Shown piece by piece: positions 1-64,000 of a stretch of 64,000 nt of DNA. The DNA is taken from IMG/VR virus record IMGVR_UViG_3300032069_000007, positions 16,288 to 80,287 of that record. One strand, 5' to 3'. Below the pieces are notes generated by a model. The model saw only the letters and a list, made by a program, of their open reading frames with translations, was not told where the DNA came from and ran no database searches. Both the position numbers and the translations under genes were made by a program. The DNA comes from a virus. Every line of letters begins with the position of its first letter. Position 1 is the first letter of the stretch.

Positions 1-1
1 G

Positions 2-640
2 CTGGACGAAACCTCGCGGGCGTTCCATGCTTTCTCGATCTACCGGGACGGTGGTCCGCGCCGCACCCTCAAGGCCGTGGATGAGGCGTTACGACCAAGT
101 AGGCCACAAAGAGGCCATAAGGAGGCCACGGTTTCCGGTGTTGTTAAACGATGGAGTGCCAAGTACTGTTGGGTGGACCGCGCCAGGGCCTACGACAACC
201 ACGTAGACCAGGAGCGGAGAAGAATTCGCGAAGAACAGATACGCCAGACCGAAGAAGCGCACTTCAAGATCGGCGAAAAGGCGCTCGAGAAAGCAGGGCG
301 GTCGCTCGACGTCTACCAGCCAGCGACCGTTACGCTTCAACAGGAGTCCGATGAGGAAGGTAGGATTCAGCTCGTCCGCGTGGTGCGGGCCAAGATCACT
401 GCGCAGGGCATAGCGGCACTGATGAGGGCGGGAGTCGAAATCCAGCGGCTGGCCCTGGGTCTCGCTACGGGCAGGGAACATGATAGAGACGAGTATGTCG
501 AGCAGTTTGCTGGACAGCTTCAAAGACTTGCCAGCAAGCACGAAACTCCGAGTCCTCGCCCTCGCAGCAGCTCAGCCGACCCCGGCGCCGACCCCGGTCC
601 CGACGTTGACGGAGTGGACGCTCGCGCACCGGCTGATTAG
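2..640 (+). CDS. Terminase small subunit-like HTH protein, 5' partial
   Basis: The frame is open from base 2, so the true start lies left of the window; an internal ATG is at 77. The first residues (AFxxYRDGGPRRTLKAV, then VVKRWSxKYxWVDRAxxYD) match the helix-turn-helix N-terminus common in phage proteins upstream of large terminases ('YRDxGPxRSLxKVA...RWSxxWxWVERAxxYD' type). Such proteins bind the packaging site and recruit the large subunit. The middle is charged and helical and the last 40 residues are Pro/Asp/Ser-rich. The 3' end overlaps the next gene by about 160 bases in another frame, which implies tight translational coupling. The role is inferred from this N-terminal motif and from position; sequence alone does not exclude another DNA-binding role. 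Confidence 0.72.
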   Translation: MDETSRAFHAFSIYRDGGPRRTLKAVDEALRPSRPQRGHKEATVSGVVKRWSAKYCWVDRARAYDNHVDQERRRIREEQIRQTEEAHFKIGEKALEKAGRSLDVYQPATVTLQQESDEEGRIQLVRVVRAKITAQGIAALMRAGVEIQRLALGLATGREHDRDEYVEQFAGQLQRLASKHETPSPRPRSSSADPGADPGPDVDGVDARAPAD

Positions 641-2255
641 GGGCAGCGTCTTCTCATTCGACGGACACGAATACCTCCGCGAGATTTACAGCGCACTCGA
701 CGGCTGGTACGAAGACACCGACGTCGTGATCGAGAAGGCTGCTCAGATGGGCGCCTCTGAATGGGCCATATCTGCGGCCTTCTGGTTCGCCGACGTGGTT
801 CCGGGAACGCGCGTCATCTACTGGTTCCCTACGGACACCGACGTGGCTGACTTCTCGCGTGACCGGATCACGGCCGCTATTGCCGACAGCGAGCACCTAC
901 AGGAGATCGTGGGCGGCGGTCGTGCGATAGCCGAGGCCGCCAAACGTAGCCGCACCACGGGACCAGACGTCGACAATGTACACCTCAAGAGCGTCCGGTC
1001 GTCCCTGATCTACTTCCGAGGGATGTTTGCCAAGAGGCGCGCAAAGAGCATCCCGGCGGACTTCCTGATCTTCGACGAGCTTGACGAGGCGCCGCCAAAC
1101 AACCTGGCTCAGGCGCGGGAGAGAATGTCGCACAGCCCGTGGAAGTGGGTGGTCTCGCTGTCCACCCCTTCCCTGCCGGACTTTGGCATCGACGTGAGCT
1201 GGCGGCAGTCCGACCAGCGCTTCCTACACCTGGAGTGCGGTTGCCGGGAGGGGACAGTCCTCGAGGATAACTTTCCGGAGTGCATCGGGCTGAGCGGCGA
1301 CGGGCAGGACGTCTGGCTGCGCTGCCCCAAGTGCGGCAAGGAGCGGCTCGACCCGTGCTGGCTTGCGACCGTCGGCGAGTATGTTGGCTGGATCCCGCGC
1401 TATCCGGAGAAGAAGGCAAAGCGCGGTTACCACCTCTCGCAGCTTTTCTCGACGGCCATCTCTACCCGCGCGGTGTGGACCGAGTTCACCAGCCCCAAGG
1501 TCGACATCGCCGAGTTTCACAACTCGAAGCTCGGACTTCCCTATGCCGGCGACCGCGTTCCACTCACGCGCGAGCTGCTCGCACAATGCCACGGCGACTG
1601 GCCGCTTGCCGCGGTCGGGCAAGACGTCTGCATCGGCATAGACCAGGGAGATCAACTTCATATCGTCGTGACGAAGCCCGACTTCAATACCGGTCTCGTA
1701 CGCGTCCTCAACGCGCGTATCATAGAAGAACGCGACCCCTGGCCAGAGGCGTACCGGCTGATCGACAGCTACGTCAACGCCACGATCGTCATCGACGCGC
1801 TGCCGAACAAGGCAGACGCGCGCCGGCTGGTTGACCGGTACAAGGGCCGCGCTTGGATGTGCTACTACTCCGACCAGCAAAAAGATGTCATCAGCCAGGA
1901 CTCTGACGAAACGGATCCCGATCGCGGCTGCAAGGTCACGGCGCACAGAACCGAGACGCTCGACCGCGTTGTGGACGCCTTCAAGCGGACTGCCGCCGGC
2001 CTCAAGACGGGCATTGTCCTGCCGCACGCCTCAGTCCCGATCAACAAGCCGATCTACGATCACCTGTGCGCCCTCGCCAAGATCAAGCGCCCCAAGGTCA
2101 TCAGCATCGGCGGCACAACCCGCGAGACAGGCGAATACACCTACGTCTATATCGAAACCGGCCCCGACCATTTCGCCCACGCCATAAATTATAGTTGCGT
2201 GGCCCAAGCTCTGTACAGGCGACCCGACACCATCGAGTTCTGGGGTGCAGACTGA
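480..2255 (+). CDS. Terminase large subunit, gpA-type
   Basis: ATPase-nuclease motor that packages phage DNA into proheads. A gpA-style Walker A variant, KAAQMGASEW, lies at residues 86-95. Walker B IFDELDE has its acidic pair at 199-200. A Cys cluster (CGC ... CPKCG) at about 257-287 is typical of lambda gpA-like terminases. The C-terminal nuclease shows acidic residues in GIDQG (D388), VIDAL (D439) and PDHFAHAINY (D563). The length of 591 aa is normal for the family. The start at 480 has an AGGGA Shine-Dalgarno; 495 is a possible alternative. It overlaps the small subunit and is followed by a free-standing HNH gene, a common companion of terminases. Confidence 0.93.
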   Translation: MIETSMSSSLLDSFKDLPASTKLRVLALAAAQPTPAPTPVPTLTEWTLAHRLIRGSVFSFDGHEYLREIYSALDGWYEDTDVVIEKAAQMGASEWAISAAFWFADVVPGTRVIYWFPTDTDVADFSRDRITAAIADSEHLQEIVGGGRAIAEAAKRSRTTGPDVDNVHLKSVRSSLIYFRGMFAKRRAKSIPADFLIFDELDEAPPNNLAQARERMSHSPWKWVVSLSTPSLPDFGIDVSWRQSDQRFLHLECGCREGTVLEDNFPECIGLSGDGQDVWLRCPKCGKERLDPCWLATVGEYVGWIPRYPEKKAKRGYHLSQLFSTAISTRAVWTEFTSPKVDIAEFHNSKLGLPYAGDRVPLTRELLAQCHGDWPLAAVGQDVCIGIDQGDQLHIVVTKPDFNTGLVRVLNARIIEERDPWPEAYRLIDSYVNATIVIDALPNKADARRLVDRYKGRAWMCYYSDQQKDVISQDSDETDPDRGCKVTAHRTETLDRVVDAFKRTAAGLKTGIVLPHASVPINKPIYDHLCALAKIKRPKVISIGGTTRETGEYTYVYIETGPDHFAHAINYSCVAQALYRRPDTIEFWGAD

Positions 2256-2272
2256 ATCTCGGACTCCGGGCC

Positions 2273-2302
2273 TTGACACATCGGCCTACGCCGTGATAAA
2301 GT
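2273..2302 (+). promoter_or_regulatory. Sigma70-like promoter of the HNH gene, leaderless layout
   Basis: A perfect -35 TTGACA (2273-2278), an 18-base spacer ending in TGA (extended -10), and -10 TAAAGT (2297-2302). The ATG at 2309 is 6 bases after the -10, so the expected transcript would begin at or next to the start codon. No Shine-Dalgarno is visible. The inference is a private, leaderless promoter for the mobile endonuclease. Confidence 0.62.
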
Positions 2303-2308
2303 ATTGGT

Positions 2309-2974
2309 ATGACAGTCGAGAGCATTGTATTCAATGGCATAACATTCAGGCGATACCCAAACTCAAGCAAAAGAACGGACAGGGTATACTACTGTCCTGG
2401 GTCGGGTGAGAGAGCACGAGGCGTTCAGCGCCTGCACGAAGAGATCTGGAAGGCCCATAACGGTCCGATTCCGCAAGGATGCCATATCCACCACACGGAC
2501 GGCAATCCGCTGAACAATGAGTTGGCAAACTTGGCGTGCATCCCGGCAACACAACATCGAGAATTGCACTTAAAGGCGCTGAGTGCGCGTAGTCGCTCCC
2601 CAGAGAACGTGGCTTTCTTGAAGCGGATTCAGCCACTAAGTGCGGCTTGGCACAGGACGTCTGAAGGTCAGGCATGGCACAAGGAGAACGGCAAGCGAGC
2701 CTGGGCGCGGCGACAACCTGTATCGAGGGTTTGCGACTATTGCGGCAAGACCTACATGTCGCTTGCGAGGCGTAAGTCCGACCGGTTCTGCTCGAAACGC
2801 TGCCTTTCCGCGGAGCGCCGTCAGGCTGGGATTGACAATGAATCTAGGATGTGCGCCAACTGCGGACTGCCTTTCCTGGCGAACAAATACAAAAGGACGC
2901 GGACGTGTTCCCGCACTTGCGCTTGGGTCCTTCGCCGCCTGAACGGTAAAACCGTTTCCCCCACCTCCTCATGA
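2309..2974 (+). CDS. Free-standing HNH homing endonuclease with two zinc fingers
   Basis: Residues about 40-95 carry the HNH core: LHEEIWKAHNG, then GCHIHHTDGNPLNNELANL and HRELH. This is the bba-metal nuclease pattern of phage mobile endonucleases. Two CxxC...CxxxC-type fingers follow (starting CDYCGK and CANCGL), probably for DNA binding. Similar fingers end the LAGLIDADG protein at 32926. The gene sits alone between the large terminase and the first structural gene and has its own TTGACA/TAAAGT promoter with no leader. Codon choice looks less GC-biased than in the neighbours. This is likely a selfish element that cuts at or near the terminase locus of relatives lacking it. Confidence 0.88.
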   Translation: MTVESIVFNGITFRRYPNSSKRTDRVYYCPGSGERARGVQRLHEEIWKAHNGPIPQGCHIHHTDGNPLNNELANLACIPATQHRELHLKALSARSRSPENVAFLKRIQPLSAAWHRTSEGQAWHKENGKRAWARRQPVSRVCDYCGKTYMSLARRKSDRFCSKRCLSAERRQAGIDNESRMCANCGLPFLANKYKRTRTCSRTCAWVLRRLNGKTVSPTSS

Positions 2975-2990
2975 TCCGCCTCTGACCCCC

Positions 2991-3012
2991 TGCGGCACTT
3001 TAGCAGTGTAAG
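2991..3012 (+). promoter_or_regulatory. Conserved dyad motif, copy 1
   Basis: TGCGGCACTTTAGCAGTGTA followed by AG. CACT and AGTG form a dyad around TTAGC. It lies 21 bases before the GTG of the next gene. Near-identical copies precede four other virion gene blocks, at 7218, 36408, 38698 and 48834. Probably a late promoter or operator, possibly read by the phage sigma-like factor. Confidence 0.7.
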
Positions 3013-3033
3013 CTAACTCTTTGGAGGATACAA

Positions 3034-3408
3034 GTGCAACGAGTAACCGGAGCCGGCCTGCGGCGAGCTGCGGCGAGCCGAGTGGTTTCCTTTGCTAGTG
3101 TCGTGACTGCCACCTTCCAGGTGCCAGCGGGATGCAACCATATCTCCCTCCAGCCCCAACTCCTCTCCAACGGCACTGCGCGCGTGCTCTACTCGCCCTC
3201 GTCGAGCGCGCCAACGGCGACTGCGAACGACGGCGCTATGGCGCATGAGGAGCTTTGGTCGGATAGCGTGACGCCCGGTCAGTTTGTCACCCTTCGGCTT
3301 GTCAAGGCCGCTGATTATACCGATCAGACGGGCGGCGCCGCCGACCAGACCGTGGTCGGATTCTACAGCGACCTGGCCGGCCGCAGCACCGGCGCGCCGA
3401 GCCCGTAG
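3034..3408 (+). CDS. Putative small virion surface protein
   Basis: A 124-residue protein starting at GTG with a strong GGAGG Shine-Dalgarno 7 bases upstream, directly behind dyad motif copy 1. After a basic N-terminus it is rich in Ser, Thr, Val and Gly with alternating hydrophobic residues, as expected for a small beta-sandwich. No catalytic motif is seen. Placement between the terminase and the glycoside hydrolase, under a late-type motif, suggests a decoration or fibre accessory protein. The family is not recognised. Confidence 0.6.
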   Translation: MQRVTGAGLRRAAASRVVSFASVVTATFQVPAGCNHISLQPQLLSNGTARVLYSPSSSAPTATANDGAMAHEELWSDSVTPGQFVTLRLVKAADYTDQTGGAADQTVVGFYSDLAGRSTGAPSP

Positions 3409-3417
3409 GAGCCCAAG

Positions 3418-3861
3418 ATGGCGATCACAGTTGAGGAGAAAAAGCCCCTGGGGACCGCCACGGGGCTTCCGAACGCCGATTCGGTCAGTGCCGGGAAGCT
3501 CGCGGGGCCTCTTGCGGCCCTGATCGAGGGCGCTCCCGCTATCAGCCAATCCGGAAACGACTACACGATCCAGCTCAAGGATGCGAAGGGCGTCAACATA
3601 GCCGGAAACTGGTTGGCCCGCATCTGGTGGTCTGACGTTGCCGCAGGTGCGGTGACTGCGGCGACGATCACGAACGCTGCCGTCTCCGGCGTGCGCCTGC
3701 GCGTCATCACCGGGACGGGCGACGCAAACTGCCGCGACATGGAGTGGGTCTCGACCTCCGGAGGCGTGGCCAAGTTCACGGCCACTGGTTCCGGAACCAA
3801 CTGGCTGAACGTGGCCTGCCAGGGCAACGTGTACAGCGCGCAGTTCACCCTGGGGAGCTGA
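3418..3861 (+). CDS. Small Ig-like virion protein sharing a domain with the next gene
   Basis: 147 residues. A helical N-terminus (GLPNADSVSAGKLAGPLAAL) leads into an Ig-like beta domain with QLKDAKGVN, RIWWSDVAAGAVTAATIT and a terminal FTLGS. The same domain order and wording recurs at the N-terminus of the following glycoside hydrolase (QLKDASGNN, LRAWLSDSPAAGVTTAADFT, FTVGS). Even the DNA is partly identical (CAGCTCAAGGATGCG in both). This indicates a duplicated virion-attachment or spacer domain. It is translated just upstream of the hydrolase, with 2 bases between them. The exact role is unknown; a decoration or assembly partner is likely. Confidence 0.65.
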   Translation: MAITVEEKKPLGTATGLPNADSVSAGKLAGPLAALIEGAPAISQSGNDYTIQLKDAKGVNIAGNWLARIWWSDVAAGAVTAATITNAAVSGVRLRVITGTGDANCRDMEWVSTSGGVAKFTATGSGTNWLNVACQGNVYSAQFTLGS

Positions 3862-3863
3862 AG

Positions 3864-6800
3864 ATGTTTAAGGGTACACGTGCTCGCGGCGGCGGAGTAA
3901 TCCCGACGGATGCGTCGGTCACTGTCGCAAAGCTGACCGCCGACGTGGTCGACGCGATCGTAGGCACGCCGGACCTCACCGTTTACGGCAACGAAGCGTC
4001 AACCCTCGAGGTCGTTTGCCAGCTCAAGGATGCGTCAGGCAACAATCTCACGCGCAAGACCGTCCTCCGCGCCTGGCTCTCGGACTCACCGGCCGCAGGT
4101 GTCACGACGGCCGCGGACTTCACCGCGTGCTGGGATCCCGCCGCGCTCGAAACGATTGTGGCCAACAAGGATTGGGACGTCCTCACAGACGCGAGCGGCA
4201 AGGCGACTGTGACCGTTAGCAAGGTCGGGAACGCCGTTACCCTCTACCTCAACGTCGCGATCGAGGAGCAAATCACCTCTGTCGAGTTCACAGTTGGCTC
4301 GGCAGTCGAAAGCGTTGGGCAGTATGGTCTCTTCGAGATCGCCCCCACGGTTGAGACCGCTTCCGTCTATCCTTACTGGCCGTACGATACCTCCCCGAAC
4401 GGCAACATCCCTGCCGGCGTCGGCGTCAGCATCGACGGCCTGTTCTCGAACGATAACTGGCAGACTTACGTCGTGCAGCCCGGGTTCTACTTCCAGGATT
4501 ACACGCACGAGACGAAGTACGACGGTGTCAATCCATACGACTGGATGTACCCCTCCGGCGAGCCCGGCTGGAGAATCAGGTTTACCCCGACCACGGTTGG
4601 GACCTGGAAGTACAAGGTCAGGGTTAAGGACGCGGCTCACCCCGCCGGGGTGCTGAGCGACGAAAAGTCCTTCTACTGCCGGGCCAGCAGCAACCACGGC
4701 TTCATCAAGGTCAGCGCCAGCGACTGGCGCTATTTTGAGACCTCCGACGGCGCGTACGTCAATTTCATGGGCCTCTCTTATTGTCCGGGCACGCAGGATT
4801 TCAAGAAGGCACTTTTTGAGAAGTACGGTGCCAATCGAATAAACCTGGTTCGACCGTGGTGGGAGGGTTCTCAGGGCCCAGTCCTGTTCGGACTGAGCGG
4901 GCAGAATCTGGACATGGGCGAGTGGCAGGGCGATCCGAGCGACGATGTCAGCGTCGACTATGCCGAGGCCAGAAGCGGGGAGATATTCTCCGGCAAGATA
5001 GTCGCCAACGCGACGGCCTTTATCAAGGCGCACGTAAAGCCGTCAACGACGTATAGATATGCGGCGTGGGTCAAGGCCGTGGGGGTCACTGGAACGGGAA
5101 CGTATGGGGTCTATCTCGAACCGGAGGCTACCCCCCTGGGAGATGCGGTTCATCCTACAGACTGGACGGAAATCTCGGGCAGCTTCACAACCGGCCCGAC
5201 GACCTATCTGCTAAACTGGGTCAAGCTCATAATGGCCAACACGACTGCCGGCGCAATCCACTTCACAGATGTCTCGCTGAAGGAAGATCTCGGCGGCGGC
5301 ACCTATGGCCCGGAGTTACTCAACGTGCCCAGCTTCAATAAGCAGACGTACATCTCCCAGAGGGAATCGTGGAAAGCAGACCAGGACGTAGAAGTCGCCA
5401 GGACGAACGGCGTTTACCTCAAGGTCGTGCTGCAGTGCAAACAGGATCGCATCTTCGGCAGCATTGCACCCAGCGGCGCAGGACAGGCGTTTGACCAGAG
5501 CGGCGTCACTGTCTATGCCAGCGACAGCCATGCAGGTCGCACGTACCAGCAGTATTACTGGCGCTATATCATCGCCCGGTACGGTTACGCCACAAATATC
5601 CACTCCTTCGAATTCTGCAACGAGGGAGACGGATTCCTGGCGAGCTGTATTGCTGCGGTCGAGGCGTTTGCCTCCTACTTCCACAACAACGACCCGAACG
5701 ACCACCTCTGCACGACCAGCAACTGGGGCAGCGCTTTCCCCACGACGGAGATGTGGTCGGCTTTGGTAACACCGCACGTCGGGTATATGGATCGCCATCA
5801 GTACGTCGGCAAAGGCGCCGACCCGCCGCTTCAGTATGAGTACGGCTGGCACGACGACGGACATGGGGGGCTGGGAGACCTGCGGGACGCCGCGCAGTAC
5901 AGGAGCTCGCCATACAGCCTCCACTTTGCAAAGTCGGAGGTTGACGGCAGCAACAGGACTATAAAAGCCTGGCCGATCCCGGTTACTCCTGGCCACGATT
6001 ACACGCTCAGTTGGTGGCTAAAGGGTATAGATCTGACGCTATGCCCAGGCGTCAGTCAGGATTGGCAGTTCCCCAGCATCATAATTCACTGGGTCACCGG
6101 CTGGCAGTGCTGCTATACCGGCGATATGATACAGCCATCCGGGCCGAGCAAGCTGATCGGCACATTTGACTGGACTCACAGGACCATCCCCAACACGCAG
6201 CAGGGCGAGACGACGTTCACCGCCCCGAGCGATGCCCACTACATAGAACTCATACTCAGCCTTGGCTATCTGCTCGGCGACGTCTGGTTCGACGATGTGA
6301 CCTTGTTCGACGAGACGGACCAGGTGGCGGTCGAGATCCCAAACGGCAATTTCGATCAACCCAGCGGTACGCGGATGGAGTACGACACGGCACTCTGCCA
6401 CTACTCTGTCGGAGGGGAACTCGGGTACGGAACCCGGAGGCAAGTCCACAAGCCGATGACGCGGGGAGAGTTCGCCATAACCGATGGGGTCGGCGATCAC
6501 GACGAATTGGTTAACGACAGTGAGGGAGTCTGGTTCAGGAAACTCGTCTGGGCGCACATCAACGCCTTCGGCGTGATCGATATGTACTGGTATCCGCAGA
6601 ACCTGGATGCATACAACCTCCACTACTACGTCAAGGCATATCAGGCGTTTATGGCCGGCATTCCGCTCTCCAATGGCCACTATGAGGACATCGCCGCCAC
6701 CATCTCAGGCTCGGCAGCGCTCAGGGTCTTCGGACAGAAGGACCTTACGAACAACCAGCTCCACCTCTGGATTGACAACGCGAACGACACCTGGAAGAAC

Positions 6801-7013
6801 GTCGTGGACAAGGTAGAGATCCCGCCGGCGTCCGGCCAAGTCCAGATCCCAGTGATCGACGACGGGTTTTACTACGCGGACGTGTACGACCCTGCTACGG
6901 GCGAAATCACAGGTCGCCTAGATGGCGTATACAACAATGGCCTGCTCACCCTCCAGGTGACCGACCTCATGACCGACATCGCCTACAGAATCTACTTAAC
7001 GCCGAAAACCTAG
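3864..7013 (+). CDS. Multidomain glycoside hydrolase (clan A-like), virion-anchored depolymerase candidate
   Basis: About 1,049 residues from the ATG at 3864, which has a GGGGAG ribosome site. Residues 1-150 hold the Ig-like anchor domain shared with the preceding gene. Residues about 155-275 resemble the DUF5060 beta domain found before some glycosidases (GEPGWRIRFTPTTVGTWKYK). A TIM-barrel follows. The acid/base candidate is E587 in FEFCNEG and the nucleophile candidate is E869 in RGEFAI. Two beta-sandwich, CBM-like segments (about 360-475 and 660-810) appear to be inserted in barrel loops, which explains the wide catalytic spacing. A beta domain closes the C-terminus. The likely job is cutting host capsule or matrix polysaccharide. 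The substrate cannot be read from the sequence. Confidence 0.8.
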   Translation: MFKGTRARGGGVIPTDASVTVAKLTADVVDAIVGTPDLTVYGNEASTLEVVCQLKDASGNNLTRKTVLRAWLSDSPAAGVTTAADFTACWDPAALETIVANKDWDVLTDASGKATVTVSKVGNAVTLYLNVAIEEQITSVEFTVGSAVESVGQYGLFEIAPTVETASVYPYWPYDTSPNGNIPAGVGVSIDGLFSNDNWQTYVVQPGFYFQDYTHETKYDGVNPYDWMYPSGEPGWRIRFTPTTVGTWKYKVRVKDAAHPAGVLSDEKSFYCRASSNHGFIKVSASDWRYFETSDGAYVNFMGLSYCPGTQDFKKALFEKYGANRINLVRPWWEGSQGPVLFGLSGQNLDMGEWQGDPSDDVSVDYAEARSGEIFSGKIVANATAFIKAHVKPSTTYRYAAWVKAVGVTGTGTYGVYLEPEATPLGDAVHPTDWTEISGSFTTGPTTYLLNWVKLIMANTTAGAIHFTDVSLKEDLGGGTYGPELLNVPSFNKQTYISQRESWKADQDVEVARTNGVYLKVVLQCKQDRIFGSIAPSGAGQAFDQSGVTVYASDSHAGRTYQQYYWRYIIARYGYATNIHSFEFCNEGDGFLASCIAAVEAFASYFHNNDPNDHLCTTSNWGSAFPTTEMWSALVTPHVGYMDRHQYVGKGADPPLQYEYGWHDDGHGGLGDLRDAAQYRSSPYSLHFAKSEVDGSNRTIKAWPIPVTPGHDYTLSWWLKGIDLTLCPGVSQDWQFPSIIIHWVTGWQCCYTGDMIQPSGPSKLIGTFDWTHRTIPNTQQGETTFTAPSDAHYIELILSLGYLLGDVWFDDVTLFDETDQVAVEIPNGNFDQPSGTRMEYDTALCHYSVGGELGYGTRRQVHKPMTRGEFAITDGVGDHDELVNDSEGVWFRKLVWAHINAFGVIDMYWYPQNLDAYNLHYYVKAYQAFMAGIPLSNGHYEDIAATISGSAALRVFGQKDLTNNQLHLWIDNANDTWKNVVDKVEIPPASGQVQIPVIDDGFYYADVYDPATGEITGRLDGVYNNGLLTLQVTDLMTDIAYRIYLTPKT

Positions 7014-7039
7014 CATAGGGACTCGAGCGGCCGACCTCG

Positions 7040-7081
7040 TGACGCATCCTCAGTGCGTCATGACGCATCCTCTCTGCGTGC
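7040..7081 (+). repeat. Tandem 21-bp repeat with hairpins
   Basis: Two adjacent 21-bp units start TGACGCATCCTC. Each carries GACGCA and TGCGT arms around a 7-base loop (first unit perfect 6-bp stem, second nearly so). They lie about 25 bases after the hydrolase stop. There is no T-run, so they are not a classic terminator. Paired regulatory or transcript-stabilising stem-loops are possible. Confidence 0.45.
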
Positions 7082-7230
7082 TTCTGGATCACGCAGTGGC
7101 CGCGTCCCTGATCCTCGCCTTGATCTCCTCGGCCTCAGCCTGTCCACAGCCGTTTCCACCGCCCAACAGGACGCTCCAGGTCGGCTCCTTCCAGGTCTAT
7201 CTTCGGCCCCAACTCCGTGCGGCACTTTAG
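7060..7230 (+). CDS. Possible small lipoprotein-like ORF (uncertain)
   Basis: This ORF of about 56 residues fills the gap between the hydrolase and the portal. It has a hydrophobic stretch (AASLILALISSASA), then a Cys followed by a Pro-rich tail (CPQPFPPPNR). That layout resembles a short lipoprotein such as an Rz1-type outer spanin. Its TAG stop lies inside dyad motif copy 2. The start is unclear: the ATG at 7060 and the GTG at 7039 both lack a good Shine-Dalgarno and sit in the hairpin repeat. The gap may instead be non-coding. Codon quality alone cannot decide. Confidence 0.22.
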   Translation: MTHPLCVLLDHAVAASLILALISSASACPQPFPPPNRTLQVGSFQVYLRPQLRAAL

Positions 7231-7239
7231 CAGTGTAAG
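7218..7239 (+). promoter_or_regulatory. Conserved dyad motif, copy 2
   Basis: TGCGGCACTTTAGCAGTGTA followed by AGG, identical to copy 1 over 22 bases. It ends 17 bases before the portal ATG. The interpretation is the same: late promoter or operator. Confidence 0.7.
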
Positions 7240-7256
7240 GCGAAAGGGCGCACGGC

Positions 7257-9107
7257 ATGGGGCTCAGGCAACGACTCGCGGGCGCGTGGCACGCGCTCGT
7301 TGGGGGCGAACCACAAATCACGCAGTTCATGACACCCGACGTCCAGCAGGCACTGGCGTCGCCTGAGCACGTCAGTCTCCTGTCGGCGGTATCTGAGATC
7401 GTGCCGACCCTCTTGCCGGATGTCGTCAAAGCCCTCCGCGGGCGCGATCCCCACTTCAAGCAGCTCACTGAGTTCGACTACGTCGGCCTCTACCAGGGAG
7501 TCCGCGAGCCATTCCAGATCACGACCCTGACCTTTGACCTCTTGCGCCAGGTCTCGGAGAAGTGCCCGCCAGTCGCGGCCGTCATCCTGACCCGCGCAAA
7601 CCAGGTCGCCAGCTTTGCCCAGTTGCCGGACTCCAAGACCGATTCCGGCTTCAGGGTAGCGCTCCGGGAGCCCGAGGCAAAACCTTCCGCAGAGGACAAG
7701 CAGCGGATGCGCGCGCTCGAGGACGCCATCCTCGTGTGCGGCTTTACGCCAGGTGATGCATCCCGCGACGAGTATCCCGAATATACGAACTTCGAGCAGA
7801 TGGTGCGAGCAGTCGTGCGAGACACGCTGACGCTCGACGCGATCTGCCTTGAAACGATCCCGGGCAGGAACGCGAAGGCGTATCCCGTCGTTCGCTGGTT
7901 TCCAGTCGATGCCGCAGAGATCCGGCTGACGAGGCCGGAGACGTACAGATCGACCCGCCAGCAGCAAGGCGATGCAGATCGGGTCATCCGGTATGTCCAG
8001 ATGCGCGACGGCCGCCTCCTGTCCGAGTTTACGGCACAGGAGCTTTACTATTACAGGCGCAACCCATGCACCAACGTCCGGCGCGAGGGATACGGCACAT
8101 CAGAGCTCGAGATACTGATCGGGGTCGTGACCGCGATCCTGTATGCGCTCGACTACAACCGCAGCTACTTCCATCGCGGCAGCGTCCCGCCCGGGATCCT
8201 CTCGCTAATCGGAAACTACTCAGACGAGCAGCTCCTGGAGTTCCGCCGACAGTGGCACGCGATGTGCCGGGGGGTCGGGAACTGGTGGAACGTGCCAGTC
8301 TTCGGCACGAGGGAGGGACAAGGCGCGGTCTGGACTCCGCTCAGAGCGACCTCGCGCGATATGGAGTACCACATGTGGCTCGCGTTCCTCATTACGATCA
8401 CGTGTTCCGTATTCTCCATCCATCCGGAGGAGATCGGCATGCAGGCGTGGTCGCCCCAGAGCCGGGCGCCCCTTTCCGAACCATCGCCCGTTGCCCGGCT
8501 CCAGCAGAGTCAGGACAAGGGGCTGGTCCCCCTTCTCAAGAGCGTGCAGACGCTGATGAACGAGGCCATAGTGTGGCGGATCGAGCCCCGCTTCATCTTC
8601 AAATGGGTCAACATCGACGACTTCGACGAGGAGCGAGACGTCCGACTCCGCCAACAGCGCCTCGCTGCAGGACTGAGCACAGTAAATGAAGAGCGCGCCG
8701 AAATGGACCTCGAGCCGTTCCCCAAGGACAAGTTCTACGGCGACGTGCCGCTGAACCCGATCTCCTTCCAGCTCTTCCAGATGTCGCCAGAGGCGCAAGA
8801 GGTGCAAGCACGCGCCCAGCAAATGATGGGCGGACCGCAGATGCCCCAGCAGGGCCAGGAAGAGGAAGAAGAGCAGCCCGGTGCCGACGAGATGCACGCC
8901 ATCCTGGGCGGTGGGAAGGAACTGGCGCCGCCGGCCCCTCAGCAGGGCCAGAAGGTGCCCGGGGGCGGAGTGCCGCCGGGTGCTGGTTTGCGAGGAAAAC
9001 AGATGCCGATCCAGCGGAGCCTGGCCGGGCCCAAGCGCAGGCTGTACAAAGCAGACCGTGACTATCGGATTTTCGAGGTAGTCGTTGATGACGAGGAGGA
9101 AAATTAG
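7257..9107 (+). CDS. Portal protein
   Basis: 616 residues. It forms the dodecameric ring at the capsid vertex through which DNA is packaged and ejected. Portal-like segments include the central helix-rich region with YFHRGSVPPGIL, followed by a wing/stem section and the conserved stretch IHPEEIGMQAWSPQ. The last 100 residues are Gln/Glu/Gly/Pro-rich and probably disordered, with a basic tail. It sits directly under dyad motif copy 2 and its stop is adjacent to the ATG of the next gene, so the two are co-translated. Size and placement after the terminase fit the family. Confidence 0.88.
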   Translation: MGLRQRLAGAWHALVGGEPQITQFMTPDVQQALASPEHVSLLSAVSEIVPTLLPDVVKALRGRDPHFKQLTEFDYVGLYQGVREPFQITTLTFDLLRQVSEKCPPVAAVILTRANQVASFAQLPDSKTDSGFRVALREPEAKPSAEDKQRMRALEDAILVCGFTPGDASRDEYPEYTNFEQMVRAVVRDTLTLDAICLETIPGRNAKAYPVVRWFPVDAAEIRLTRPETYRSTRQQQGDADRVIRYVQMRDGRLLSEFTAQELYYYRRNPCTNVRREGYGTSELEILIGVVTAILYALDYNRSYFHRGSVPPGILSLIGNYSDEQLLEFRRQWHAMCRGVGNWWNVPVFGTREGQGAVWTPLRATSRDMEYHMWLAFLITITCSVFSIHPEEIGMQAWSPQSRAPLSEPSPVARLQQSQDKGLVPLLKSVQTLMNEAIVWRIEPRFIFKWVNIDDFDEERDVRLRQQRLAAGLSTVNEERAEMDLEPFPKDKFYGDVPLNPISFQLFQMSPEAQEVQARAQQMMGGPQMPQQGQEEEEEQPGADEMHAILGGGKELAPPAPQQGQKVPGGGVPPGAGLRGKQMPIQRSLAGPKRRLYKADRDYRIFEVVVDDEEEN

Positions 9108-10100
9108 ATGGCTGTAGAAGCCCAAGTGAAGTTAATCACGGATCGGGTAGCAGCGGGCCGGCAACTCGCCCGATCAAACTACGTTGATGGGCCGGGCGGC
9201 GACTTCTGGGCGTTGGTGGACGCCGCGCAGGATGAGACGTTCGAGAACCGCGTGAAGGGCACTAGCCTGACCGCCCTCGACTCGCGCCTGGCGCAGGGCA
9301 CGGACTGGTCAACGTCCGAACTCAGAACGATATTCGAGAACATGCGGGCCTACTTCCGGGACGACCTCGGGATAGCGCCGATCAGCAACAGCCATTTCGC
9401 AGGCTGGCTCAGGACCTACCTCCCTGCGCAGAGCGTTCCGGGCGGCCACTGGCGCGTCCCCTGGGACTGTGCAGAGGCGCTCGTGGAGGCGCTTGGAGCA
9501 TCCGACAAGTTGCCCGCATATTGCGTGTTCCCAAAGGGGACCCGGATCGACACAGGCAACCCGGCCAACGCTAAAATGCACCAGTTCGGCAGCCTTGACG
9601 CAAGCGGCGTGTGGACGGTCGTGGACGGCGCACTCGACAGCACGAAGATTGTCGGCGCGGGCGTCTGGGTTATCGCACTGGACGCCAACGACCTCCAGGC
9701 GATCTGGCGCTGTGTCTGCCAGAACGGGATAGACTACAAGGATATCGAGATCAGTTGGGCGATCACTCAGCAGTGGTCAAGGCGGCTCGCGGGCGCGCAG
9801 GCGCTCGCAGCCAATGCGACCGTTGGGGCCACGACCATCCAGGTTGCCTCGACTGCCAACTTCACCGTCGCCGACTACATACTGCTCTACAAGTCCGACG
9901 CGGTGCAGGAGGTCGTCCAGGTGAAGGCCCTGCTGACCGGTCCCGTGCGCCTTGAGTTGGAAACGCCCATCGTGAACGCCTACGCCATAACCGTGGACCA
10001 GGCGATCCCGCTGTTTACCAACGTGAGCTTGCAGACAAGAGAGCTGGGCACCGGGGCTGCGGGCCTATATGCCTACCCGGACAGAATCATCGCACTATAA
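9108..10100 (+). CDS. Uncharacterised structural protein after the portal
   Basis: 330 residues beginning immediately after the portal stop, with AGGAGG in the portal's last codons serving as ribosome site. The N-terminal 100 residues are helical and charged. The middle has Trp/Gly-rich patches (VDGPGGDFWALVDAAQ, WRVPWDCAEALVEAL). Residues about 230-300 form a beta segment with TTIQVASTANFTVADYILLY, a pattern often seen in phage tail or connector beta domains. The position between portal and MuF-like protein suggests a head component. No specific family is recognised. Confidence 0.6.
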   Translation: MAVEAQVKLITDRVAAGRQLARSNYVDGPGGDFWALVDAAQDETFENRVKGTSLTALDSRLAQGTDWSTSELRTIFENMRAYFRDDLGIAPISNSHFAGWLRTYLPAQSVPGGHWRVPWDCAEALVEALGASDKLPAYCVFPKGTRIDTGNPANAKMHQFGSLDASGVWTVVDGALDSTKIVGAGVWVIALDANDLQAIWRCVCQNGIDYKDIEISWAITQQWSRRLAGAQALAANATVGATTIQVASTANFTVADYILLYKSDAVQEVVQVKALLTGPVRLELETPIVNAYAITVDQAIPLFTNVSLQTRELGTGAAGLYAYPDRIIAL

Positions 10101-10104
10101 CGGC

Positions 10105-10794
10105 ATGAGTAGGGGCGTTCTGATACGGCTGAAGGTTCCGCGCGACCAGGATCCGGAGAGCGCGCTCGCCGAGCTCGCGAAGGCCCTCGGGATGCACCAC
10201 CCGGCCCGCCAGGCCGAGCGGGAGTGGGCCGAGCACGAGTTTCGGCTCGAAGCGGACACGTTCAGGCGGCAATTGGCCGATGACCTGACTCGGTACAGAG
10301 TTGGCGGCTTCGAGAAAGGTAGAAGCCAGGCCGAGTGGTGGATGAAGCGGCACATCCGGCAGTCGTACCTCCACGGGTTTGTCGAGGGCAAGATCGCCGC
10401 TGGCGGCTACGAGAGGATTGCCCTCAATCCTGAAGAGGAAAAGTGGCTCAAGAAACTGCGCTACGACGAGTACCGCTACCTGCGCAGGTTCCTGGACGAC
10501 ATCGACGCCCGGCGCGGCGTGATGGACTATCGGCGCCGCATGAAGATGTACGGCGATGCGATCTCCGGCCCCTACTGGGCGGGTTGGGCGCTCGCCAATA
10601 AGAGTACGCGCAGAATCATCAGGTGGGTATACGCGGAGGAGGCCGAGCACTGTGATACCTGCCTCGAATTGAACGGCCGGGAGTGGACAGCACCGGCGTT
10701 TGTGAAGTGGGTCATGGAAACCGGGATCCTGCCAGGGCAGAACACGCAGTGCTTGTCGAACTGCAAGTGTCACCTGGAGGAGCGTTTTGTCTGA
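10105..10794 (+). CDS. MuF-like head morphogenesis protein
   Basis: About 229 residues from the ATG at 10105; the frame also allows 10069 inside the previous gene, and neither start has a strong ribosome site. A long charged helical region comes first. The C-terminus then shows the MuF-like metal-binding signature: AEHCDTCLELNGREW, GILPGQNTQC and NCKCHLEE. In Mu gpF-like and SPP1 gp7-like proteins this module joins the portal and enters the virion with DNA. Location just after the portal fits this role. Confidence 0.82.
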   Translation: MSRGVLIRLKVPRDQDPESALAELAKALGMHHPARQAEREWAEHEFRLEADTFRRQLADDLTRYRVGGFEKGRSQAEWWMKRHIRQSYLHGFVEGKIAAGGYERIALNPEEEKWLKKLRYDEYRYLRRFLDDIDARRGVMDYRRRMKMYGDAISGPYWAGWALANKSTRRIIRWVYAEEAEHCDTCLELNGREWTAPAFVKWVMETGILPGQNTQCLSNCKCHLEERFV

Positions 10795-10829
10795 CTGAAT
10801 CTACTATTTGAATCGGAGGTTTATCGAAG

Positions 10830-12593
10830 ATGAGATGGCTTGGAAATATGCTTTTGACCAGAGCGTTCAAGAACGACCATAAGGCCCTTATCATCCGCCC
10901 TGAGAAGGGGGAGCGGGTCGACACCCTCTTGGAGTTGCAGGACCAGCAAGGCGTGGCCAAGTTCGCGGTCGACTCCAACGGCTCAGTCCGCACGGACTTC
11001 AACGCGGAGGTGGAGCGGGCACCGGCACGCAGACTGAGGATTGAGACCTATCGAAACGTTGATGTCAATGGTGAGAGTATAGACCTGTGCCATGTCAGCA
11101 ACGGAGTACTAGGTTTCGAGTTCCAGTATGGATATGCCTCGCCCTGGGCTAACTGCCACAACTACGTGACCATCTACGGTATTCGCGTAATGGGTTGTGG
11201 CGCCGATTATCTGTACTCTGATGGAGTTCAGGCAGGGGGGCCGTTCGCTGGGAGCATTTACGGTTCTGGGTTCTGGACTGCCATGACAGGATTGAAGTTC
11301 TTCAATTCTGCCGGTACTGAGATAGACCCTGATGGTCTCGATCCTACCGATACGAGTTTCTCGGTCGAGTTTACTCGTTGGATAGGGGCAAGTGTCGGGG
11401 CCACGACCAACGGCCCACAGTTTACCCTGACGGCCAACAAGACCCCGATGATTTACCTGGCCGACAAGGATGCCGCAGAGATATATCGCAATGACAAGAA
11501 CACCTATGGAGAGGCATTGGTACTAGCTAGTGCTGGGGTAAACAGAGGGTTGATCGGCAAAGTGATTGATGTGGGCGAGGTTCGGTCACACGATGTAGCG
11601 CAAAACGAGAAGTACAGGATTTACTTTTGGGTTCAGACTGTGACTGGTACGGGGGGCACCCTCACTGTTCGTATACATCCAGCCGCTAGGCTAAATACTG
11701 TGGGAGGATACCACTTTGCAAACTACGCTTCCCTCAATTTCACCGCGGGGGGTGGAGGAGCATGGGCAGCAGGCGCATGGAATTATGTCGAGGTGTCCGC
11801 AGAGCATTTTCGTCCTGGCACGAACATGGTTGTTTTCGATGGTGGCGGTATGACCACACAGAACAATCTGACGATTGGGGTAGATACAACCGTCGTCACG
11901 AGTATGCGCAACAAGGCTTACCAACTCTACAACGCAGCCGGAGCCTACTGGAAGATGATTACCCACAAATACACCTTCTATCGTGACATGGATAAGATAG
12001 ACATGGCCCCCAGTATCCACGGTTCGGATGCACAGAACGGTTATGCAGGCGTGGGGAAGTGTTGTCCTACCTACAACTTCGGTATGCTCCACAACTTCTA
12101 CCGGTGGCCGACGCACGAAAACTTCGGCGAGAGACTCCGGCAAACTGGCTACAAATGGTACTCCCCGAACCGAGTTACTTACAACGGGGTTGACATCATT
12201 CCTGGCACGACTATTCCTTGGACGGATACGGGAGGTGGATGGTTAGCAGGTGGCAATACTGTCCTGCGGATGGAGCCTCCAGCGTATGACCCATACGATG
12301 CCGCAGGAATCAAGTTCTGGAGAAGTGATGACCTCCGCAAGTCCGGGGTGATAACCGTCACTAAGGGCGCATCTACTGAAGACCTGAGCGTCGTCTTGGA
12401 GAAGTTTGTTGATAGACCCTATTGGTGGGGTGTAGGTGATGTTCCTGCCGATGCTGCACAGTTCAATGACATTGTGTTGTACTTGGGACGTGTCTCAGGA
12501 GGGGTCTACGCTCGAAAGAATGACTATTTGAACACCGATGTCTTGCCGGTAGTGACACTTGACCTAAGCTCGATGGTGCGCTATTTCAAATGA
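10830..12593 (+). CDS. Tail-fibre or receptor-binding-like protein
   Basis: 587 residues with an AATCGGAGG ribosome site. The N-terminal pattern KALIIRPEKGE ... LLELQDQQGVAKFAVDSNGSV is common at the start of phage fibre and spike proteins, where it repeats as a beta unit before receptor domains. The rest is Gly-, Tyr- and Trp-rich beta sequence with no catalytic motif, compatible with a sugar-binding head. The gene reads visibly less GC-rich than its neighbours from about 11040 to 12580, a sign of recent exchange. It is unusual to find it among head genes. A substrate-binding role is inferred only. Confidence 0.6.
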   Translation: MRWLGNMLLTRAFKNDHKALIIRPEKGERVDTLLELQDQQGVAKFAVDSNGSVRTDFNAEVERAPARRLRIETYRNVDVNGESIDLCHVSNGVLGFEFQYGYASPWANCHNYVTIYGIRVMGCGADYLYSDGVQAGGPFAGSIYGSGFWTAMTGLKFFNSAGTEIDPDGLDPTDTSFSVEFTRWIGASVGATTNGPQFTLTANKTPMIYLADKDAAEIYRNDKNTYGEALVLASAGVNRGLIGKVIDVGEVRSHDVAQNEKYRIYFWVQTVTGTGGTLTVRIHPAARLNTVGGYHFANYASLNFTAGGGGAWAAGAWNYVEVSAEHFRPGTNMVVFDGGGMTTQNNLTIGVDTTVVTSMRNKAYQLYNAAGAYWKMITHKYTFYRDMDKIDMAPSIHGSDAQNGYAGVGKCCPTYNFGMLHNFYRWPTHENFGERLRQTGYKWYSPNRVTYNGVDIIPGTTIPWTDTGGGWLAGGNTVLRMEPPAYDPYDAAGIKFWRSDDLRKSGVITVTKGASTEDLSVVLEKFVDRPYWWGVGDVPADAAQFNDIVLYLGRVSGGVYARKNDYLNTDVLPVVTLDLSSMVRYFK

Positions 12594-12621
12594 GGGTTGC
12601 GCCAAGGACGCGCAGATCTAA

Positions 12622-12723
12622 GTGGGCGCGCTGCTCACGATAACTTTGACGGGATCAACGGCGATTGGGCGCATCGTGGAGTCGCCGGTGACTTGGCTTG
12701 ACCTCTACTACGAGGAGAAATAA
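12622..12723 (+). CDS. Tiny ORF, possible remnant of a fibre C-terminus (uncertain)
   Basis: A 33-residue frame (VGALLTITLTGSTAIGRIVE, ending WLDLYYEEK) lies in the 148-base gap after the fibre gene. It starts at a GTG directly after an in-frame TAA and has no ribosome site. Its protein-like composition suggests a leftover end of an earlier gene displaced by the fibre gene. Otherwise nothing is seen in this gap except the Shine-Dalgarno of the next gene. Confidence 0.2.
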   Translation: MGALLTITLTGSTAIGRIVESPVTWLDLYYEEK

Positions 12724-12741
12724 CCGAACCCGGAGGCATAT

Positions 12742-13977
12742 ATGGAAGCACAAACAACGTTCGCCGAGCGCTGGGCCGTAGCGAAGGGCATCAAGTCCGA
12801 CCTTGCCGACGCGCTTGAAGATGAGGAAGAGGCCGTCGCGGATTACGACGAGCAACTCGAGGAGGCCGGCGAAGGCAAACTCAGGGAAGACCTGACGGAG
12901 ATCCGCGATGACGAGAAGGACCATGCGCGGCGACTCCGGCGCCATCTCAAGCGGCACGTCGCGGGCAAGAGTTTTGCCGACCGCTGGGCCCTCGAAAAGT
13001 CCAACCCGAGCCTCATCCGCCGCACGCCAGGGCATCCTGCCCACCAGGCGTTGCTGGACGTTGGGGCGCGCTACCACGGCACGATTCGCGACCCGAGAAA
13101 CGGGGCAGAGCATCACGTTTACTCAGTGCCGCAGAAGATGAACTTCCAAGGCACGGCTATTTCGGCCAACACTGCCGCGGGGTGGCACCGCCTATCAGGG
13201 AACTGGGCACCCATGGCTACGCCCTCCCGCCACACGCACCGCTGGTCGTCATTTGAAAACCCGGAGAGAACAGCCCGACACGTGCTCCACGGGTTCACAA
13301 ACCCAGAGCATGCCGAGGCCGCACTCAAGGCGACTCATCGGTTGACGCAAAAGTGGCAGAAACCTGCGGCTCTGGGATCGCCCAAGAAGTCCTTCGCCGA
13401 GCGGTGGGAAGTGGAAAAATCCCACGTCAAAGGCCATTACCGCCAACGCGGCTCCAAGCGCTCTTGGGTCAAGCCGCACGAGCGGAAGGACACTCCGGGT
13501 GCCCCGCGGCAGGAACCAGCGGCGGGTATCCAAACCCCGTACCGCACGCGACAGGAAGTGGAGCGCGAGACGTCGGAACTCTTCCGGGATGCTGACGTGA
13601 TCTCGACCTACACCCGCAAGGACGCCCTGGCAGACGGCACGCTCGTTGACCTGACAAAGTGGGCCTCATCCGGGCCGGAAGGTATGATGGGCGGCTTCAA
13701 GGTTCCGGTCGCGGTAACGTCCGCTGTCTGGGGCGAGATCAACGACATCCCGAAGTCGAAGCAGGGAATTCAGGACGTTCGGGGTCGCGCGCACGATGTG
13801 CTCACGATGGCAGTGCTTGCGGCAAGGAGTGCGAAGCCGGGTAACAGCGAAGTCCTGTTCCGCGTCATCATGGACATCTCCGCAACCCGGGGCCGATACC
13901 AGACCTACAAGTTGAACATTGGGCCAGGGGATGTGGGCGAGCCCGTTGTGACCATTATGAGGCCCGAAGAGGACTAG
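12742..13977 (+). CDS. Modular internal protein: helical hairpin plus DUF6573-like domain
   Basis: 411 residues in three modules separated by a recurring linker (TFAERWAVAKG, SFADRWALEKS, SFAERWEVEKS). The first is an acidic helical pair (residues about 20-70, EDEEEAVADYDEQLEE ... DDEKDHARRLRRHL) resembling a ferritin/rubrerythrin-like hairpin. The second is His/Trp-rich and unidentified. The third begins with the SHVKGHYRQRGSKRSWVKPH linker and ends in a region like DUF6573 (DVISTYTRKDALADGTLVDL, FKVPVAVTSAVWGEI). The same linker types occur in the giant proteins that follow. It opens the block of proteins that are probably injected. Confidence 0.6.
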   Translation: MEAQTTFAERWAVAKGIKSDLADALEDEEEAVADYDEQLEEAGEGKLREDLTEIRDDEKDHARRLRRHLKRHVAGKSFADRWALEKSNPSLIRRTPGHPAHQALLDVGARYHGTIRDPRNGAEHHVYSVPQKMNFQGTAISANTAAGWHRLSGNWAPMATPSRHTHRWSSFENPERTARHVLHGFTNPEHAEAALKATHRLTQKWQKPAALGSPKKSFAERWEVEKSHVKGHYRQRGSKRSWVKPHERKDTPGAPRQEPAAGIQTPYRTRQEVERETSELFRDADVISTYTRKDALADGTLVDLTKWASSGPEGMMGGFKVPVAVTSAVWGEINDIPKSKQGIQDVRGRAHDVLTMAVLAARSAKPGNSEVLFRVIMDISATRGRYQTYKLNIGPGDVGEPVVTIMRPEED

Positions 13978-13987
13978 GAGGGCCAGG

Positions 13988-14146
13988 ATGGCTGAAGCCG
14001 TTCCCGAACCCGCATTGTGGGCAGCCAAGCCGCAGCCTGACCGCAACGTCGGCGACGGGTGGCCTGCTTGGGACATTGAGTGCGATCGCTGGCGCGACCC
14101 AGAACGACCAAGGGAGCAAAGATGGCGCCGACCGAAACCGCAGTAA
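13988..14146 (+). CDS. Small hypothetical protein, 52 aa
   Basis: Starts at ATG 13988 behind a strong GGAGG site and ends at TAA 14144-14146. It is Trp/Arg/Pro-rich: MAEAVPEPALWAAKPQPDRN at the start and REQRWRRPKPQ at the end. It overlaps the start of the giant protein (ATG 14122) by 25 bases in another frame, so translation of the two is likely coupled. No function is recognised. Confidence 0.5.
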   Translation: MAEAVPEPALWAAKPQPDRNVGDGWPAWDIECDRWRDPERPREQRWRRPKPQ

Positions 14147-17100
14147 AGCCCGTTCTGGATTTGCACGACCTCGAGAAGTCGAGGGTGAGGGCGTACACCC
14201 GGCGTGGATCGAGTGGTCAGCCAGTTCAGGTTGCCGAGTATCAGACGAAGGTCCAGAAGAGACCGCAAGCCCCCGGCGGGCCGCGTCTCACGGTCGCGCG
14301 TCAGCCAGCAACTCGCTCTGCCAGAAGCCGGTTAGCCTCTGCCTCGTCGATGCGCTTCCCATCGCGCAGAAGGTCGGCGTACAGGACGTCAGCACGCACC
14401 CAGTCCGCATCCCAGGGTGAGCGGCGCTCCACGGCATCCAAGGAGGTCTTGCCTTCGTCCTCCGACTCGACCCAGGAACGGCAGACGGTGTCGCCGTCCA
14501 AAACCCAGTATGTTAGTTCGCGGTCTGGCACTGTCCGGTCCACCCCCAAGGTCATTATACCACGAACAGCAGCGGCAACGACATCGGCGGCGCTCAGCCG
14601 CAGAATATCCAACCTCGAGAGCACCGGCAACGGTCACGAGGTCGCAAAGTATGCGGCGGCGATCGCGGCTCACCTCAAGGACGCACCGACGCCCTTCAAG
14701 GGAACGTGGGAGGACAAGCGACAGCCGACAGGCGACATCCCGGACCTACTGCAGCTTGCAGAGAGTGCCAAGCCGAACTTTGAAGCGAGTCTGGGGAGGA
14801 TCGCTGATCGGCACGGCGGGGCTAGTGCCTGCCGCATCAAGCAGGAACAAACGCTCAGGACGCGGATGCGCGACAAGGGCCGGCCCGCTGATACCGTGAC
14901 GGACATTCTCGGCGGCCGGATCATCACCGATGACCCTGCGCACATCGCTCCCGTTCTTCGAGAGTTGCGAGAACTCTATCCCGTAGTAGAGGATGAAGAT
15001 AAGTTCGCCCACCCTACGTCCTTTGGCTACTGCGCCCGGCACGTGCTGGTCAAACTGCCGAGCGGCCTTACGGCCGAAGTCCAGGTCAACCTCCGAGAAT
15101 CCATCGAAATCCAGGATGTCGTCAGCCACCCGATCTACGAGGAGCTTCGCGCACCGAAGCGCAGGACCGTCGAAGAGCGCCAGGCGTTGCTCGCGAAGGT
15201 GGACGAGATACGGGGCCGGTACGCCGAGGTTCTGCGCAAGGCGACTGCGGCTCTCGGATTGGTGGTCAAGTCGCTCGTTGTTCGGTCCGTTGCGGCCTTC
15301 CAGGAGGCGAAGCACCCGCGAGTGCCACAAGGGCAGCGGGATGCCGAGGGTCGAACCGGCGGCGAGTTCGCGCCCAACCGCACCGGCAGATATACGCGGA
15401 AGGTCGTGACGCCGCGCGGCAACGTCGTCTACGTGTACCCGAAGCGCGTGGCCCAGGCCCGGCAGTCGGCCAAGTTTCGAGGGATGCAGAAGTTGGCGGG
15501 AAAACTGCCGACAATCCGCACTGCCCTCTCGCAGGATATCCGGCGCAGGGACCTCGAGGAGCGAAGAGTCTGCGCCGTTGCAGTCGCACTGATAGACAGC
15601 CTGCACTTCCGGGTCGGCACAGAGGGGGCCGAGACCGCCGGCGAGCCGACGTACGGCGTGACGACGCTTTTGGGTGACCACGTGCGCAACACGGACGCCA
15701 AGATCATCTTCCAGTTCCGCGGCAAGAAAGGGGTCCAATGGTCGCGGGAACTCCACAAGCCCGATGACCCGGATCTGGCGAGCGCCGTGGAGCAGATCTT
15801 GAGCGGCGTCGGACCGGACGAGCGCGTTTTCCGCTTTCGGGGCGCGCGCGGTCTCGAGCCTCTGACCGGGTATCGTGTTGAGAAGTACCTCAAGAGGTGG
15901 AACACGACGCCGAAGGCGTTCAGGACATTGCACGGGTCATACCTGGCGCACAGTGCGCTGTCACAATTTGTCAGCCAGCACCGCGGTCAGCGGCAGTCCA
16001 GGAAGCAGGTGAAAGCAGATATTCGCGAGGTCTGTAGCTATGTTTCCGCGGAACTGGGGAACACGCCCGCGATCGCGAAGCGGAGCTACATAATGCCGGA
16101 GATCATCCGAAGCTACATTGAGTCCGAGGGCACAAGGGTCGAGCCAGACCTCAAAATGGGGAAATCATTGGACGTCTGCCAGCTCTGGATTTTGGCAAAC
16201 GAGCACGGTCAGGTCCGCGGGTTCCTCCACAATGCGACGGAGCACGTCGAGCGGTTCGCGGACCAGCTCGCAAAGGCCCGAGTGGAGAAGTCCGACCAGG
16301 AGGTCGAGAAGTCACAGTTGGGGCTGCCGTACCATCTCGAAGGCGGGGTTGGCTCGGCGCACAGGGGGGCCAAGAAGCGGCTCGGCAGGCGCGCGCTGAT
16401 AGTCCGGACAGGCCGACAGCCAAAAGCGGCAGGCGATCCCGACCTGTCGCGGAAGATCAAGCGCATTGTCGGAGTCGTTGATACCCGCCAATACGAGGAG
16501 ATCGGCGACACGTGGAAGCCCATCGCCGGTAGTGGGACAGTGAACCAATGTGCGCGCTGCGGGAAGGACCATGAGGTTCATGCGACGGTCGAGCTTCAGG
16601 ACGGCACGCACGCCGTAGTCGGCACGAGCTGCATGAAGGCCGACAACATGGAGATGGCGCTGCGCTTCGAGAAGCTCGACCGGGCGGCCAGGCGGCTGCG
16701 GCAGCTCGAAGCCGAAAAAGCAAAGTACGATAGGGAAGTGCAGCAGTACCAGGGGGCGCTCGCGGAGGTCAGGGCGATGCCGAAGCCTCCGATCGAGGTC
16801 GTTATTGCTGAGGACCACCCTTGGTCACGGTACGAGTACAGAATGGGCGAAGCTAGGTGCTGGGGCGAGAAGCCCGATGATCCAGAGCGGCGCATGTGCG
16901 TAACATCGAACTGGGAGACGAAAGAGCTCGTGAAGCGCGGGATCCCGCACGGGCGGCGTCCTTACCCACTCCACGAATTTGACAGGGAAATCGCCAAGGT
17001 GAAAAGGCGGATCGAGGCGGTCAAGGCAGAGTCGGAAGTCGAGAAGTCCTCTCTCTCGCGCGCGCGCAAGATAGTCACGGAGATGTACGAAAATCTTTCA

Positions 17101-20100
17101 AGCGATGCCACGCTCGAGTTCGCTCAAGACGGCGAATGGTATATCGTTCCCCGCATTGAGAAGGCCGGCGCTGCGACAGCAGAACCAAAACAGAAGGAGT
17201 GGTGGTCAGGAGCTGCGACCGGAGACGAGCGCTGGATCACCGTCCATCCGGACCCGGGCAGTCCTGAGAACTACCGCCACGTCAAGGTTCGGCTCAGGCC
17301 CTCCGGCAAGTGGCACATCATCGCCGGCGGAACCGGCCTCGAGCACGAAGAGATCGTTCCGAAGCACAAACTGACGCCGGAAGAACGGGAGCGCTACGAG
17401 GAGCGCCGGAAGAAGATGGAGGGGATCCGCAAGGAGCGCGAAAAGGGCCTTGAGCGGCTGACCGAGGTGCGGGAACAGCACACGAGCGTAAAAGCCGAGC
17501 AGATGGGGATAGCACCCACACTGACCGAGGACACGCGGCGGGCCGTCGAGCACAGGGCAGAGACACGGGCGGAGGATGCCGGCCTGACCGGAGACGACCG
17601 GGACCGGTTTGTAGCCCGCGCTGTCCACGAAGCTGAGACGCGGCACCACGCTTACGTGCGCCGGGCTTGGGATCGCCTTTACTATCAGGCTCACAAGATC
17701 GCCCAGGCAGAGGACCCGGAGCTCGCCGTTGGCGAAATAGCGAAACGGCACGACGAAGAGGAGGATCGGGCCGCTGATGAAGCCGCGGGCAAGGTGGAAT
17801 CGAGCCTGCGAGAGATGATCGGCAAGCCGGCCTCCTCGGGTGAACCGGAGGCTGAGGAGCCGAAGGCTGAAGTTGCCATCGCCGAGACCGAAAGAGCTCA
17901 GCCGATTTACCGGCCGCCGAAGGTCAAGCCGATCTCCTCCGTGGAGCAGGCTATGAAGATCATTAGCCTGGAGAAGCAATCCCGCAAGATGATCGCAGAA
18001 GGCCGGAAGGAGCTTGCGAAGCTGCCCGAGGAGGAACTGTCCGGGACAGGAACGCTCGAGCAGTTTCAGATTACCGCAGAACTTGCGGACGAGCAGGGCG
18101 CGATGGCTGCTGCTATCCGCTCCGTCGACGATGCCAGGCGCGCCAGCCTCAACTCTACGCTGGTCCGCTTGGCCGACGAAACGTTCCGATCCGAGGAGGG
18201 AGCGTACGAGCGATACGGCAAGAAGCGGTACGACATTGGCCGGGCACAGGTCACAGGCGCCCTGGATGCACTGACCGGGATCTCTACCCGGTTTATAGGT
18301 TCTTCTTTCATAGACAGGCCGCTGGTGGAGGCGCTGGGAGTCGAGGCTGCGGCAATGCTCGCAACCCGCGAGATTCTGCAAAAGCGTGGGAGGCTCGACT
18401 TGGACGACGTCATAGCCGATATGGAGAGCTACCACGCGGGCGAAGCGATGAGGATCGCGCAAGAGGCCGTAGCGCAGCACGACGAGCTCGAGGGGATGCG
18501 GAAGACGGTTGACGAATCCTCTGCGCGCGCGCTCGTTGAGGGCGGGGAGACAGGAAGGCTTTTCTCCACTGCCCAGGCCCTCGCTTTTGACGGCGAACTG
18601 AACGTAGACGCCGTAAGACACTTGGGCACGGCGATAGGATCCTTGCATGCGTCCGCGACGGTCATGGCGATGCTCCGGGCGGCGAAGTCCGGGAAAGGCA
18701 AGCTCGACGAACTCAAAGTGAACATTACAGACGAGGGCGATGTCGCTCTCATTGACAGGATGTTGCACCTCCGCGGTCACTACAAGGTCACGCACGACCC
18801 TGAGACCGGCACCACCTCGGTCCTGCTTAATCCAAAGTCGCTGGCCCGCTACATGAAGTTTGCAGCCAAGGAGCGCGAAGAGTCCGACTACGCGAAGGCC
18901 CTGCAGAACGGCACAGCGAAAATTGATGTCTCGGCAGCGCCGGAGGGCTGGAAGGACCGGTACACAAGCCCCATAGACCGCCAGGAGAGAGACTTCCATT
19001 GGAAGCCGATCCAGCGGCGCGCACAGGAGTTTTTCCTCAGCCAATGCACCGGCGACGACGGCGGCGCCCTGATCGACCTGGAAGTAGGAGGCGGAAAGAC
19101 GATAATGGCGCTCGGCGCGATGGGATTCCTCCGCGACCAGGGGAAAGTGCAAAAGATGCTTTACATTGCACCGCAGGAGTCCCTGGTGGGCCAGGTCCTC
19201 GGCGAGGTCGGGGGATTCACCGACTGGAAGTCGAATCAGGTGCGCGGAGGCGCAAGGGCAAGTCTTGACGACATCAGGGGGCGCTATTCCGACCCTTCGT
19301 TCGTTCAGGTGGTTTCTGCCCCTACGGTGGGCGCAGACGTCCGCCGACTGGAGCAGCTTGGGGTAAACCCATCGGACTTCTTCCGCGAGCTCGGGTACGA
19401 TGGAATGGTGGCCGACGAGGCCCACAAGTTGGTGTCTGGCGTCGGGGGGGGCAAGAACGCCCGCGCGCTCAGGCGTATGCGTATGCGCTACAACCTGGCG
19501 ATGACCGGCACGCTCGTGACCAACGCGATCTCTCAGCCCTTCGACCTTGTCCGGTGGGTCGCGGGAGCAAAGGTGGACAGCCGTGCGAAGATTCTGCGCA
19601 AGTATGGGGAGGTCGGGCTGGGAACCACGGCATGGCAGGACGCTGTCAACGCCGACGTCCGCCAACAGGTGGATCGGCACACATTCCACGGGGCCGGGAC
19701 CATCAAAGCCAAGCTCTATCGTAACGAACTGAAGGTGGGCCTCTCGGAGACGCAGCGGCAGGACCTTGCCCAGGCGGTTAAGGCGGACAAGGTGCGCCGT
19801 GATGAGTATGCCAAGTCCAGGCCAGCCACTCCCGAAAAGGCCGAGCAGGCGCGCAGAAAACTCGACTTCGACCGCGACCGCGAGGTCTTCGAGATTCTCC
19901 ACAACCGGGACTGGAAGCAGAACGACAGGTTGCGCGAGATCGCAAAGACGATCAAGCGGACGGTGGCCGACAACCCTTCACAGAAGTTCATCCTAGTGGC
20001 CGATACTGATTATGGACTCTCTGCCATCCGGTCGGTCACGCGGATGCTGGCTGATCTGGGCTACGGCGACAGGACAGCACTTTTCGCGAGTCAGGACGCC

Positions 20101-20424
20101 TCCGGTCAGGCGATCTCACAGAAGAAGATGATGCGCGAACAGGCCCGCTTCGCGGTCGATTCTAGCTGCCAGTTCGCGGTACTTGCCGCTCCGCAGGCGA
20201 TCGGGCGCAATATGGAGGCCGCCGGAGTCTTGGTACACGTCACGCTCCCGCCGGACGCCGGGTCGGAGAAGCAGCGGACAGGGCGCGCCTGGCGCGAGGG
20301 CCGGCAGGGAGATGTGAACGAGACGCTTTTCTATACCGACCAACATCCGTTTGATATGAGCCGCCTGCTGCAACTGAGGCGGACCGCAGGTCCGCTCGCC
20401 GCCATATCAGGAGGCCAACCGTGA
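14122..20424 (+). CDS. Giant polyvalent protein: RelA/SpoT-like, topoisomerase IB and SNF2-like helicase domains
   Basis: About 2,100 residues from ATG 14122 (GGGAG site). Order: a linker (RVRAYTRRGSSGQPVQVAEY); a Ser/Arg-rich segment antisense to a nested ORF; a RelA/SpoT-like domain (about 237-375; RIKQEQTLRTRM, VTDILGGRIITDD, FGYCARHVLVK, AEVQVNLRE); DNA topoisomerase IB (about 427-666) with FRTLHGS (R601, H604) and the nucleophile Tyr656 in KRSYIMP; a CxxC...C metal module (QCARCGKDHEVH); an RWITVHPDPGSPENYRHV module; a long charged helical region; and an SF2/SNF2-like helicase (about 1620-2100; GGGKT with K1659, DEAH from D1765, QRTGRAWREGRQG). The design matches polyvalent proteins of phages, thought to be injected to protect or prepare incoming DNA. 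Confidence 0.88.
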   Translation: MAPTETAVKPVLDLHDLEKSRVRAYTRRGSSGQPVQVAEYQTKVQKRPQAPGGPRLTVARQPATRSARSRLASASSMRFPSRRRSAYRTSARTQSASQGERRSTASKEVLPSSSDSTQERQTVSPSKTQYVSSRSGTVRSTPKVIIPRTAAATTSAALSRRISNLESTGNGHEVAKYAAAIAAHLKDAPTPFKGTWEDKRQPTGDIPDLLQLAESAKPNFEASLGRIADRHGGASACRIKQEQTLRTRMRDKGRPADTVTDILGGRIITDDPAHIAPVLRELRELYPVVEDEDKFAHPTSFGYCARHVLVKLPSGLTAEVQVNLRESIEIQDVVSHPIYEELRAPKRRTVEERQALLAKVDEIRGRYAEVLRKATAALGLVVKSLVVRSVAAFQEAKHPRVPQGQRDAEGRTGGEFAPNRTGRYTRKVVTPRGNVVYVYPKRVAQARQSAKFRGMQKLAGKLPTIRTALSQDIRRRDLEERRVCAVAVALIDSLHFRVGTEGAETAGEPTYGVTTLLGDHVRNTDAKIIFQFRGKKGVQWSRELHKPDDPDLASAVEQILSGVGPDERVFRFRGARGLEPLTGYRVEKYLKRWNTTPKAFRTLHGSYLAHSALSQFVSQHRGQRQSRKQVKADIREVCSYVSAELGNTPAIAKRSYIMPEIIRSYIESEGTRVEPDLKMGKSLDVCQLWILANEHGQVRGFLHNATEHVERFADQLAKARVEKSDQEVEKSQLGLPYHLEGGVGSAHRGAKKRLGRRALIVRTGRQPKAAGDPDLSRKIKRIVGVVDTRQYEEIGDTWKPIAGSGTVNQCARCGKDHEVHATVELQDGTHAVVGTSCMKADNMEMALRFEKLDRAARRLRQLEAEKAKYDREVQQYQGALAEVRAMPKPPIEVVIAEDHPWSRYEYRMGEARCWGEKPDDPERRMCVTSNWETKELVKRGIPHGRRPYPLHEFDREIAKVKRRIEAVKAESEVEKSSLSRARKIVTEMYENLSSDATLEFAQDGEWYIVPRIEKAGAATAEPKQKEWWSGAATGDERWITVHPDPGSPENYRHVKVRLRPSGKWHIIAGGTGLEHEEIVPKHKLTPEERERYEERRKKMEGIRKEREKGLERLTEVREQHTSVKAEQMGIAPTLTEDTRRAVEHRAETRAEDAGLTGDDRDRFVARAVHEAETRHHAYVRRAWDRLYYQAHKIAQAEDPELAVGEIAKRHDEEEDRAADEAAGKVESSLREMIGKPASSGEPEAEEPKAEVAIAETERAQPIYRPPKVKPISSVEQAMKIISLEKQSRKMIAEGRKELAKLPEEELSGTGTLEQFQITAELADEQGAMAAAIRSVDDARRASLNSTLVRLADETFRSEEGAYERYGKKRYDIGRAQVTGALDALTGISTRFIGSSFIDRPLVEALGVEAAAMLATREILQKRGRLDLDDVIADMESYHAGEAMRIAQEAVAQHDELEGMRKTVDESSARALVEGGETGRLFSTAQALAFDGELNVDAVRHLGTAIGSLHASATVMAMLRAAKSGKGKLDELKVNITDEGDVALIDRMLHLRGHYKVTHDPETGTTSVLLNPKSLARYMKFAAKEREESDYAKALQNGTAKIDVSAAPEGWKDRYTSPIDRQERDFHWKPIQRRAQEFFLSQCTGDDGGALIDLEVGGGKTIMALGAMGFLRDQGKVQKMLYIAPQESLVGQVLGEVGGFTDWKSNQVRGGARASLDDIRGRYSDPSFVQVVSAPTVGADVRRLEQLGVNPSDFFRELGYDGMVADEAHKLVSGVGGGKNARALRRMRMRYNLAMTGTLVTNAISQPFDLVRWVAGAKVDSRAKILRKYGEVGLGTTAWQDAVNADVRQQVDRHTFHGAGTIKAKLYRNELKVGLSETQRQDLAQAVKADKVRRDEYAKSRPATPEKAEQARRKLDFDRDREVFEILHNRDWKQNDRLREIAKTIKRTVADNPSQKFILVADTDYGLSAIRSVTRMLADLGYGDRTALFASQDASGQAISQKKMMREQARFAVDSSCQFAVLAAPQAIGRNMEAAGVLVHVTLPPDAGSEKQRTGRAWREGRQGDVNETLFYTDQHPFDMSRLLQLRRTAGPLAAISGGQP
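14301..14543 (-). CDS. Nested antisense ORF inside the giant protein gene
   Basis: The minus frame 14630-14301 reads like a genuine protein, e.g. ELTYWVLDGDTVCRSWVESE and DADWVRADVLYADLLRDGKR. The overlapping + frame is a Ser/Arg/Thr-rich stretch with no domain character, the usual look of antisense sequence. A consensus extended -10 (TGGTATAAT, minus strand 14562-14554) lies just upstream of a GTG at 14543, giving about 80 residues; TTG 14549 is an alternative start. This layout resembles the antisense HNH in intein 1. The function is not recognised. It could be a small insertion that left the host frame open. Confidence 0.5.
   Translation of the reverse strand: MDRTVPDRELTYWVLDGDTVCRSWVESEDEGKTSLDAVERRSPWDADWVRADVLYADLLRDGKRIDEAEANRLLAERVAG
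14554..14562 (-). promoter_or_regulatory. Extended -10 promoter element for the antisense ORF
   Basis: Minus strand reads TGGTATAAT, a perfect TATAAT with the TGn extension. No good -35 is present at 16-18 bases. The predicted transcript start is close to the GTG at 14543, again near-leaderless. Confidence 0.42.
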
Positions 20425-20519
20425 CCGTTCGTGATAGAACGTGCGCGTTCATCCGCGCGGCGATCCGGGCCCACCTGAGACGCTATCGGGCATGGCCGAA
20501 GGGGGACAGCGGTGGCTGA
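20421..20519 (+). CDS. Tiny hypothetical protein, 32 aa
   Basis: GTG 20421 overlaps the TGA of the giant protein (GTGA) and has AGGAGG upstream. It encodes a basic, probably helical peptide (RTCAFIRAAIRAHLRRYRAW) and ends at TGA 20517-20519, overlapping the next start. The overlaps on both sides and the strong ribosome site support a real coupled gene. Function unknown. Confidence 0.42.
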   Translation: MTVRDRTCAFIRAAIRAHLRRYRAWPKGDSGG

Positions 20520-20784
20520 AACAAAGCACCTATCGGGGCTCATCGCCCATCAGTCGCTCCTCACGCACCGGCTCGCAGGTCGCGAGAAGGACCTCGAGGA
20601 GCACATGGACAAGATCGAGCAGGCACTCAAAGTCAACGCCGAACGACAAGAAGGTTGCCGACGCCAGGGGAATCCGGAAGAGCTTTCGCGGCTTGTGGCA
20701 GACGAGAAGAGGCTCACGGCTGCTTACCAGCGACTTGCCGAAGTCGTGGGGCGCATTCATATCGCCCCAGTGAACGAGGAGTGA
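20512..20784 (+). CDS. Small coiled-coil protein
   Basis: 90 residues from GTG 20512 with a GGGGG ribosome site. Nearly all helical and charged (HRLAGREKDLEEHMDKIEQA, ADEKRLTAAYQRLAEVVGRI), compatible with a coiled coil. It lies between two giant proteins in the same run of overlapping genes. It may be an assembly or packing partner. No family recognised. Confidence 0.6.
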   Translation: MAETKHLSGLIAHQSLLTHRLAGREKDLEEHMDKIEQALKVNAERQEGCRRQGNPEELSRLVADEKRLTAAYQRLAEVVGRIHIAPVNEE

Positions 20785-20790
20785 TAAACA

Positions 20791-21129
20791 ATGTTGATGC
20801 TTATGCTAAGCAAGGAAGAGCGGTCTGCCCTGATGCGGCAAGTAACCGAGCGGATGCGGACCGTCGTCAAGGACTATCGCCGGACGCACAACATCACTCA
20901 AGCTCGACTTGCACGCCAACTTGATTGTGGGAGTCCCGCCGTGATTGGCAACTACGAGAACGGCAAAACTATTCCCCATTTCTTCACGCTGACCCAACTG
21001 TTTCTGGTGTGCGTACAGAATGCCCCGGAAGATGTCCTCGACATGATGAGGCGTCTGGGTTTGCCGGTCGACGAGGCCCTAGTAGAGATCCGATCGGGAA
21101 GGGGGGTCCCCGAATGCCAGCGTGGTTGA
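20791..21129 (+). CDS. Cro/CI-type HTH regulator
   Basis: 112 residues. Residues about 30-75 carry an XRE-type helix-turn-helix (NITQARLARQLDCGSPAVIG NYENGKTIP in sequence). The C-terminal 35 residues are helical and may dimerise. It lies inside the operon of giant proteins rather than in a divergent switch, and its 3' end overlaps the next gene's start (21114). It may tune expression of this block or, like its neighbours, act early in the host. The operator is not identified. Confidence 0.78.
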   Translation: MLMLMLSKEERSALMRQVTERMRTVVKDYRRTHNITQARLARQLDCGSPAVIGNYENGKTIPHFFTLTQLFLVCVQNAPEDVLDMMRRLGLPVDEALVEIRSGRGVPECQRG

Positions 21130-24062
21130 GAGCGGAAGACGAAGATAAGTGGGATAAGGCGAAGGCGGCGGCAAAGGAGTCCTATCCGGACATGAAGGAA
21201 GACGATGACCGCTACTGGGCTATCGTCACATCCATATTCAAGAAGATCGGAGGCAAGGCCGGAAAGAAGTCGCTTGCCGCGCCGACGATGGTGGTCGCCG
21301 TCGGGGGGTATGATCCGCTGTTCAAGTCCGAGCGGCCATCGGTTACCGAACAGGGCGATAAGTTGTACATCCGCACCCCGTACCACACTGGCTTCATAGG
21401 CGACATCAGGGACATTCCCGGTCGGAGATGGGATCCGGACCGCAAGGTCTGGATCGTCGGCAAGGAGCACAGAGAACGGGTCGACGGCATCATAGGCAAG
21501 CATTTCCGGGAAGAGGAGCACCCGCGCGCTCCTGCTGGCCTGCCCGAAGGTGGCCAATTTGTACCCAAGGAGGGCATTGGGGCCAAGGGCCAACAACAAG
21601 CACAACCGTCGGGGGGCACGGTCGAGGGGGCGAAGGAGCCACCCACGCAGAAACAACTGGACTATATGGGCAAGTTGGTTGCGGAGCTAAGACAGGATTT
21701 GACCGATCGGCGGTTTAGTCCGCCGACGTACAATCACGGCCCGTTGCCGTTTGAGAAGCAAGCAATCCTCAATCTAAGCGATGCCTTAGAGGCGCGGCAA
21801 CCTTCCCAGAGGCTTATCGAATACATCGACCGCCGATTAGCCAGCAGTCTCTTGGAGGCTATCGAATCTATGCACGACATGCCAAGGCGGCAAGCCTCCC
21901 TCGTGATCGACGCACTCCGCAGTGGTTCCCTCCGCCAACTCGCCCAAGCGGTTGCGAACACACCGGGTTATTCGGAGGAGGCGTTTGAGGGCGCTAAGCG
22001 ACGGCTCGACGCTCGCAGCGTCGACATCGTGAAGGAACTGGCCCAAGAACTCGGGGTTACGTTGACTCCGAGTGATGCTCAGCCCAGTAAGTCCTTGCGC
22101 CTCGTGCTCAAGGGGCAGTTATTCGGAACGGGCGTCCCGACCATCTACATAGTCCGCCACGGCAAGACCCACATGAACGGGGAGGGTGAACAGCCGGATC
22201 TCGTCCGCGGCTGGCTCGACCCACCGCTCGACGAAAAGGGCAAAGATGAGGCGAATAGGCTCGCAAAGGTCTTCGATTCAGTCCCGCTCACCAAGGTGTA
22301 CACTTCCGATCTCAAACGATCAGAGGAGACCGCCAAGGTAATAGCTGCCGAGACGTCTGCGCCCATAGAGGTCTCTAGGGCCTTCCGGCCCTGGAACCTT
22401 GGCCGTCTTCAGGGATCCAGCTCCAGGCAGTCCACGCCCACCATCCGAAAGTTCGCAGGACAGAATCCCACTACTCCCGTGCCAGATGGCGAGTCCTTCG
22501 AGGACTTCAAACACCGTTTCTTGGATGGCCTCAAGGGGCTAATGGACGATCTGGAGTCCGGGAAACCGCGCAGCGTCGTTATCGTGACCCACTATCGCAA
22601 CCTGAAGCTCGCACACGCCTGGGCCGCCGATGGCGGCAAGGCCGAGAAGGTCGACGTGAAGACTTTCCTCGCTGACGATATGCCGACCGGATATATCGGC
22701 AAGCTAACCTACGAAGGCGGCAAGTGGCATTTCGGAGCTGCGGAGGCGCAGATAGACGGAGCGATGCCCGAGGCCAAGAAATCTGTTTGCGGAACATTGG
22801 TAGTCGTTCTTCCTTCCAAGCGTGCGCCGGGTCCTCGGTTGGTGCTGAAGGGCCACAAGTTGCACTACCAGACGGACTTCCAGGGGATCTCCGTGTCCGT
22901 TGAGAATCGCAAGGGCAGCATCCGCCGGGGCAAGCAGAAAGGTGGCAAGGAGTGGGAAATGAAGATGTTCTACCTGTACGGCCGGATCCCGTACACCAAG
23001 GGCAAGGACGGCGAGGCCGTTGACTGCTTCATCGGCCCAAACAAGGAAAGCCAGAAGGTCTTCGTTATTCACCAGCGGACGCCAGACGGCAAGCACTATG
23101 ATGAGGACAAGTGCATGCTCGGGTTTGACGATGAGGAGCACGCCCGCGACGCTTTTCTGGCGCACTACGACTCACAGAAGTTCCTCGGCGAGATCACGGA
23201 GATGGGCATTGACAAGTTCAAGGAGAAGCTCAGTGAGACCCGCGAGTCCCCTAAGATGATAAAGAGTTTGCCGCAGCAGATCATCGTCCAGAAGTGGCGC
23301 AAGATAAAAGTCAAGGATGGCTTGACCATTCGAGTCCCTGGGGGGCCGCCAGTGGCGCCCAAGGGCAAATGCTATAAGCTAGTCATCGCTGAGGGCGCGG
23401 CGATTCAATGCTTCGCCCGGAAGGCTGATGCGGCGCGAGCGGCCAGGAAGATGAACGGCCAGGACCTGTGCGGCTTCTCATACGTGGACATCCCGACGTA
23501 CCCGGACGGCAGAAAGGTTCGGGTCCACAAAGCGTGGCCGGAAGGGTCCCGTGTAGGAAGTTCCAAGGATGTCCACCGGGCCCTAAAGGAGATGGGGCAC
23601 GAGGTCATCACTGGCAAGGGCGGGTTTCACATCAGGGGCAAGGGTTTTGTCTCGCTCGCCCAAGCGCGCAGGATGACCGGGATAAAGGCACCCAAGCGGA
23701 ACTTTCGCGGGAGGATCGGGCCGTACGGGGATCTGGCCTGGGTAGCGGCGATCAACAGGGTCCGGGTCGGCAAGGCGCTGGATAACCCAATTCCCGTTGT
23801 GTTGGTCGAGAAAAGCGACAAGACTGAGGGCATGACGATCCGCATAAAGCACCTTACGCCGGAACAGAAGGAGCGCATCGCGAACTTGATGGGTCCCTGG
23901 CAGTGGATGGGCCACGTTGGGACATCGCGGCCAACGGTGTTCTTCGCCGATGGGGACCGCGACTTTGGTCCGCAGGTCGAGGTAGACGGAGCACGGGTTG
24001 GAGGATTAACCCCAGATCTCGGCAAGCAGTACGAGGCGCACAAGGGCGTATTCGAGGTTTAG
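21114..24062 (+). CDS. Giant polyvalent protein: histidine phosphatase and pyrophosphatase-like domains
   Basis: 982 residues from ATG 21114, preceded by GGGGGG. The N-terminus (LRAEDEDKWDKAKAAAKESY) is a short helical unit common in phage multidomain proteins. A module with WDPDRKVWIVGKEH follows, then a helical region. Residues about 340-530 are a histidine phosphatase/phosphoglycerate mutase fold: VRHGKTHMNG (catalytic H349), TSDLKRSEETAKVIA, PDGESFEDFKHRF and VTHYRN (H493). Residues about 583-706 resemble the inorganic-pyrophosphatase-like domain of polyvalent proteins (SVENRKGSIRRG, GRIPYTKGKDGEAVDCFIGP). Modules are joined by KS-containing linkers. It may remove nucleotide signals or modifications after injection; the substrate is unknown. 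Confidence 0.82.
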   Translation: MPAWLRAEDEDKWDKAKAAAKESYPDMKEDDDRYWAIVTSIFKKIGGKAGKKSLAAPTMVVAVGGYDPLFKSERPSVTEQGDKLYIRTPYHTGFIGDIRDIPGRRWDPDRKVWIVGKEHRERVDGIIGKHFREEEHPRAPAGLPEGGQFVPKEGIGAKGQQQAQPSGGTVEGAKEPPTQKQLDYMGKLVAELRQDLTDRRFSPPTYNHGPLPFEKQAILNLSDALEARQPSQRLIEYIDRRLASSLLEAIESMHDMPRRQASLVIDALRSGSLRQLAQAVANTPGYSEEAFEGAKRRLDARSVDIVKELAQELGVTLTPSDAQPSKSLRLVLKGQLFGTGVPTIYIVRHGKTHMNGEGEQPDLVRGWLDPPLDEKGKDEANRLAKVFDSVPLTKVYTSDLKRSEETAKVIAAETSAPIEVSRAFRPWNLGRLQGSSSRQSTPTIRKFAGQNPTTPVPDGESFEDFKHRFLDGLKGLMDDLESGKPRSVVIVTHYRNLKLAHAWAADGGKAEKVDVKTFLADDMPTGYIGKLTYEGGKWHFGAAEAQIDGAMPEAKKSVCGTLVVVLPSKRAPGPRLVLKGHKLHYQTDFQGISVSVENRKGSIRRGKQKGGKEWEMKMFYLYGRIPYTKGKDGEAVDCFIGPNKESQKVFVIHQRTPDGKHYDEDKCMLGFDDEEHARDAFLAHYDSQKFLGEITEMGIDKFKEKLSETRESPKMIKSLPQQIIVQKWRKIKVKDGLTIRVPGGPPVAPKGKCYKLVIAEGAAIQCFARKADAARAARKMNGQDLCGFSYVDIPTYPDGRKVRVHKAWPEGSRVGSSKDVHRALKEMGHEVITGKGGFHIRGKGFVSLAQARRMTGIKAPKRNFRGRIGPYGDLAWVAAINRVRVGKALDNPIPVVLVEKSDKTEGMTIRIKHLTPEQKERIANLMGPWQWMGHVGTSRPTVFFADGDRDFGPQVEVDGARVGGLTPDLGKQYEAHKGVFEV

Positions 24063-24065
24063 AGA

Positions 24066-24263
24066 ATGCCAATGCCGAGCCGACACGTTTGCGCCGGATG
24101 CCGTCATCTTCGCGAGTGGCCCCGTTGCGCGGCTTTTCCAGGGGGCATACCGCAGGAGATACAGCGGCAGGAACACTTTCACATCGCGCCCTATCCGGGC
24201 GATCGAGGAATACACTTTGAGCGGAACAAAGAGATCAGGCATGAGAACCGAAGAGCTGCGTAA
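24066..24263 (+). CDS. Small Cys-containing phage protein
   Basis: 65 residues starting 3 bases after the previous stop. CAGCRHLREWPRCAAFPGGI followed by PYPGDRGIHFE matches a widespread small phage/prophage protein with the pattern CxxC...C-AAFPxGIP...PYPGDxGIxFE, whose function is unknown. The cysteines suggest metal binding. It overlaps the start of the next giant gene (24241), consistent with coupling. Confidence 0.7.
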   Translation: MPMPSRHVCAGCRHLREWPRCAAFPGGIPQEIQRQEHFHIAPYPGDRGIHFERNKEIRHENRRAA

Positions 24264-27009
24264 GAGCCACGTCAAAGGCCACTGGCGCAAGACGGGGAGG
24301 GGCAACAGGGTCTACGTCCGCCCTTACGACACTAAGGTTCAGAAGAAGCCGACAGAAGGAGCCGGGCGCCCGAATTACCCCCGAATTAGCCCCGAATTAC
24401 CCCCGAGTGCCCTCGCCCATCCGGAAATGGCCGCGGCCGTCGCCGCACCAGTCCTAGAACGCACCGGCCTGCTCGATGAGAACAAGAAGTACCGCCTGGC
24501 CTACAACGCCGATGCCGGCATGATGTGGACCTTGCTCAGGCAGCAGCACTACAAATTCCCCGTTGCGGCCGCCGGGACAATTCGTGAGACCCTTCAGAAC
24601 TCGCTGGACGCCATTCGGAAGCGGATCGACGCCGGGGAGATAACCGAAGGTCGGTATTCGGTCACCTGGGACCCTGACGAGGATCGCCCCGGCTTCGGCA
24701 AGCTCACCATCGAGGATAACGGCGGCGGGATGGGAATAGACCAGATTCAGGATCTTTACCTGACGGCTGGCGGTTCCGGCAAGCGCGGAGACAAAGGCAC
24801 TCTCGGCGGTTTCGGAGTTGCCAAGGTCATCATACTCGGCACGGTTGCGACGTCCGAGGCTGAACTCCTTGATGACCAGAAGGGAAAGACTGGCCGCTGG
24901 ACGCTCGAGAGCCGCGACTACCGGATCACGAGCGATATGATGGGCCGGGCGGACATTCGCGGCAAGGAACTGAAGACTGACAGTTACCTCGATGGTCTGA
25001 AGCTGACCTTCGAGGGGTTCATCCAGGGTATGGACAAGTGGGGGGCAGATCAGGCCCTCAAGCAAGCCATCGAGCTAAGCGAGTTCCCCGACGACGTGAA
25101 AGTGACGTTCAACGGGACCGAACTGCCATCGAAGTTGACGCTCTCTCCCGAAAACGAAAGCCCGTACAGTCTCCCGGAGGTGAAGGGCAACACGGTCGCA
25201 TTGCACTGGGTTGCTGATGACAGGCTGTATGGCCTACAGACGGCCGTCCGCTTTTGCAAGGGCGACCAGAAGTTGTTTCAGTTCGTGGAGTCGCGAGGCG
25301 GCCCGATCGCTGGCTGGCTCGTAGTAGACGTCACGACACCTCACGCGCCAGCCGATGACGACTATCCCTTCAACACTGCGCGGTGCGCGCTGTCCTCAGA
25401 GATGAGAGAAGCGGTCAACGCCGTCGTGCAACATTACATCGCGGACCCGCTCTCGGCGACACTGCCCCCGCCGGACTACCAGAACGTCATGCGCATCTCC
25501 GCACACGACCGCCGGAACACGACAGGTCGGACAATTGTGCTCCGCGGCGAGAAGGGCCACCCCCTGACCGATTACGATTGGAAGAAGCACCAGACTGTTG
25601 TCAAACTGTGGGGCGATTTGGTCGAATCACTCTACAGGCAGGCGGGATATGAGGCGATGCCGGAGGTCGGGATCGACACACAAGAAGAACACGATGCCTG
25701 TCACATGAGCAACCCGGACGGCACGTACGAGATCCTCCTGAATCCAGAGCACTTTCCAGAGCATTCCGAACCGATCACGCAGGCATTCTGGCTCAGGGAC
25801 ACCCTGATCCACGAAATGACGCACCGTAAGCGGCACGAGCACGACGAGTTCTTCGCAGCAGAAGAGAATTTGCTTCGCCATCGCCTCTCGGACCCGGAGG
25901 TGCTGGCCCGGACGTTCGCGGCGCTGGCGCCGTTAGGCGACATAGGGTTCAAACTGCCGGAATCGCGGCGGGAGGCGGGGGAAGCACTTTATCGCGGACA
26001 GGCGGAGGGGTTTTATCCTAACGGGGTGTTCACGAACTACGAGGGTCATATTCGCCAGGAGCTGGCCGACCTCTACGAGGACTACAAGCATGACCTGCCA
26101 GCACCGACAGAGGAAGAGGACCTGACCTACAGCCTCCAGTTCGACCCCGGATACGAGGTGGACCCCCTCCGTGGACCGAGGCTGTTCACGCAGGATTGGT
26201 GGCAGAAGTGGTTCGAGTACCAAAAGGCGGACGACCTGTACCAAAACCCAAGCAGCGACAAGGCCAGAGCGATCATCCGGCGGGGGTTGCTGTACGGACT
26301 CGCGCTGCTCGTAGCCGGGGCGCAAGAAAGGTACAGAGCGCTGGAGGAGGGCATGCAAGACATTCCAATGGCGCAGAGGAATGCGGCGCAAGAGTCGGAT
26401 CCCAAGGGCTACTATCACCATCGCCTTGCGACGTTGCAACTTCACGCGAGAACCGCAGATGTTTGGAGGAGCTACTTTCAGACCCTCCCGGCGAAGGTCG
26501 CCAGGCTACTCATGATCGAGCCAACCGTATTCGCCAAGCCGGAACCGCTGGGCACTGCCCGCCAAGCTACCCGGGCGCTCGTCGAGTCGGCGGCCGAGAA
26601 GGTGAGCGATCTCTTCTGGCGCAAATCAACAACGGCCAGCGACCCGCAAAAGTCCGACCTCTGGGATGAGGCACACCGCGCTGTGCAGCCAGGGAATTGG
26701 CGCTGGGCAGACAAGATGGAGACGTTCTCTTGGCTTGAGAAGACTGGCCTGGTCGGTGCTGACAATGCTGATCTGGTAGTCGAATACTTCCACGGGCTGG
26801 CGGGCGCCGCTGACCTGCGTGCGCGAGATCACGAAAGCCAGCAGAGCAAGGCCGAGGCGCTGGCTTACAAGGCGACGGCGGATGCGATCGCCCTGGCCTG
26901 CCGAGGCAAATCGCCAGGCCGGACCGAAGACAAGCAGCCCGTGCTTTTCTCTCTGGGTCCATTGCCAGCCTTGTTCGGCTTGAATGAGGAAGCAGAGAGG
27001 GCAGACTGA
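24241..27009 (+). CDS. Polyvalent protein with GHKL ATPase and HExxH metallopeptidase-like domains
   Basis: 922 residues from ATG 24241 (an upstream TTG at 24217 is less likely). It starts with the shared linker SHVKGHWRKTGRGNRVYVRP. Residues about 110-330 form an HSP90/histidine-kinase-like ATPase: N-box N120 in LQNSLDA, D159 in EDNGGGMG, then GTLGGFGVAK. Residues 524-528 are HEMTH, followed by a further H/E-rich run, as in zincin peptidases. The C-terminal third is helical with KS linkers. ATP-driven opening coupled to a peptidase could act on a host protein, but no target is visible. Expressed with the neighbouring giant proteins. Confidence 0.82.
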   Translation: MRTEELRKSHVKGHWRKTGRGNRVYVRPYDTKVQKKPTEGAGRPNYPRISPELPPSALAHPEMAAAVAAPVLERTGLLDENKKYRLAYNADAGMMWTLLRQQHYKFPVAAAGTIRETLQNSLDAIRKRIDAGEITEGRYSVTWDPDEDRPGFGKLTIEDNGGGMGIDQIQDLYLTAGGSGKRGDKGTLGGFGVAKVIILGTVATSEAELLDDQKGKTGRWTLESRDYRITSDMMGRADIRGKELKTDSYLDGLKLTFEGFIQGMDKWGADQALKQAIELSEFPDDVKVTFNGTELPSKLTLSPENESPYSLPEVKGNTVALHWVADDRLYGLQTAVRFCKGDQKLFQFVESRGGPIAGWLVVDVTTPHAPADDDYPFNTARCALSSEMREAVNAVVQHYIADPLSATLPPPDYQNVMRISAHDRRNTTGRTIVLRGEKGHPLTDYDWKKHQTVVKLWGDLVESLYRQAGYEAMPEVGIDTQEEHDACHMSNPDGTYEILLNPEHFPEHSEPITQAFWLRDTLIHEMTHRKRHEHDEFFAAEENLLRHRLSDPEVLARTFAALAPLGDIGFKLPESRREAGEALYRGQAEGFYPNGVFTNYEGHIRQELADLYEDYKHDLPAPTEEEDLTYSLQFDPGYEVDPLRGPRLFTQDWWQKWFEYQKADDLYQNPSSDKARAIIRRGLLYGLALLVAGAQERYRALEEGMQDIPMAQRNAAQESDPKGYYHHRLATLQLHARTADVWRSYFQTLPAKVARLLMIEPTVFAKPEPLGTARQATRALVESAAEKVSDLFWRKSTTASDPQKSDLWDEAHRAVQPGNWRWADKMETFSWLEKTGLVGADNADLVVEYFHGLAGAADLRARDHESQQSKAEALAYKATADAIALACRGKSPGRTEDKQPVLFSLGPLPALFGLNEEAERAD
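24372..24404 (+). repeat. Three iteron-like direct repeats inside coding sequence
   Basis: GAATTA(C/G)CCCC occurs three times with an exact 11-base period (24372, 24383, 24394), about one helical turn. It encodes the Pro/Asn linker between the N-terminal module and the ATPase domain. It may be only replication slippage, or a protein-binding iteron. Confidence 0.5.
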
Positions 27010-27260
27010 TGGTTGCCGGAAGCAGTCTAAGAGGTCTCAGGCCCGTACCGGGGGCACCGGGCCTGGACTGGGCGCGAATGGAAGTGTTTGAGGGCTGGCT
27101 CGTGTTTATCACGGACCAGATGAACTATGTCCAGTTCTTTGTCCCAATGGTCGCCGTACCCTCTGCGAGGTCTGTAGAATTCGCGGACGGCCTCGATTGG
27201 TGCCCGCCAGACGCCGTGACCACCGTGCTCGCTGAGTTGAGAAGGGAAGTGCTGAATTGA
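27009..27260 (+). CDS. Small hypothetical protein, 83 aa
   Basis: The ATG overlaps the preceding TGA (TGATG), so translation is coupled. The middle is hydrophobic (WLVFITDQMNYVQFFVPMVA) with an acidic, Trp/Pro-containing C-terminal half. No signal peptide or known motif. The role is unknown. Confidence 0.55.
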   Translation: MVAGSSLRGLRPVPGAPGLDWARMEVFEGWLVFITDQMNYVQFFVPMVAVPSARSVEFADGLDWCPPDAVTTVLAELRREVLN

Positions 27261-27541
27261 CTGTACAATATGACACTCCACCGGACATGATGCCGGAGAT
27301 CAACCGCCTTCTGGTGCTCGCCGTCGGGTCGGTGAGGAGGGCGCATTTCGCGCAGGTGTTCCGGGCCGAGGTCGGGCCGCTGTTCGAGGGCCTGTCGAGC
27401 CTCCGGTACGACCAGATCGAGGAAGCGTTCCTGGACCAGATGGAGGCGGCATTCGACCTAGCTGGCAGTGTGCGGGATGCCTTTCAACTTAGAGATCGAT
27501 TGACAGCGGAGAGTGACCCACAAGATGGCAACCGTGGTTAA
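27257..27541 (+). CDS. Small hypothetical helical protein, 94 aa
   Basis: TTG start overlapping the previous TGA (TTGA). Helical throughout, with LLVLAVGSVRRAHFAQVFRA and DQIEEAFLDQMEAAF. Its end overlaps the start of the intein-bearing helicase gene. No recognised family; placement suggests a partner of the giant proteins. Confidence 0.55.
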   Translation: MTVQYDTPPDMMPEINRLLVLAVGSVRRAHFAQVFRAEVGPLFEGLSSLRYDQIEEAFLDQMEAAFDLAGSVRDAFQLRDRLTAESDPQDGNRG

Positions 27542-30500
27542 GGTCTTAGGCAGGCAGGGCAACCGGCTCAACATCGCGCGCCGGGAGTGCTCCTGCGAGG
27601 TCAAGTTGCCGTTTGGCCTGCGCTTCACCGACGGCGGCAAGATGCACCGGGTCCACGTCTGCCCGCAGTGCGAGCGCCTCCACGGGTACGAGGACATCCG
27701 TAAGGGAACCCTGCTGCGCAGTCAAGTCGTCTTCGCCCCCGGGTTGCCGCTCTTATCGAAGGCACTCGAGCTCAAGGCCGGCCAGCGCTGGGTAACGCTG
27801 CATCCGGATGCCGAGAACCCAGAAAACTACGTCCACGTCCTGATCCAAGAGCACCCCGATGGCACAGCAAGCGTCATTCGGGGAGCTGAGGGCAAGCTCA
27901 ACTACCTGCGGCTGACAAAACTCAAATCGCCGGAGGACTGGCAGGAATCCGGAAAGCGCCTTGCCGAGGAGCGCGAGAGGCGGCGGAAAGAGCGTGAGGC
28001 CGCGATGACCGAAGAGGAGCGCCAGACCACGCACGACGTAGAAGCTGGCATACTGGCCCGCAAGGAGCTGGAGGACGCCAAGTACGTATCGCAGGTGATG
28101 GAGGCGCACGGGATAGGCGAGTCCGACTGGAAGCTCGAAGAAAAGACCTTGGTAGCCCTGCCGGGGAAGTCACGCGAGATGGCCGAGAAGCAGCACCTCC
28201 GCAAGATGGTCACGGTGGCGAACAAGCTCGTGGACCGCACGCGCAAGGATCTGCTGGACGCTCACGACCGATTGGCCGAAGCCGAGCTCGGCGATATGCC
28301 GCTCGGGGACGTAGGTATCGAGCGGCCACTCGAGGGCAAAGGAAGCGGGTATATCGCCGCAGTCGAGAACGCGGCAGAGGCGGCTGGTCTAAGCGTCAGG
28401 CAGAAGATCGCGGAGAAGGAGGACATAAGCTGGAGAGGGTTCCTTGACCGAAGCGACGGCGATCCTCTCAAGGCTGCCGAGAAGCTCGCAGCGGTCCAGC
28501 GCCTGCACGCAGCGCTCCGCGAGGTTCGTGAACCGATCAAGGAGCTCAGAACCGCCGGCCTATTGGATAGGCCGCTGAAACCGGAACTTCCGCCAACCGA
28601 GAAGATCGCTGACATCCTCGTGGCGCAGAAGCAGCACACCGACTACGAGCGGCAGTACCGACAGGTGAAGGGTGAGATAGAGGAACACGGGGTTCCCAAG
28701 GCCGCTCTTGAGGTCGTGACGGAACTCAGGCCGGAGGAGGTCGAGGAGATCATCAGGGCCGCTGCCGCAAAGCCCTTAGACGAGGAAGCCGCCAAGGACA
28801 AGGTCGCCGAGGAACTGGCCGAGGATGCGATGCAGCGTGCGGCCGAGAGGCTGCTTGCGACCGCCGACAAGGAGGAGGCCCTTCAGCCACTCCGCAAATA
28901 CGTGACGATGGGGCATTACGACAGTTTGAACCGCTCCTGCCTCGCGGCAACGCGCACCCCCCTGCCCCTCGGCCGTCTTCAGGCCGACATCCTGGGACCA
29001 GAGGCCAGTGCCCAGGTGCTCGCCGCCCATCTCAGAGAAACGCTCTCGGACACGGATTACAGGGCAGCACTCCACGGCGTTGCCAACTACCATCGCAACT
29101 ATCAGCGGCAGGCAAGCGAACAGGCCCTCCAGTCGTACGCGTCGACAAAGCAGCAGGCCGACGAACTCTCCGAGCGCCCGATATCCGACATCGGGTCTCT
29201 TGTTGAGGCACAGGTTGCGAATGCCGACCGGATTGACCTCGTTGACGAGGCGCGGGAGACTCTCGGCGTGGCGCTCGGACGGCTGGAAGCTACGGCTGCG
29301 CTTGTCCAAGCGCTTGAGCTTCAACACGCACGCAAGGGAGTGCCGGAAGAGCTGCGGGTTCCGCTCGGTGCTATCTCAAATCAGCAGGCCATTGCGCAAG
29401 CGCGCGTGCTGGGACTCAGCCACCCTGTCATGGAGGAGATGGAGCCGGGGGTGGAACCCGATTACCGAATCGACTCCGACGGCGTCAACAAGTTCCTGAC
29501 TATCTTGCCGAACGGGGCAGCCAAGCTCGTGACGAAGCCCGATCGGGAGCTCGCAGAGAAGCACGCACTCGCAACCGAGATCAAATCAGGTAGGCGGGAT
29601 CAGAGGCACTGGCTCCCCGCAGGAATTGTCTCGAGGCCGCAGAGCACATTCGAGGATCCCGAGAAGCGCGCGGTGCAGTTCTCGGAACCGCTCGAACTCA
29701 GGCCCAAAATGCGGTATGCGGAGGTCAACCGCGGACTCAAGCACTATATCGCGCGGCGTCTAGCGGACGGCCAGGACCCTGAGAGCCTGCGTTCCGACCT
29801 GCTTTCGGCAGAGTTCACCGCGGACCTGCCGGACGATCTTCTGGGAGACGGCGGCGGATCCTACTACAAGGCCCTAAGCGACCTCGGCTGGTTCACCTAC
29901 AACCAGGTAGAAAACAAGTCCCCGGAGGGGCTGGAGGCCATAGCCGAACACGCAGTTGAGGAGTACGAACGCGAACACGGGGCGTCTGAGGAGGTCGCCG
30001 CCCTCAACTCGCAGTCCATCCCACTGAAAGACAGCCCGGTGTGCTACGAGGCTCTCTACAGGGCCGTTGCGGCTCACCCCGAAGCCAGGGTAGCGTTCAA
30101 GGCTCTCTCCGAGCTGACGCCGGAGGAGCGCGGGCTGATCCAGCGCTTCTTCTACCGGGTCATGACCGAGGAGAAGTCGCCCCAGGAAGAGGCTGAGGAG
30201 AAGAGGCTTACCGCAAGACCGACCCAGGCCCCGGCTAGGCAGGAGGCGCTGTGGGCCGAGCAAGAGGTGCCCGCAGAGACGACGGAGGCCCGGAAACCCG
30301 CCAAGCCAGGACGCGAGACCCCGTGGACCCGCTACGTCAAGGCGCAGGGATCTGTCCAACATGCCTATGAGAGTGTCCAGGACGTCATGAGAGGCGCCGT
30401 CTCGGCGCAGTTCGCCAAGCACATGGGAGGCATACTTGGCCGCGAGCTGAAGACCGGCAACAAGCGCATCGCAAACTGGGATGACCACCTTCTCGGGCTC

Positions 30501-33500
30501 GTTTCTCCAGAACGACAACAGCAGCTCCTGGAGGCGCGGCAGGCAGAAATGGCGCGCAAGCACGCGAGGGTCGCGACTCGCGCCCGGGGCAAGTTCGCAA
30601 CGGAGGAGCGGCTCGGCATCAGGCGTGAACGCGCGGAGGCCCTCGATCGGGCCATCCGTGGAGCTGCGCTCTCGCTGTTCAAGGAGAAGCCGCTGCCCGC
30701 GATCGAGCGGGTTACGATCGGCGCCCGGGCGGAGAAACAGCTCCAGTCCATCTTCCCCTACGTTGCCCAGAACTTTGAGGTTGACCGGCCGGTAGACATC
30801 CCTCACGATGTAAATATGAGCGAAGGTGAGATGGTAAAGCAGCAGCGCGCGGTGAAGCTGATCGAGGGCCTGAAGCGGCTTTCGCTCAACCTGGGCGTCG
30901 GCACCGGCAAGACCCTGGTCGCGTTGGGCAGCTTCTCAGACCTGCAAGCACGCGGCGCAGTCAACCGCGCCATCTTCGCTGTGCCAGCCAGCCTTACGGC
31001 GCAGTTCGGGTGCGTTCGGGGCGACACGGAACTCTGTGACCCTATCCGCGGACTCACCATGACATTTGAGGAGTGGCTGCTTTCGGGCCTGAGGCCCTTT
31101 GTCTGGACCCGGGCCGCGGGTGGACAAGTAACCATCGAACTGGCGTCTCGCCCATTCCTGAAGGGCCTTGATCGGATGTATCGCGTGGAGACGGACGATG
31201 GAGCGTCAATTGTTGTGACCGCAAAGCATCGCTTCCTTACGCCGAAGGGTTGGAGGCCGTTGTGCGAGTTGCCCGTCGGCTCGCTTGTTTCTTGCGCCGT
31301 CGCTCTGAAGCGTGCAACAAGCGATGCTCACGGTGGCTCCCGAGCAACTGGAGATTATCGATCCGGTTGTCATCCTTTTGGCCATTACGGTGATGAACGA
31401 GCTCATCCGGCTCCAGATAACGGCCAACGTGCTTTTCCATTATCAGGCGGTGCTCGAGATAGTAACCCAGTGAATTTGCCTGAGGGTGGTCCGGCACAAA
31501 CAACGCGATGTAGCCAGCAGAACGCCGAATCCGACCTCCCTTCCAGTTGTTTGCCTTTTCGCCCTTGTGACGGTTGGCATTGCCGAGTCTTGGAACGTCG
31601 AGCTTCTTCAGGCGAAGCCGAACCGCATCCTCGCTTGCGCCGTTATCCAAAATGCGGGCTATCTCCGAACACGACCGCCCCTGCTCAGCCAACTCTCGCA
31701 ACCGCTCGTCGCTCCACTCGTACCCAGGTGGCCTGCGCCCGTTCAGGCGGAGTTTCCGCATTCGACGAAGGACGGTCGCTTGTGTTGTCCCAAAGTAACG
31801 AGCCAGCCAAGATAGCGATCTCCCTTCTTGAACGAAGCGGCGGAGGTCGTTCTCATCTATGGAATGAGGTCGACGACCAGTGCGCAGAGCCTCGGAAAGC
31901 CCAAGAGCCCTCACCCGACGAGCCAAGTAGCTCTGACTCCTCCCGGTCTGCCGTGACATCCAAATGCAGGTTCGATCCTCGGCAACCCAATCCCGCAGTT
32001 GCTGATCCGGGACGGCGGCGTATTCTGGGAGACTTGGCGGAGTCAGTCCCAATTCAAGCAAGCGCCGCCGAAGCGTGTGCCGTGCAAGGCCGAATTGGCG
32101 CTCCATCCAAGCCAGCGACCTTCCCTGGCTGTGGTAGCGCCTCAATGCCGTTTCATCAACCTGTTTCGTCGGTTGGCTCATGCACCCAGTATAGCACAAT
32201 TCGCAACATCTCGGAAGTGGGGCTTGCCCTTGTCTTCGACATCGCAGTTGCACGGACACACAACTACTGGGCTGGCGGGTTCTGGAATCACAATTCGGAA
32301 GCCTTGAGGTTCTACGAACCTGGCAGGTTCAAATGGTTCGCCGACCCGACGGCCAGCGCTGAGGACCGCCGGGCCGCCTATACTGATCCCGATCGGCAGA
32401 TATGCGTTGTCACCCATCAGGCCCTCAGAGACGACCTCGTCTGGGCGGTGGGCCAGGATCGGTTCGGGGGCAATGTACGAAAAGCGGAAGACTGGATGCG
32501 TGCGGCTCCCGAGGACGAACGCAGGCACGAGGTACGTGCGGCAGCGGAGAAACAAGGGTGGAAGTGGGACATGTGTTTGCCGTACGAGGCTCCGGTGGCG
32601 ATGGCGGACGGAACAACTCGCAGGATCGGAGATCTCGTGGAATCCCGATCAAGCGATCCCGTGCTGTCACTCAACCTTCAGAGCGGTAGGTTGGAGGCCA
32701 AGTCAGTGTCCGATTGGTTGCGCTTGGAGTGCCCGCACCCCCAACTCTACCGAATCCTCGCGGGCGAAGCAAGCGTGATATGCACAGGTGATCATAAGAT
32801 ATGGACACTCGGTAGGGGGTATGTCCGCGCTTGCGAGGTGCGAGTAGGTGACCGACTTTTGGCTTTACAACCGACCGACTCTCTGCTAGAATTGGAACAC
32901 GATACCTTGAACCGGGGTGACAGAAATGGCAGTGAGGGATATGTTGGTCGGAACGCTTCTGGGCGATGCCTCGATGGGCCAGAGCGCTGCCGGGACGCCG
33001 CGAGTAACGATCAAGCACTGTCCCGCGCAAGAGGATTATCTATTCCACAAGTACGATCGACTGAGATCAATATGCCCATCTGCGCCGAAGTTCGTCAGGA
33101 ACGGGGGATGGGGCGGCGACCTCTGGGTCTTTCAGACGAGCTGCCTGGATTGGTTGCGGCAGTACCGGGAGATGATGTGGCGCGACGGGAGGCGTCGGAT
33201 TGCCGACGCCGTGAAGGATCACTTGACCCCGGAGGCACTGGGTTACTGGTATATGGACGACGGTTCGCTGTCGAACGGGTGTGCCACACTCAGCACACAC
33301 AGGTATTTGCGGGAAGATCAACGGAAGCTGCGATCTTGGATCCGCCAACTGTACGAGATCGAGGTTCTGGAACGCTACGACCGAAGGCACGACCGGTTTT
33401 ATATGGCGATGCGCAGAGAGGCGACGCGCCGGTTTGTGGCACTTCTGAGTCCCCACGTGCCGGAGTCCATGAGATACAAGCTGAATGTGCCGAATGCGGA

Positions 33501-35084
33501 GTTGCTGCCGTACATAGCGCCAACCCCGGAGGCCCTGCCGGGACGACTGTGCGTGATCTGCGGTCAGCGGTATGCCTTTCAGCAGGTCTGCGACTCTCCG
33601 GAATGCAAGCAGACCAAGAGGGACTGCGACAACCGGCGTTGGTACGACGCGCACGCTGCCGAGATCTCGGCGAGAACTCACGAGGAGCATCTGCGGAATC
33701 TCGGAGAGGGAACGTGCGAGGTGTGCAAGAGTCAATTCCTCCGCACCAGTCGCCTCCATGTACGCACGTGCTCGGCGGCATGTCGAGCGGAGTGGAAACG
33801 CCGTCGGGCCCTGGCATGGTACTACCAGAACTGCGATGCCATGAAGCACCAGTAACCTCAGTCGAGTTCACAGATGCGCCTGCGTTTGTCTATGACATAA
33901 CGGTGGAGGAGAACCACAACTTCTTCGGCTACGGCCTCCTCGTCTCCAACTGTCTTGTTGATGAGGGTCAGGATATTCTCCGCCGGCTTCATAAAGCCGA
34001 CAGCCTGATGCAGCACGCCATCGACGCTCTGTCATATCACACTCCCTATTACATCTATTCCACGGCCGACCCCGTCAAGAACGACTGGTCGGAAGTCCAC
34101 GACGTTTTGGCAAAGGTAGCACCCGACCGTTATCCCGCCGCCAGCCGGGAGGAGTTCCACCGCCGTTACGGAATCGACTGCCTCCAGACTCAGCAGGCGC
34201 TCAGACAGGAAATGCACCCATTCGCCTATGCCGAGCGTATTCCTCTGGGCATCGTGGCAAGCAGGAGGCAGGAGCCAGTGCAGCTCTCTGCCCCAGAGCA
34301 ATCCGAGTACGACGGTGTCCTCCAGGCATATCGAACCGCGCAGACGGCACGGCGCGCCGGAAAGGTAGACGATGCCGTCCCCGCGTTGCGGCAGATGAAC
34401 CCCCGTGCCTTCGAGGGCAAAAACGAAGCCGAACAGCGGACAGAGGCGGGGAGGATGTTGCAGTTCCTCTCGGCCGCCAGAGACTCCGCGCTGGACCGAA
34501 TCGTCAACGCAGGTTCGGTGCGCGGGGCAGGCGTGCGCATACCGGCCAAACTTGAAACATTGCACGCGTTCGTGCAGTCACGAATAGCAGAGAAGGGCGC
34601 TGGCCTCGTCTTCGCGCACTCGATAGAGGCGCAGAACCAGATCGCGGGATACCTCAAGAGCAAGGGGATCAAGGTGGGCACCCTCTCAGGGTCTGACCCC
34701 GGGGCGAAACGCGAGCGCACGCGCCAGGACTTTCAGGCCGGCAAGTTTGACGTCCTCTGCCTCAGCGATGCTGGATCGACGGGGCTCAACTTGCAGAGGG
34801 CCGCATTTTGCTGTAACTTCGACTCGCCGTATACGGCGAAGACCTACGAGCAGCGGATCGGCCGCATGGAGCGGCTGGGCCAGACCAACCCTGATATGAA
34901 GGTTCTGGATCTGGTTACGACCACTCCCTACGAGCGCGGCCGGAGGCGACTCCTGGAGCGCAAGGGGAAGCTGCGGGAGGCGCTGACCGCGCCTTACGAA
35001 ATGCTTGATGACACCGATTTGGGGAGAGAAATCGCTGAGGCGCGAAGCAGTGAGATCGAGAAGGCAGTACTTAAAGCCGCTTAG
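27525..35084 (+). CDS. Giant SNF2-like helicase polyvalent protein interrupted by two inteins
   Basis: One open frame of about 2,519 residues; GTG 27513 is an alternative start but its ribosome site would be too close. The N-terminus holds a Cys cluster ([18 protein letters not shown]) and the [18 protein letters not shown] module also found in the giant protein at 14122. A long charged helical region follows, then an SF2/SNF2-like helicase: GVGTGKT (K1129), motif Ia-like [17 protein letters not shown] split by intein 1, motif II VDEGQD split off by intein 2, then TGLNLQRA and [12 protein letters not shown]. Spliced length is about 1,632 residues. Both inteins sit at conserved helicase motifs, as inteins usually do. 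It is nearly the last gene before the terminator at 35430. Confidence 0.88.
31237..32181 (-). CDS. Antisense HNH homing endonuclease nested in intein 1, with four HTH repeats
   Basis: 314 residues from the ATG whose first base is 32181; the frame extends to 32259, but the promoter lies inside that stretch. The N-terminal 190 residues contain four repeats of about 45-50 residues of the form xLRxxxxxGRSxxWxxRxxG...RRxxxLGL, each a likely helix-turn-helix. The C-terminal HNH_3-type core reads [38 protein letters not shown] and HREHRLLH. It is transcribed against its host intein and should cut intein-free alleles of the helicase gene. Most intein endonucleases are fused in frame on the sense strand, so this arrangement is unusual. 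Confidence 0.85.
32188..32216 (-). promoter_or_regulatory. Promoter of the antisense HNH gene, leaderless layout
   Basis: On the minus strand, -35 TTCCGA (32216-32211), a 17-base spacer and -10 TATACT (32193-32188). The ATG follows after 6 bases, exactly as at the HNH gene at 2309. The -35 is weak, the -10 is good. Confidence 0.52.
32864..32892 (+). promoter_or_regulatory. Sigma70-like promoter of the LAGLIDADG gene inside intein 2
   Basis: TTTACA (32864-32869), an exact 17-base spacer, and TAGAAT (32887-32892). It falls within intein-coding sequence after block B, and 33 bases before the ATG at 32926. This is among the clearest promoter matches in the window. Confidence 0.62.
32926..33855 (+). 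CDS. LAGLIDADG homing endonuclease nested out of frame in intein 2
   Basis: 309 residues from ATG 32926 (GTG 32917 is possible; GGGGTG lies upstream). The two catalytic helices are [14 protein letters not shown] and [14 protein letters not shown], as in compact double-motif enzymes. The C-terminus adds two Cys fingers ([10 protein letters not shown] ... CDSPECKQ and TCEVCKSQF ... CSAACRAEW), resembling those of the HNH enzyme at 2309. It has its own promoter, start and TAA stop, and its frame differs from the intein frame, which remains open throughout. It is therefore an independent gene invading an intein rather than a standard bifunctional intein. Confidence 0.87.
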   Translation: MAVRDMLVGTLLGDASMGQSAAGTPRVTIKHCPAQEDYLFHKYDRLRSICPSAPKFVRNGGWGGDLWVFQTSCLDWLRQYREMMWRDGRRRIADAVKDHLTPEALGYWYMDDGSLSNGCATLSTHRYLREDQRKLRSWIRQLYEIEVLERYDRRHDRFYMAMRREATRRFVALLSPHVPESMRYKLNVPNAELLPYIAPTPEALPGRLCVICGQRYAFQQVCDSPECKQTKRDCDNRRWYDAHAAEISARTHEEHLRNLGEGTCEVCKSQFLRTSRLHVRTCSAACRAEWKRRRALAWYYQNCDAMKHQ

Positions 35085-35085
35085 T

Positions 35086-35352
35086 ATGGATCACCAAGAG
35101 GTTCGTAAGATGCTTGGTTGGCAGCGGCAACTAGCCCTTATATTCGACGCGTTCGAGCGTGTGCGTTGGGCCGAGGTCATGCGAGAACTTCGGAGGCTCG
35201 TCTCCGGCGGCACAAGAATGGCTGAGGTGATGCAGCACTGGGTTATCGTCGAAGATGCGTGCGGTCTACGCCTGATGACGCGCGAGCGGGCGGAGGCCGA
35301 GTTGGAGGCTTGTGTCGTGATTCCGCAGGACTTGTACAGACCGCACGGATAA
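35086..35352 (+). CDS. Small hypothetical protein after the helicase, 88 aa
   Basis: Starts at ATG 35086 right after the helicase TAG. Helical and charged (GWQRQLALIFDAFERVRWAE, TRERAEAELEACVVIPQDLY). It is the last gene before the terminator. No motif recognised. Confidence 0.55.
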   Translation: MDHQEVRKMLGWQRQLALIFDAFERVRWAEVMRELRRLVSGGTRMAEVMQHWVIVEDACGLRLMTRERAEAELEACVVIPQDLYRPHG

Positions 35353-35382
35353 GATCGTCACTCATTGACAACTGAATAAGCC

Positions 35383-35426
35383 GAACTGTCGAGGACAAGG
35401 GGCTTCGAGAGCTGAACTGTCGAGGA
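35383..35426 (+). repeat. Direct repeat GAACTGTCGAGGA x2 before the terminator
   Basis: Two identical 13-base copies at 35383 and 35414, exactly 31 bases apart (three helical turns). They sit in the only clear gap between the giant-protein block and the late block, just before a terminator, preceded by a TTGACA with no good -10. Could be a regulator site or antitermination element. Confidence 0.5.
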
Positions 35427-35429
35427 TAG

Positions 35430-35466
35430 AGCGCTCACCCTCCCGTTGGGGGTGGGCGCTTTTTTG
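35430..35466 (+). terminator. Rho-independent terminator ending the giant-protein block
   Basis: A GC-rich stem of about 13 bp (AGCGCTCACCC... with ...GGGTGGGCGCT, two G-T pairs) and a CGTT loop, followed by TTTTTT. It separates the helicase operon from the sigma-factor and head operon, so the latter needs its own promoter or antitermination. Confidence 0.9.
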
Positions 35467-35483
35467 TTCCCGGGAGGAGGGCA

Positions 35484-35789
35484 ATGGCAAAGAAGCAAGA
35501 GCCACAGGACTCAACAGAACGGCTGCGGGGCGCGATGGCGGACTCTGCTGTCCGCCTCTCGCACAGCAGGCATCGTGCGGAGGTCATAGCCGGATGTGCA
35601 GACAGGCTGCATGACCGGGCCGCAGAGCGGATCGGCGAGCTGCGCCAACTTATCGCTGCGGCCAGGTCTGACGCGGATCGCGAGGCGCTGGAAGGCGAGT
35701 ACCTGACCTTACTCGCGGCGCGGGCCCGGGCGGCGCAAGTCAAGGGCCTGGCACAGCGTGACGTAGAGCGGCTCTCGGGGGTGGCGTGA
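35484..35789 (+). CDS. Small helical protein preceding the sigma-like gene
   Basis: 101 residues with a strong GGGAGGAGG site, starting just after the terminator. Almost entirely helical and rich in Ala/Arg/Glu (ERIGELRQLIAAARSDADRE). It ends 1 base before the sigma-like gene. It may be a partner or small DNA-binding protein; no family recognised. Confidence 0.6.
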   Translation: MAKKQEPQDSTERLRGAMADSAVRLSHSRHRAEVIAGCADRLHDRAAERIGELRQLIAAARSDADREALEGEYLTLLAARARAAQVKGLAQRDVERLSGVA

Positions 35790-35790
35790 C

Positions 35791-36420
35791 ATGATTGCGC
35801 AGGACCCAACCCACCAATCCACGCCGCACGAGTTGTTCGACCGCTACCAGATGCTCGCCCACAAAATGGCCGGCCTCGCCAAGGTTGACCCAGAGACGAG
35901 AAGAGACCTGGACCAAGAGGCCCTGATCGCTCTCTATGAAGCCAGCCAGAAGTACGATGCCGGACGTAGGTTGCCATTCCCCAGTTTTGCGCGCATCTAC
36001 ATCCGGGGGAGGATAAATCACTATCTTCGCGACCACCTCGACATGATCCGAACGCCCTGCCGTGTCTGGGAGGGGGGCGGCCCACCAGTGCCCTGTATTT
36101 TGGAAGCCGACTACGGCTTCCAGACGCTACAGAAACAAGCAGATTTTGACGGGTACGACTGGCACCCGGGCCTCGATAATCTGCCGGACCAGGGACGGGG
36201 GCAAGTCCTCAGGGCGATAACGAGAGCTCTGGCCGCGATCCGAGTAAGCGCAGTCGACCGCCGGATACTAGCCGCAGTTTTCTTGGAGGAACGCGAGCCG
36301 GAGGAGACCGCGAAGGTCCTCGGGGTCGCTCCTCAGCGGGTGCAGGATGCCATAGACAGGCACCTCGGCAAGCTCAGATGGAGGGTGGCCCAGATGCTGG
36401 AGTTCTATGCGGCACTTTAA
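35791..36420 (+). CDS. Phage sigma-70-like factor
   Basis: 209 residues. Residues about 14-85 resemble sigma region 2 (RDLDQEALIALYEASQKYDA, then FPSFARIYIRGRINHYLRDH), which binds the -10 and core polymerase. Residues about 150-205 resemble region 4 (VDRRILAAVFLEEREPEETA, LGVAPQRVQDAIDRHL). The linker between them is short and atypical. It is the first recognisable regulator ahead of the head operon. Its own TAA stop lies within dyad motif copy 3. A role in switching host polymerase to late genes carrying the dyad motif is a plausible inference, not shown. Confidence 0.78.
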   Translation: MIAQDPTHQSTPHELFDRYQMLAHKMAGLAKVDPETRRDLDQEALIALYEASQKYDAGRRLPFPSFARIYIRGRINHYLRDHLDMIRTPCRVWEGGGPPVPCILEADYGFQTLQKQADFDGYDWHPGLDNLPDQGRGQVLRAITRALAAIRVSAVDRRILAAVFLEEREPEETAKVLGVAPQRVQDAIDRHLGKLRWRVAQMLEFYAAL

Positions 36421-36430
36421 AGGTGGTAAC
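36408..36430 (+). promoter_or_regulatory. Conserved dyad motif, copy 3 (variant)
   Basis: TGCGGCACTTTAAAGGTGGT then AAC. The left half matches the other copies exactly. The right half differs but still forms a dyad (CAC-TTTAAAG-GTG). It overlaps the stop of the sigma-like gene and lies about 75 bases before the protease gene. Confidence 0.55.
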
Positions 36431-36506
36431 GTCACGGCTGCACCTGCGGCCGGGGTTAGGTATCCCGTCAGGGGTAGACCGGCCCCGGCCGTGGGGCTTG
36501 ACCTAT

Positions 36507-38687
36507 ATGGCACAAGAAAGCTTCAACATCCCACTTGAGATCGTCAAGGCCGAGCGGACCTCAGACGGCCAGATGCGCATTCACGGCATCGCGAGCGACG
36601 AGAGCCTCGACCTGCAGAACGAGGTCGTCAAGGCAAGCGGCCTGGCCGAGTCCCTCGAATACCTCAAGACCTGGGGCAAGTTCAACGACGACCATAAGCG
36701 GATTTTTCTCGGCGATATAGATCAAGCTGAGATTACGACACGCGGGGCGCTTGCGGCAAAAGGCCTGCCCTGCAGGCCGGACCAGGTTAGCACGCCGTGT
36801 GTCTACGTTGCTGGCTATCTCTTCCCCAAGGTCGCCAGGGCGAGACACTATTGGGACGTAATCCAGTCCGGTGGCCGGGTCGGGATGTCGGTACAGGGAA
36901 GACCGCTTGCTGCGCCGATAACCGTCAAGAGCGGGGACGGCCAAAGCGAGCACCGCATGTGGACTAAACTCTTCGCCAACCAGGTTGCACTGACTGTCCA
37001 GCCCATCAATACCTCCACATGGGTCGGAATACAGAAGAGTTTTGAAAGGAAGTTTGGTGTCAAGATACCGAGGCGCCTGCGTTGCATATCCCGCAAGGTA
37101 GTGCCGGGTCGAAAACAGCGACTGTACGAGTTCGCCTCTTCGACTCCCGGGATTCACGCGGGGCAACTCGCCGATGGACTGCGCCGAAAAGGCCATGTGG
37201 TAAGCGTCCATCCCGCGCCTGTGAACCTGGGCATGCCGCACGTGATAACGACCCGCACCAACCGGGGCACTGAATATCGATTCCATATCTACCAGCGCTT
37301 CGGGAGGTCGCTCGGCACCGGCAGCGCCATAGTGGGCCCGGGCACGCCTGAGCCTGCAGGCGCTGCCCTTCGGACTCAGAGCCTAGAAGGGGCGGTTAAA
37401 CGACTGACACCGAGGCTGACCATCAAGAAGAAGAGGAAAAAGAAAATGCAGAAATCCATTGAAAGGCGCGAGGACGTGTCCGCGGCCGAGAAGAAGCGCG
37501 CCGCCGGCGAATATGGCGACGTGACCTACGCCGATCCGGTCAACAAGAAGTACCCACTGGACGCCGAGCACATCCACGCAGCGATAGCCTACTTTTCCAA
37601 GCCTAAGAACCAGGCGAAGTACTCGCCGGAGGAGCGGAAGCTCATGTGGGGGCGCATCAGGCGGGCGGCGAAGAAGCACGGCGTCGAGATGGCGAGCAAG
37701 AGTTTCGGCGAGCGATGGGGCATTGTCAAGGGACTAATAGACGACGAGCGATATGGATCGCACGTTGCGGCCGAGGCAGGAGTGAAGCACATCGGCACGC
37801 GGCACGACCCTGGCGAGACTGCGGATAACCCCAATGTTCATCATACCTATCGCTCGAAGAACCCCAAGTCTGGTGCTGAAGCCATTCAGTATCACCTCAA
37901 CCGATACGCGAATAGACGCGATGCTCTGCGGGTTGAGCATGACCCGAACGGCCAGTGGTCGAAAATCGTGCATACCAGGCCCGGACTCCCGACCCACACG
38001 CACCTCGTTACAAGAGGTAGGCACGTTCAGAAATCACAGGGCTACGACGGGCAGTACGACCTCACGCAATGCGTTTCCGAGGAGGAGGCAAAGAGTCAAG
38101 TGCCAACTTTAGATTTTCAGTCCATCGGGACGATGACGCCGGGCGAGATCGTGAAGGCGTGGCGGTCGGTTACACAGCCGAAAGAGGCAGTCCTGCACCC
38201 GCCCGAAGAGCTCAGGGCCTACAAGGTGGCCTTGGGAGCGGCCGCCCGCGAGCACAGTCCCGCCTGGGCTGCGGGAATCGCGAAATCCCAGGGCTGGTCG
38301 CCAGCGGCCGATATGACGGAACTTGACATCGGCGTCTGGATGGCACTCGCCGAGATGTCAGAAGACGATGTCGCCAAGGCCATTTCCAGGGGCGAGGCAG
38401 AGGTCTGCAAGTCGCTTTCGGCAGGCTACGGCCTGGACCAAGCCACAGTCCATGACGGTTGGCAGGACCTGCTCAAGAAAGCGGTCGCCGGAAACCAGTC
38501 GGGGTGTGACCTCGAGGCACCGGAGAAGCCGCTTGACGACAGCCGATCTCAAGGCGAACTGCCGGATGAGAAGAAGCGCAAAAAGAAAAAGCCGACCGAA
38601 CCGGGCGACAACGATCTGGAAGGCGTGCCCGATCCGCCGGAGAAGCCACTCGACGATAGCCGCTCGCAGGGGAAGTTTCCGAGTTAG
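36507..38687 (+). CDS. Prohead protease with long modular C-terminal extension
   Basis: 726 residues from ATG 36507 (weak ribosome site). The N-terminal 190 residues resemble a capsid maturation serine protease: MRIHGIASDESLDLQNE, the His candidate in FNDDHKRIF and the Ser candidate in GGRVGMSVQG. It would cleave scaffold and capsid during maturation. Unusually, more than 500 residues follow: a basic KKKRKKKM linker, a DUF6582-like region (YADPVNKKYPLDAEHIHAAI, KYSPEERKLMWGRI), the SFGERWGIVKG linker also seen at 12742, a His-rich region, and two copies of PEKPLDDSRSQG at the end. The extension may work as scaffold or be cut off. Confidence 0.8.
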   Translation: MAQESFNIPLEIVKAERTSDGQMRIHGIASDESLDLQNEVVKASGLAESLEYLKTWGKFNDDHKRIFLGDIDQAEITTRGALAAKGLPCRPDQVSTPCVYVAGYLFPKVARARHYWDVIQSGGRVGMSVQGRPLAAPITVKSGDGQSEHRMWTKLFANQVALTVQPINTSTWVGIQKSFERKFGVKIPRRLRCISRKVVPGRKQRLYEFASSTPGIHAGQLADGLRRKGHVVSVHPAPVNLGMPHVITTRTNRGTEYRFHIYQRFGRSLGTGSAIVGPGTPEPAGAALRTQSLEGAVKRLTPRLTIKKKRKKKMQKSIERREDVSAAEKKRAAGEYGDVTYADPVNKKYPLDAEHIHAAIAYFSKPKNQAKYSPEERKLMWGRIRRAAKKHGVEMASKSFGERWGIVKGLIDDERYGSHVAAEAGVKHIGTRHDPGETADNPNVHHTYRSKNPKSGAEAIQYHLNRYANRRDALRVEHDPNGQWSKIVHTRPGLPTHTHLVTRGRHVQKSQGYDGQYDLTQCVSEEEAKSQVPTLDFQSIGTMTPGEIVKAWRSVTQPKEAVLHPPEELRAYKVALGAAAREHSPAWAAGIAKSQGWSPAADMTELDIGVWMALAEMSEDDVAKAISRGEAEVCKSLSAGYGLDQATVHDGWQDLLKKAVAGNQSGCDLEAPEKPLDDSRSQGELPDEKKRKKKKPTEPGDNDLEGVPDPPEKPLDDSRSQGKFPS

Positions 38688-38697
38688 CCGCAGAAGA

Positions 38698-38720
38698 TGC
38701 GGCACTTTAGTAGTGCAGAT
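38698..38720 (+). promoter_or_regulatory. Conserved dyad motif, copy 4
   Basis: TGCGGCACTTTAGTAGTGCA then GAT. Here the dyad extends to GCACT/AGTGC. It lies 37 bases before the scaffold-like gene. Confidence 0.68.
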
Positions 38721-38757
38721 AGCCGTGGCGTGCCTGTGATGCAGGAGGTACGCAGTT

Positions 38758-39396
38758 ATGGGAAAGCGTAAGGACGAAGACGTCGACGACATCCTCGATC
38801 GCCAAGCTGAGGACGAGGACGAGGAAGAGTTGGAAGGCGAAGGCGACGAGGAGGAAGAGGGCGACGAGGAGGAAGAGGGCAACGAGGAAGAGACCGAGGA
38901 GGAAAAGAGGCGTTCGGCCAAGCGCAAGTCCCTCACAGATATTCTGAGGGAGGACGAGCAGTCGGCTGAGGCGCTCGACGTTGCACCGTTCCTCACGGAA
39001 CTGTCCCAGGCCATCGGCAAGTCGCTTGAGACGATGGAGGGCCAGATCGTCAAGAAGCTCACCAAGCACATCGATTCCCGGCTCGCCGAGATCGGAGACG
39101 CGGTGCTTGACCAGGGCGCGACCGTCAAGGAACAGGCCGAACTCATGAAGAGCTTTGGGGAGGCCATTGAGCAGATCGGGAAGGAGCCGCAGGCGCGAAA
39201 GAGCAAGCCCTACGGCGTCAACACACCTCTGATCGAGAAGTCGGACGGTGGCCGCTCGCGCGAGGAGATGCAGAAGCTCATCATGAAGGCGTGCCAGGAT
39301 AGGAAGCTGGAGGCCGACTGGGTCACCAGGGCAGAGGACCCCGCGTACCCGGACGACCTTCTTGCCAAGGCACTGGCCAGCATCGCCGTCGAGTAA
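38758..39396 (+). CDS. Acidic scaffold-like protein
   Basis: 212 residues. The first 60 are almost all Asp/Glu, with an in-frame DNA repeat (GACGAGGAGGAAGAGGGC twice). The rest is a coiled-coil-like helix (QAIGKSLETMEGQIVKKLTK, KEQAELMKSFGEAIEQIGKE) and a basic C-terminal patch. It is placed between protease and major capsid, the usual position of scaffolding proteins. The motif LIEKSDGG resembles the KS linkers elsewhere. Sequence identity to a family cannot be judged, but composition and position support scaffolding. Confidence 0.62.
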   Translation: MGKRKDEDVDDILDRQAEDEDEEELEGEGDEEEEGDEEEEGNEEETEEEKRRSAKRKSLTDILREDEQSAEALDVAPFLTELSQAIGKSLETMEGQIVKKLTKHIDSRLAEIGDAVLDQGATVKEQAELMKSFGEAIEQIGKEPQARKSKPYGVNTPLIEKSDGGRSREEMQKLIMKACQDRKLEADWVTRAEDPAYPDDLLAKALASIAVE

Positions 39397-39485
39397 CCGC
39401 AGTGTGACAACCGAGCAGCCCCACGTTACCAGAGCAGCCGTAGTTTGACGTTGCCCACGAATACTACGCAAAGGAGGAAGCGTCA

Positions 39486-40970
39486 ATGATTGGCGTTTCA
39501 GACCAGTTCGTGGGTCTTGCGAACTACACGGACCTGATGGGGGGCTTCGGAATCTCCAGCGCCTTCGAGGTGCAGGAGCTCCAGAAGGCCCTGACAACCG
39601 GGCAGGATATCGTCGCGGCCGGCCCACAGGGCGGCCAGGCGCTTCGAGTACAAAGCCTGGAAAATACGCTTAAACTTCTCACGTACAGGGCTTCAGATTT
39701 GGCCCTGTGGCAGAGGATGGCGAAGAAGACGGCGTTCTCGACTGTCGAGGAGTACAGCCGATTGGACAAGCTGGCGATTGAGATGCCGGCGTTCGTCGGT
39801 GAGAACCCGGACCAGAACGTAGCCGCCGAGCGGTGGGTCGAACAGGACCAGAGCTATAGCCGACAGGTCGCAACCGTGCGGTTCATGGCCATCAAGAAGG
39901 CCGTGACCCTCGCCGCGACGTTCGTGCGGAACATCGTCCAGGACATCGAGGCGCACCAGACCCAGATAGGAACTCTGGAGCTCCTGGGGCGCGTCGAGGC
40001 TGGGATGTTTTACTCCGACAACCGGGTGAACCTGTTGGCCTGGGACGGCTACCCGGCGTTGATGCAGAAGTTCACGGGCGTCGTGCCGTACACCGGCACC
40101 TACAACAGCGTGGCGTACACCACTGCCGCGTGGCCGAGCGGTGACTTCAAGGACATCATCGTCGACTGCGAGGGCAACCCGCTCTCGGAGGAGTATCTGG
40201 AACTCGGGCAGCAGATCACGAGAACCCACTACGGAAAGCTCGACGTGCTCTTCATGAGTCCGAGGGCGAAGTCCGATCTCTACAAGCAGCTCTATCCTGC
40301 TCAGCGGATAATGATGCCGCCCACTCCGGATGGCCGCGTTGGGATCAACTTCAGCTTCTACATGGGTTCCAACGGAGAGTCGGAGCTCCTTTCCGACGTG
40401 TTCATTGGACTCCGAAGGCCGAAGGCTGTTGCGGATAGCGGCGCTCCGACCGCGCCCCAGAACGGCACCAACATCACGATTGCAGCGGCCTCGTCCGCCA
40501 CATCGAAGCTGGAGACCGACACCTACTACTACTATCTCTCGAGCGTCGACGGACAAGGCCGGGAGTCAGTCACGACGTCGAAGAACCAGGCGGCGACAGT
40601 CGGCCAGAAGATAACCCTGACCGTCAAGACGGCGTCCTGGCAGACAGGCGCGGTTCAGTGCCGGGTCTACAGGAACAAGGGCACTGACGATATCACGAAG
40701 GCATCGCTGATCGTGACGCTGCCGAAGCCTGACAGCGGCGACATCGCCTACGTGGACGAGAACCAGTCGAGGGAGAACTGCTCAATTGCGATGGGGTTCA
40801 CCTGGGACGCCGATCAGGTGGTTGCGTTCAAGCAACTCGCACCGCTGATGAAGCTCCCCTTGGCCATCGTCAGCACGGCCAAGCCCTTCTTGATCCTACT
40901 GTACGGCACTCCGGTGCTGTACGCTCCGAGCAAGTGCATCCTCTATTCCAACGTAGGGATGCTGACGTAG
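39486..40970 (+). CDS. Major capsid protein (HK97-fold type) with inserted beta domain
   Basis: 494 residues with a strong AAAGGAGG site. The N-terminal helical section and VEEYSRLDKLAIEMPAF, AIKKAVTLAATFVRNIV, ELLGRVEAGMFYSDN and LDVLFMSPRAKSDLYK are typical of HK97-fold capsid proteins that have no cleavable N-terminal delta domain in the same chain. Residues about 320-425 (TAPQNGTNITIAAASSATSK to SGDIAYVDENQ) form a fibronectin/Ig-like beta insertion, which probably projects from the capsid surface. It follows the scaffold-like gene and precedes putative decoration genes. Confidence 0.82.
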   Translation: MIGVSDQFVGLANYTDLMGGFGISSAFEVQELQKALTTGQDIVAAGPQGGQALRVQSLENTLKLLTYRASDLALWQRMAKKTAFSTVEEYSRLDKLAIEMPAFVGENPDQNVAAERWVEQDQSYSRQVATVRFMAIKKAVTLAATFVRNIVQDIEAHQTQIGTLELLGRVEAGMFYSDNRVNLLAWDGYPALMQKFTGVVPYTGTYNSVAYTTAAWPSGDFKDIIVDCEGNPLSEEYLELGQQITRTHYGKLDVLFMSPRAKSDLYKQLYPAQRIMMPPTPDGRVGINFSFYMGSNGESELLSDVFIGLRRPKAVADSGAPTAPQNGTNITIAAASSATSKLETDTYYYYLSSVDGQGRESVTTSKNQAATVGQKITLTVKTASWQTGAVQCRVYRNKGTDDITKASLIVTLPKPDSGDIAYVDENQSRENCSIAMGFTWDADQVVAFKQLAPLMKLPLAIVSTAKPFLILLYGTPVLYAPSKCILYSNVGMLT

Positions 40971-41052
40971 GTGACCTAGACGAGGGCGGCAGAAACTGGG
41001 GCCGGAGGCGGAGGACCAGGACCTCCGGCCCTGGGCCCTCCAGGAGGATAGC

Positions 41053-41448
41053 ATGAGAGAAAAGGTAGCACGGTACGACATGGCGACGGCGCTCGGCTAC
41101 AGGCCCGCAGGCGTCACGATCGTGAACTTGGAGAAGCTCGGAACCATCAGTGCAGCGGATGGGCTGGACTACTTCGTCGTTCCCTACAAAGGTGAAATCG
41201 TCCATGCGCAGATGAGCTTGAGTAGCACCGGCGGGACCAGCGGGACCAACACGGCCGAGCTTAACCTGAACGGCGTTGCGCAGTTCACAGGGAGCATCGA
41301 TTGGAACGCCTCGGTCAAGTACAAAGACCTGGGCGTCAGGGCCATCAAAGTCAAGAAGGGAGACATTCTCCACCTTGATATCAACGCTGTGGCAACTAGC
41401 GGGTCACCAGCCGATATGAGGCTGAAGTTGCTCCTTGCCCTCAGTTAA
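41053..41448 (+). CDS. Putative capsid decoration protein
   Basis: 131 residues with a CAGGAGG site, directly after the capsid gene. After a short helix it is a beta protein (DYFVVPYKGEIVHAQMSLSS, KVKKGDILHLDINAVA) of the size of head decoration proteins. No catalytic residues. The role is inferred from position. Confidence 0.6.
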   Translation: MREKVARYDMATALGYRPAGVTIVNLEKLGTISAADGLDYFVVPYKGEIVHAQMSLSSTGGTSGTNTAELNLNGVAQFTGSIDWNASVKYKDLGVRAIKVKKGDILHLDINAVATSGSPADMRLKLLLALS

Positions 41449-41455
41449 GGAGACG

Positions 41456-42001
41456 ATGATCGTGATGTACGCAATACACGTCGATGGGCTGTCCGGCGAG
41501 GTGGAAACCTCGTACGGGACTGTGGTCTTCGACGAGAACGGCGACGGGATCTGCACGCTGGACCAGACGTGGGCGTTCGCCGGCGATAAGGGGTTCTGTG
41601 TTCAACTCCTGCCGGGTCAGGCGCCCGAGGAGGGGTCTCCCGTCGAGGATAGCCTCACCCTTGGCGTCGTGGTCGAGACCATTCCCGTTGAGACCGAGCC
41701 CATAGTGATCCCAGACCCAACGGCACAAGACCCGGCCATTCCCATTGACCCTAGAGAGGCAGGGAATACCTCGCCGCTCGAGGAGGGGGAGCCCCCGGTC
41801 GGTCTGGAGGGGAATCCGATCGCCGTTGGCGAACTGGCGGCCAACGAGCCGGACGCTGAGGGCGAAGGCACAACCCCGGGCGTTGTGGGGAGCAGCTATG
41901 CGGACCTACGGGCAATGGCGACTGCACGCGGGATCAAGTACGTCGGTGTGACGAAGGCCGACCTCATTGCGGCACTAGAGGCCGGTGAAACGCCGGCCTA
42001 G
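41456..42001 (+). CDS. Virion protein with C-terminal SAP/HeH-like domain
   Basis: 181 residues from ATG 41456 behind AAGGAG. Beta-like N-terminus, then an acidic Pro/Glu-rich middle. The C-terminal 35 residues (SYADLRAMATARGIKYVGVT KADLIAALE in sequence) resemble a SAP/HeH-type helix-extended-loop-helix found in phage head-tail genes and often linked to nucleic-acid binding. It ends at TAG, after which the same frame continues into a Cys-rich region (see 42002). Confidence 0.62.
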   Translation: MIVMYAIHVDGLSGEVETSYGTVVFDENGDGICTLDQTWAFAGDKGFCVQLLPGQAPEEGSPVEDSLTLGVVVETIPVETEPIVIPDPTAQDPAIPIDPREAGNTSPLEEGEPPVGLEGNPIAVGELAANEPDAEGEGTTPGVVGSSYADLRAMATARGIKYVGVTKADLIAALEAGETPA

Positions 42002-42268
42002 CGCCGACAGGGGCCGCGCAAAACGGAAAGTAGCACGCCGACGGTTTGCACCCGGTGCGGATACTGCTGTTGGGACTGGAAAGGCGGCGATCCGCAGAAC
42101 AAATGTGAATACTTGGCGGAGGACATGCGCACTTGCACGGTCTATGATCGGCGGGAGGAGGTTGGTAGGGGATCATGCTGCATCTTCCCGAGCGATCCTC
42201 GGATACCCGTTGACCTGCCCGAGCATTGCGGATACGTTCGCCACTGGGGTGACCAGGGATTGATCTGA
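42002..42268 (+). CDS. Cys-rich ORF with no start codon, possible stop-codon readthrough extension
   Basis: Directly after the TAG of the previous gene, the same frame stays open for 88 codons and encodes a clear Cys-rich domain: VCTRCGYCCWDWKGG, NKCEYL, RTCTVY, SCCIFPSD and HCGYVRHWG. This resembles small phage/bacterial CxxCxxCC metal- or Fe-S-binding proteins. No ATG, GTG or TTG occurs before the first cysteines; the only ATG falls inside the domain. Either TAG (followed by C) is read through to add this domain to the 41456 product, or the original start was lost, or a non-standard start is used. Its TGA overlaps the next ATG (TGATG). Confidence 0.5.
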   Translation, partial: RRQGPRKTESSTPTVCTRCGYCCWDWKGGDPQNKCEYLAEDMRTCTVYDRREEVGRGSCCIFPSDPRIPVDLPEHCGYVRHWGDQGLI

Positions 42269-43836
42269 TGCCGACGTATTACCTCTCGGACACTGACATA
42301 ACCGCGCTGACCCTGGAGCAGTTGGCGACTTCGGCCCCTTCGGCGTTAGATGAGGCTCAGGGTTGGACGGTCGATAAGAAAGTAGCCCTTGCATCAGCCT
42401 ATAAGCCGGACACGATCCGGGCAGCAACTACCTTTGTTACGGAGCCTACCGCGTTCAGTGCGCTTGGCTACAGGACAGTCGCGGTGCTCTCCGGCAACTT
42501 CGCCGCTGGGAATTGGGTTCTGTCCTGGAGGGTCAAGTCTAATGCCTACTACGCGCAGAAGGGGTATGTCAAGTTCCGGCTGTGGCGGAGTACGAACGCC
42601 GATGGATCGGGCGCCACACAGATAACGCCGGGCTGGCAGAGCTCGATCGAGATCGGGTTCACGGCTGCCGGCCAATATCAGACCGGCACCGTTACCTGGG
42701 CTAGCGGTTCAACCGTAACCCTGACCAACGAGTATCTTTTCCTTGAGGTTGAATGGTATGCCACGGTCTCCGGCGGAAACAACGCGGCGGCTGTCTACTG
42801 GGTCCACAACGAGGGAGCGGCGGAGCAACTTGTCACTCCGGCCCTGGGACAGAGTTACAGCCGCTCGGCCTCGGCGGGGATAGGGGTAGTTGCTGTTGCC
42901 ACACGGCAGGTGGCTTATGGACGTGCGGCAAGCGCTTCAGTCAGCTCCGCGGCTTCGTCGGGGAGAGGTGCCGTTCTGGCAAGATCGGGGGGCGCATCCC
43001 TCTCAGTCGCTGCTGCAGCGAACAGGGTTCTTGGCAAAGTGAGATCAGCGGCGGCGGGGATTGGTGTGGTAGCAACGGCGGTGAGGGCAGTTGCTTTCGG
43101 GAGAAGTGGATCGGCGGGGATAGGGGTCTCACCTTCGGCAGCCAGGGCTTTTAGCGGCTTTCGGTCGGCATCAGCAAGTGTAAGTGTGGCCGGAACTGCA
43201 TCAAGAACGTTCTCAGGAATTAGGCTGGCTACGGCCTCGATGTCCGTAGCGGCGTCAGCGGCCAGAATCTACGGCGCACTGAGAGAAGCCGCAGCCTCCA
43301 TTTCCGTTGACGCGATTGCGGAGGCTATCAAGAGCGGCGGGCAGGCATTCTTCAGGACAGCAGAGGCCGCCATATCGGTGATTGCAACCGCCACAAGGCA
43401 GGTCAGTCTGAACAGGTCGGGGGCGGCCTTGGTCTCAGTCGGTGCGGGGGCAGATAGGATTATCGGCAGGATCAGATGGGCGGCGGCCAACATTAGTGTG
43501 GCAGGGTCGGCAGCGAAGGTGGTCAGCTTCGGGAGGACCGGTTCGGCGGCTGTAGGCGTCTCGGCATTAGGGACAAGAGCCGTCGGCGCAGTTCGTTCGG
43601 CGTCGGCGAGTGTGAATGTGGCCGGAATCGCAGCACGAGTATTTGCCGGCAGGAGGCCCGCAGCAGCCAGTGTTGCTGTCTCGGCGTCGGCATCACGAGC
43701 GTTCTCGGCATTCAGGCGGGCGGCAGCAACAATCCTTGTGGGTGCTGTGGCCTTGGCCTACAAGGGCGGAGGCGGAGTTGGCAAACACCTCCACATGGGC
43801 CTAGACAAACTACGGAAGGTATTTGGAGGGATATGA
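42268..43836 (+). CDS. Repeat-rich virion protein with about 15 twenty-residue repeats
   Basis: 522 residues. Residues 1-195 form a beta domain (WVLSWRVKSNAYYAQKGYVK, EYLFLEVEWYATV). From about residue 200 to 505 there are about 15 tandem units of roughly 20 residues with the form (S/A)A(S/A)(I/V)SVxAxAxRxxxxxRxa, such as SASVSVAGTASRTFSGIRLA and AASVAVSASASRAFSAFRRA. The C-terminus is Gly-rich and basic. Repeats like these occur in phage structural proteins and suggest an elongated beta or collagen-like shaft. The start overlaps the previous stop, and the end overlaps the next gene by 4 bases. Confidence 0.65.
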   Translation: MPTYYLSDTDITALTLEQLATSAPSALDEAQGWTVDKKVALASAYKPDTIRAATTFVTEPTAFSALGYRTVAVLSGNFAAGNWVLSWRVKSNAYYAQKGYVKFRLWRSTNADGSGATQITPGWQSSIEIGFTAAGQYQTGTVTWASGSTVTLTNEYLFLEVEWYATVSGGNNAAAVYWVHNEGAAEQLVTPALGQSYSRSASAGIGVVAVATRQVAYGRAASASVSSAASSGRGAVLARSGGASLSVAAAANRVLGKVRSAAAGIGVVATAVRAVAFGRSGSAGIGVSPSAARAFSGFRSASASVSVAGTASRTFSGIRLATASMSVAASAARIYGALREAAASISVDAIAEAIKSGGQAFFRTAEAAISVIATATRQVSLNRSGAALVSVGAGADRIIGRIRWAAANISVAGSAAKVVSFGRTGSAAVGVSALGTRAVGAVRSASASVNVAGIAARVFAGRRPAAASVAVSASASRAFSAFRRAAATILVGAVALAYKGGGGVGKHLHMGLDKLRKVFGGI

Positions 43837-44327
43837 TGATTAAGACTAGCAGAGAAGCCAAGGCACGAATATGTGTTCGTGGCTCTGTCCTGGTCGAGCA
43901 CAGGAACAAAGAGGGCAAACTGCTCTTTCGTAAGCGGTTTGAGAACACGGTCATGCTCCACGGCCTGACCTGGCTACGGGCGCGCGCAGGCAATGGCAGC
44001 GTAGACCCAGCAAACTACATCGGCCTGTCGTCAAACACGAGCGCGCCTGCCAACACAGCGACCGATCTACTCGCGACGGTCTTTACTGATGATGGGCTTG
44101 CGCGGGCGTTAGGAGCTTATGGCGTAAGTGGAGACTACGCTTTCACGATCTATAAACTGTTCACGAAGGGCGCGGGGGCAGACAAGACGGTTGGCAGCCT
44201 TGGACTCTACTACGCCGCCGCCACGCCAGACAACCTGTTTGCCGGCGTCGTTTGCACGCCGTCCGCCATTCTGACAAACGGAGATACGCTGGCGATTACA
44301 TGGACCGTGACGATGGCGGCTACATAG
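43833..44327 (+). CDS. Hypothetical virion protein, 164 aa
   Basis: Starts within the previous stop (ATATGATG). The N-terminus is basic (RNKEGKLLFRKRFENTVMLH), followed by alternating Gly/Ala/Thr beta sequence (GLYYAAATPDNLFAGVVCTP). This looks like small phage fibre or collar proteins that open with 'FKNTxxxxGL'-style motifs. The role is uncertain. Confidence 0.52.
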   Translation: MMIKTSREAKARICVRGSVLVEHRNKEGKLLFRKRFENTVMLHGLTWLRARAGNGSVDPANYIGLSSNTSAPANTATDLLATVFTDDGLARALGAYGVSGDYAFTIYKLFTKGAGADKTVGSLGLYYAAATPDNLFAGVVCTPSAILTNGDTLAITWTVTMAAT

Positions 44328-44336
44328 AGGACTGAG

Positions 44337-44867
44337 ATGCCCGAAGCCTATCTGGACCAAGCAAGATGGCTGTCGATCCTCGTCACAGACATGCAGGACG
44401 TAGGCATAACCGGCCTCGCGTACACCGATGTGGCGGTGTATTACCAGAAGAGCGATGGGACCGTTACTGAACTTGCGCTCACCGCTCAGACCTGGCGAGA
44501 GGCCGGCCGTGGGCTTTACGACGCATACTTCCCCGCTGGCGCCTTCGACACCCTTGGCGGGTTCGTCTGGTGGTGCGTCGCTGCCGGCGCGACCGACTAC
44601 AGGGCAACCGTTGACGTCATGGTGCCCGTTGCAGGGGCTGGATCGGTCCAGAGGACCATCGCGCTTCTCTGCGGTGGCAATCCCGTCATTGGTGCAGAGG
44701 TCTGGCTCACAACCGACCCTGCGGGTGGGAACGTGGTTGCAGGGACAGAGACGACCAACGACGCAGGCCAGGTAACATTCCTGGTCGATGTCGGCCTTAC
44801 CTATTACGTTTGGTGCAAGAGCGCAGACGCTCGATTTTCAAACCCAACACCCTGGCAGGTGACCTAG
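44337..44867 (+). CDS. Hypothetical virion protein with Ig-like C-terminus
   Basis: 176 residues. The N-terminal half resembles a beta-sandwich (YTDVAVYYQKSDGTVTELAL). The C-terminal half is a carboxypeptidase-regulatory/Ig-like pattern (GAEVWLTTDPAGGNVVAGTE, TNDAGQVTFLVDVG). Likely a surface or collar protein. It lies one base before the connector gene. Confidence 0.52.
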   Translation: MPEAYLDQARWLSILVTDMQDVGITGLAYTDVAVYYQKSDGTVTELALTAQTWREAGRGLYDAYFPAGAFDTLGGFVWWCVAAGATDYRATVDVMVPVAGAGSVQRTIALLCGGNPVIGAEVWLTTDPAGGNVVAGTETTNDAGQVTFLVDVGLTYYVWCKSADARFSNPTPWQVT

Positions 44868-44868
44868 T

Positions 44869-45741
44869 ATGGCGGATCTGACGATACAGGGTACGCCGAT
44901 TGGCGGGGCGGTTCCGCCGATAGCACCGGAATTGGTCGCGGTAGACGACGTCAAAGCCGAGCTTGTTATGAACACGACGAATGAGTTCACGAGCTTCATG
45001 GCAGTGATGGGCAACCAGAGCCAGCAGGAGGAGGCGATTCAGAACGCCATCAACTGGAGCGTTTCCAGGGCTGAGCGCGAACTCAAAAGCGACCTCCGGA
45101 AGAAGGTGATCAAGTGCTATCCTGCGGCGAATCTGGTGAAGGGCGTGGATTACGACGTCGACGAGGATCCATACGATTTCTTCCATACGGACTATCAATC
45201 CTTCGGCTATATGGTCCTGCGCCATCGCCCAGTCCAGAGCATCCAGAAGGTTGACCTTCGGTATGGACCGGCCTTTGAGATACTGACCTACCCGATGGAT
45301 TGGATCAGGTGCAACCGGAAGTTTGGGCGGCTCTCCGTCCTGCCGACAGCGAGTGCCTTTGGTGCGATCGGGCCTATAGTTTTGGCCTCCGGCTATTTCT
45401 TCCTCCCGATGATGCTCGGGTGGGTCCGAGACATCGTGCCACAGATGATCTGCGTTGACTACACGAGCGGCGTTGATGCCACCGACCCAGAGTTCGCCGA
45501 ACTGAGGCACCAGGTGGCAAGGCTCGCGACCGCCGAGATCTTCCGGATCATCGGCAGGGCCTATAAGCCGGGTATCGGCAGTTACTCCGTTGGAGAGGAC
45601 GGGGCAAGCGAGTCGGTGTCGCTGACGCGCGGGGCAGGCGTTCTTTTCCAATCAGAGATAGCGCTGATCGAGCAGGACTGGGCGCGCTTTGTGGCCCGCT
45701 GGTTTGAGAGCCAGATGCCGATCCAATTCCAGGTAATTTGA
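44869..45741 (+). CDS. Head-tail connector (adaptor-like) protein
   Basis: 290 residues. The central pattern (AINWSVSRAERELKSDLRKK ... LRHRPVQSIQKVDLRYG ... CVDYTSGVD) fits head completion/adaptor proteins that sit under the portal: an N-terminal helix pair, beta-strands and a C-terminal helix (ELRHQVARLATAEIFRIIG). Genes for connector, stopper and tail completion follow in the usual order, which strengthens the assignment. Confidence 0.62.
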   Translation: MADLTIQGTPIGGAVPPIAPELVAVDDVKAELVMNTTNEFTSFMAVMGNQSQQEEAIQNAINWSVSRAERELKSDLRKKVIKCYPAANLVKGVDYDVDEDPYDFFHTDYQSFGYMVLRHRPVQSIQKVDLRYGPAFEILTYPMDWIRCNRKFGRLSVLPTASAFGAIGPIVLASGYFFLPMMLGWVRDIVPQMICVDYTSGVDATDPEFAELRHQVARLATAEIFRIIGRAYKPGIGSYSVGEDGASESVSLTRGAGVLFQSEIALIEQDWARFVARWFESQMPIQFQVI

Positions 45742-45742
45742 C

Positions 45743-46444
45743 ATGGCAACGCCAGTCGATTTCAGCGTAGCCCGACATCGTGATTTCATCAACCGCCGGG
45801 GCGAGGCGATCACGTGGCAGAGGGCCCTCCCCTGCTCCTGCCGTAATCCGATCTCGGGCGAGTACGACCGGACGCACACACCCTGCGGCGGCACAGGGTA
45901 TCTGTACACGCCCCAGGCCGTTTCCGACTACCGCGCGCTACTGAGAGACGTGTCGCATAACCAGGTGCTTGCGTCATTCGGCGCCTTGATGCTGGGCGAC
46001 ATCATCTGCACAACTATGCCGGACGAGATAGCGATCGCCGTGGGCGATCTCATCGTAATCCCAGGCCGAACCTTCCGGACGGCGCACAACGTCGTTCGCG
46101 CCCGCGGTAACCCGCCGGTCGACACGAAACTCGATGCCCTGAGATGGACTCCGGTTAAGTCCATCACGAGGGTTTGGCAGGCTGGCCACGGGGATTACAC
46201 ACAGAACGGCGTCGGCGTCGTGGATCCGGAGTACGAGCTTTCGGGGGACAGCGTTAAGTGGCTCACGCCAGATGGCAGCGTCCATAACCCCGCGGTTGAC
46301 TCGGTTTACAGTGTCGAATACGCATATTCGCCAACATATATCGCGATCCCGGAGAGAGTCTCTCTGCGGAGGCCGATCGAGGGTGTCTTTATGCCGCAGA
46401 GGGCCGTTCTGCGGCTGAAGAACCCGGAGGACTTCAGGACGTAG
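45743..46444 (+). CDS. Probable head-tail joining (stopper-like) protein with Cys cluster
   Basis: 233 residues, one base after the connector gene. The N-terminal motif CSCRNPISGEYDRTHTPCGG TG holds a CxC...CxG cluster resembling the zinc-knuckle opening of phage head-tail proteins. Next comes a small beta barrel (DIICTTMPDEIAIAVGDLIV) as in stopper proteins. Role inferred from order and fold pattern. Confidence 0.58.
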   Translation: MATPVDFSVARHRDFINRRGEAITWQRALPCSCRNPISGEYDRTHTPCGGTGYLYTPQAVSDYRALLRDVSHNQVLASFGALMLGDIICTTMPDEIAIAVGDLIVIPGRTFRTAHNVVRARGNPPVDTKLDALRWTPVKSITRVWQAGHGDYTQNGVGVVDPEYELSGDSVKWLTPDGSVHNPAVDSVYSVEYAYSPTYIAIPERVSLRRPIEGVFMPQRAVLRLKNPEDFRT

Positions 46445-46481
46445 TTGACGACAGGCCGTGGCGCTACCAAGGAGGGCGACC

Positions 46482-47306
46482 TTGAGTCAACTCTTACAAC
46501 CAGTAAACGTAAAGACCCTGACGGATAACATGGCCAGGGTGTACGAGCGCCTGGACACCATTCTTCAGTTGAACGTCGGCGAGGCGAACCTTCATGCGCT
46601 GGCTGCCTACGCGGTGATACTCGGTCTCGGGACGGGGCTTGACGACTACTACCCGACCAAGGATATGCTCGACGCGATGAAGGGCATGGCGGACAACGTC
46701 GAGACCGCTGCGGCCACCGCCTCGATGATGCAGGCCGCGCTCGCGGCCGTGGACCAGCACATGAGTCTGCGCGGTACAACAGATGACGCACAGTCCGGCA
46801 TCGTTGACATCGCCACGTACGCGACTTACTACAACAAGTCGCCTGCCGACCCCACCACGATGCTTTACGTCCCGGAGTTCGGTGACCTCTACAACGCTAT
46901 CAAGGGCCGATATATGGACGTCAAGAACGTCTCCGGGTATGACCACGCGGACATGGGCCACTGGACAGTGGCCGGAAGTTTCGTGGACGGAAGCGCCCTT
47001 GACGACACCAAGTATGGGCTCGTCAAGCCGAAGCTCGTGGTTACGGGCGGGGGGTTCACGTCGAGCGACCACGTAGTCGTCGTCGTGACGGGCAAAAACC
47101 ACCTGGGAGCCACGGGCGTCCTGTGGCACTATACCAGTCCGGGCACGGATCTGGGTGACGGCACTTACTACTTCACCGAAGCACCGGAGAACGGCACTCA
47201 GGTTCAGTGGATCCGTGACGTGACCGGCATCGCGATCACCGGAGGTGGCCTGGCCGGCAGCGGCACGGCGAAGGTAACAGGATCGCGGGCCAGAGTCCTC
47301 CCGTAG
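46482..47306 (+). CDS. Hypothetical structural protein of the head-tail junction
   Basis: About 274 residues from TTG 46482, chosen because AAGGAGGG lies 5 bases upstream (GTG 46458 has none). An N-terminal helical part (LTDNMARVYERLDTILQLN) is followed by Gly/Thr-rich beta sequence (TYYFTEAPENGTQVQWIRDV). Might be a fibre or collar component; no family recognised. Confidence 0.55.
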   Translation: MSQLLQPVNVKTLTDNMARVYERLDTILQLNVGEANLHALAAYAVILGLGTGLDDYYPTKDMLDAMKGMADNVETAAATASMMQAALAAVDQHMSLRGTTDDAQSGIVDIATYATYYNKSPADPTTMLYVPEFGDLYNAIKGRYMDVKNVSGYDHADMGHWTVAGSFVDGSALDDTKYGLVKPKLVVTGGGFTSSDHVVVVVTGKNHLGATGVLWHYTSPGTDLGDGTYYFTEAPENGTQVQWIRDVTGIAITGGGLAGSGTAKVTGSRARVLP

Positions 47307-47336
47307 AGGGGACATCTTAGAGGGACACACCGGCCA

Positions 47337-48002
47337 ATGACTGCAATCCTCGACATGGACGGACTCGGCGAGTTCAGGGAGACGCTCAACCGCATACGGG
47401 CGCGAGTATCGGATCTGCGGCCTTATCTGAATCGGGTCGCCATCGAGGTTCGTAAGGGCTTTGCCGAGATGTTCAACACCGAGGGGGCGGCGGGCGGCGA
47501 GAGGTGGAAGCCGCTTGCCCCCTCGACAATCGCGGCCAAGCAGCAGATGTTCGAGGCCGGGGAGATACGCGGCCGCATCCGGGGGATTCGCGCACGCCTG
47601 CGGGCCAGCCAGTTGCAGGCGGGAGAGATGCCCGGGATCCTGATCCGCACGGGCGCGCTCAAGGACAGCGTCGTGAGGCGCGGGTTCAGGGGCAACATCC
47701 ACAGGATCGGGGGCGATGGTCGCTCGGTGGAGCTCGGCACCTCGGTGCCGTATGCGGCAGTGCATGAGTACGGCGGCACACACGAGTACCCGATCGCGCC
47801 GGTCAACAAACCGGTTCTTGCGTGGTTTGGGATCCAAAAGGGCGGAAAGCCCGGCTGGTGCTACGCACGCATGGTTCCAAGACACCCACCGCTCGCCCGC
47901 CGCTCCTTCCTGGTAGTCACGGAAGACGCTTGGAACGAGATTATGAGGCTGAGCGAAGAACTTCTCTCCGGGGCCGAGGCGCCGGTGTCGGCGGAGGATT
48001 AG
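47337..48002 (+). CDS. Tail completion / virion morphogenesis protein (gpS/HK97 gp10-like)
   Basis: 221 residues. Signature segments are GGERWKPLAPSTIAAK, GILIRTGALKDSVVR, VELGTSVPYAAVHEYGG and a final RSFLVVTEDAW. These match the P2 gpS/Mu gpG virion-morphogenesis and HK97 gp10-like families, which finish the tail for head joining. Position next to the terminator-like gene fits. Confidence 0.83.
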   Translation: MTAILDMDGLGEFRETLNRIRARVSDLRPYLNRVAIEVRKGFAEMFNTEGAAGGERWKPLAPSTIAAKQQMFEAGEIRGRIRGIRARLRASQLQAGEMPGILIRTGALKDSVVRRGFRGNIHRIGGDGRSVELGTSVPYAAVHEYGGTHEYPIAPVNKPVLAWFGIQKGGKPGWCYARMVPRHPPLARRSFLVVTEDAWNEIMRLSEELLSGAEAPVSAED

Positions 48003-48006
48003 CCCA

Positions 48007-48828
48007 ATGGCCAGGATCCACATCATATCCGTAGGGAACGTCAAAGACTCGGTTAGCGTGGACGTCGAAGCCGATCGGGTGCCGACAGGGGTTATCAGCT
48101 TTTTTGCCCGAAGAACCCCGCCGGATCCCGCCTCCGGCAAATACGGCGATGCCTGCGCTAAGACCGACCTCTCGCCTACCAAATGGCGTGTGACACTCCC
48201 GGCAGAAGTGTACGTTGGTGCGGGTCGGCCGGCACGTCTGTTTTACATCACCGCGAAGGATGGCGGTGAGCAACCCGCAGATCAATACTCTGCTTATCTG
48301 ACGCCGGCAGGCGAGCTTGAAGGCGCGGGAGCCGTCTGGGTCGGCATCTCAGACGTCGAGGACATTGACGAGATTGCCCTGATCCTCGTAAAGATCCTCA
48401 AGGACAACCGCAAGGGCATCGAGTCCCGGATGCAGCAGATCGAAGCAGGCACGACCGTCAAGCAGATCGTCTATGGCCTACCAGAGCGGATTGAGAGCTA
48501 TCCGGCAATCTGCGTGGCGCAGGCCAACTTCCAGGAGCAGTACGCCGGGCCGGACTATATGCGAATGGCGAACGTCGGCGCGGAGGTGTACGGCTATATC
48601 GCGCACGACAGCCCGACCACGCAGGAGCGATTGGTCGCGGTATTTGGCCGCGCGGTGCAGCGGATCCTGAACCAGATCGCCTACGAGACGATCGAGCTTT
48701 CCACAGACGTCACGATCACCTACTGCGAAGCACCGAGCCTTCAGTTCGGCGACCAGTGGAACGGGCAGAGGTTCCTTGCGACCTGGGTGTGCGGCTGGCA
48801 GGCTCGGCTGGCCCTGACGGAGCCGTAG
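48007..48828 (+). CDS. Tail terminator-like protein
   Basis: 273 residues. The N-terminal 100 residues are a beta domain (RARLFYITAKDGGEQ-like stretch near RPARLFYITAKDGGEQ). The C-terminal 150 residues show the pattern of tail terminators: KQIVYGLPERIESYPAICVA, EVYGYIAHDSPTTQERLVAV, ending in a beta strand pair (VTITYCEAPSLQF, RFLATWVCGWQARL). It would cap tail length and bind the connector. Followed by dyad motif copy 5. Confidence 0.58.
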   Translation: MARIHIISVGNVKDSVSVDVEADRVPTGVISFFARRTPPDPASGKYGDACAKTDLSPTKWRVTLPAEVYVGAGRPARLFYITAKDGGEQPADQYSAYLTPAGELEGAGAVWVGISDVEDIDEIALILVKILKDNRKGIESRMQQIEAGTTVKQIVYGLPERIESYPAICVAQANFQEQYAGPDYMRMANVGAEVYGYIAHDSPTTQERLVAVFGRAVQRILNQIAYETIELSTDVTITYCEAPSLQFGDQWNGQRFLATWVCGWQARLALTEP

Positions 48829-48833
48829 TGCCG

Positions 48834-48856
48834 TGCGGCACTTTAGCAGTGTAGAG
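48834..48856 (+). promoter_or_regulatory. Conserved dyad motif, copy 5
   Basis: TGCGGCACTTTAGCAGTGTA then GAG, identical to copies 1 and 2 over 20 bases. It lies 67 bases before the tail tube gene, in the longest gap of the tail block. Confidence 0.7.
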
Positions 48857-48923
48857 AGTGACGCAACCATAACCTGATCCCGAGTGCAGAGATGCCGTGG
48901 CGTTGCCATCGAGGAGGACCTAG

Positions 48924-49901
48924 ATGGCAACAAAATTCTACACTCCCGGGTATCGAAATGCGATGGCCATGAAAAAGCCGGGCGGTTCGACGTGGGTCAA
49001 TCTGCCGATCTTGCCTGGCACTGGCTTTGCGATGCCCTACAACTACCAGATTCCGCCGGTGATCTCCGGGTTCAACGTTTACCAGTTCAACGCCGTGGAG
49101 GGGCTGCAGTTCGCGACCATCAACCTGCAAACACTGATCATGAAGAGCTGGTGGTCGGGGTCGAAGGCCGATCTGTGGGAACAGTGGTTCCCCGAGAGGA
49201 AGGATAACGACGACGTTCTGGACCTGGGCAACGGCACCGACCCGTGTCTCGAGTTCTGGTTCGGTTCGGCAGAGGGGCCGACCTCACCAGAGGGGCGCGG
49301 TTTCACATTCAACCGGGGCAAGGTGAACTGGGTGAGGCTCAGCGCGAGCCAGGGCGACCTGGTCAGGTTATCCATGCAGATTCTTGCGACGGGGTTCGCG
49401 GCCATCACCACGATCCCCGCGGAGATCAAGATCATAACCGATCCGCCGGCGGCGAGCCAACACGTCGAGCTGGGCGGTGCACTTACGCACTCGCCGGGCC
49501 CGACTGGCACTCCGGTCGTCTCGTGGGAACTCACACTCATGAACAACTTGATGCCGTCTCCGCTCCTGAACTCCGAGGTCTATCCGTACGAGTTCAACGC
49601 TGGTCAGTTCACGGCTTCGATGAGGCTGGTCATGCCCGTGGCGGTGGACCTGCCGACCGAGGCTGGACCCGGATTGCTGCCGACCGCGTGCGAATTCACG
49701 ATAAAGTGTCCGACGGACCGGCGTGAGCCGCCCGGCAGCGAGACCGACGCGATGACCTTCAAGGTCATGAACTATCTGGCATTCGACCCGCGCGAGAGAA
49801 CAGTAGCGCTCCCGCGCCAGCTCAAAGAGGTCAACTACGCGTGTCTGGGGAAGTGGCAGACCAACGACCAGACCATGTCCAGGCCAATCGAATTTGTGTA
49901 G
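48924..49901 (+). CDS. Major tail tube protein
   Basis: 325 residues with GAGGAGG upstream, behind its own dyad motif, as expected for a highly expressed protein. It is a beta-rich protein (VISGFNVYQFNAVEGLQFAT, KVNWVRLSASQGDLVRLSMQ, ASMRLVMPVAVDLPTEA) with the layout of two tandem tube-like halves. It is located between the tail terminator and the tail chaperone. No direct family signature was recognised, so the call rests on order and composition. Confidence 0.65.
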   Translation: MATKFYTPGYRNAMAMKKPGGSTWVNLPILPGTGFAMPYNYQIPPVISGFNVYQFNAVEGLQFATINLQTLIMKSWWSGSKADLWEQWFPERKDNDDVLDLGNGTDPCLEFWFGSAEGPTSPEGRGFTFNRGKVNWVRLSASQGDLVRLSMQILATGFAAITTIPAEIKIITDPPAASQHVELGGALTHSPGPTGTPVVSWELTLMNNLMPSPLLNSEVYPYEFNAGQFTASMRLVMPVAVDLPTEAGPGLLPTACEFTIKCPTDRREPPGSETDAMTFKVMNYLAFDPRERTVALPRQLKEVNYACLGKWQTNDQTMSRPIEFV

Positions 49902-49912
49902 GAGGCAAGACA

Positions 49913-50512
49913 ATGCAGCACGTGACGTTTGAGTGTCTGGTCAGGTTCGTCTCCAGCGAGGGCGATATTTACGTCCTTGCCGATGCTGACGACCTGATGG
50001 CCGTGGAGGGAAGCATCGCGCGCGGCGAAGAGTTTGCGGCGGGGGTCTCCGGAGGGCGACCCCGAAAGGGAAAGGCCGAGCCAAAGGAGCCGAAGATAGA
50101 CCCGGCACAGGTCGCAGCCGTCCAGATGCAACTCGCGGCCGACAGGGCCTTCCTAGAGCAACAGAGGCGATTGGTAGTCGCATACGGCCAGGCCGCGGAG
50201 ACCATGACCGCGGTGATGCACAGGTGGACCTACCGCGAGTACTATTCAGCGCTCGAGGAGGCCCGTCGCTACGCATCAGACCTGTCCGCACCGACTGTTG
50301 ACCAGGCTGCCTTCCGGACGGCGATACTGGCCAAGTGCATCGAGTCCTGGAGCGTAGACGACCCTATCACTCGGGATGCTATTGAGAACCTGCCGCGGCA
50401 GATCGTGGAGACGCTGTTTGCCAGATTGCAGAGGAGGAGCGAGCCGACGAGCGATCGGCTCGATTTTCTTCGCGCTGCTAGCGTACGACTTAACCAGGGG
50501 ACAGGTAACTAA
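49913..50512 (+). CDS. Tail assembly chaperone, short form
   Basis: 199 residues from ATG 49913 (TAGGAGG). A beta N-terminus (VTFECLVRFVSSEGDIYVLA), a Lys/Pro linker and a helical C-terminal half (AALEEARRYASD-like; EYYSALEEARRYASDL). It lies between tail tube and tape measure, where lambda gpG-like chaperones map. Near its end GAT TTT CTT CGC offers a slip site: tRNA-Phe on TTT (50465-50467) can re-pair with TTC one base forward. That would join the frame to the next ORF. Confidence 0.68.
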   Translation: MQHVTFECLVRFVSSEGDIYVLADADDLMAVEGSIARGEEFAAGVSGGRPRKGKAEPKEPKIDPAQVAAVQMQLAADRAFLEQQRRLVVAYGQAAETMTAVMHRWTYREYYSALEEARRYASDLSAPTVDQAAFRTAILAKCIESWSVDDPITRDAIENLPRQIVETLFARLQRRSEPTSDRLDFLRAASVRLNQGTGN

Positions 50513-50711
50513 CCCTGACCGGGTAACGCTATCCGTCCAGCTGTGGCTCTTCTGGCATAGGTTTGGGGGGATCCCGGGCGATCTCTGGGATTACCCCAGA
50601 TACATCGTCGAGGAGTTTTTCGCCTTTGATGAGGCGATGGGCGACGCGTCGTCGGGACCGAAAGAGGTTCCGACAACGGAGGAGGCCAAGAGCGCGAATA
50701 GTCTGTCCTAG
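50466..50711 (+). CDS. Tail assembly chaperone, frameshifted (GT-like) extension
   Basis: This + frame is open from 50376 to 50711 and overlaps the chaperone in the +1 (or -2) frame. The segment after the slip site looks genuine: FALLAYDLTRGQVTNPDRVT, LWLFWHRFGGIPGDLWDYPR and YIVEEFFAFDEAM. The upstream part of the same frame (Arg/Cys-rich) does not. It therefore probably serves as the C-terminal extension made by +1 frameshifting at TTT-C, as in other siphoviruses where the longer form binds the tape measure. Its TAG overlaps the tnpB stop (CTAG), and the last residues may be encoded by the IS end. Confidence 0.6.
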   Translation, partial: FFALLAYDLTRGQVTNPDRVTLSVQLWLFWHRFGGIPGDLWDYPRYIVEEFFAFDEAMGDASSGPKEVPTTEEAKSANSLS

Positions 50712-51829
50712 CTGAGTGCGCTAGGTCTTGTCTCTGGCACCTTCGGGGCGGGTGCTCCGAAGTCCGAGACGTTTGGCCGGACTATTAAGGCGGCCCGGCG
50801 GATATTCTCCGCCGCGATGACATCTGCGGCCCCAGCGAGGCCGCAAGACGTGCAAAGGAAAAGACCTTGAGCCTTACGATTTCTTCTATCGATATGCCCA
50901 CAAAGAGGGCACGTGATGCTGGTGTTCCCACGGTCCACGATGACCACGGGGACTCCGACCAAGCGCGCCTTGTAGTCGATAAAGGTTTTGAGTTGCAAGA
51001 AGCTCCAGGAAGAGAACGTGTCCCGCTGGTGGCGCCTAACTGTCGTCAGAGAGCGGCGCTTGAGGTCCTCAAGCGCGATACCTCTTTTCGTGTCTTCGGC
51101 CTTGGATACTATCTTCTTGGAGATGCAGTGGTTGACATGCCTTGCGAATCGGCTCTCGTGCCTGCGGCGCTCCCGAAGGAGCCTGCGGCAGGAGAGGGTG
51201 CCTTTGCTCTGGAGTTTAGCCCTGAGCCTCCGGTGCCGTTTTCTGAGGCCGTTGACGAGCGCGCCCGAGAACATCTCGCCGTCGGAGTCCGCGGCGATCT
51301 GCTTGATGCCGAGGTCCACGCCGAGAACATCGACCGGCTCGATCGGATCGGGTTCGGGTACGTCGCAGGCGGCCAGAAGGTAGAAACAACCGTCGATCAG
51401 CGCGAGGTCGGACTCCCCGGCGCGGTACTTGAGAAGCTCGCGGTCACGGGGTCCGCAGACGAAGCGGAGGAACACCCGCCCTTCGACAGTCGATATCGAA
51501 ACCAGCCTCTTGTGGGTCAGCCAAGTCAGGCTGAGATTGTCATAGGGGATGGACCCGTGGCTCCGGAAGTTGCATTTGTGTGTGCGCCCTTTGCCGTACG
51601 CGTCGGCGACTTTCGCTATACATCGCACGGCGATGCGGGAGGGCAGTGCGAACCCCTGGCGGATGGGGCGGTAGGCTAGTCTGTGTATGGGGAATCGGCG
51701 GAATGTCTGAGCGTTCCAGGCCAGCTCGCTCGCCCAATTACAGGCGTCGTTGGCCCGCTCCAGCGTGCGTTTCAGGGCCTCGGCCTGTGCCGGGTCCGCG
51801 AGCAATTTGACCCTGGCGGTAAGCGTCAT
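50708..51829 (-). CDS. tnpB: TnpB RNA-guided nuclease
   Basis: 373 residues from the ATG whose first base is 51829. It has an HTH-like N-terminal region and a RuvC fold with D172 (VLGVDLGIKQ), E254 (GIALEDLKRRS) and D336 (GAADVIAAENI). A zinc ribbon (CPLC 307-310, CTSC 326-329) separates the second and third motifs. All catalytic residues are intact. TnpB uses an omega RNA made from the 3' end of its element to cut DNA next to a short TAM, keeping the element in place. The omega RNA would lie around 50700-50900 on the minus strand. Convergent with the chaperone gene; the two stops share CTAG. Confidence 0.9.
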   Translation of the reverse strand: MTLTARVKLLADPAQAEALKRTLERANDACNWASELAWNAQTFRRFPIHRLAYRPIRQGFALPSRIAVRCIAKVADAYGKGRTHKCNFRSHGSIPYDNLSLTWLTHKRLVSISTVEGRVFLRFVCGPRDRELLKYRAGESDLALIDGCFYLLAACDVPEPDPIEPVDVLGVDLGIKQIAADSDGEMFSGALVNGLRKRHRRLRAKLQSKGTLSCRRLLRERRRHESRFARHVNHCISKKIVSKAEDTKRGIALEDLKRRSLTTVRRHQRDTFSSWSFLQLKTFIDYKARLVGVPVVIVDRGNTSITCPLCGHIDRRNRKAQGLFLCTSCGLAGAADVIAAENIRRAALIVRPNVSDFGAPAPKVPETRPSALS

Positions 51830-51838
51830 GGCAAGGAT

Positions 51839-51867
51839 ATTGTAGCACTCGCCGCAACCCAAGGCAA
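51839..51867 (-). promoter_or_regulatory. Promoter of tnpB
   Basis: On the minus strand, -35 TTGCCT (51867-51862), a 17-base spacer and -10 TACAAT (51844-51839). The ATG comes 9 bases after the -10, so the leader would be only a few bases. Confidence 0.55.
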
Positions 51868-51898
51868 GCATTTTGTTTGCAATTAGGAGGGCCTGACC

Positions 51899-54800
51899 GT
51901 GCCGGAGGGGACAGAGCGCGAGGCCAAACTTAAGTTTCAAACGGAGGGCGCGGAGCAGCTCATCGGGTCGCTCGACCGACTAATCGAGCGGCTTGAGCGC
52001 GTCCAGTCGGCGGTGGGAGGTGGAGCCGCCGCACAGCCCTCAACCGGTTACGGGTCCGCAGCCGCCACCCAGCCCGCCGCCGTGCCAGCCGGCGGCGGGC
52101 TGTCCCTGTTTCAGTCCCAATCCGCAATACCACTTCAGACCGGCGGAGTCCCAAGCCCGCAGCAGCAGGCACTTCAAGCCCAGGGGCACATCACCACCGC
52201 CACCCCTACCTCTTGGCGGATGACCGCAGGCGGCGTCTATGCGCCGCCCGGTTACGCCGCCCCTGTGCAGGGTGCCCTTGTGCCCGTCGCAGGTGGGCTG
52301 CCTGCACTCCCACCTCAAGCGCCCGCCCCAGCGCAACCAGCGGGAGCACAGCCAACACCAACGGGTTATGGCCCGACGGGGCTCGACCCATTTACCTCCA
52401 TCGTCGCGTACGCGGCCTACCGGCAGACTGGTGTTCTCCCGGCAGGGTTGGGCTATCAGTACCTGCACCAAGCCGCAATCGGCGCAGCCGGTGGGTATAC
52501 GATCAACCAGCTCACCGCCCCGGCCTGGCAAATCGAACAGGCGTATGCGACAGGACAGTACGTTACCCCAGAGGCACGTGGACGCGCAATGTGGGGGCTT
52601 GCGCAGCCTGCGGGTGCTATTGGCGGCGGCATAGGGCTCGGTGTGCTTGGCGCCATTATTGGAAGCATCGTCCCCGGGGTGGGTACAGTCGTCGGGGGAG
52701 CGGTTGGTGCAGGTTTGGGCGGGACGCTCGGCTACGGGCAGGGTGGGGCTTACGCTGGCGTTCGGATGGCCGACCTATCCCGGCAAGAGCAAATCAGAGT
52801 CCTAGCCGAACAGCTATCCCGGCGCGCAGGCGGCGGACTCGGCGAAGCTGGCGGGATAATAGGGATGCTCTACTCGACCGCCGCCCAAGCTGGCCAAGAT
52901 GCCGACAGCGACGCATTGCGGGCGGCTACTCTGGACCTGGCCCGGGGTGTTGGAGCACTTACGCAAGCTGCACCCCAGCTTGCACAAGCACCCGGCATCC
53001 TCCAGTGGGCTGGGCGGTTGCAGGCTGGCGGACCCGAGACCTTCCCACAGTTCGCTGAACAATTCGGAGGGCTGATGGCGCGTCCGGAATCCGCGACCCT
53101 CGTTCAGAGAATGGTCAGGACAGGCGGCGGACCGGCGGTACGCACGCTCCTCGCCCGCGCAGCCACGTACGCTGCGCGCGGGGACATGGCGAACGCGCAG
53201 GTCATCATCGACGCAATCGCACGCGAAAACACCCGAACAACCTTCCAAGGCACAGCACTCCTGCCAGGGCCCGCAGGCACCATTGAGGTCCCCTTCGGAG
53301 GGAGGGGGACTTACGAAGCTGAGCTTGCGCAGGGCCGGGAGCTCATGGAGTGGGGGCCGCAGGTCAGGGCAGCTCAGCAATACATCGGACTGTTCGGCGC
53401 CTGGGGTGCCTATTGGGGTGCCGAGGCCGAGGCGCGTGGCTACGCTGGCGCAGACTGGGCAGGTGCGGGTGGCCGCGGATACGCGATGCAGGCCCAGCGC
53501 CGGGATGCCCAAGCGCAGGTTGAGCGCCTGGGTGTACTCATAGACCAAATGGAGGGGTCGCCTCAGTACGAGACAGACCCCCTTTGGCGGCAGCAACTTG
53601 CCCAGTATAAAGCGCAGAGGGCCGCGCTTGCGCCCGTAGCAAGCGGGTACGCCGCAGCCAGAGCTGGGGTCGGGTATTACGGGGCGATGGCGCAGGCCGG
53701 TATCGCGGGCGCGGGCGCAGCCGTAGCAGCCCGAAGGACGCTGGGGTTGCCGTGGGCTGGGGCGCTTGAGGAGCGGCGCGGTGCAGAACTTGCCCTTGGC
53801 GGCGCCTACGAGTGGTTTGCAACTCAGGCGGGCGTCCCCGTTGAAGAGGCCGCGCAGTACCGTGCAATGGCCGCAGGCCAGCGGGCCCAGGCACTTGGAA
53901 CCAGGTTTGAGGCAATCGAAGCCCAACGCCTGGCGGTGGAAATCCCAGCAAAAGCAGAGTATGGGATCGCGGGCACTAGAATGGGTGCGGCGGTGGCTCG
54001 CGGCGAGATATGGACGCCGATTTTTGCCGAGATGTTCGACGAGATGCGGACAGCCGTTGAGAAGCAGGTGACTGCGAAGAAGAAGGAGATCGCGGACACA
54101 GTAGCTGAGGCCGCCGCATACGGACTGAGCCGCGAGCAGATAGCGATCAGACTCCAGCCTCGGCTTGCGGAACTCAGGGGCCTTGAGGCGCAGTTGCCGG
54201 GTATCGCACGGCAAGCATACGAGATGGAGTTCGCCCGCCGGGGGATTCCTGTTGCAGCAGCGCAGCAGATAGCCGGGGCGCAACTGACCGGCCTCTTCGG
54301 AGCGGGAATGGCATACGGGCCAGCCCTCACGACGGCACTTGGCGGCCAGCGAGAGGCCCTGGCAATGCGGGTTGACCTCGCCCGGGAGGCGTGGCAGCGC
54401 GCCGCCGCCATGAACAACCCGGAGTTGGAGCGCCAGGCAGCCGCCCAGTACGCAACAGCTGTCGCTGAGCAACAGGGGCTACCCCCCCAGCAGATTAGAA
54501 CCTGGCAGGCCGGCGAGCAGATGATACCGGGCTACCAGATGGGCGCTGGCGGGGCAGAGGCGGCGAGAGCCAGGATGGCCTATGGTATGCTCGGCGCGCT
54601 GCCTGCGGCGCGACAGCAGATTGCCGGCGCATACCAGATAGCTGACATAGCCGGACAAGCGCTCGGGCGCGCGCAGGTTCAGGGGCTGGGGCCGCAGGTG
54701 TTGGCCGAGTTTGGCCAAGCCTGGCAGCAGGCGCAGACGCAGGCGGCGATGACGACCCTTCAGGCCCTGGCACCCGGTCTGCCAGCCGCTACTGAGGAAG

Positions 54801-55492
54801 CGATGGCTCAGGCCGACTTTCAGCGAGCTGTCCTCGGCATGACCTGGACTAGCCGGGGGAGCCTCCGACAAACCGTTCGGCAGCAAATGGGCGCCAGCTA
54901 CCAGGCGGTGCAGGATCTGGTTGGTCAAAGGGACGCCGCCATGCGGGAGGCCCGAACGCCGGAGGAGCGCATACGCCTGGCCCGTACCTATAACGACTCC
55001 ATCCGGCAAGCCTGGATGGGGGTCGTCTCCGCCGAACAGCAGCTCGAGCAGGGGTGGCAGGAACGCATCGTAAGCGCATTCTGGGGGATGCCCGCCAACG
55101 CCAATCTTGCACTCGAGGAGTTCAACTACGCTGGCGCAGTGACGCGAGGCGGGGCCTTTGGCCGGCACCTCGGCGGAACGTCAGCCCAGACGGAATACTA
55201 TAGGCGGCAGCCGCTTTACGGCACGAGCTACGCAGGCGCCGGACTCTTTAATGTGCCCCTGACGTTCATGTCCAGTGGACTTGCGGGAATCAGCCAGGGA
55301 ATGCCGTGGGGCGCGGGGACACCCGACCTTGGTGCGCTCGCCAATGCGAGCCTCGTCGGGGGCGCGATAGAAGCGCACATACACGTCCACGTCCATTACC
55401 CGGACGGCTCCGAGACCTACCACAAGGTAGTTCAATCGGTTGATGTGAGCAATGTCTTTGCGAGGAGGGTGCCGGTCCAGAGTGGAAGCTAA
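51899..55492 (+). CDS. Tail tape measure protein
   Basis: 1,197 residues from GTG 51899 behind AGGAGGG. Ala/Gln/Gly-rich, with a coiled start (AEQLIGSLDRLIERLERVQS), a Gly-zipper hydrophobic zone at about 238-285 (IGLGVLGAIIGSIVPGVGTV) and long helical stretches. At the usual ~1.5 angstroms per residue this predicts a tail of about 180 nm, fitting a siphovirus. The C-terminus is a His/Val beta patch (HIHVHVHYPDG). The order chaperone, tape measure, distal tail is standard, apart from the IS element between chaperone and this gene. Confidence 0.85.
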   Translation: MPEGTEREAKLKFQTEGAEQLIGSLDRLIERLERVQSAVGGGAAAQPSTGYGSAAATQPAAVPAGGGLSLFQSQSAIPLQTGGVPSPQQQALQAQGHITTATPTSWRMTAGGVYAPPGYAAPVQGALVPVAGGLPALPPQAPAPAQPAGAQPTPTGYGPTGLDPFTSIVAYAAYRQTGVLPAGLGYQYLHQAAIGAAGGYTINQLTAPAWQIEQAYATGQYVTPEARGRAMWGLAQPAGAIGGGIGLGVLGAIIGSIVPGVGTVVGGAVGAGLGGTLGYGQGGAYAGVRMADLSRQEQIRVLAEQLSRRAGGGLGEAGGIIGMLYSTAAQAGQDADSDALRAATLDLARGVGALTQAAPQLAQAPGILQWAGRLQAGGPETFPQFAEQFGGLMARPESATLVQRMVRTGGGPAVRTLLARAATYAARGDMANAQVIIDAIARENTRTTFQGTALLPGPAGTIEVPFGGRGTYEAELAQGRELMEWGPQVRAAQQYIGLFGAWGAYWGAEAEARGYAGADWAGAGGRGYAMQAQRRDAQAQVERLGVLIDQMEGSPQYETDPLWRQQLAQYKAQRAALAPVASGYAAARAGVGYYGAMAQAGIAGAGAAVAARRTLGLPWAGALEERRGAELALGGAYEWFATQAGVPVEEAAQYRAMAAGQRAQALGTRFEAIEAQRLAVEIPAKAEYGIAGTRMGAAVARGEIWTPIFAEMFDEMRTAVEKQVTAKKKEIADTVAEAAAYGLSREQIAIRLQPRLAELRGLEAQLPGIARQAYEMEFARRGIPVAAAQQIAGAQLTGLFGAGMAYGPALTTALGGQREALAMRVDLAREAWQRAAAMNNPELERQAAAQYATAVAEQQGLPPQQIRTWQAGEQMIPGYQMGAGGAEAARARMAYGMLGALPAARQQIAGAYQIADIAGQALGRAQVQGLGPQVLAEFGQAWQQAQTQAAMTTLQALAPGLPAATEEAMAQADFQRAVLGMTWTSRGSLRQTVRQQMGASYQAVQDLVGQRDAAMREARTPEERIRLARTYNDSIRQAWMGVVSAEQQLEQGWQERIVSAFWGMPANANLALEEFNYAGAVTRGGAFGRHLGGTSAQTEYYRRQPLYGTSYAGAGLFNVPLTFMSSGLAGISQGMPWGAGTPDLGALANASLVGGAIEAHIHVHVHYPDGSETYHKVVQSVDVSNVFARRVPVQSGS

Positions 55493-55775
55493 GGGGTTCA
55501 GAGCGAGAAGTGCGCGCACCTTGTGCGCGTGCGTTAACCGCGCCGCGAAGCAGACGGTCGCTGGCGGCCTCTGCAGGGTCACGGCGGAGGCCTGTCCACT
55601 CGACAGCCTGCTCTCCGCACTGAACGGGGTTGGGGGTTGGAGCTATATCGAGGCGGTGCAGAACGAGACAGGTTGCGCCATCACCGCTCGCAAGGTAGAC
55701 ACGCGCTCGACCGCCCCTTCCGGCCACGTCACGACCTACAACCTGCCCGCCAAGTGTGTGGGCCTCGACCACTGA
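55482..55775 (+). CDS. Small Cys-containing tail protein
   Basis: 97 residues from GTG 55482, overlapping the tape measure's end. Cys-containing basic start (SARTLCACVNRAAKQTVAGG) then a beta region (NETGCAITARKVDTRSTAPS). The earlier ATG at 55452 is less likely because it overlaps further. It lies between tape measure and distal tail genes; role unknown. Confidence 0.5.
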   Translation: MEAKGFRARSARTLCACVNRAAKQTVAGGLCRVTAEACPLDSLLSALNGVGGWSYIEAVQNETGCAITARKVDTRSTAPSGHVTTYNLPAKCVGLDH

Positions 55776-55783
55776 GGTAACGA

Positions 55784-58159
55784 ATGCCATTGCAAGGAAA
55801 ACGCTGGCTACCCAAAGCCCAGGTGACCGTGGCGGATCTGCACGTGGGGTTCGGCCTCTGTGAGCAACCGGGGTACGCCAAGACGGATAAGGTGGCAGAC
55901 CTCGGACTGATGAACGTATATGAGTCTGAGGCGATGTCCTACAACAACGTCCTAGACTGCATCCATGCAAATCCCGCGTTCCCGATACTTCCCCACCATA
56001 ACCTGATAGACTGCGACACTCTGGAGCAGCGGTGGCCGTCGGTCGCGGTGCCGTCGCTTGAGGCTCCGGCTTATCCGTGTGTTCCACTTCACGTGATCCT
56101 ACGGTCCGAGACGACAGAGGTGACGAACCCGCAATTCGACCGGTTCGAGTACCACGGCGTCCACGCGATGTTGGCGCACGGTGCCCGCAACGACCCGAAG
56201 GGGCTGAACCTGGTGGTCGGAAGCAAATACAAGCTCGATACGCAGGGGTTCACGGTTCTGAAACGCCATGTCATAGGTGACAGCAAGAACATCGGACCGC
56301 GGTTCATAGTCCAACTCGACTGCAACGACGGCGGCGAGCAGCAGATCGAGGTGCGATTCACGATGCAGAAGGGCATCGAGGTCTATCGGCTTGACGTCGC
56401 GGCAAGCAAGGCCTATCTTGTCGGCCGCCTCCGGTCCAGCGACAGCCAGGAACGAACCGTGGCATTCGAGGCACAGAGAGACGAGGACAGGGGCTGGGAA
56501 TGGCAGCACCTGAAGTCGGTAGATCAAACGGGCCTCTCGCTGATGCTGCTGAACGGCGTTCTCCTGATCTGGATGCACGGGGATCTCACGCCTCTTGCGG
56601 TGTCGCTTGTTGACCGCGCAACTGGACTCACCACGGTGACAAAGTTCTCGGCAATCAGGCTCTACGTCCACGGCGGCAGGTATCTCTACACGAGCATTCA
56701 CCCGGTCAAATTCGCCACGACCGCTTATATGATAGGGCCGGAACACAACACGGGGTTCATGCGCAGCGCCGCGACGCCAATCCGGTACATCTACAGTCGG
56801 CACCTGAATGGCGGAGAGGTCACGATCGAGGACGCGCTTGAGATTCGCACAACCTTCCGCTACAAACTCACCATCGCGAACCCGGAAGAAGGCCGGATCA
56901 CTCTCAAAGATGAGAATGGTAACGACGTGGTGACGCCCTACGCCTCGAAAACGGCGACCGTCGAGTCTGTGACGCCGGTGATATCGCCCCTCTTCCTGCA
57001 TCCCGGAGGCTCGGGCGTTGTGTACGACGGTCCCTATAGCCCCAGAGCAATCCGGTTGGGCATGCAGTTCGACTGGAATAATCTCACGATCTACACACAG
57101 GGAAACCTGACGTTCCCGAACCGGCACGGCGAGTGGCAGGCAGGTTGGCCGTCGGATCACGGGTACGGGCATCGAGCAATGGCGATAGACCTGGGATGGC
57201 TGGAGACCACGACCCGGCAGTGGGGCCTCCAGCGTCAGCTCACCGGCATAGCCGGAGGCGAGATCGCCTGGGATCGGAAGGAAGCACCGGAGTCGGTCGT
57301 AAGCGTCTCGGTTGAGGATCTCTCCAAGATTCCTCGCGAATACCTGCTGATGAATGTTCCGTGGATGGACGGCTGGTGCCACTATTACGCCATACGCTTC
57401 CTTGCTCGGCTCGCAGGTCTCACCGATGAAGCGATGGACTTCCCGTACTGCGACTCGCCGGACTGCTCGAATGCCGACCACTACCATCTGCCGATGGGCG
57501 AGGGCGGCAAGCCGCTGATGTACTTTCCCCCCGGCACACCGGCCTGGGCCGCGATGCTGGAAATCAGAAAGCTCGTCGGGTACGTGATGTACTTCGACGC
57601 TATGGGCAAACTTCGGTATTACCCGTGGGTGCGGACATCGCCTGGGCCCTTCAAACGCATCTACCGGGAGGTCTACACTCCCGCCGAGGGCAACACGGGC
57701 GAGATAAGACATTTCGCGTATCGGCGATCCACAGCCACCATCCGGAATACGTTCACGATTCTCGGAGTCGACGCCTACGCACCACTCTGGCGGCCCGTAA
57801 TCGCCCATCGCGGCGATTGGGATAGCATCTACAACCCCAGCGCACCCAATTACGTCGGCTTCCGGAAGCCCTTCGCCTGGTCGGACTCACGGTTTACCAA
57901 CCTGGACTACGCGAGCGAAGCGGCCGATCGCATGTTTGCCCTGTTGCGTCTCCCGAGCGAAGAGGTGAGCTTCGAGCTCGCGCTTGGCGACCCGGAGATA
58001 TTCCCGCTCGACGTGATCGGGATCGATGAGAGAAAGACCCCCGCCGGAGTGGGGCACCCGGCAAGGGCGTTCTTCGTAACAGCCGTGCAACACGACATGG
58101 AGATGGGGATGCAGCAGTCGCGTTACACAAGCGTTGTCAACGGGAGGTGGATCGTCTGA
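55784..58159 (+). CDS. Large distal tail / baseplate-like protein 1
   Basis: 791 residues. Beta-rich and Trp/Tyr-rich, with a Cys patch FPYCDSPDCSNADHYHLPMG that could bind metal. The C-terminal 180 residues (AAWAAMLEIRKLVGYVMYFD-type stretch near AAMLEIRKLVGYVMYF, then PLDVIGIDERKTPAGVGH) resemble tail-hub proteins downstream of tape measures. Its TGA overlaps the next ATG. The following gene has a similar overall layout (MERFALSGIP-like segment), so the two may form one tail-tip complex. Family not certain. Confidence 0.6.
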   Translation: MPLQGKRWLPKAQVTVADLHVGFGLCEQPGYAKTDKVADLGLMNVYESEAMSYNNVLDCIHANPAFPILPHHNLIDCDTLEQRWPSVAVPSLEAPAYPCVPLHVILRSETTEVTNPQFDRFEYHGVHAMLAHGARNDPKGLNLVVGSKYKLDTQGFTVLKRHVIGDSKNIGPRFIVQLDCNDGGEQQIEVRFTMQKGIEVYRLDVAASKAYLVGRLRSSDSQERTVAFEAQRDEDRGWEWQHLKSVDQTGLSLMLLNGVLLIWMHGDLTPLAVSLVDRATGLTTVTKFSAIRLYVHGGRYLYTSIHPVKFATTAYMIGPEHNTGFMRSAATPIRYIYSRHLNGGEVTIEDALEIRTTFRYKLTIANPEEGRITLKDENGNDVVTPYASKTATVESVTPVISPLFLHPGGSGVVYDGPYSPRAIRLGMQFDWNNLTIYTQGNLTFPNRHGEWQAGWPSDHGYGHRAMAIDLGWLETTTRQWGLQRQLTGIAGGEIAWDRKEAPESVVSVSVEDLSKIPREYLLMNVPWMDGWCHYYAIRFLARLAGLTDEAMDFPYCDSPDCSNADHYHLPMGEGGKPLMYFPPGTPAWAAMLEIRKLVGYVMYFDAMGKLRYYPWVRTSPGPFKRIYREVYTPAEGNTGEIRHFAYRRSTATIRNTFTILGVDAYAPLWRPVIAHRGDWDSIYNPSAPNYVGFRKPFAWSDSRFTNLDYASEAADRMFALLRLPSEEVSFELALGDPEIFPLDVIGIDERKTPAGVGHPARAFFVTAVQHDMEMGMQQSRYTSVVNGRWIV

Positions 58160-60411
58160 TGGGTGAGACGGCCGTTATACATCTCCTCGTGGCGCATTCG
58201 GTCGCCGAGAAGCCGGAGGTTGACTGGGTGCCGGACATAGCCGAGGAACGGGACCGTGCCGTACTGCTGGACAAGGTCTGGATTGACCCACTGACCGGCA
58301 CACTGATGCTTGCGCCGAAGCAGATCAGGCAGTACGCGACCGTAACCGGCGATATGGCGCGACTGAGGAAGGGGGCGGGCTACACCGTGCCGACCGCTGC
58401 GGCGTGGGAAGACGCCGAAGTCGGGTTCGCTGGGAACTGGTTCCTGCTCTCGAAGGACAACCCTACTGAGGAAGTCGAAACTTCAGAGACGTACGCCGCA
58501 GACCAGGCATTCTTCGTGGCCCTGTTTCTCTTCGGCAGCGGTGGGGGCAAGGTCAGACAGGTCGCCTCGCTTAAGTTTGGTCAATACGAAGTCAAGGTGC
58601 GCTCCGACGGCTACACTGCACTTTACGAGGGTTCAACCTTCAAGGGCGCCGGCTACCTTCTGGGCGACCGCAACAAGACCTCTCCTGCCGAGGGCTATCT
58701 GCCGTGGGCCTATGGCGACCAGGCACTCTATGGCAACTGGCTGCGACTGTTGATCCTGCCCTTCAACCGTTACCAGATCGCCTTCATTCCTCTCGACAAT
58801 CTGGGCGGTGGTTGGCTCTACTCGGACACGAGCCGGGACAACAAGACCGCCTGGGGAATCACTACCGCTGGCCCGTTCAAGTTCAGTTTCCCCGATACGC
58901 AGGAGCCACAGAAGGCCCTGATCCAGGTGATGCCGATCGTCTACGAAGCGGCCGGGAGCCTCATCACCGCGACCAAAGTGCTGCCACACAAGCCAAGCAT
59001 GGCGCCGGAGAAGGTCTCTGCGTGCGACGCGCCGAATGGCACGGGCTACGAGCTCACGATCGTTGACCCGAACAATAACAATCAGGAAATCACGACCTGG
59101 AACGGGACCAAGGACAGGGTGCGGGCAAAGGTGAGCCTGACGGGGGCCTCAGGCAACACGCGCGTGACCCCGTTCTATTACCGCCCTCAGGTACGCTGGG
59201 CAGCACAGCGGACGGCCGTCGCGCCTGCAGAGATAGTATTGAATCCGCCAAAAGACTACGACAACCTCACGTTCAACGCGGGCAAGAGCGACGTGGCCGC
59301 AGAAGCGGGAAACAGCATCGCGTTCATCCCAAGGAACACCGACGCGATGAAACTGCTATCGGGCAAGTCCTATCGTGCCCTCACCGTGAAAGACCCGACC
59401 GAGGGTGAGCTCTTCTGTGGCTTCAGCGATGCGGCTGTGGATCTCGGTCGGCCGGGATCCGAAGAGGTGGTGGACATGCAGGCGCAGTCCATCGTAGCAC
59501 GGGATTTCTGGGCGCTGCTTGAGAAGACCGTGATGCCGGACGATTGGATCATGGACGGCCTCTACCACTACGACGTGATTAAGCGACTGTTCGCCCTCTC
59601 AGGCATACCCGACGACCGGATGGACGTGGACAGTGTTGGCGTAGGAGATTGGGACGGACGGTTCGATTGCGACTGGGCGTACAAGAAGGTGTGTTTTCCC
59701 GTGAAGGGGGGAATCACGGCAGCAGAGGCCGCGCGCTCGATCCGGGACAACTTCTCCAACTGGATACTGGACTGCGCGCCCGTACTTGTGCCAGGGTCGG
59801 GGAACGTCTACAAGGCACGATATAAGTCCAGCGCGGTCCCTTCGCCGCCACCCGCTCCCGTGAGAATACTGTACCGGAGTATGGTCGAGAAGGGTTGGCA
59901 GAACTGTTTCTGGGGCGACTATAGAGAATGGCACGACCCGGTGCAGGCGAACTACATCCAGGTGATCGGCGCCACCGTCCACGGCGTCACGATCGAGTCC
60001 GTCTTCGAGGACACCGCCAGCCAGAACCCTGAGACGCCAGAGGGGGATCGCGACGACTTCTGGATCGGGAAGAAAGTCCCCGTCATCAAGCGCGACGACA
60101 ATCTGAGGAGCCAGGAGATCTGCGACGCGGTTAAAGAATGCCTGAAGGCGCGCCTCTACTGTCCGCCGTACTTGACCAAGCCCCGCACGATGGCGCGCTG
60201 GACGGCGATGTGGGATGCTCTCGTTCAAGTCGGGAGTTATGTGCGCCTGGAACGAAAGGGGCTGTGGCGGGTGCTCTCGGCCTTCCCTGTGAGTCTGCCT
60301 GAGAACAAATTCGCCGACCCTGCAAAGCGGGACACAAAAGTCGATGCCAAGGCAGGGCAGCACGATTACCGGAGGGTGATGACCTATGTCGGCGAACGCG
60401 TCGGCGATTGA
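58159..60411 (+). CDS. Large distal tail / baseplate-like protein 2
   Basis: 750 residues from ATG 58159 (GGGAGG at 58141; the GTG at 58147 is too close to it). Beta-rich, with a C-terminal domain (YDVIKRLFALSGIPDDRMDV, GGITAAEAARSIRDNFSNWI, DALVQVGSYVRLERKGLWRV) reminiscent of tail-hub proteins in which a phage-tail beta domain binds the tube end. It overlaps both neighbours, so they are translated together. Receptor or hub role inferred. Confidence 0.6.
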   Translation: MGETAVIHLLVAHSVAEKPEVDWVPDIAEERDRAVLLDKVWIDPLTGTLMLAPKQIRQYATVTGDMARLRKGAGYTVPTAAAWEDAEVGFAGNWFLLSKDNPTEEVETSETYAADQAFFVALFLFGSGGGKVRQVASLKFGQYEVKVRSDGYTALYEGSTFKGAGYLLGDRNKTSPAEGYLPWAYGDQALYGNWLRLLILPFNRYQIAFIPLDNLGGGWLYSDTSRDNKTAWGITTAGPFKFSFPDTQEPQKALIQVMPIVYEAAGSLITATKVLPHKPSMAPEKVSACDAPNGTGYELTIVDPNNNNQEITTWNGTKDRVRAKVSLTGASGNTRVTPFYYRPQVRWAAQRTAVAPAEIVLNPPKDYDNLTFNAGKSDVAAEAGNSIAFIPRNTDAMKLLSGKSYRALTVKDPTEGELFCGFSDAAVDLGRPGSEEVVDMQAQSIVARDFWALLEKTVMPDDWIMDGLYHYDVIKRLFALSGIPDDRMDVDSVGVGDWDGRFDCDWAYKKVCFPVKGGITAAEAARSIRDNFSNWILDCAPVLVPGSGNVYKARYKSSAVPSPPPAPVRILYRSMVEKGWQNCFWGDYREWHDPVQANYIQVIGATVHGVTIESVFEDTASQNPETPEGDRDDFWIGKKVPVIKRDDNLRSQEICDAVKECLKARLYCPPYLTKPRTMARWTAMWDALVQVGSYVRLERKGLWRVLSAFPVSLPENKFADPAKRDTKVDAKAGQHDYRRVMTYVGERVGD

Positions 60412-60700
60412 CCCGATTGAGGTGTATTCCTGCGAGGCCGGTAAACATCATGAATTGCCGGGGATCGGCCCGAAGGTCTGCCCGCGCCCAAGTTGCCCCG
60501 GGTACGGAGAGATCCTGAAGCGCCTGGGCCCTCAAGTCCCCTATGGGTATTTTCTGTACCGCGCCTTCTGTCCAAATTGCGGCACGCGGGAGCTGGTAGT
60601 CACCAGTCCGGGCGAGGTCCATCAGTGCAAGGACTGCGGCTGGCCGAAGATGGAAACCTGCCGCAGCGGGAGGGCGCAGCATGCCGGCCGTACTGGTTAA
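60386..60700 (+). CDS. Small zinc-ribbon protein
   Basis: 104 residues with GGAGGGTG upstream. Two Cys pairs, CPNCG and CKDCG, 18 residues apart form a zinc ribbon, preceded by another Cys-rich loop (VCPRPSCPGYGEIL). Such proteins occur between tail genes, possibly as assembly factors. It overlaps both neighbouring genes. Confidence 0.62.
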   Translation: MSANASAIDPIEVYSCEAGKHHELPGIGPKVCPRPSCPGYGEILKRLGPQVPYGYFLYRAFCPNCGTRELVVTSPGEVHQCKDCGWPKMETCRSGRAQHAGRTG

Positions 60701-63700
60701 GGAAAACTGGCGCAAGAAGACGTTCACCGTAAGCGGCACGATGCACTTCCGCACCGCTTTTATCGGTGAGGATTACACGTCGGGCAGCGGTTGCCAGGTC
60801 GGCAAGAAACTGGAGATAACCTTCCCCTGGCCGCTCAACGTGAACTTCATCATCGAGCAAGCCGCAAGAACACTCTGGGAAGCGGATCACTACTCTGGCT
60901 GCAACAACCCGGAGTGCAGCGGATGCCAGGGCCAGACGACCCACACGGTACATCCGCCGCTCGGTCCGCCGTGCTTTTGCTGCCCGCCGGACCCCAATTA
61001 TCAGGCTAACGTCCACCCAATTCACCTGCACGTCGGCTGGGGCGCGATTGCAGGAGGATGGACTGGACAGTGCGACGTCGACTTCGACTGGGACTACAAC
61101 CTCGACCAGAGACCTTACGGGCCGCACTGCGTTCCGGAGGCCGCGACGCAGTACTGCGATGTGGATGATTACGAGGTCCCGTTCAGTGTCACCGTCGAGT
61201 GCTGGACTGACCTGTTCATGGAGGTTGTGCCCTACTACGACCAGGCCGGTTCAAGGTGCGAAGCCCTTCCGGGCGGCGTGTTCGAGGAAACCTACTGCGA
61301 GCACCAGGCCGACCGAAACGGGTCCTATCTGCCTGACATTCGGATGAGGTTCGGCGAGCAGATTCACCCCGAGCGACAAGAGAACGGTGATTGGGTCGGC
61401 GACGTAGCGGTTCACGCACAGATGACGGTAGGCGGCGTGACCCACACATACGAGGCGGTCGTCGAACGCCTGGCCGTTGATTGGACCGACAACACAGTCG
61501 AAATTCACGGCGAAATCGAATGCAGCGCGTATGGGTGCGCCAGTCGCCCGGTCGAGGAATACATCGTCGCGACGTGGCTCCGGAGCTTCACCGAGGCGGC
61601 TACAGGCAATGACCCGGGCATCTTCCACTACGATCACGAGCACCCGGTGTACAACGCGGCCCTCCGGGTCCACCTGGACGACAACAGGTTCGCGTTCGGG
61701 TGCCGCTACGCGCATACAACGTTGCCGGGCATTCCAGACCCGGCGCCCACGTTCACGACCGACTATTGGAACCATGCAGGCAAGATCACAACCCCTTACC
61801 ACGGAACGATCGCGGAAAGCGACGGCACTCCCGTAACGGGCGTGGACATGAAGCTGAGGCACGGGGTCAGGCCCGGCTACCAGATAGTCGGAGGCGAGGG
61901 GCAATGGAGTTGGAGTCTGCCGACGGCGACCGAAGTCTCTTTCGTTGACGGTGCAGATGTGCCCTGGAATGGCTGGTGGAAGCTCATCTCTGATGCTGTG
62001 GGAACCATCGCGGACCCGGGCGGCCCATACATCATCTTCGAGAACGTCGCGGAATACTTCGACGTCCCAGAAGAGCCGCCGGACGATAACTACGTCAGCC
62101 AGGGCCTGGTCAACATTACGAACGCAGATGCGCTCTACGACCCGTTCTACCCGCAATTCCATGACCCGCCGGAGACGATAGAGTTTGACCTCAACAACGG
62201 GGCCATCCCCGACTACACTGACTCCAGAGTGCTCCTGAAGCCGAGTCTCGCTCTTGATGTGCTCCACTGGCAGGCCGCCAGGGTGGACATTGGGCTCGAC
62301 TACGGGCAGGAATCCGATCCAATCCTGAGTTTCGACGGGAACGGTTGGACTAAGAGCAGGGAAGGCCTCGAGGTCACAAGTGACAATGGGGTGAAAGTCA
62401 CCGGCGCCCAGATCGGCGACTGGATAAGTCAATCCTTCCTGGCGACAAAGAAGCGCCTGACCGGGGCCAGATTTGCGCACCTGCACTGGCACTCGGACGC
62501 GGCTGGCGACATCACGTTCTCGGTCAACGGCAGATGGTGGCTCCTCACTGCTGATGCCGCCGGCGAGCATGAGTCCGTCATCGATCTTTGCAGGCCGAAC
62601 TATACGGAAAGTGCAGATCAGGTCCAATCAATCATCCCGATTGAGCTGCCCAAAAACCTGAATTTGCCGCCGCTTCCCCCCGGGGGAACGCACGGGACCG
62701 ACCTCGGAACGGGGTTTGGCGTCGGCAGGATAGACGAGGTGAAGTTTGAGTTCAACGTGGCGGGGACGTACATAATCAGGACGATCACCCTGTACCGGAA
62801 GACGCAAGCGGAGGGTGGCTTCATTCGCATAGACCTCAATCCACAGTCTGGATTTAACAACGCGAGGGCAACCAACCCGATCGACGGGATCCCGGGCGGA
62901 GAGCAGGGCGGCGGCGATTGTGGCCTGTACTATGCAGGCCAGCAGGATGATGGCACCCATACCTGGGAATGCTACCTCTACCGCGCCGGAATCGTGATCG
63001 TTGACGGCGCGGTGGTCGGCGAAATCGTAATCGGCGGGCCGCAGCTTACGAGCGGTTTCGTCTACGACGGCTGGACTTTCGCGATGGAGCGGATGGCCTC
63101 GGGGATATTCTGGTGTATCCCATTCGACGACTACTCAACCCCAACCGAGTCGCCAGCCGCCAACGGTATAGTGTCCCTCGTCCGCCTTGACCCTCCAAAG
63201 ATCGGGGGCAACCTGGCCGTTCCTGACACCTGCGTCGGGTACCTCGACAGGATTGCTGGCGAGCTTGCGGACCAACAAACGCTCAGCGCGACCGTCAGGT
63301 TCGATGTCGCATGCTACGCCGTCGGCTTCGGCAACGTCATCGGTTCGATCGAGAAGTGGACCAAGGGGGACATCCACGGAATAGCGTACAAGGACAACGA
63401 CCCCGGCTTCGCGCCTGGGGCCAAGGTGACTATAGTTGCTGACGGCGTAACGCAAAACGTCCAGACGAACAGCCTCGGCTACTTTCGATCTCATCCGGTC
63501 AGGGCACGCGCGCTCGACGCATCTGCCACTGTCACAGGAAAGGCCGGAACAACGGTGACAGTCTATCCGAGGAACCGGCACTACGGCCGGGCAATCCCCG
63601 TCGGGGAGGCGGGCGGGGCGGCGGGACTCGATCTCGCCATCGCGCCATTCGGGCGTATCTACAGGGTCTACACTATAGCCTCGGACGTTTACGTGGGGCA

Positions 63701-64000
63701 CTCTGACAACGGAGGCAAGAGCTGGACAGAGCAGCAGATCACAACGACTGCCGATGCCGACTCTCCCTCAATTGAATGCGACGCAACCGGCCAACTCTGG
63801 CTCCTCTACGGGCGATCGGGAGCAGTGGTCATGCGGCACTCTAACAGTGAGGGAGACACTTGGAGCGCTGAGGTGAATGTCGGGACTGGCACCCACCCGG
63901 AAATATACTTCGACCCACGAAGCGAGATTATTACCGTCTATTGGGTGGACGCGGACGCTGGTAAGATTTACGCTCGGCGACGCACCGCCTTCGGATGGAT
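60681..64000 (+). CDS. Tail fibre / receptor-binding-like protein with BNR repeats, 3' partial
   Basis: From ATG 60681 the frame stays open to the window end (at least 1,106 residues). The N-terminal part is Cys-rich (SGCNNPECSGCQGQ, GPPCFCCPPDPN), which is rare in phage fibres, with His/Trp/Asp-rich beta sequence after it. Around residues 900-960 are carboxypeptidase-regulatory-like strands (GAKVTIVADGVTQNVQTNSL). The visible end holds BNR-type repeats (HSDNGGKSWTEQ, HSNSEGDTWSAE), as in sialidase-like propellers. A host-surface binding or cleaving role is likely; the catalytic part may lie beyond the window. Confidence 0.68.
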   Translation, partial: MPAVLVKENWRKKTFTVSGTMHFRTAFIGEDYTSGSGCQVGKKLEITFPWPLNVNFIIEQAARTLWEADHYSGCNNPECSGCQGQTTHTVHPPLGPPCFCCPPDPNYQANVHPIHLHVGWGAIAGGWTGQCDVDFDWDYNLDQRPYGPHCVPEAATQYCDVDDYEVPFSVTVECWTDLFMEVVPYYDQAGSRCEALPGGVFEETYCEHQADRNGSYLPDIRMRFGEQIHPERQENGDWVGDVAVHAQMTVGGVTHTYEAVVERLAVDWTDNTVEIHGEIECSAYGCASRPVEEYIVATWLRSFTEAATGNDPGIFHYDHEHPVYNAALRVHLDDNRFAFGCRYAHTTLPGIPDPAPTFTTDYWNHAGKITTPYHGTIAESDGTPVTGVDMKLRHGVRPGYQIVGGEGQWSWSLPTATEVSFVDGADVPWNGWWKLISDAVGTIADPGGPYIIFENVAEYFDVPEEPPDDNYVSQGLVNITNADALYDPFYPQFHDPPETIEFDLNNGAIPDYTDSRVLLKPSLALDVLHWQAARVDIGLDYGQESDPILSFDGNGWTKSREGLEVTSDNGVKVTGAQIGDWISQSFLATKKRLTGARFAHLHWHSDAAGDITFSVNGRWWLLTADAAGEHESVIDLCRPNYTESADQVQSIIPIELPKNLNLPPLPPGGTHGTDLGTGFGVGRIDEVKFEFNVAGTYIIRTITLYRKTQAEGGFIRIDLNPQSGFNNARATNPIDGIPGGEQGGGDCGLYYAGQQDDGTHTWECYLYRAGIVIVDGAVVGEIVIGGPQLTSGFVYDGWTFAMERMASGIFWCIPFDDYSTPTESPAANGIVSLVRLDPPKIGGNLAVPDTCVGYLDRIAGELADQQTLSATVRFDVACYAVGFGNVIGSIEKWTKGDIHGIAYKDNDPGFAPGAKVTIVADGVTQNVQTNSLGYFRSHPVRARALDASATVTGKAGTTVTVYPRNRHYGRAIPVGEAGGAAGLDLAIAPFGRIYRVYTIASDVYVGHSDNGGKSWTEQQITTTADADSPSIECDATGQLWLLYGRSGAVVMRHSNSEGDTWSAEVNVGTGTHPEIYFDPRSEIITVYWVDADAGKIYARRRTAFGW

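Follow-up and report, generated by a model that had tools for sequence, protein, structure and literature searches.

Inteins are normally described with their endonuclease as a fused domain. In the fractured genes that Dassa et al. are said to have described in 2009, split inteins reportedly occur with free-standing endonucleases, the host gene lying in two ORFs whose products are joined by trans splicing. The nearest published precedent for the locus considered here is the 2025 ShiLan insertion (PMC11855218). The ShiLan domain and the Pacc40 insertion in phage DNA methylases carry an HNH gene out of frame and have no detectable splicing domain, and their authors could assign them neither to inteins nor to introns (Arsenault, Gosselin, Gogarten 2025, PMC11855218); a 2025 announcement concerns the same kind of methylase HNH. 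The Ssp DnaX intein splices in E. coli, and in the accessible portions of the DnaX papers its insert is termed a complete or partial endonuclease domain, with no mention of out-of-frame coding (PMC3443213, PMC3620165). Multidomain phage proteins known as polyvalent proteins have recurring themes such as RelA/SpoT, inorganic pyrophosphatase, and SWI2/SNF2 helicase domains, and inteins are not mentioned in that work (PMC5512222). Out-of-frame or antisense endonucleases in inteins were not found in the literature searched; bioRxiv 10.1101/2025.01.02.630785, on Actinobacteriophage inteins of non-canonical architecture, may cover part of this subject.

The window analysed here comprises 64,000 nt (positions 16,288-80,287) of the 80,287-bp IMG/VR virus record IMGVR_UViG_3300032069_000007, a single metagenome-derived assembly without a close relative. 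The largest of its giant proteins, giant protein 4, is very probably an SNF2-like helicase with two mobile composite elements, namely mini-inteins colonised by separately expressed endonuclease genes.

The giant-protein block and the polyvalent-protein concept

The block is flanked by the portal gene and the head-protease and capsid genes, a position also seen in Bordetella phage PHB04 and in Morganella phage Mecenats66, and consists of four large plus-strand ORFs with few small ORFs in between:

7257..9107, plus strand: portal gene, left boundary context of the block
14080..20424, plus strand: giant protein 1, 2114 aa, RelA/SpoT-like, topoisomerase IB, and SNF2-like helicase
14833..15138, plus strand: RelA/SpoT-like synthetase domain, aa 252-353 of giant protein 1 (Pfam RelA_SpoT 1.5e-8)
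15451..16083, plus strand: topoisomerase IB catalytic domain, aa 458-668 of giant protein 1 (Pfam Topoisom_I 9e-26)
18997..20319, plus strand: SNF2-like helicase module of giant protein 1 (Pfam ResIII 2e-10, PHROG_62 1.5e-17)
20925..24062, plus strand: giant protein 2, 1045 aa, histidine phosphatase and InPase
22143..22637, plus strand: histidine phosphatase domain, RHG motif conserved (Pfam His_Phos_1 9.5e-32, PDB 1ebb 4.5e-17)
22869..23231, plus strand: InPase domain PF18823 of giant protein 2 (Pfam 7e-41)
24217..27009, plus strand: giant protein 3, 930 aa, GHKL ATPase and HExxH (WLM-like)
27513..35084, plus strand: giant protein 4, 2523 aa, SNF2-like helicase (PHROG_62) with two inteins, predicted spliced length 1636 aa
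36378..38687, plus strand: head maturation protease gene, right boundary context of the block
39486..40970, plus strand: major capsid protein gene, downstream of the head maturation protease gene

The initial annotation had listed four giant proteins with small genes between them, and the ORFs of 2114, 1045, 930, and 2523 aa are confirmed together with nearly all the domains it named, whereas the two inteins and their nested endonuclease genes were overlooked. The RelA/SpoT-like domain is recovered by Pfam and keeps the R-x-K, D, GY, and E positions, and is divergent from solved enzymes, with a weak alignment to RelSeq 1vj7 (E 0.007). The topoisomerase IB domain matches the solved enzyme 2f4q (9e-24), and its active-site region including Tyr is conserved. 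Two SNF2-like helicases, also named previously, are seen in giant proteins 1 and 4 through Pfam ResIII/DEAD helicase, Helicase_C (7.5e-17), and PHROG_62. The histidine phosphatase and the pyrophosphatase-like (InPase) domain are likewise supported by the matches listed above, and InPase-type domains also occur in Pseudomonas phage proteins annotated as minor head proteins. In giant protein 3 the proposed domains hold in part: the GHKL ATPase has an rIIA match (PHROG 8e-7) and visible N-box and G boxes but a weak Pfam score (0.003), and the HExxH motif is present as LIHEMTH but, in the test for a zincin-like metallopeptidase module, the WLM family match is weak (0.04).

Like the published polyvalent proteins, the giant proteins of the block contain RelA/SpoT, InPase, and SWI2/SNF2 helicase domains and are encoded close to structural genes, and several domains of the polyvalent repertoire occur per polypeptide in a phage with portal-terminase packaging. 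Unlike the polyvalent proteins of PMC5512222, the four giant proteins contain no methylase-helicase fusion in Pfam searches. The surrounding block most likely encodes a group of polyvalent proteins, a further instance of a familiar theme; these proteins are possibly packaged and injected.

The larger claim, that giant polyvalent proteins are packaged and injected to counter host defences via nucleotide signals and that the inserts are incidental, is slightly favoured on its own terms. The earlier match to the polyvalent concept stands as regards the domain set, the gene position, the theme in PMC5512222, and the PHB04 slot, where RelA/SpoT, phosphatase, InPase-type, giant methylase, and orthologous helicase are encoded by separate adjacent genes; Mecenats66 likewise has an orthologous helicase in this slot. 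On the other hand, that reading missed the inteins and leaves 887 residues of the largest protein unaccounted for, and no specific second-messenger enzyme is present beyond the divergent RelA/SpoT domain. None of the domains of the block connects directly to signalling by cyclic nucleotides or NAD, PADLOC gives only generic helicase matches for it, and a possible FAERW-type head-targeting motif was found in none of the four giants and only in two neighbouring proteins. The polyvalent reading and the nested-intein explanation are not mutually exclusive.

Inteins and nested endonuclease genes in giant protein 4

The nested-intein explanation, which is preferred here, concerns the following features of giant protein 4:

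31011..32294, plus strand: intein 1, 428 aa, after helicase motif Ia, C-terminal junction FWNHN/SEAL (junction alignment, AlphaFold, Foldseek)
31237..32181, minus strand: HNH homing-endonuclease gene, 314 aa, HTH repeats and HNH_3, on the opposite strand of intein 1 (Pfam HNH_3 3.8e-10)
32188..32196, minus strand: extended -10-like TGcTATACT, 6 nt before the antisense ATG, read from sequence
32574..33950, plus strand: intein 2, 459 aa, at the DExx box (Pfam Intein_splicing 4.5e-20, junction alignment, AlphaFold, Foldseek)
32864..32892, plus strand: promoter-like TTTACA-17-TAGAAT with extended -10, upstream of the nested LAGLIDADG_2 gene
32926..33855, plus strand: LAGLIDADG_2 homing-endonuclease gene, 309 aa, out of frame with intein 2 (Pfam PF03161 2.4e-28)

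Judged by alignment, the 2523-aa protein is a 1636-aa helicase plus two inteins, which occupy 887 of its residues. When residues 1167-1594 and 1688-2146 are removed, it aligns continuously with four intein-free phage helicases, and Pfam Intein_splicing (4.5e-20) is matched in two stretches. Both inteins have the Cys1 nucleophile and the block B TxxH (CVRGD...VTAKH in intein 1 and CLPYE...CTGDH in intein 2). The C-terminus of intein 1 is HN/S, the canonical His-Asn followed by Ser, whereas that of intein 2 is SN/C with the penultimate His replaced by Ser, and because of this Ser-Asn end intein 2 may be slow at splicing.

Both inserts are predicted to be a splicing domain of the HINT fold split by an insert. 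In the AlphaFold models, residues 1-104 and about 393-428 of intein 1 and residues 1-104 and 422-459 of intein 2 have pLDDT around 90 or more, whereas the 290-310 residues between the HINT halves are mostly below 50, and this middle filler is predicted to be disordered. The top Foldseek matches of the predicted inteins are RecA and DnaB inteins (1e-8 and 2e-6; intein 1 at 1e-8). When both whole inteins were searched by tblastn against phage records, only weak matches confined to the splicing domain were obtained. HINT fold, Cys1, TxxH block B, C-terminal Asn, and conserved insertion sites are shared with canonical full-length inteins; in contrast to these, the endonucleases are not fused in frame, and the middle as read in frame is a filler that lacks a fold. 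A full-length intein with an in-frame endonuclease is ruled out, since the middle of either intein has no Pfam match and no in-frame endonuclease domain, its pLDDT is low, and the endonucleases lie in other frames. The Omega-type mycobacteriophage RNA ligase intein (Hannaconda gp150), used as an in-frame control, has a similar LAGLIDADG-type enzyme in the canonical, in-frame arrangement.

The nested genes carry the features of complete endonucleases. The HNH_3 core with its catalytic His and Asn is present in the antisense gene, and both LAGLIDADG-like motifs (GTLLGDAS, YWYMDDGS) are present in the gene within intein 2, whose ATG is preceded by GGGGTG and which has an alternative GTG start at 32917. 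The TGcTATACT element is at most suggestive of a possible leaderless start for the HNH gene, and promoter-like sites are overall no commoner than chance (2 found vs 1.0 expected). Over the same DNA, third-position GC is 0.73 in the LAGLIDADG frame and 0.48 in the intein frame, a compositional difference that marks the former as coding and the overlapping intein frame as not. The intein frame has no stop across either nested gene, as against 7.31 and 8.66 expected from permuting synonymous codons; 0 of 20,000 permutations reached zero, and other frames over the nested genes have up to 13-16 stops. Selection against stops in the host frame is thereby shown across both nested genes.

Homing endonuclease genes are typical intron cargo, and the inserts could in principle be self-splicing introns removed from RNA, for which an open host frame is irrelevant. 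This reading is rejected for both inserts and has next to no probability, given the HINT splicing halves, a host frame open against expectation, and an Rfam search of 12000-36500 that matched no intron nor other RNA family at E up to 1.

For these mini-inteins, it is proposed that the middle loop of each would have been colonised by a complete homing-endonuclease gene, antisense HNH in intein 1 and shifted-sense LAGLIDADG_2 in intein 2. One DNA stretch would then do two jobs, giving in the helicase frame a long stop-free linker, probably disordered, that leaves with the intein and in its own frame or strand an endonuclease. The helicase precursor would be made and both inteins would splice out to yield the 1636-aa helicase. 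The endonuclease, expressed from its own start, would cut an allele that lacks the intein in another phage, and the entire intein-plus-gene unit would then be copied into the cut allele by repair (homing).

With ShiLan the elements share a hidden out-of-frame homing-type endonuclease gene, an open host frame, and a disjunct, homing-like distribution. They differ in having HINT inteins as carriers, one endonuclease encoded in antisense, and enzymes of the LAGLIDADG_2 family as well. A ShiLan-type same-strand HNH insertion without a splicing domain was considered and discarded, as the splicing domain is present and the HNH gene antisense. Fractured genes likewise have a free-standing endonuclease gene at the split site of the intein, but in giant protein 4 one continuous ORF spans the endonuclease gene.

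Recurrence and mobility in other genomes

Scanning viral contigs with the single sequences of giant proteins 1 and 4 gave essentially no matches, and nested-endonuclease alignments took the place of these scans. Among 157 related LAGLIDADG_2 loci, 36 lie out of frame inside host genes; these were chosen partly for an open spanning frame, an ascertainment component for which the all-loci chance expectation of 0.28 allows. Another sense frame is open in none of the remaining 121. Nearly all hosts of the nested loci are recognisable inteins, in phage terminases, a helicase, and cyanobacterial DnaX, and intein scoring recovers 23 of the 27 nested host ORFs. An antisense HNH gene also occurs in 11 or more other viral loci, and its phase is in every case that seen in intein 1. 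Locus L178, in which an antisense HNH ORF overlaps an ORF that is capsid-like and has no intein, was set aside, and the open antisense frames of L134 and L175 were put down to artefacts of codon bias in GC-rich DNA.

Cyanobacterial DnaX inteins belong to the same sense-nested class as intein 2, with the endonuclease in the +1 frame in about 23 species. Endonuclease conservation is 66.7% compared to 42.9% for the filler and is higher in 207/207 pairs; on this measure, the cyanobacterial endonucleases are shown to be under selection as proteins. The splicing competence of the DnaX inteins supports the nested-intein mechanism.

At a GC content of about 61%, long spurious ORFs arise often, and the source is a single metagenomic assembly; from this it might be argued that the nested ORFs are decayed or due to chance, or that intein 2 is in reality an ordinary in-frame intein, disrupted in the sequence by two errors that compensate each other. 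The intact LAGLIDADG-like and HNH motifs, the own stop codon, the coding-type third-position GC, the conservation of the HEG frame over filler, and the recurrence of nested loci in dozens of genomes, complete cultured phage genomes among these, make such an origin highly improbable. Programmed ribosomal frameshifting, by which the sense-frame endonuclease would be fused to the intein with no start of its own, agrees with sense-nested genes beginning soon after the N-terminal splicing half and with FoX3 and DnaX HEG frames that reach upstream of the conserved domain. However, many phage copies have a start codon and a Shine-Dalgarno-like sequence before that domain (for example TTGGAGGTTA-ATG in locus L016), and frameshifting is inapplicable to the antisense class, so it is considered unlikely compared to separate expression of the nested genes.

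In the cultured Xanthomonas phage FoX3, the sense-nested intein is an exact in-frame insertion of 942 bp that is missing from the near-identical FoX5, FoX2, and Murka, and therefore the intein-plus-endonuclease unit is mobile; direct evidence of mobility is limited to FoX3 among these elements. Taken across genomes, the elements probably form a widespread and long-lived composite class in which an endonuclease is overprinted on an intein, either in a different frame or on the other strand, the antisense family being one ancestral unit with both strands under coding selection. In that family, HINT halves with an antisense HNH gene in one fixed phase would have reached terminases, helicases, a primase-helicase, and a clamp loader, and two proteins from both strands of the same DNA would jointly make one selfish element.

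Implications

FoX3 gp40 is annotated merely as a helicase or head morphogenesis protein, and mobile elements of this easily overlooked kind therefore probably go unseen in databases. Giant phage proteins can also seem larger and richer in domains than they are when inteins go unnoticed. FoX3 and the intein-free FoX5, FoX2, and Murka provide a cultured system in which homing by an out-of-frame endonuclease could be examined directly. If the explanation is true, nested and separately expressed endonuclease genes would account for the regained mobility of mini-inteins and would connect full inteins with fractured genes and free-standing homing genes, and the antisense case would be a clear example of antisense overlapping genes maintained by selection.

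The giant-protein block and its position

Four giant multidomain proteins had been proposed for positions 12742-35352 in the initial annotation, and all four ORFs are present. Nearly all of its domain calls are supported by Pfam and PHROG.

14080-20424 (+): giant protein 1, with RelA/SpoT, topoisomerase IB and helicase domains
20925-24062 (+): giant protein 2, with histidine phosphatase and InPase (PF18823) domains
24217-27009 (+): giant protein 3, with HExxH and a weak, rIIA-like GHKL ATPase
27513-35084 (+): giant protein 4, an SNF2-like helicase (PHROG_62)

In alignments, the topoisomerase IB matches the Deinococcus-type enzyme 2f4q (9e-24) with the active-site region kept, and the histidine phosphatase matches 1ebb (4.5e-17). 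The RelA/SpoT domain aligns weakly with solved synthetases (0.007) and retains the R-x-K, Asp, Gly-Tyr and Glu positions.

The window belongs to a virus record of 80,287 bp, and its capsid protein is a distant relative of SPO1-like and Thermus phage capsid proteins. The block is flanked by the portal (7257) and the head protease and capsid genes (36378, 39486). The orthologous helicase lies between portal and capsid in Bordetella phage PHB04 and Morganella phage Mecenats66, and immediately upstream of the head protease and capsid genes in Thermus phage Cumys. PHB04 also has separate genes for a RelA/SpoT protein, a phosphatase and an InPase-type protein in the same slot, along with a giant methylase. 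This slot and gene set support the earlier reading of the block through the published concept of polyvalent proteins (PMC5512222); the support does not extend to second messengers or injection.

Other features are found in and around the block. A small gene directly 3' of it (35791-36420, +) resembles phage RNA polymerase sigma factors (phrog_351, 2.7e-10), and a free-standing HNH endonuclease gene (2309-2974, +; phrog_15471) lies directly 3' of the terminase gene. The motif KSF(A/G)(E/D)RWx(L/V/I)xK(S/G) has three copies in a DUF6573-containing protein (12742-13977, +) and a fourth in the head protease gene (36378-38687, +), and a separate short KSHVKGHW-like stretch is common to the DUF6573 protein and giant proteins 3 and 1. 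Both are possible head-assembly or targeting signals.

Two inteins with nested endonuclease genes

Giant protein 4 is much longer than its homologues (1371-1715 aa), and two of its segments match the intein splicing domain in Pfam; both inteins were overlooked initially.

31011-32294 (+): intein 1
31237-32181 (-): HNH gene nested in intein 1
32574-33950 (+): intein 2
32926-33855 (+): LAGLIDADG_2 gene nested in intein 2

Without the segments bounded by AQFG|C...HN|S and WDM|C...SN|C, the protein is 1636 aa long and aligns with four intein-free phage helicases with no gaps at the junctions. The insertion points, just past helicase motif Ia and directly ahead of the DExx box (VDEGQ), are typical conserved sites. 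In AlphaFold models built with relatives as input, the HINT halves of both inteins are confident (pLDDT around 90 or more), and the roughly 290 and 310 residues between them have mostly very low confidence. The top Foldseek matches are RecA and DnaB inteins.

No recognisable domain is found in the host-frame middle of either intein. The predicted product of the gene on the opposite strand of intein 1 is 314 aa long and combines helix-turn-helix repeats with an HNH_3 core (3.8e-10). The gene in intein 2 lies in another sense frame and ends at its own stop codon; its predicted 309-aa LAGLIDADG_2 product (2.4e-28) has both catalytic motifs. When synonymous codons of the nested genes were permuted 20,000 times, means of 7.31 and 8.66 intein-frame stops were expected versus 0 observed, and no permutation reached zero; other frames hold up to 13-16 stops. 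Third-position GC in intein 2 marks the LAGLIDADG frame, and not the intein frame, as coding. Thus, at the sequence level, both endonuclease genes are intact, and selection keeps the host frame free of stops.

In the closest published parallel, the ShiLan insertion, phage methylases hold an out-of-frame HNH; this insertion is neither intein nor intron. No description of out-of-frame or antisense endonucleases within inteins was found in the literature covered, which excluded a 2025 actinobacteriophage preprint on non-canonical inteins and a 1997 DnaX intein report. Mycobacterium phage Hannaconda gp150 (1910-4312 of locus L259), annotated as an HNH endonuclease, is an RNA ligase whose LAGLIDADG intein is canonical and in frame.

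Recurrence and mobility

An HNH alignment search gives at least 11 further loci with an HNH gene antisense to an intein. The hosts are mostly terminases, with the insertion at the Walker A motif; the others are a helicase, a primase-helicase and a clamp loader. Since all share the antisense phase of the window and their splicing halves are mutually alignable, the simplest reading is descent from a single ancestral antisense unit. A further locus, L178 (3011-5011, -), has an HNH gene on the strand opposite a long ORF with a capsid-like end; no intein was found there, and it could be an antisense insertion lacking a splicing domain.

A LAGLIDADG_2 alignment search of viral contigs and species genomes gives 160 loci, 157 of them scorable. 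One other sense frame is open across the endonuclease, within a much longer host ORF, in 36 loci versus 0.28 expected by chance. None of the remaining 121 loci has any other sense frame open. The hosts are phage large terminases (Walker B site), one phage helicase and DnaX from about 23 cyanobacterial species. Among 27 tested host ORFs with nested endonucleases, 23 have an intein recognised by Pfam. In cyanobacterial DnaX the endonuclease protein is 66.7% conserved versus 42.9% for the filler (the in-frame middle part of the intein), with the same direction in all 207 pairs, and endonuclease third positions take 51% of substitutions. On a FastTree tree of 147 endonucleases, nested states change 4 times versus 31 with shuffled labels; the DnaX and FoX3 (+1) copies form one weakly supported group, and a separate group contains the window and most of the phage-terminase copies (+2). 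Locus L033 (3691-5592) is a 634-aa terminase intein whose filler is unusually long beyond the nested endonuclease domain, and the endonuclease ORF extends in its own frame to 5494.

The cultured Xanthomonas phage FoX3 has an intein with a nested endonuclease at the helicase DECH box. In FoX5, FoX2 and Murka the helicase gene is about 99% identical, and precisely the 942 bp of this intein are absent; the other 1425 bp align without gaps. Sequence changes lie directly at the insertion junction, as expected after homing, and the sole endonuclease in the element is the out-of-frame one. This comparison indicates that the intein and its out-of-frame endonuclease move as a unit. The gene, FoX3 gp40 (8411-10777 of locus L010), is labelled head morphogenesis in RefSeq and is actually a DEAD/DEAH-type helicase; its annotation includes neither intein nor nested endonuclease.

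Proposed expression and homing

Several terminase copies have a Shine-Dalgarno (SD) sequence and start codon just ahead of the conserved endonuclease domain, and an SD precedes the antisense HNH start in loci L187, L188, L218 and L246. In the window, promoter-like and extended -10 elements near the nested genes are suggestive only as expression signals. Published work shows that the related Ssp DnaX intein splices. The helicase precursor would probably be translated with both inteins in frame, and protein splicing would excise HINT and filler together. The endonuclease would be expressed separately from an internal start and would cut empty alleles, so that the whole intein-plus-gene unit is copied; for the window, we infer each of these steps from the sequence.

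Follow-up and report, generated by a model that had tools for sequence, protein, structure and literature searches.

We analysed a 64,000-nt stretch of a viral genome record (IMG/VR IMGVR_UViG_3300032069_000007, positions 16,288 to 80,287; hereafter the window), in which a helicase gene is interrupted by two inteins, each harboring a further gene in another frame (Table 1). The helicase open reading frame matches a Helicase_C domain in a profile search (E=8e-17), and its extein shares 35-39% identity with intein-free phage helicases, against which the junctions of both inteins align seamlessly. Intein 2 interrupts the Walker B box (WDM/CLVDEGQ, with the slash marking the splice junction here and below). 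Pfam Intein_splicing (PF14890) is matched in two stretches with 72.5 bits, TIGR01445 matches the N-termini of both inteins, and TIGR01443 one C-terminus. The catalytic signature is complete in both (C1...TAKH...HN/S in intein 1, C1...TGDH...SN/C in intein 2), in agreement with an earlier note on this DNA that had placed two inteins with complete splicing blocks at 31011-33950. In the AF2 model of intein 1, the splicing blocks reach a pLDDT of ~90, and the Foldseek top match is the Mtu RecA mini-intein (E=2e-9). For intein 2, the blocks score >90 and the insert <45, with the Mtu RecA splicing domain as top match (E=2e-7). Both inteins are predicted to consist of a HINT-fold splicing domain around a disordered insert. 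A group I/II intron identity for the inserts was rejected, as an Rfam search of 30900-34100 returned zero intron RNA matches at E<=1.

Table 1. Features of the helicase locus (window coordinates)
Feature	Coordinates	Strand	Description
Helicase precursor ORF	27513..35084	+	SF2/SNF2-type, 2523 aa, uninterrupted; 1636 aa minus both inteins
Intein 1	31011..32294	+	428 aa, C...GGFWNHN/S, directly before extein SEALRFYEP; splicing blocks
Intein 1, N-terminal splicing half	31011..31295	+	C1, TAKH block B; TIGR01445; pLDDT >85
Nested HNH endonuclease gene	31237..32181	-	ATG 32181, stop 31239-31237, 314 aa; HTH repeats and HNH_3
Extended -10 like box	32182..32196	-	TGCTATACT; ends 6 nt before the HNH ATG; weak
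Intein 1, C-terminal splicing half	32182..32294	+	Blocks F/G; splicing blocks, codon usage, AF2 model
Intein 2	32574..33950	+	459 aa, C...GLLVSN/C; PF14890, TIGR01445, TIGR01443
Intein 2, N-terminal splicing half and linker	32574..32925	+	C1, TGDH block B; TIGR01445; AF2
Promoter-like site	32864..32892	+	TTTACA-17-TAGAAT, TG before -10; 10/12 matches
Nested LAGLIDADG endonuclease gene	32917..33855	+	+1 frame; GTG 32917 or ATG 32926, TAA stop; ~309-312 aa
Intein 2, C-terminal splicing half	33853..33950	+	TIGR01443 E=3e-9; AF2

Neither intein encodes a nuclease in its own frame. In intein 1 the insert holds an HNH gene that is read from the other strand, and in intein 2 a LAGLIDADG gene that occupies the +1 frame, each with its own start and stop, as the earlier note had described. 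With 428 and 459 aa and inserts of ~300 aa, these are not the short contiguous splicing domains of mini-inteins, and the helicase is a single open frame rather than the two ORFs of a split-intein, fractured gene. The HNH protein matches HNH_3 (E=3e-10) and HTH domains as well as a PHROG HNH family (E=7e-25), and within 31240-32181 the codon-usage score is highest in its antisense frame. The LAGLIDADG protein (P0003) matches LAGLIDADG_2 (PF03161, E=2e-28), retains the catalytic LGD and DDG motifs, has C-terminal Cys clusters, and finds its nearest relative of solved structure in I-SceI. Here codon usage favors the LAGLIDADG frame at 32926-33852 and the helicase frame in the exteins and splicing halves. 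A Shine-Dalgarno-like GGGGTGA lies 5 nt before ATG 32926. The earlier note had also assigned promoter-like boxes to both genes. Such a site is present for the LAGLIDADG gene (two sites of this kind were found where 0.8 are expected), but the HNH upstream region yielded an extended -10 with no good -35 alongside, so that independent promoters are not established; the HNH start is possibly leaderless. Neither P0003 nor the helicase, each used as a single query against IMG/VR, gave a match, and a DNA-level search of cultured phages with both inteins was equally negative, so that no close relatives of the window's own inteins were found; an alignment of six LAGLIDADG proteins gave no usable pattern.

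We next consider how the helicase frame behaves across the nested genes. Synonymous codons were permuted inside each gene, keeping amino acids and codon usage, and helicase-frame stops were counted. There are 0 stops in intein 2 where 8.6 are expected and 0 in intein 1 where 7.4 are expected, and none of 2000 shuffles reached 0 in either case; the same test found no deficit in the other frames. In a set of 11 loci, each has 0 stops (2.6-14.8 expected per locus), and 31 antisense loci have 0 where 195 are expected in sum. These totals do not represent independent trials, because a shared frame of the two intein ends was part of the basis for choosing the surveyed loci, many of which are related. 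Eight further antisense loci likewise contain 0 intein-frame stops, and in 37 cyanobacterial dnaX inteins there are none, compared with a mean of 18 in the third frame. These counts support a reading in which selection against stops keeps the intein frame open, a frame that the earlier note had described as held open across each nested gene.

The substitution test that it suggested was run on relatives. In 32 cyanobacterial dnaX loci, pN/pS is 0.30 in the nuclease frame and 0.96 in the intein frame. In the antisense HNH clade the values are 0.12 and 2.25, and 1370 of 1861 differences fall at HNH third positions; the low value in antisense phase 'off1' (0.18) is only a shadow, because the third positions of this phase coincide with those of the HNH codons. 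In both groups, purifying selection acts on the nuclease frame but not on the intein frame, which nevertheless remains stop-free. A pair of Pectobacterium phage TerL genes differs at 26 overlap positions, of which 10 are silent in HNH only, 9 in TerL only and 7 in neither; divergence in the overlap (26/696) is threefold lower than in the rest of TerL (171/1569). Non-coding codon usage, disordered models and a pN/pS of ~1 or more in relatives together support the suspicion that the in-frame insert behaves as junk.

It is likely that each insert represents a composite mobile element, made of a splicing domain and a separately translated, overlapping homing endonuclease gene. The ribosome would read the helicase frame straight through, producing a precursor with ~300 structureless residues between the splicing halves; these would fold together, and the helicase would be spliced and the remainder thrown away. 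The nuclease would be translated separately from an internal start and may cut helicase alleles lacking the element, with repair copying the whole intein over. Selection would preserve the nuclease protein, while the intein frame would need only to stay free of stops, to gain or lose bases in multiples of three and to keep its splicing blocks whole; the DNA of the element must satisfy two reading frames simultaneously. The sequences themselves show the architecture, the constraint on both frames, the recurrence of the layout and, in a relative, a precise recent insertion; splicing, cleavage, homing and separate promoters are the parts of this scheme that we infer. Splicing is made plausible by the natural Ssp DnaX intein, which reportedly does so (PMC3620165). 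As the nuclease is a gene of its own, its expression can be uncoupled from that of the host protein.

We compared this layout to other genomes. The +1 LAGLIDADG arrangement recurs in ~15 other intein families (FoX3; L097, L101, L104, L105, L113, L140, L141; L201-L205, L212; cyanobacterial dnaX), including the cultured phage FoX3 and the 37 dnaX inteins, which span cyanobacterial genomes and MAGs. The antisense HNH arrangement is found in 31 of the closest 80 HNH relatives in IMG/VR and in TerL of cultured Pectobacterium phages. According to the earlier note, its reading would be refuted by an in-frame nuclease fusion at this place in relatives; the relatives found instead have the out-of-frame layout, in many genomes, several of which are cultured phages.

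The nested nuclease could alternatively be a parasite of the intein only, homing into nuclease-free mini-inteins and not moving the intein into empty host genes. Gene-free mini-inteins (136-162 aa) do occur at the same dnaX site, and in a nuclease tree the out-of-frame enzymes fall among free-standing ones. However, these short dnaX inteins have the look of deletions, in a series of 136-162, 229 and 339 aa that includes partial ones at this site. In FoX3, the sequences point to a precise and recent insertion of the whole intein with its gene, exactly 942 bp at DE/C; the site is empty in five sibling phages 97-99% identical in that gene, with no mini-inteins there, which is consistent with cleavage of an element-free allele. 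Moreover, the N block of intein 1 shares 36-43% identity with TerL inteins likewise holding antisense HNH genes. Judged by these similarities, the intein 1 splicing domain and its antisense HNH gene are an old unit, moving together between different host genes. We therefore regard a parasite of the intein alone as unlikely. The same evidence bears on the earlier idea of mini-inteins invaded by free-standing genes. This is plausible for the LAGLIDADG gene, because it is of the intron/free-standing kind and separate in the tree from in-frame nucleases, but the old joint unit argues against a recent invasion in intein 1.

A second alternative, that normal in-frame nuclease inteins were shifted by indels or sequencing errors, draws on inteins that do contain nucleases of this LAGLIDADG family in frame (KLEP7, L107, L116, L121, L128, L136-L139). 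It appears very improbable, as indels cannot create an antisense gene, both intein ends share one stop-free frame, the nested genes possess their own starts and stops, and the layout is repeated in cultured phages and 37 cyanobacterial genomes and MAGs. The in-frame nucleases also cluster separately from the out-of-frame ones in the tree, albeit with weak deep support. Multiple origins of the out-of-frame state are not proven by this tree, on which it requires five changes while the starred branches force only one.

Just as little credence attaches to inserts that stay unspliced and are merely tolerated by the protein, as proposed for ShiLan, an out-of-frame HNH insertion without a splicing domain (PMC11855218). 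The inserts of this helicase are instead flanked by a full set of splicing blocks that retain their catalytic residues and are predicted to adopt HINT folds. In relatives, the insertions lie in Walker boxes of the normally essential TerL and dnaX of viable phages and bacteria, where an insert of 300-600 residues that stayed in place should abolish function. Finally, a helicase frame open by chance, suggested by the many long antisense ORFs of this GC-rich window, can practically be dismissed given the frame-specific stop deficit and the equally open intein frames of AT-richer relatives (L101, L113, cyanobacteria).

Beyond this locus, composite elements with an overlapping endonuclease gene, either sense out-of-frame or antisense, probably constitute a widespread, unrecognized intein class in phage TerL and helicases and in cyanobacterial dnaX, although we hold this with less confidence than the reading of the locus itself. 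They would have originated repeatedly from free-standing nucleases and may bridge ordinary inteins and split-intein fractured genes, offering a route toward split inteins. Occurring in many phages and in cyanobacterial chromosomes, the layout seems to be an overlooked way of building such selfish elements; bioRxiv work from 2025 reportedly describes actinobacteriophage inteins with 'non-canonical architecture' and may be prior art. Annotation overlooks such genes: those nested in FoX3 and in Pectobacterium phage TerL are unannotated. The class may explain large inteins seemingly without an endonuclease. It hints at an ability of splicing domains to accommodate 300-600 residues of arbitrary peptide, a point relevant to intein engineering, and provides a clean, large natural set for the study of overlapping genes, with selection on one frame and 'no stops' on the other.

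In textbook inteins, the nuclease is fused in frame. Canonical bifunctional inteins such as PI-SceI and the KLEP7 RNA ligase intein resemble ours in having HINT halves around a homing nuclease, in insertion region and in composite mobility, but their nuclease lies in the intein frame and is freed by splicing, whereas here it is a separate gene in another frame or strand. In fractured genes, reportedly described by Dassa et al. in 2009, split inteins have a free-standing nuclease between their halves, an arrangement that we found in the Pectobacterium phage Abuela helicase, L098 and L115. The separate nuclease gene is shared, but there the host gene is in two ORFs and splicing occurs in trans, whereas our single continuous ORF is predicted to splice in cis. 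The FoX3, L140 and L141 nucleases cluster with fractured-gene nucleases with modest support, and the continuous form may thus be a precursor of fractured genes. The patchily distributed ShiLan insertion in a mycobacteriophage DNA methylase has an out-of-frame HNH gene within an open host frame, as does intein 1 in an antisense variant; its HNH gene is on the sense strand, no splicing domain was detected, and the authors think that it is not removed (PMC11855218, 2025), whereas intein 1 has splicing blocks. Group I intron ORFs, including I-SceI, are likewise nuclease genes in their own right within an element that removes itself, but no intron RNA was found at 30900-34100 with Rfam, and in introns no second frame must stay open because they leave as RNA. 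The 430-aa cyanobacterial dnaX inteins in our survey carry a +1 LAGLIDADG gene like intein 2, and by its matching length the 430-aa Ssp DnaX intein is probably of the out-of-frame type. The paper on this natural intein assumes a putative endonuclease domain, with a different frame unmentioned, and reports that the intein splices (PMC3620165).

The helicase gene comes from an IMG/VR virus record of 80,287 bp, of which the window covers 64 kb. Removal of its two inserts leaves a 1636-aa protein, whose helicase part aligns without gaps at either junction to intein-free helicases (35-39% identity) from Bordetella phage PHB04, Thermus phages Cumys and Lalka8, Morganella phage Mecenats66 and a Rhodovastum plasmid. 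The matched stretches of 80 more IMG/VR helicase relatives have the intein-free length. Both inserts match intein profiles, and in AlphaFold models their splicing halves reach a pLDDT of ~90 or more and their middle parts stay below 45; Foldseek ranks mini-intein splicing domains first for both. A search of the intein region for intron RNA found none.

Features of the window and related loci (window positions unless a locus label, from our database scans, is given)
Feature	Position or locus	Strand, frame	Remarks
Helicase gene	27513-35084	+	single open frame, 2523 codons
Intein 1	31011-32294		in helicase gene
HNH gene	32181 to 31237	-	helix-turn-helix repeats; nested in intein 1
Intein 2	32574-33950		in helicase gene
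LAGLIDADG_2 gene	32917/32926-33855	+, +1 frame	C-terminal Cys clusters; nested in intein 2
Terminase (TerL)	480-2255	+	591 aa, nearly all matched by PHROG 675
ORF, 2114 aa	14080-20424	+	odd fusion: consecutive RelA/SpoT-like, eukaryotic-type topoisomerase I (Topoisom_I), DEAD/ResIII helicase domains
ORF, 1045 aa	20925-24062	+	histidine phosphatase and inorganic pyrophosphatase domains
Pectobacterium phage Abuela helicase	L010, 1518-4724		two ORFs with split intein halves; overlapping LAGLIDADG gene in between
TerL ORF	L320, 284-3808		antisense-HNH intein at Walker A; downstream, second apparent intein with in-frame nuclease-like region
LAGLIDADG in TerL inteins	L097, L101, L104, L105/L106, L113/L131, L201/L202, L204	out of frame	
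LAGLIDADG in helicase inteins	L140, L141	out of frame	
LAGLIDADG, further loci	L203, L205, L212-L214	out of frame	
Same nuclease family	KLEP7 (RNA ligase intein), L107, L116, L121, L128, L136-L139, L226, L234	in frame	
Same nuclease family	Abuela helicase, L098, L115		fractured genes

The earlier note had placed an opposite-strand HNH gene in intein 1 and a LAGLIDADG gene in another sense frame in intein 2, and both genes are indeed present. I-SceI represents the nearest solved relatives of the LAGLIDADG protein. For the exteins and the splicing halves, codon-usage scoring trained on 22 other genes of this phage favors the helicase frame; at 31240-32181 it favors the HNH frame and at 32926-33852 the +1 frame, and within these two intervals the score of the helicase frame resembles that of non-coding DNA. 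Promoter-like boxes had been proposed for both nested genes. For the LAGLIDADG gene, a fair promoter match is present together with an SD-like GGGGTGA; for the HNH gene the only match is an extended -10 directly before the ATG.

The intein frame was also said to be held open across each nested gene, and this is borne out. In 2000 shuffles of synonymous codons preserving protein and codon usage, means of 8.6 and 7.4 helicase-frame stops were predicted for the LAGLIDADG gene and the HNH gene, respectively; none is observed in either, and no shuffle reached zero. The remaining frames lack a comparable deficit.

Related antisense arrangements occur elsewhere. In Pectobacterium and Dickeya phages, a TerL-like gene with an intein harbors an antisense HNH gene that is missing from the annotation, and 31 of the 80 closest IMG/VR HNH relatives lie antisense within one continuous ORF. 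Intein blocks are detected in nearly all 31, none on the HNH's own strand, and the antisense phase is identical throughout and the same as in intein 1. The inspected TerL hosts carry the intein at the Walker A box. Summed over these 31 antisense loci, 0 host-frame stops are observed versus 195 expected, a total that is descriptive and not proof because the surveyed loci are related and were partly chosen for both intein ends sharing one frame; shuffle p-values are valid per single locus. Intein 1 shares 36-43% identity in its N-terminal splicing half with these antisense-HNH TerL inteins, and splicing domain and antisense HNH therefore appear to travel jointly between host genes. TerL is elsewhere the commonest host of such inteins, yet no intein of any kind was found in the window TerL. 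Abuela has a TerL intein with an antisense HNH besides its fractured helicase.

Using the window LAGLIDADG protein in tblastn, we reached the cultured Xanthomonas phage FoX3, whose DECH-box helicase contains a 314-aa intein with an out-of-frame LAGLIDADG gene; IMG/VR scans yielded further loci. The intein frame is open in every one of these out-of-frame loci, and in the inteins measured the first residue is Cys or Ser and the last is Asn, followed by Cys. In a nuclease tree with weak deep support, in-frame clades stand apart from out-of-frame members, which intermix with free-standing and fractured ones. L140 lies on a viral contig of 203 kb, in which several genes together show 14 matches to intein N-termini. 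An HTH plus LAGLIDADG protein family lies outside inteins (L099, with a ParB-like C-terminal part, L109, L117, L122-L124, L127).

FoX3 differs from five siblings (FoX1, FoX2, FoX5, Murka and M29; 97-99% identical in the helicase gene) by exactly 942 bp, or 314 codons, inserted in the DECH box directly after the Glu codon and before the Cys codon. The immediate flanks carry silent changes alone, at -1 and +2. Such a precise difference with silent flanks is the footprint expected if the composite had homed as a whole.

A scan of 84,980 prokaryote genomes revealed a +1 LAGLIDADG gene within the dnaX intein of ~38 cyanobacteria. In the 37 inteins that retain both splicing halves, no intein-frame stops occur in the insert (third frame, mean 18), and stops interrupt the nuclease core in 4. 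No close allele of the window inteins turned up, and selection was assessed in the dnaX set and one antisense-HNH clade. For dnaX (n=32, intact nuclease), the nuclease frame has a pN/pS of 0.30 and the intein frame one of 0.96; for the clade (12 distinct sequences), the values are 0.12 for the HNH frame and 2.25 for the host frame. Shorter inteins (136-162, 229 and 339 aa) also occupy the dnaX site, as expected if the nuclease has been lost under a continuing need for splicing. The usual full-length form has 430 aa, which we take to be the length of the published Synechocystis DnaX intein. Splicing of the natural Ssp DnaX intein is stated to be demonstrated; it is classed with inteins bearing a putative endonuclease domain, with frames unmentioned (PMC3620165).

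At the sequence level, these comparisons establish the architecture, the constraint on two frames and the precise insertion. The host ribosome would most likely translate through the nested gene, yielding a precursor that includes a junk peptide and splices it out together with the intein, and the nested gene would be translated separately into the homing nuclease. We infer that the composite elements splice, cut and home.

Fractured genes with split inteins are already known. We found no account in the open-access literature of intact inteins whose nuclease gene is out of frame or antisense, but a preprint from 2025 about inteins of 'non-canonical architecture' in actinobacteriophages may have priority. 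Among published cases, the closest is the ShiLan insertion, which shares the out-of-frame HNH but is without a splicing domain (PMC11855218).
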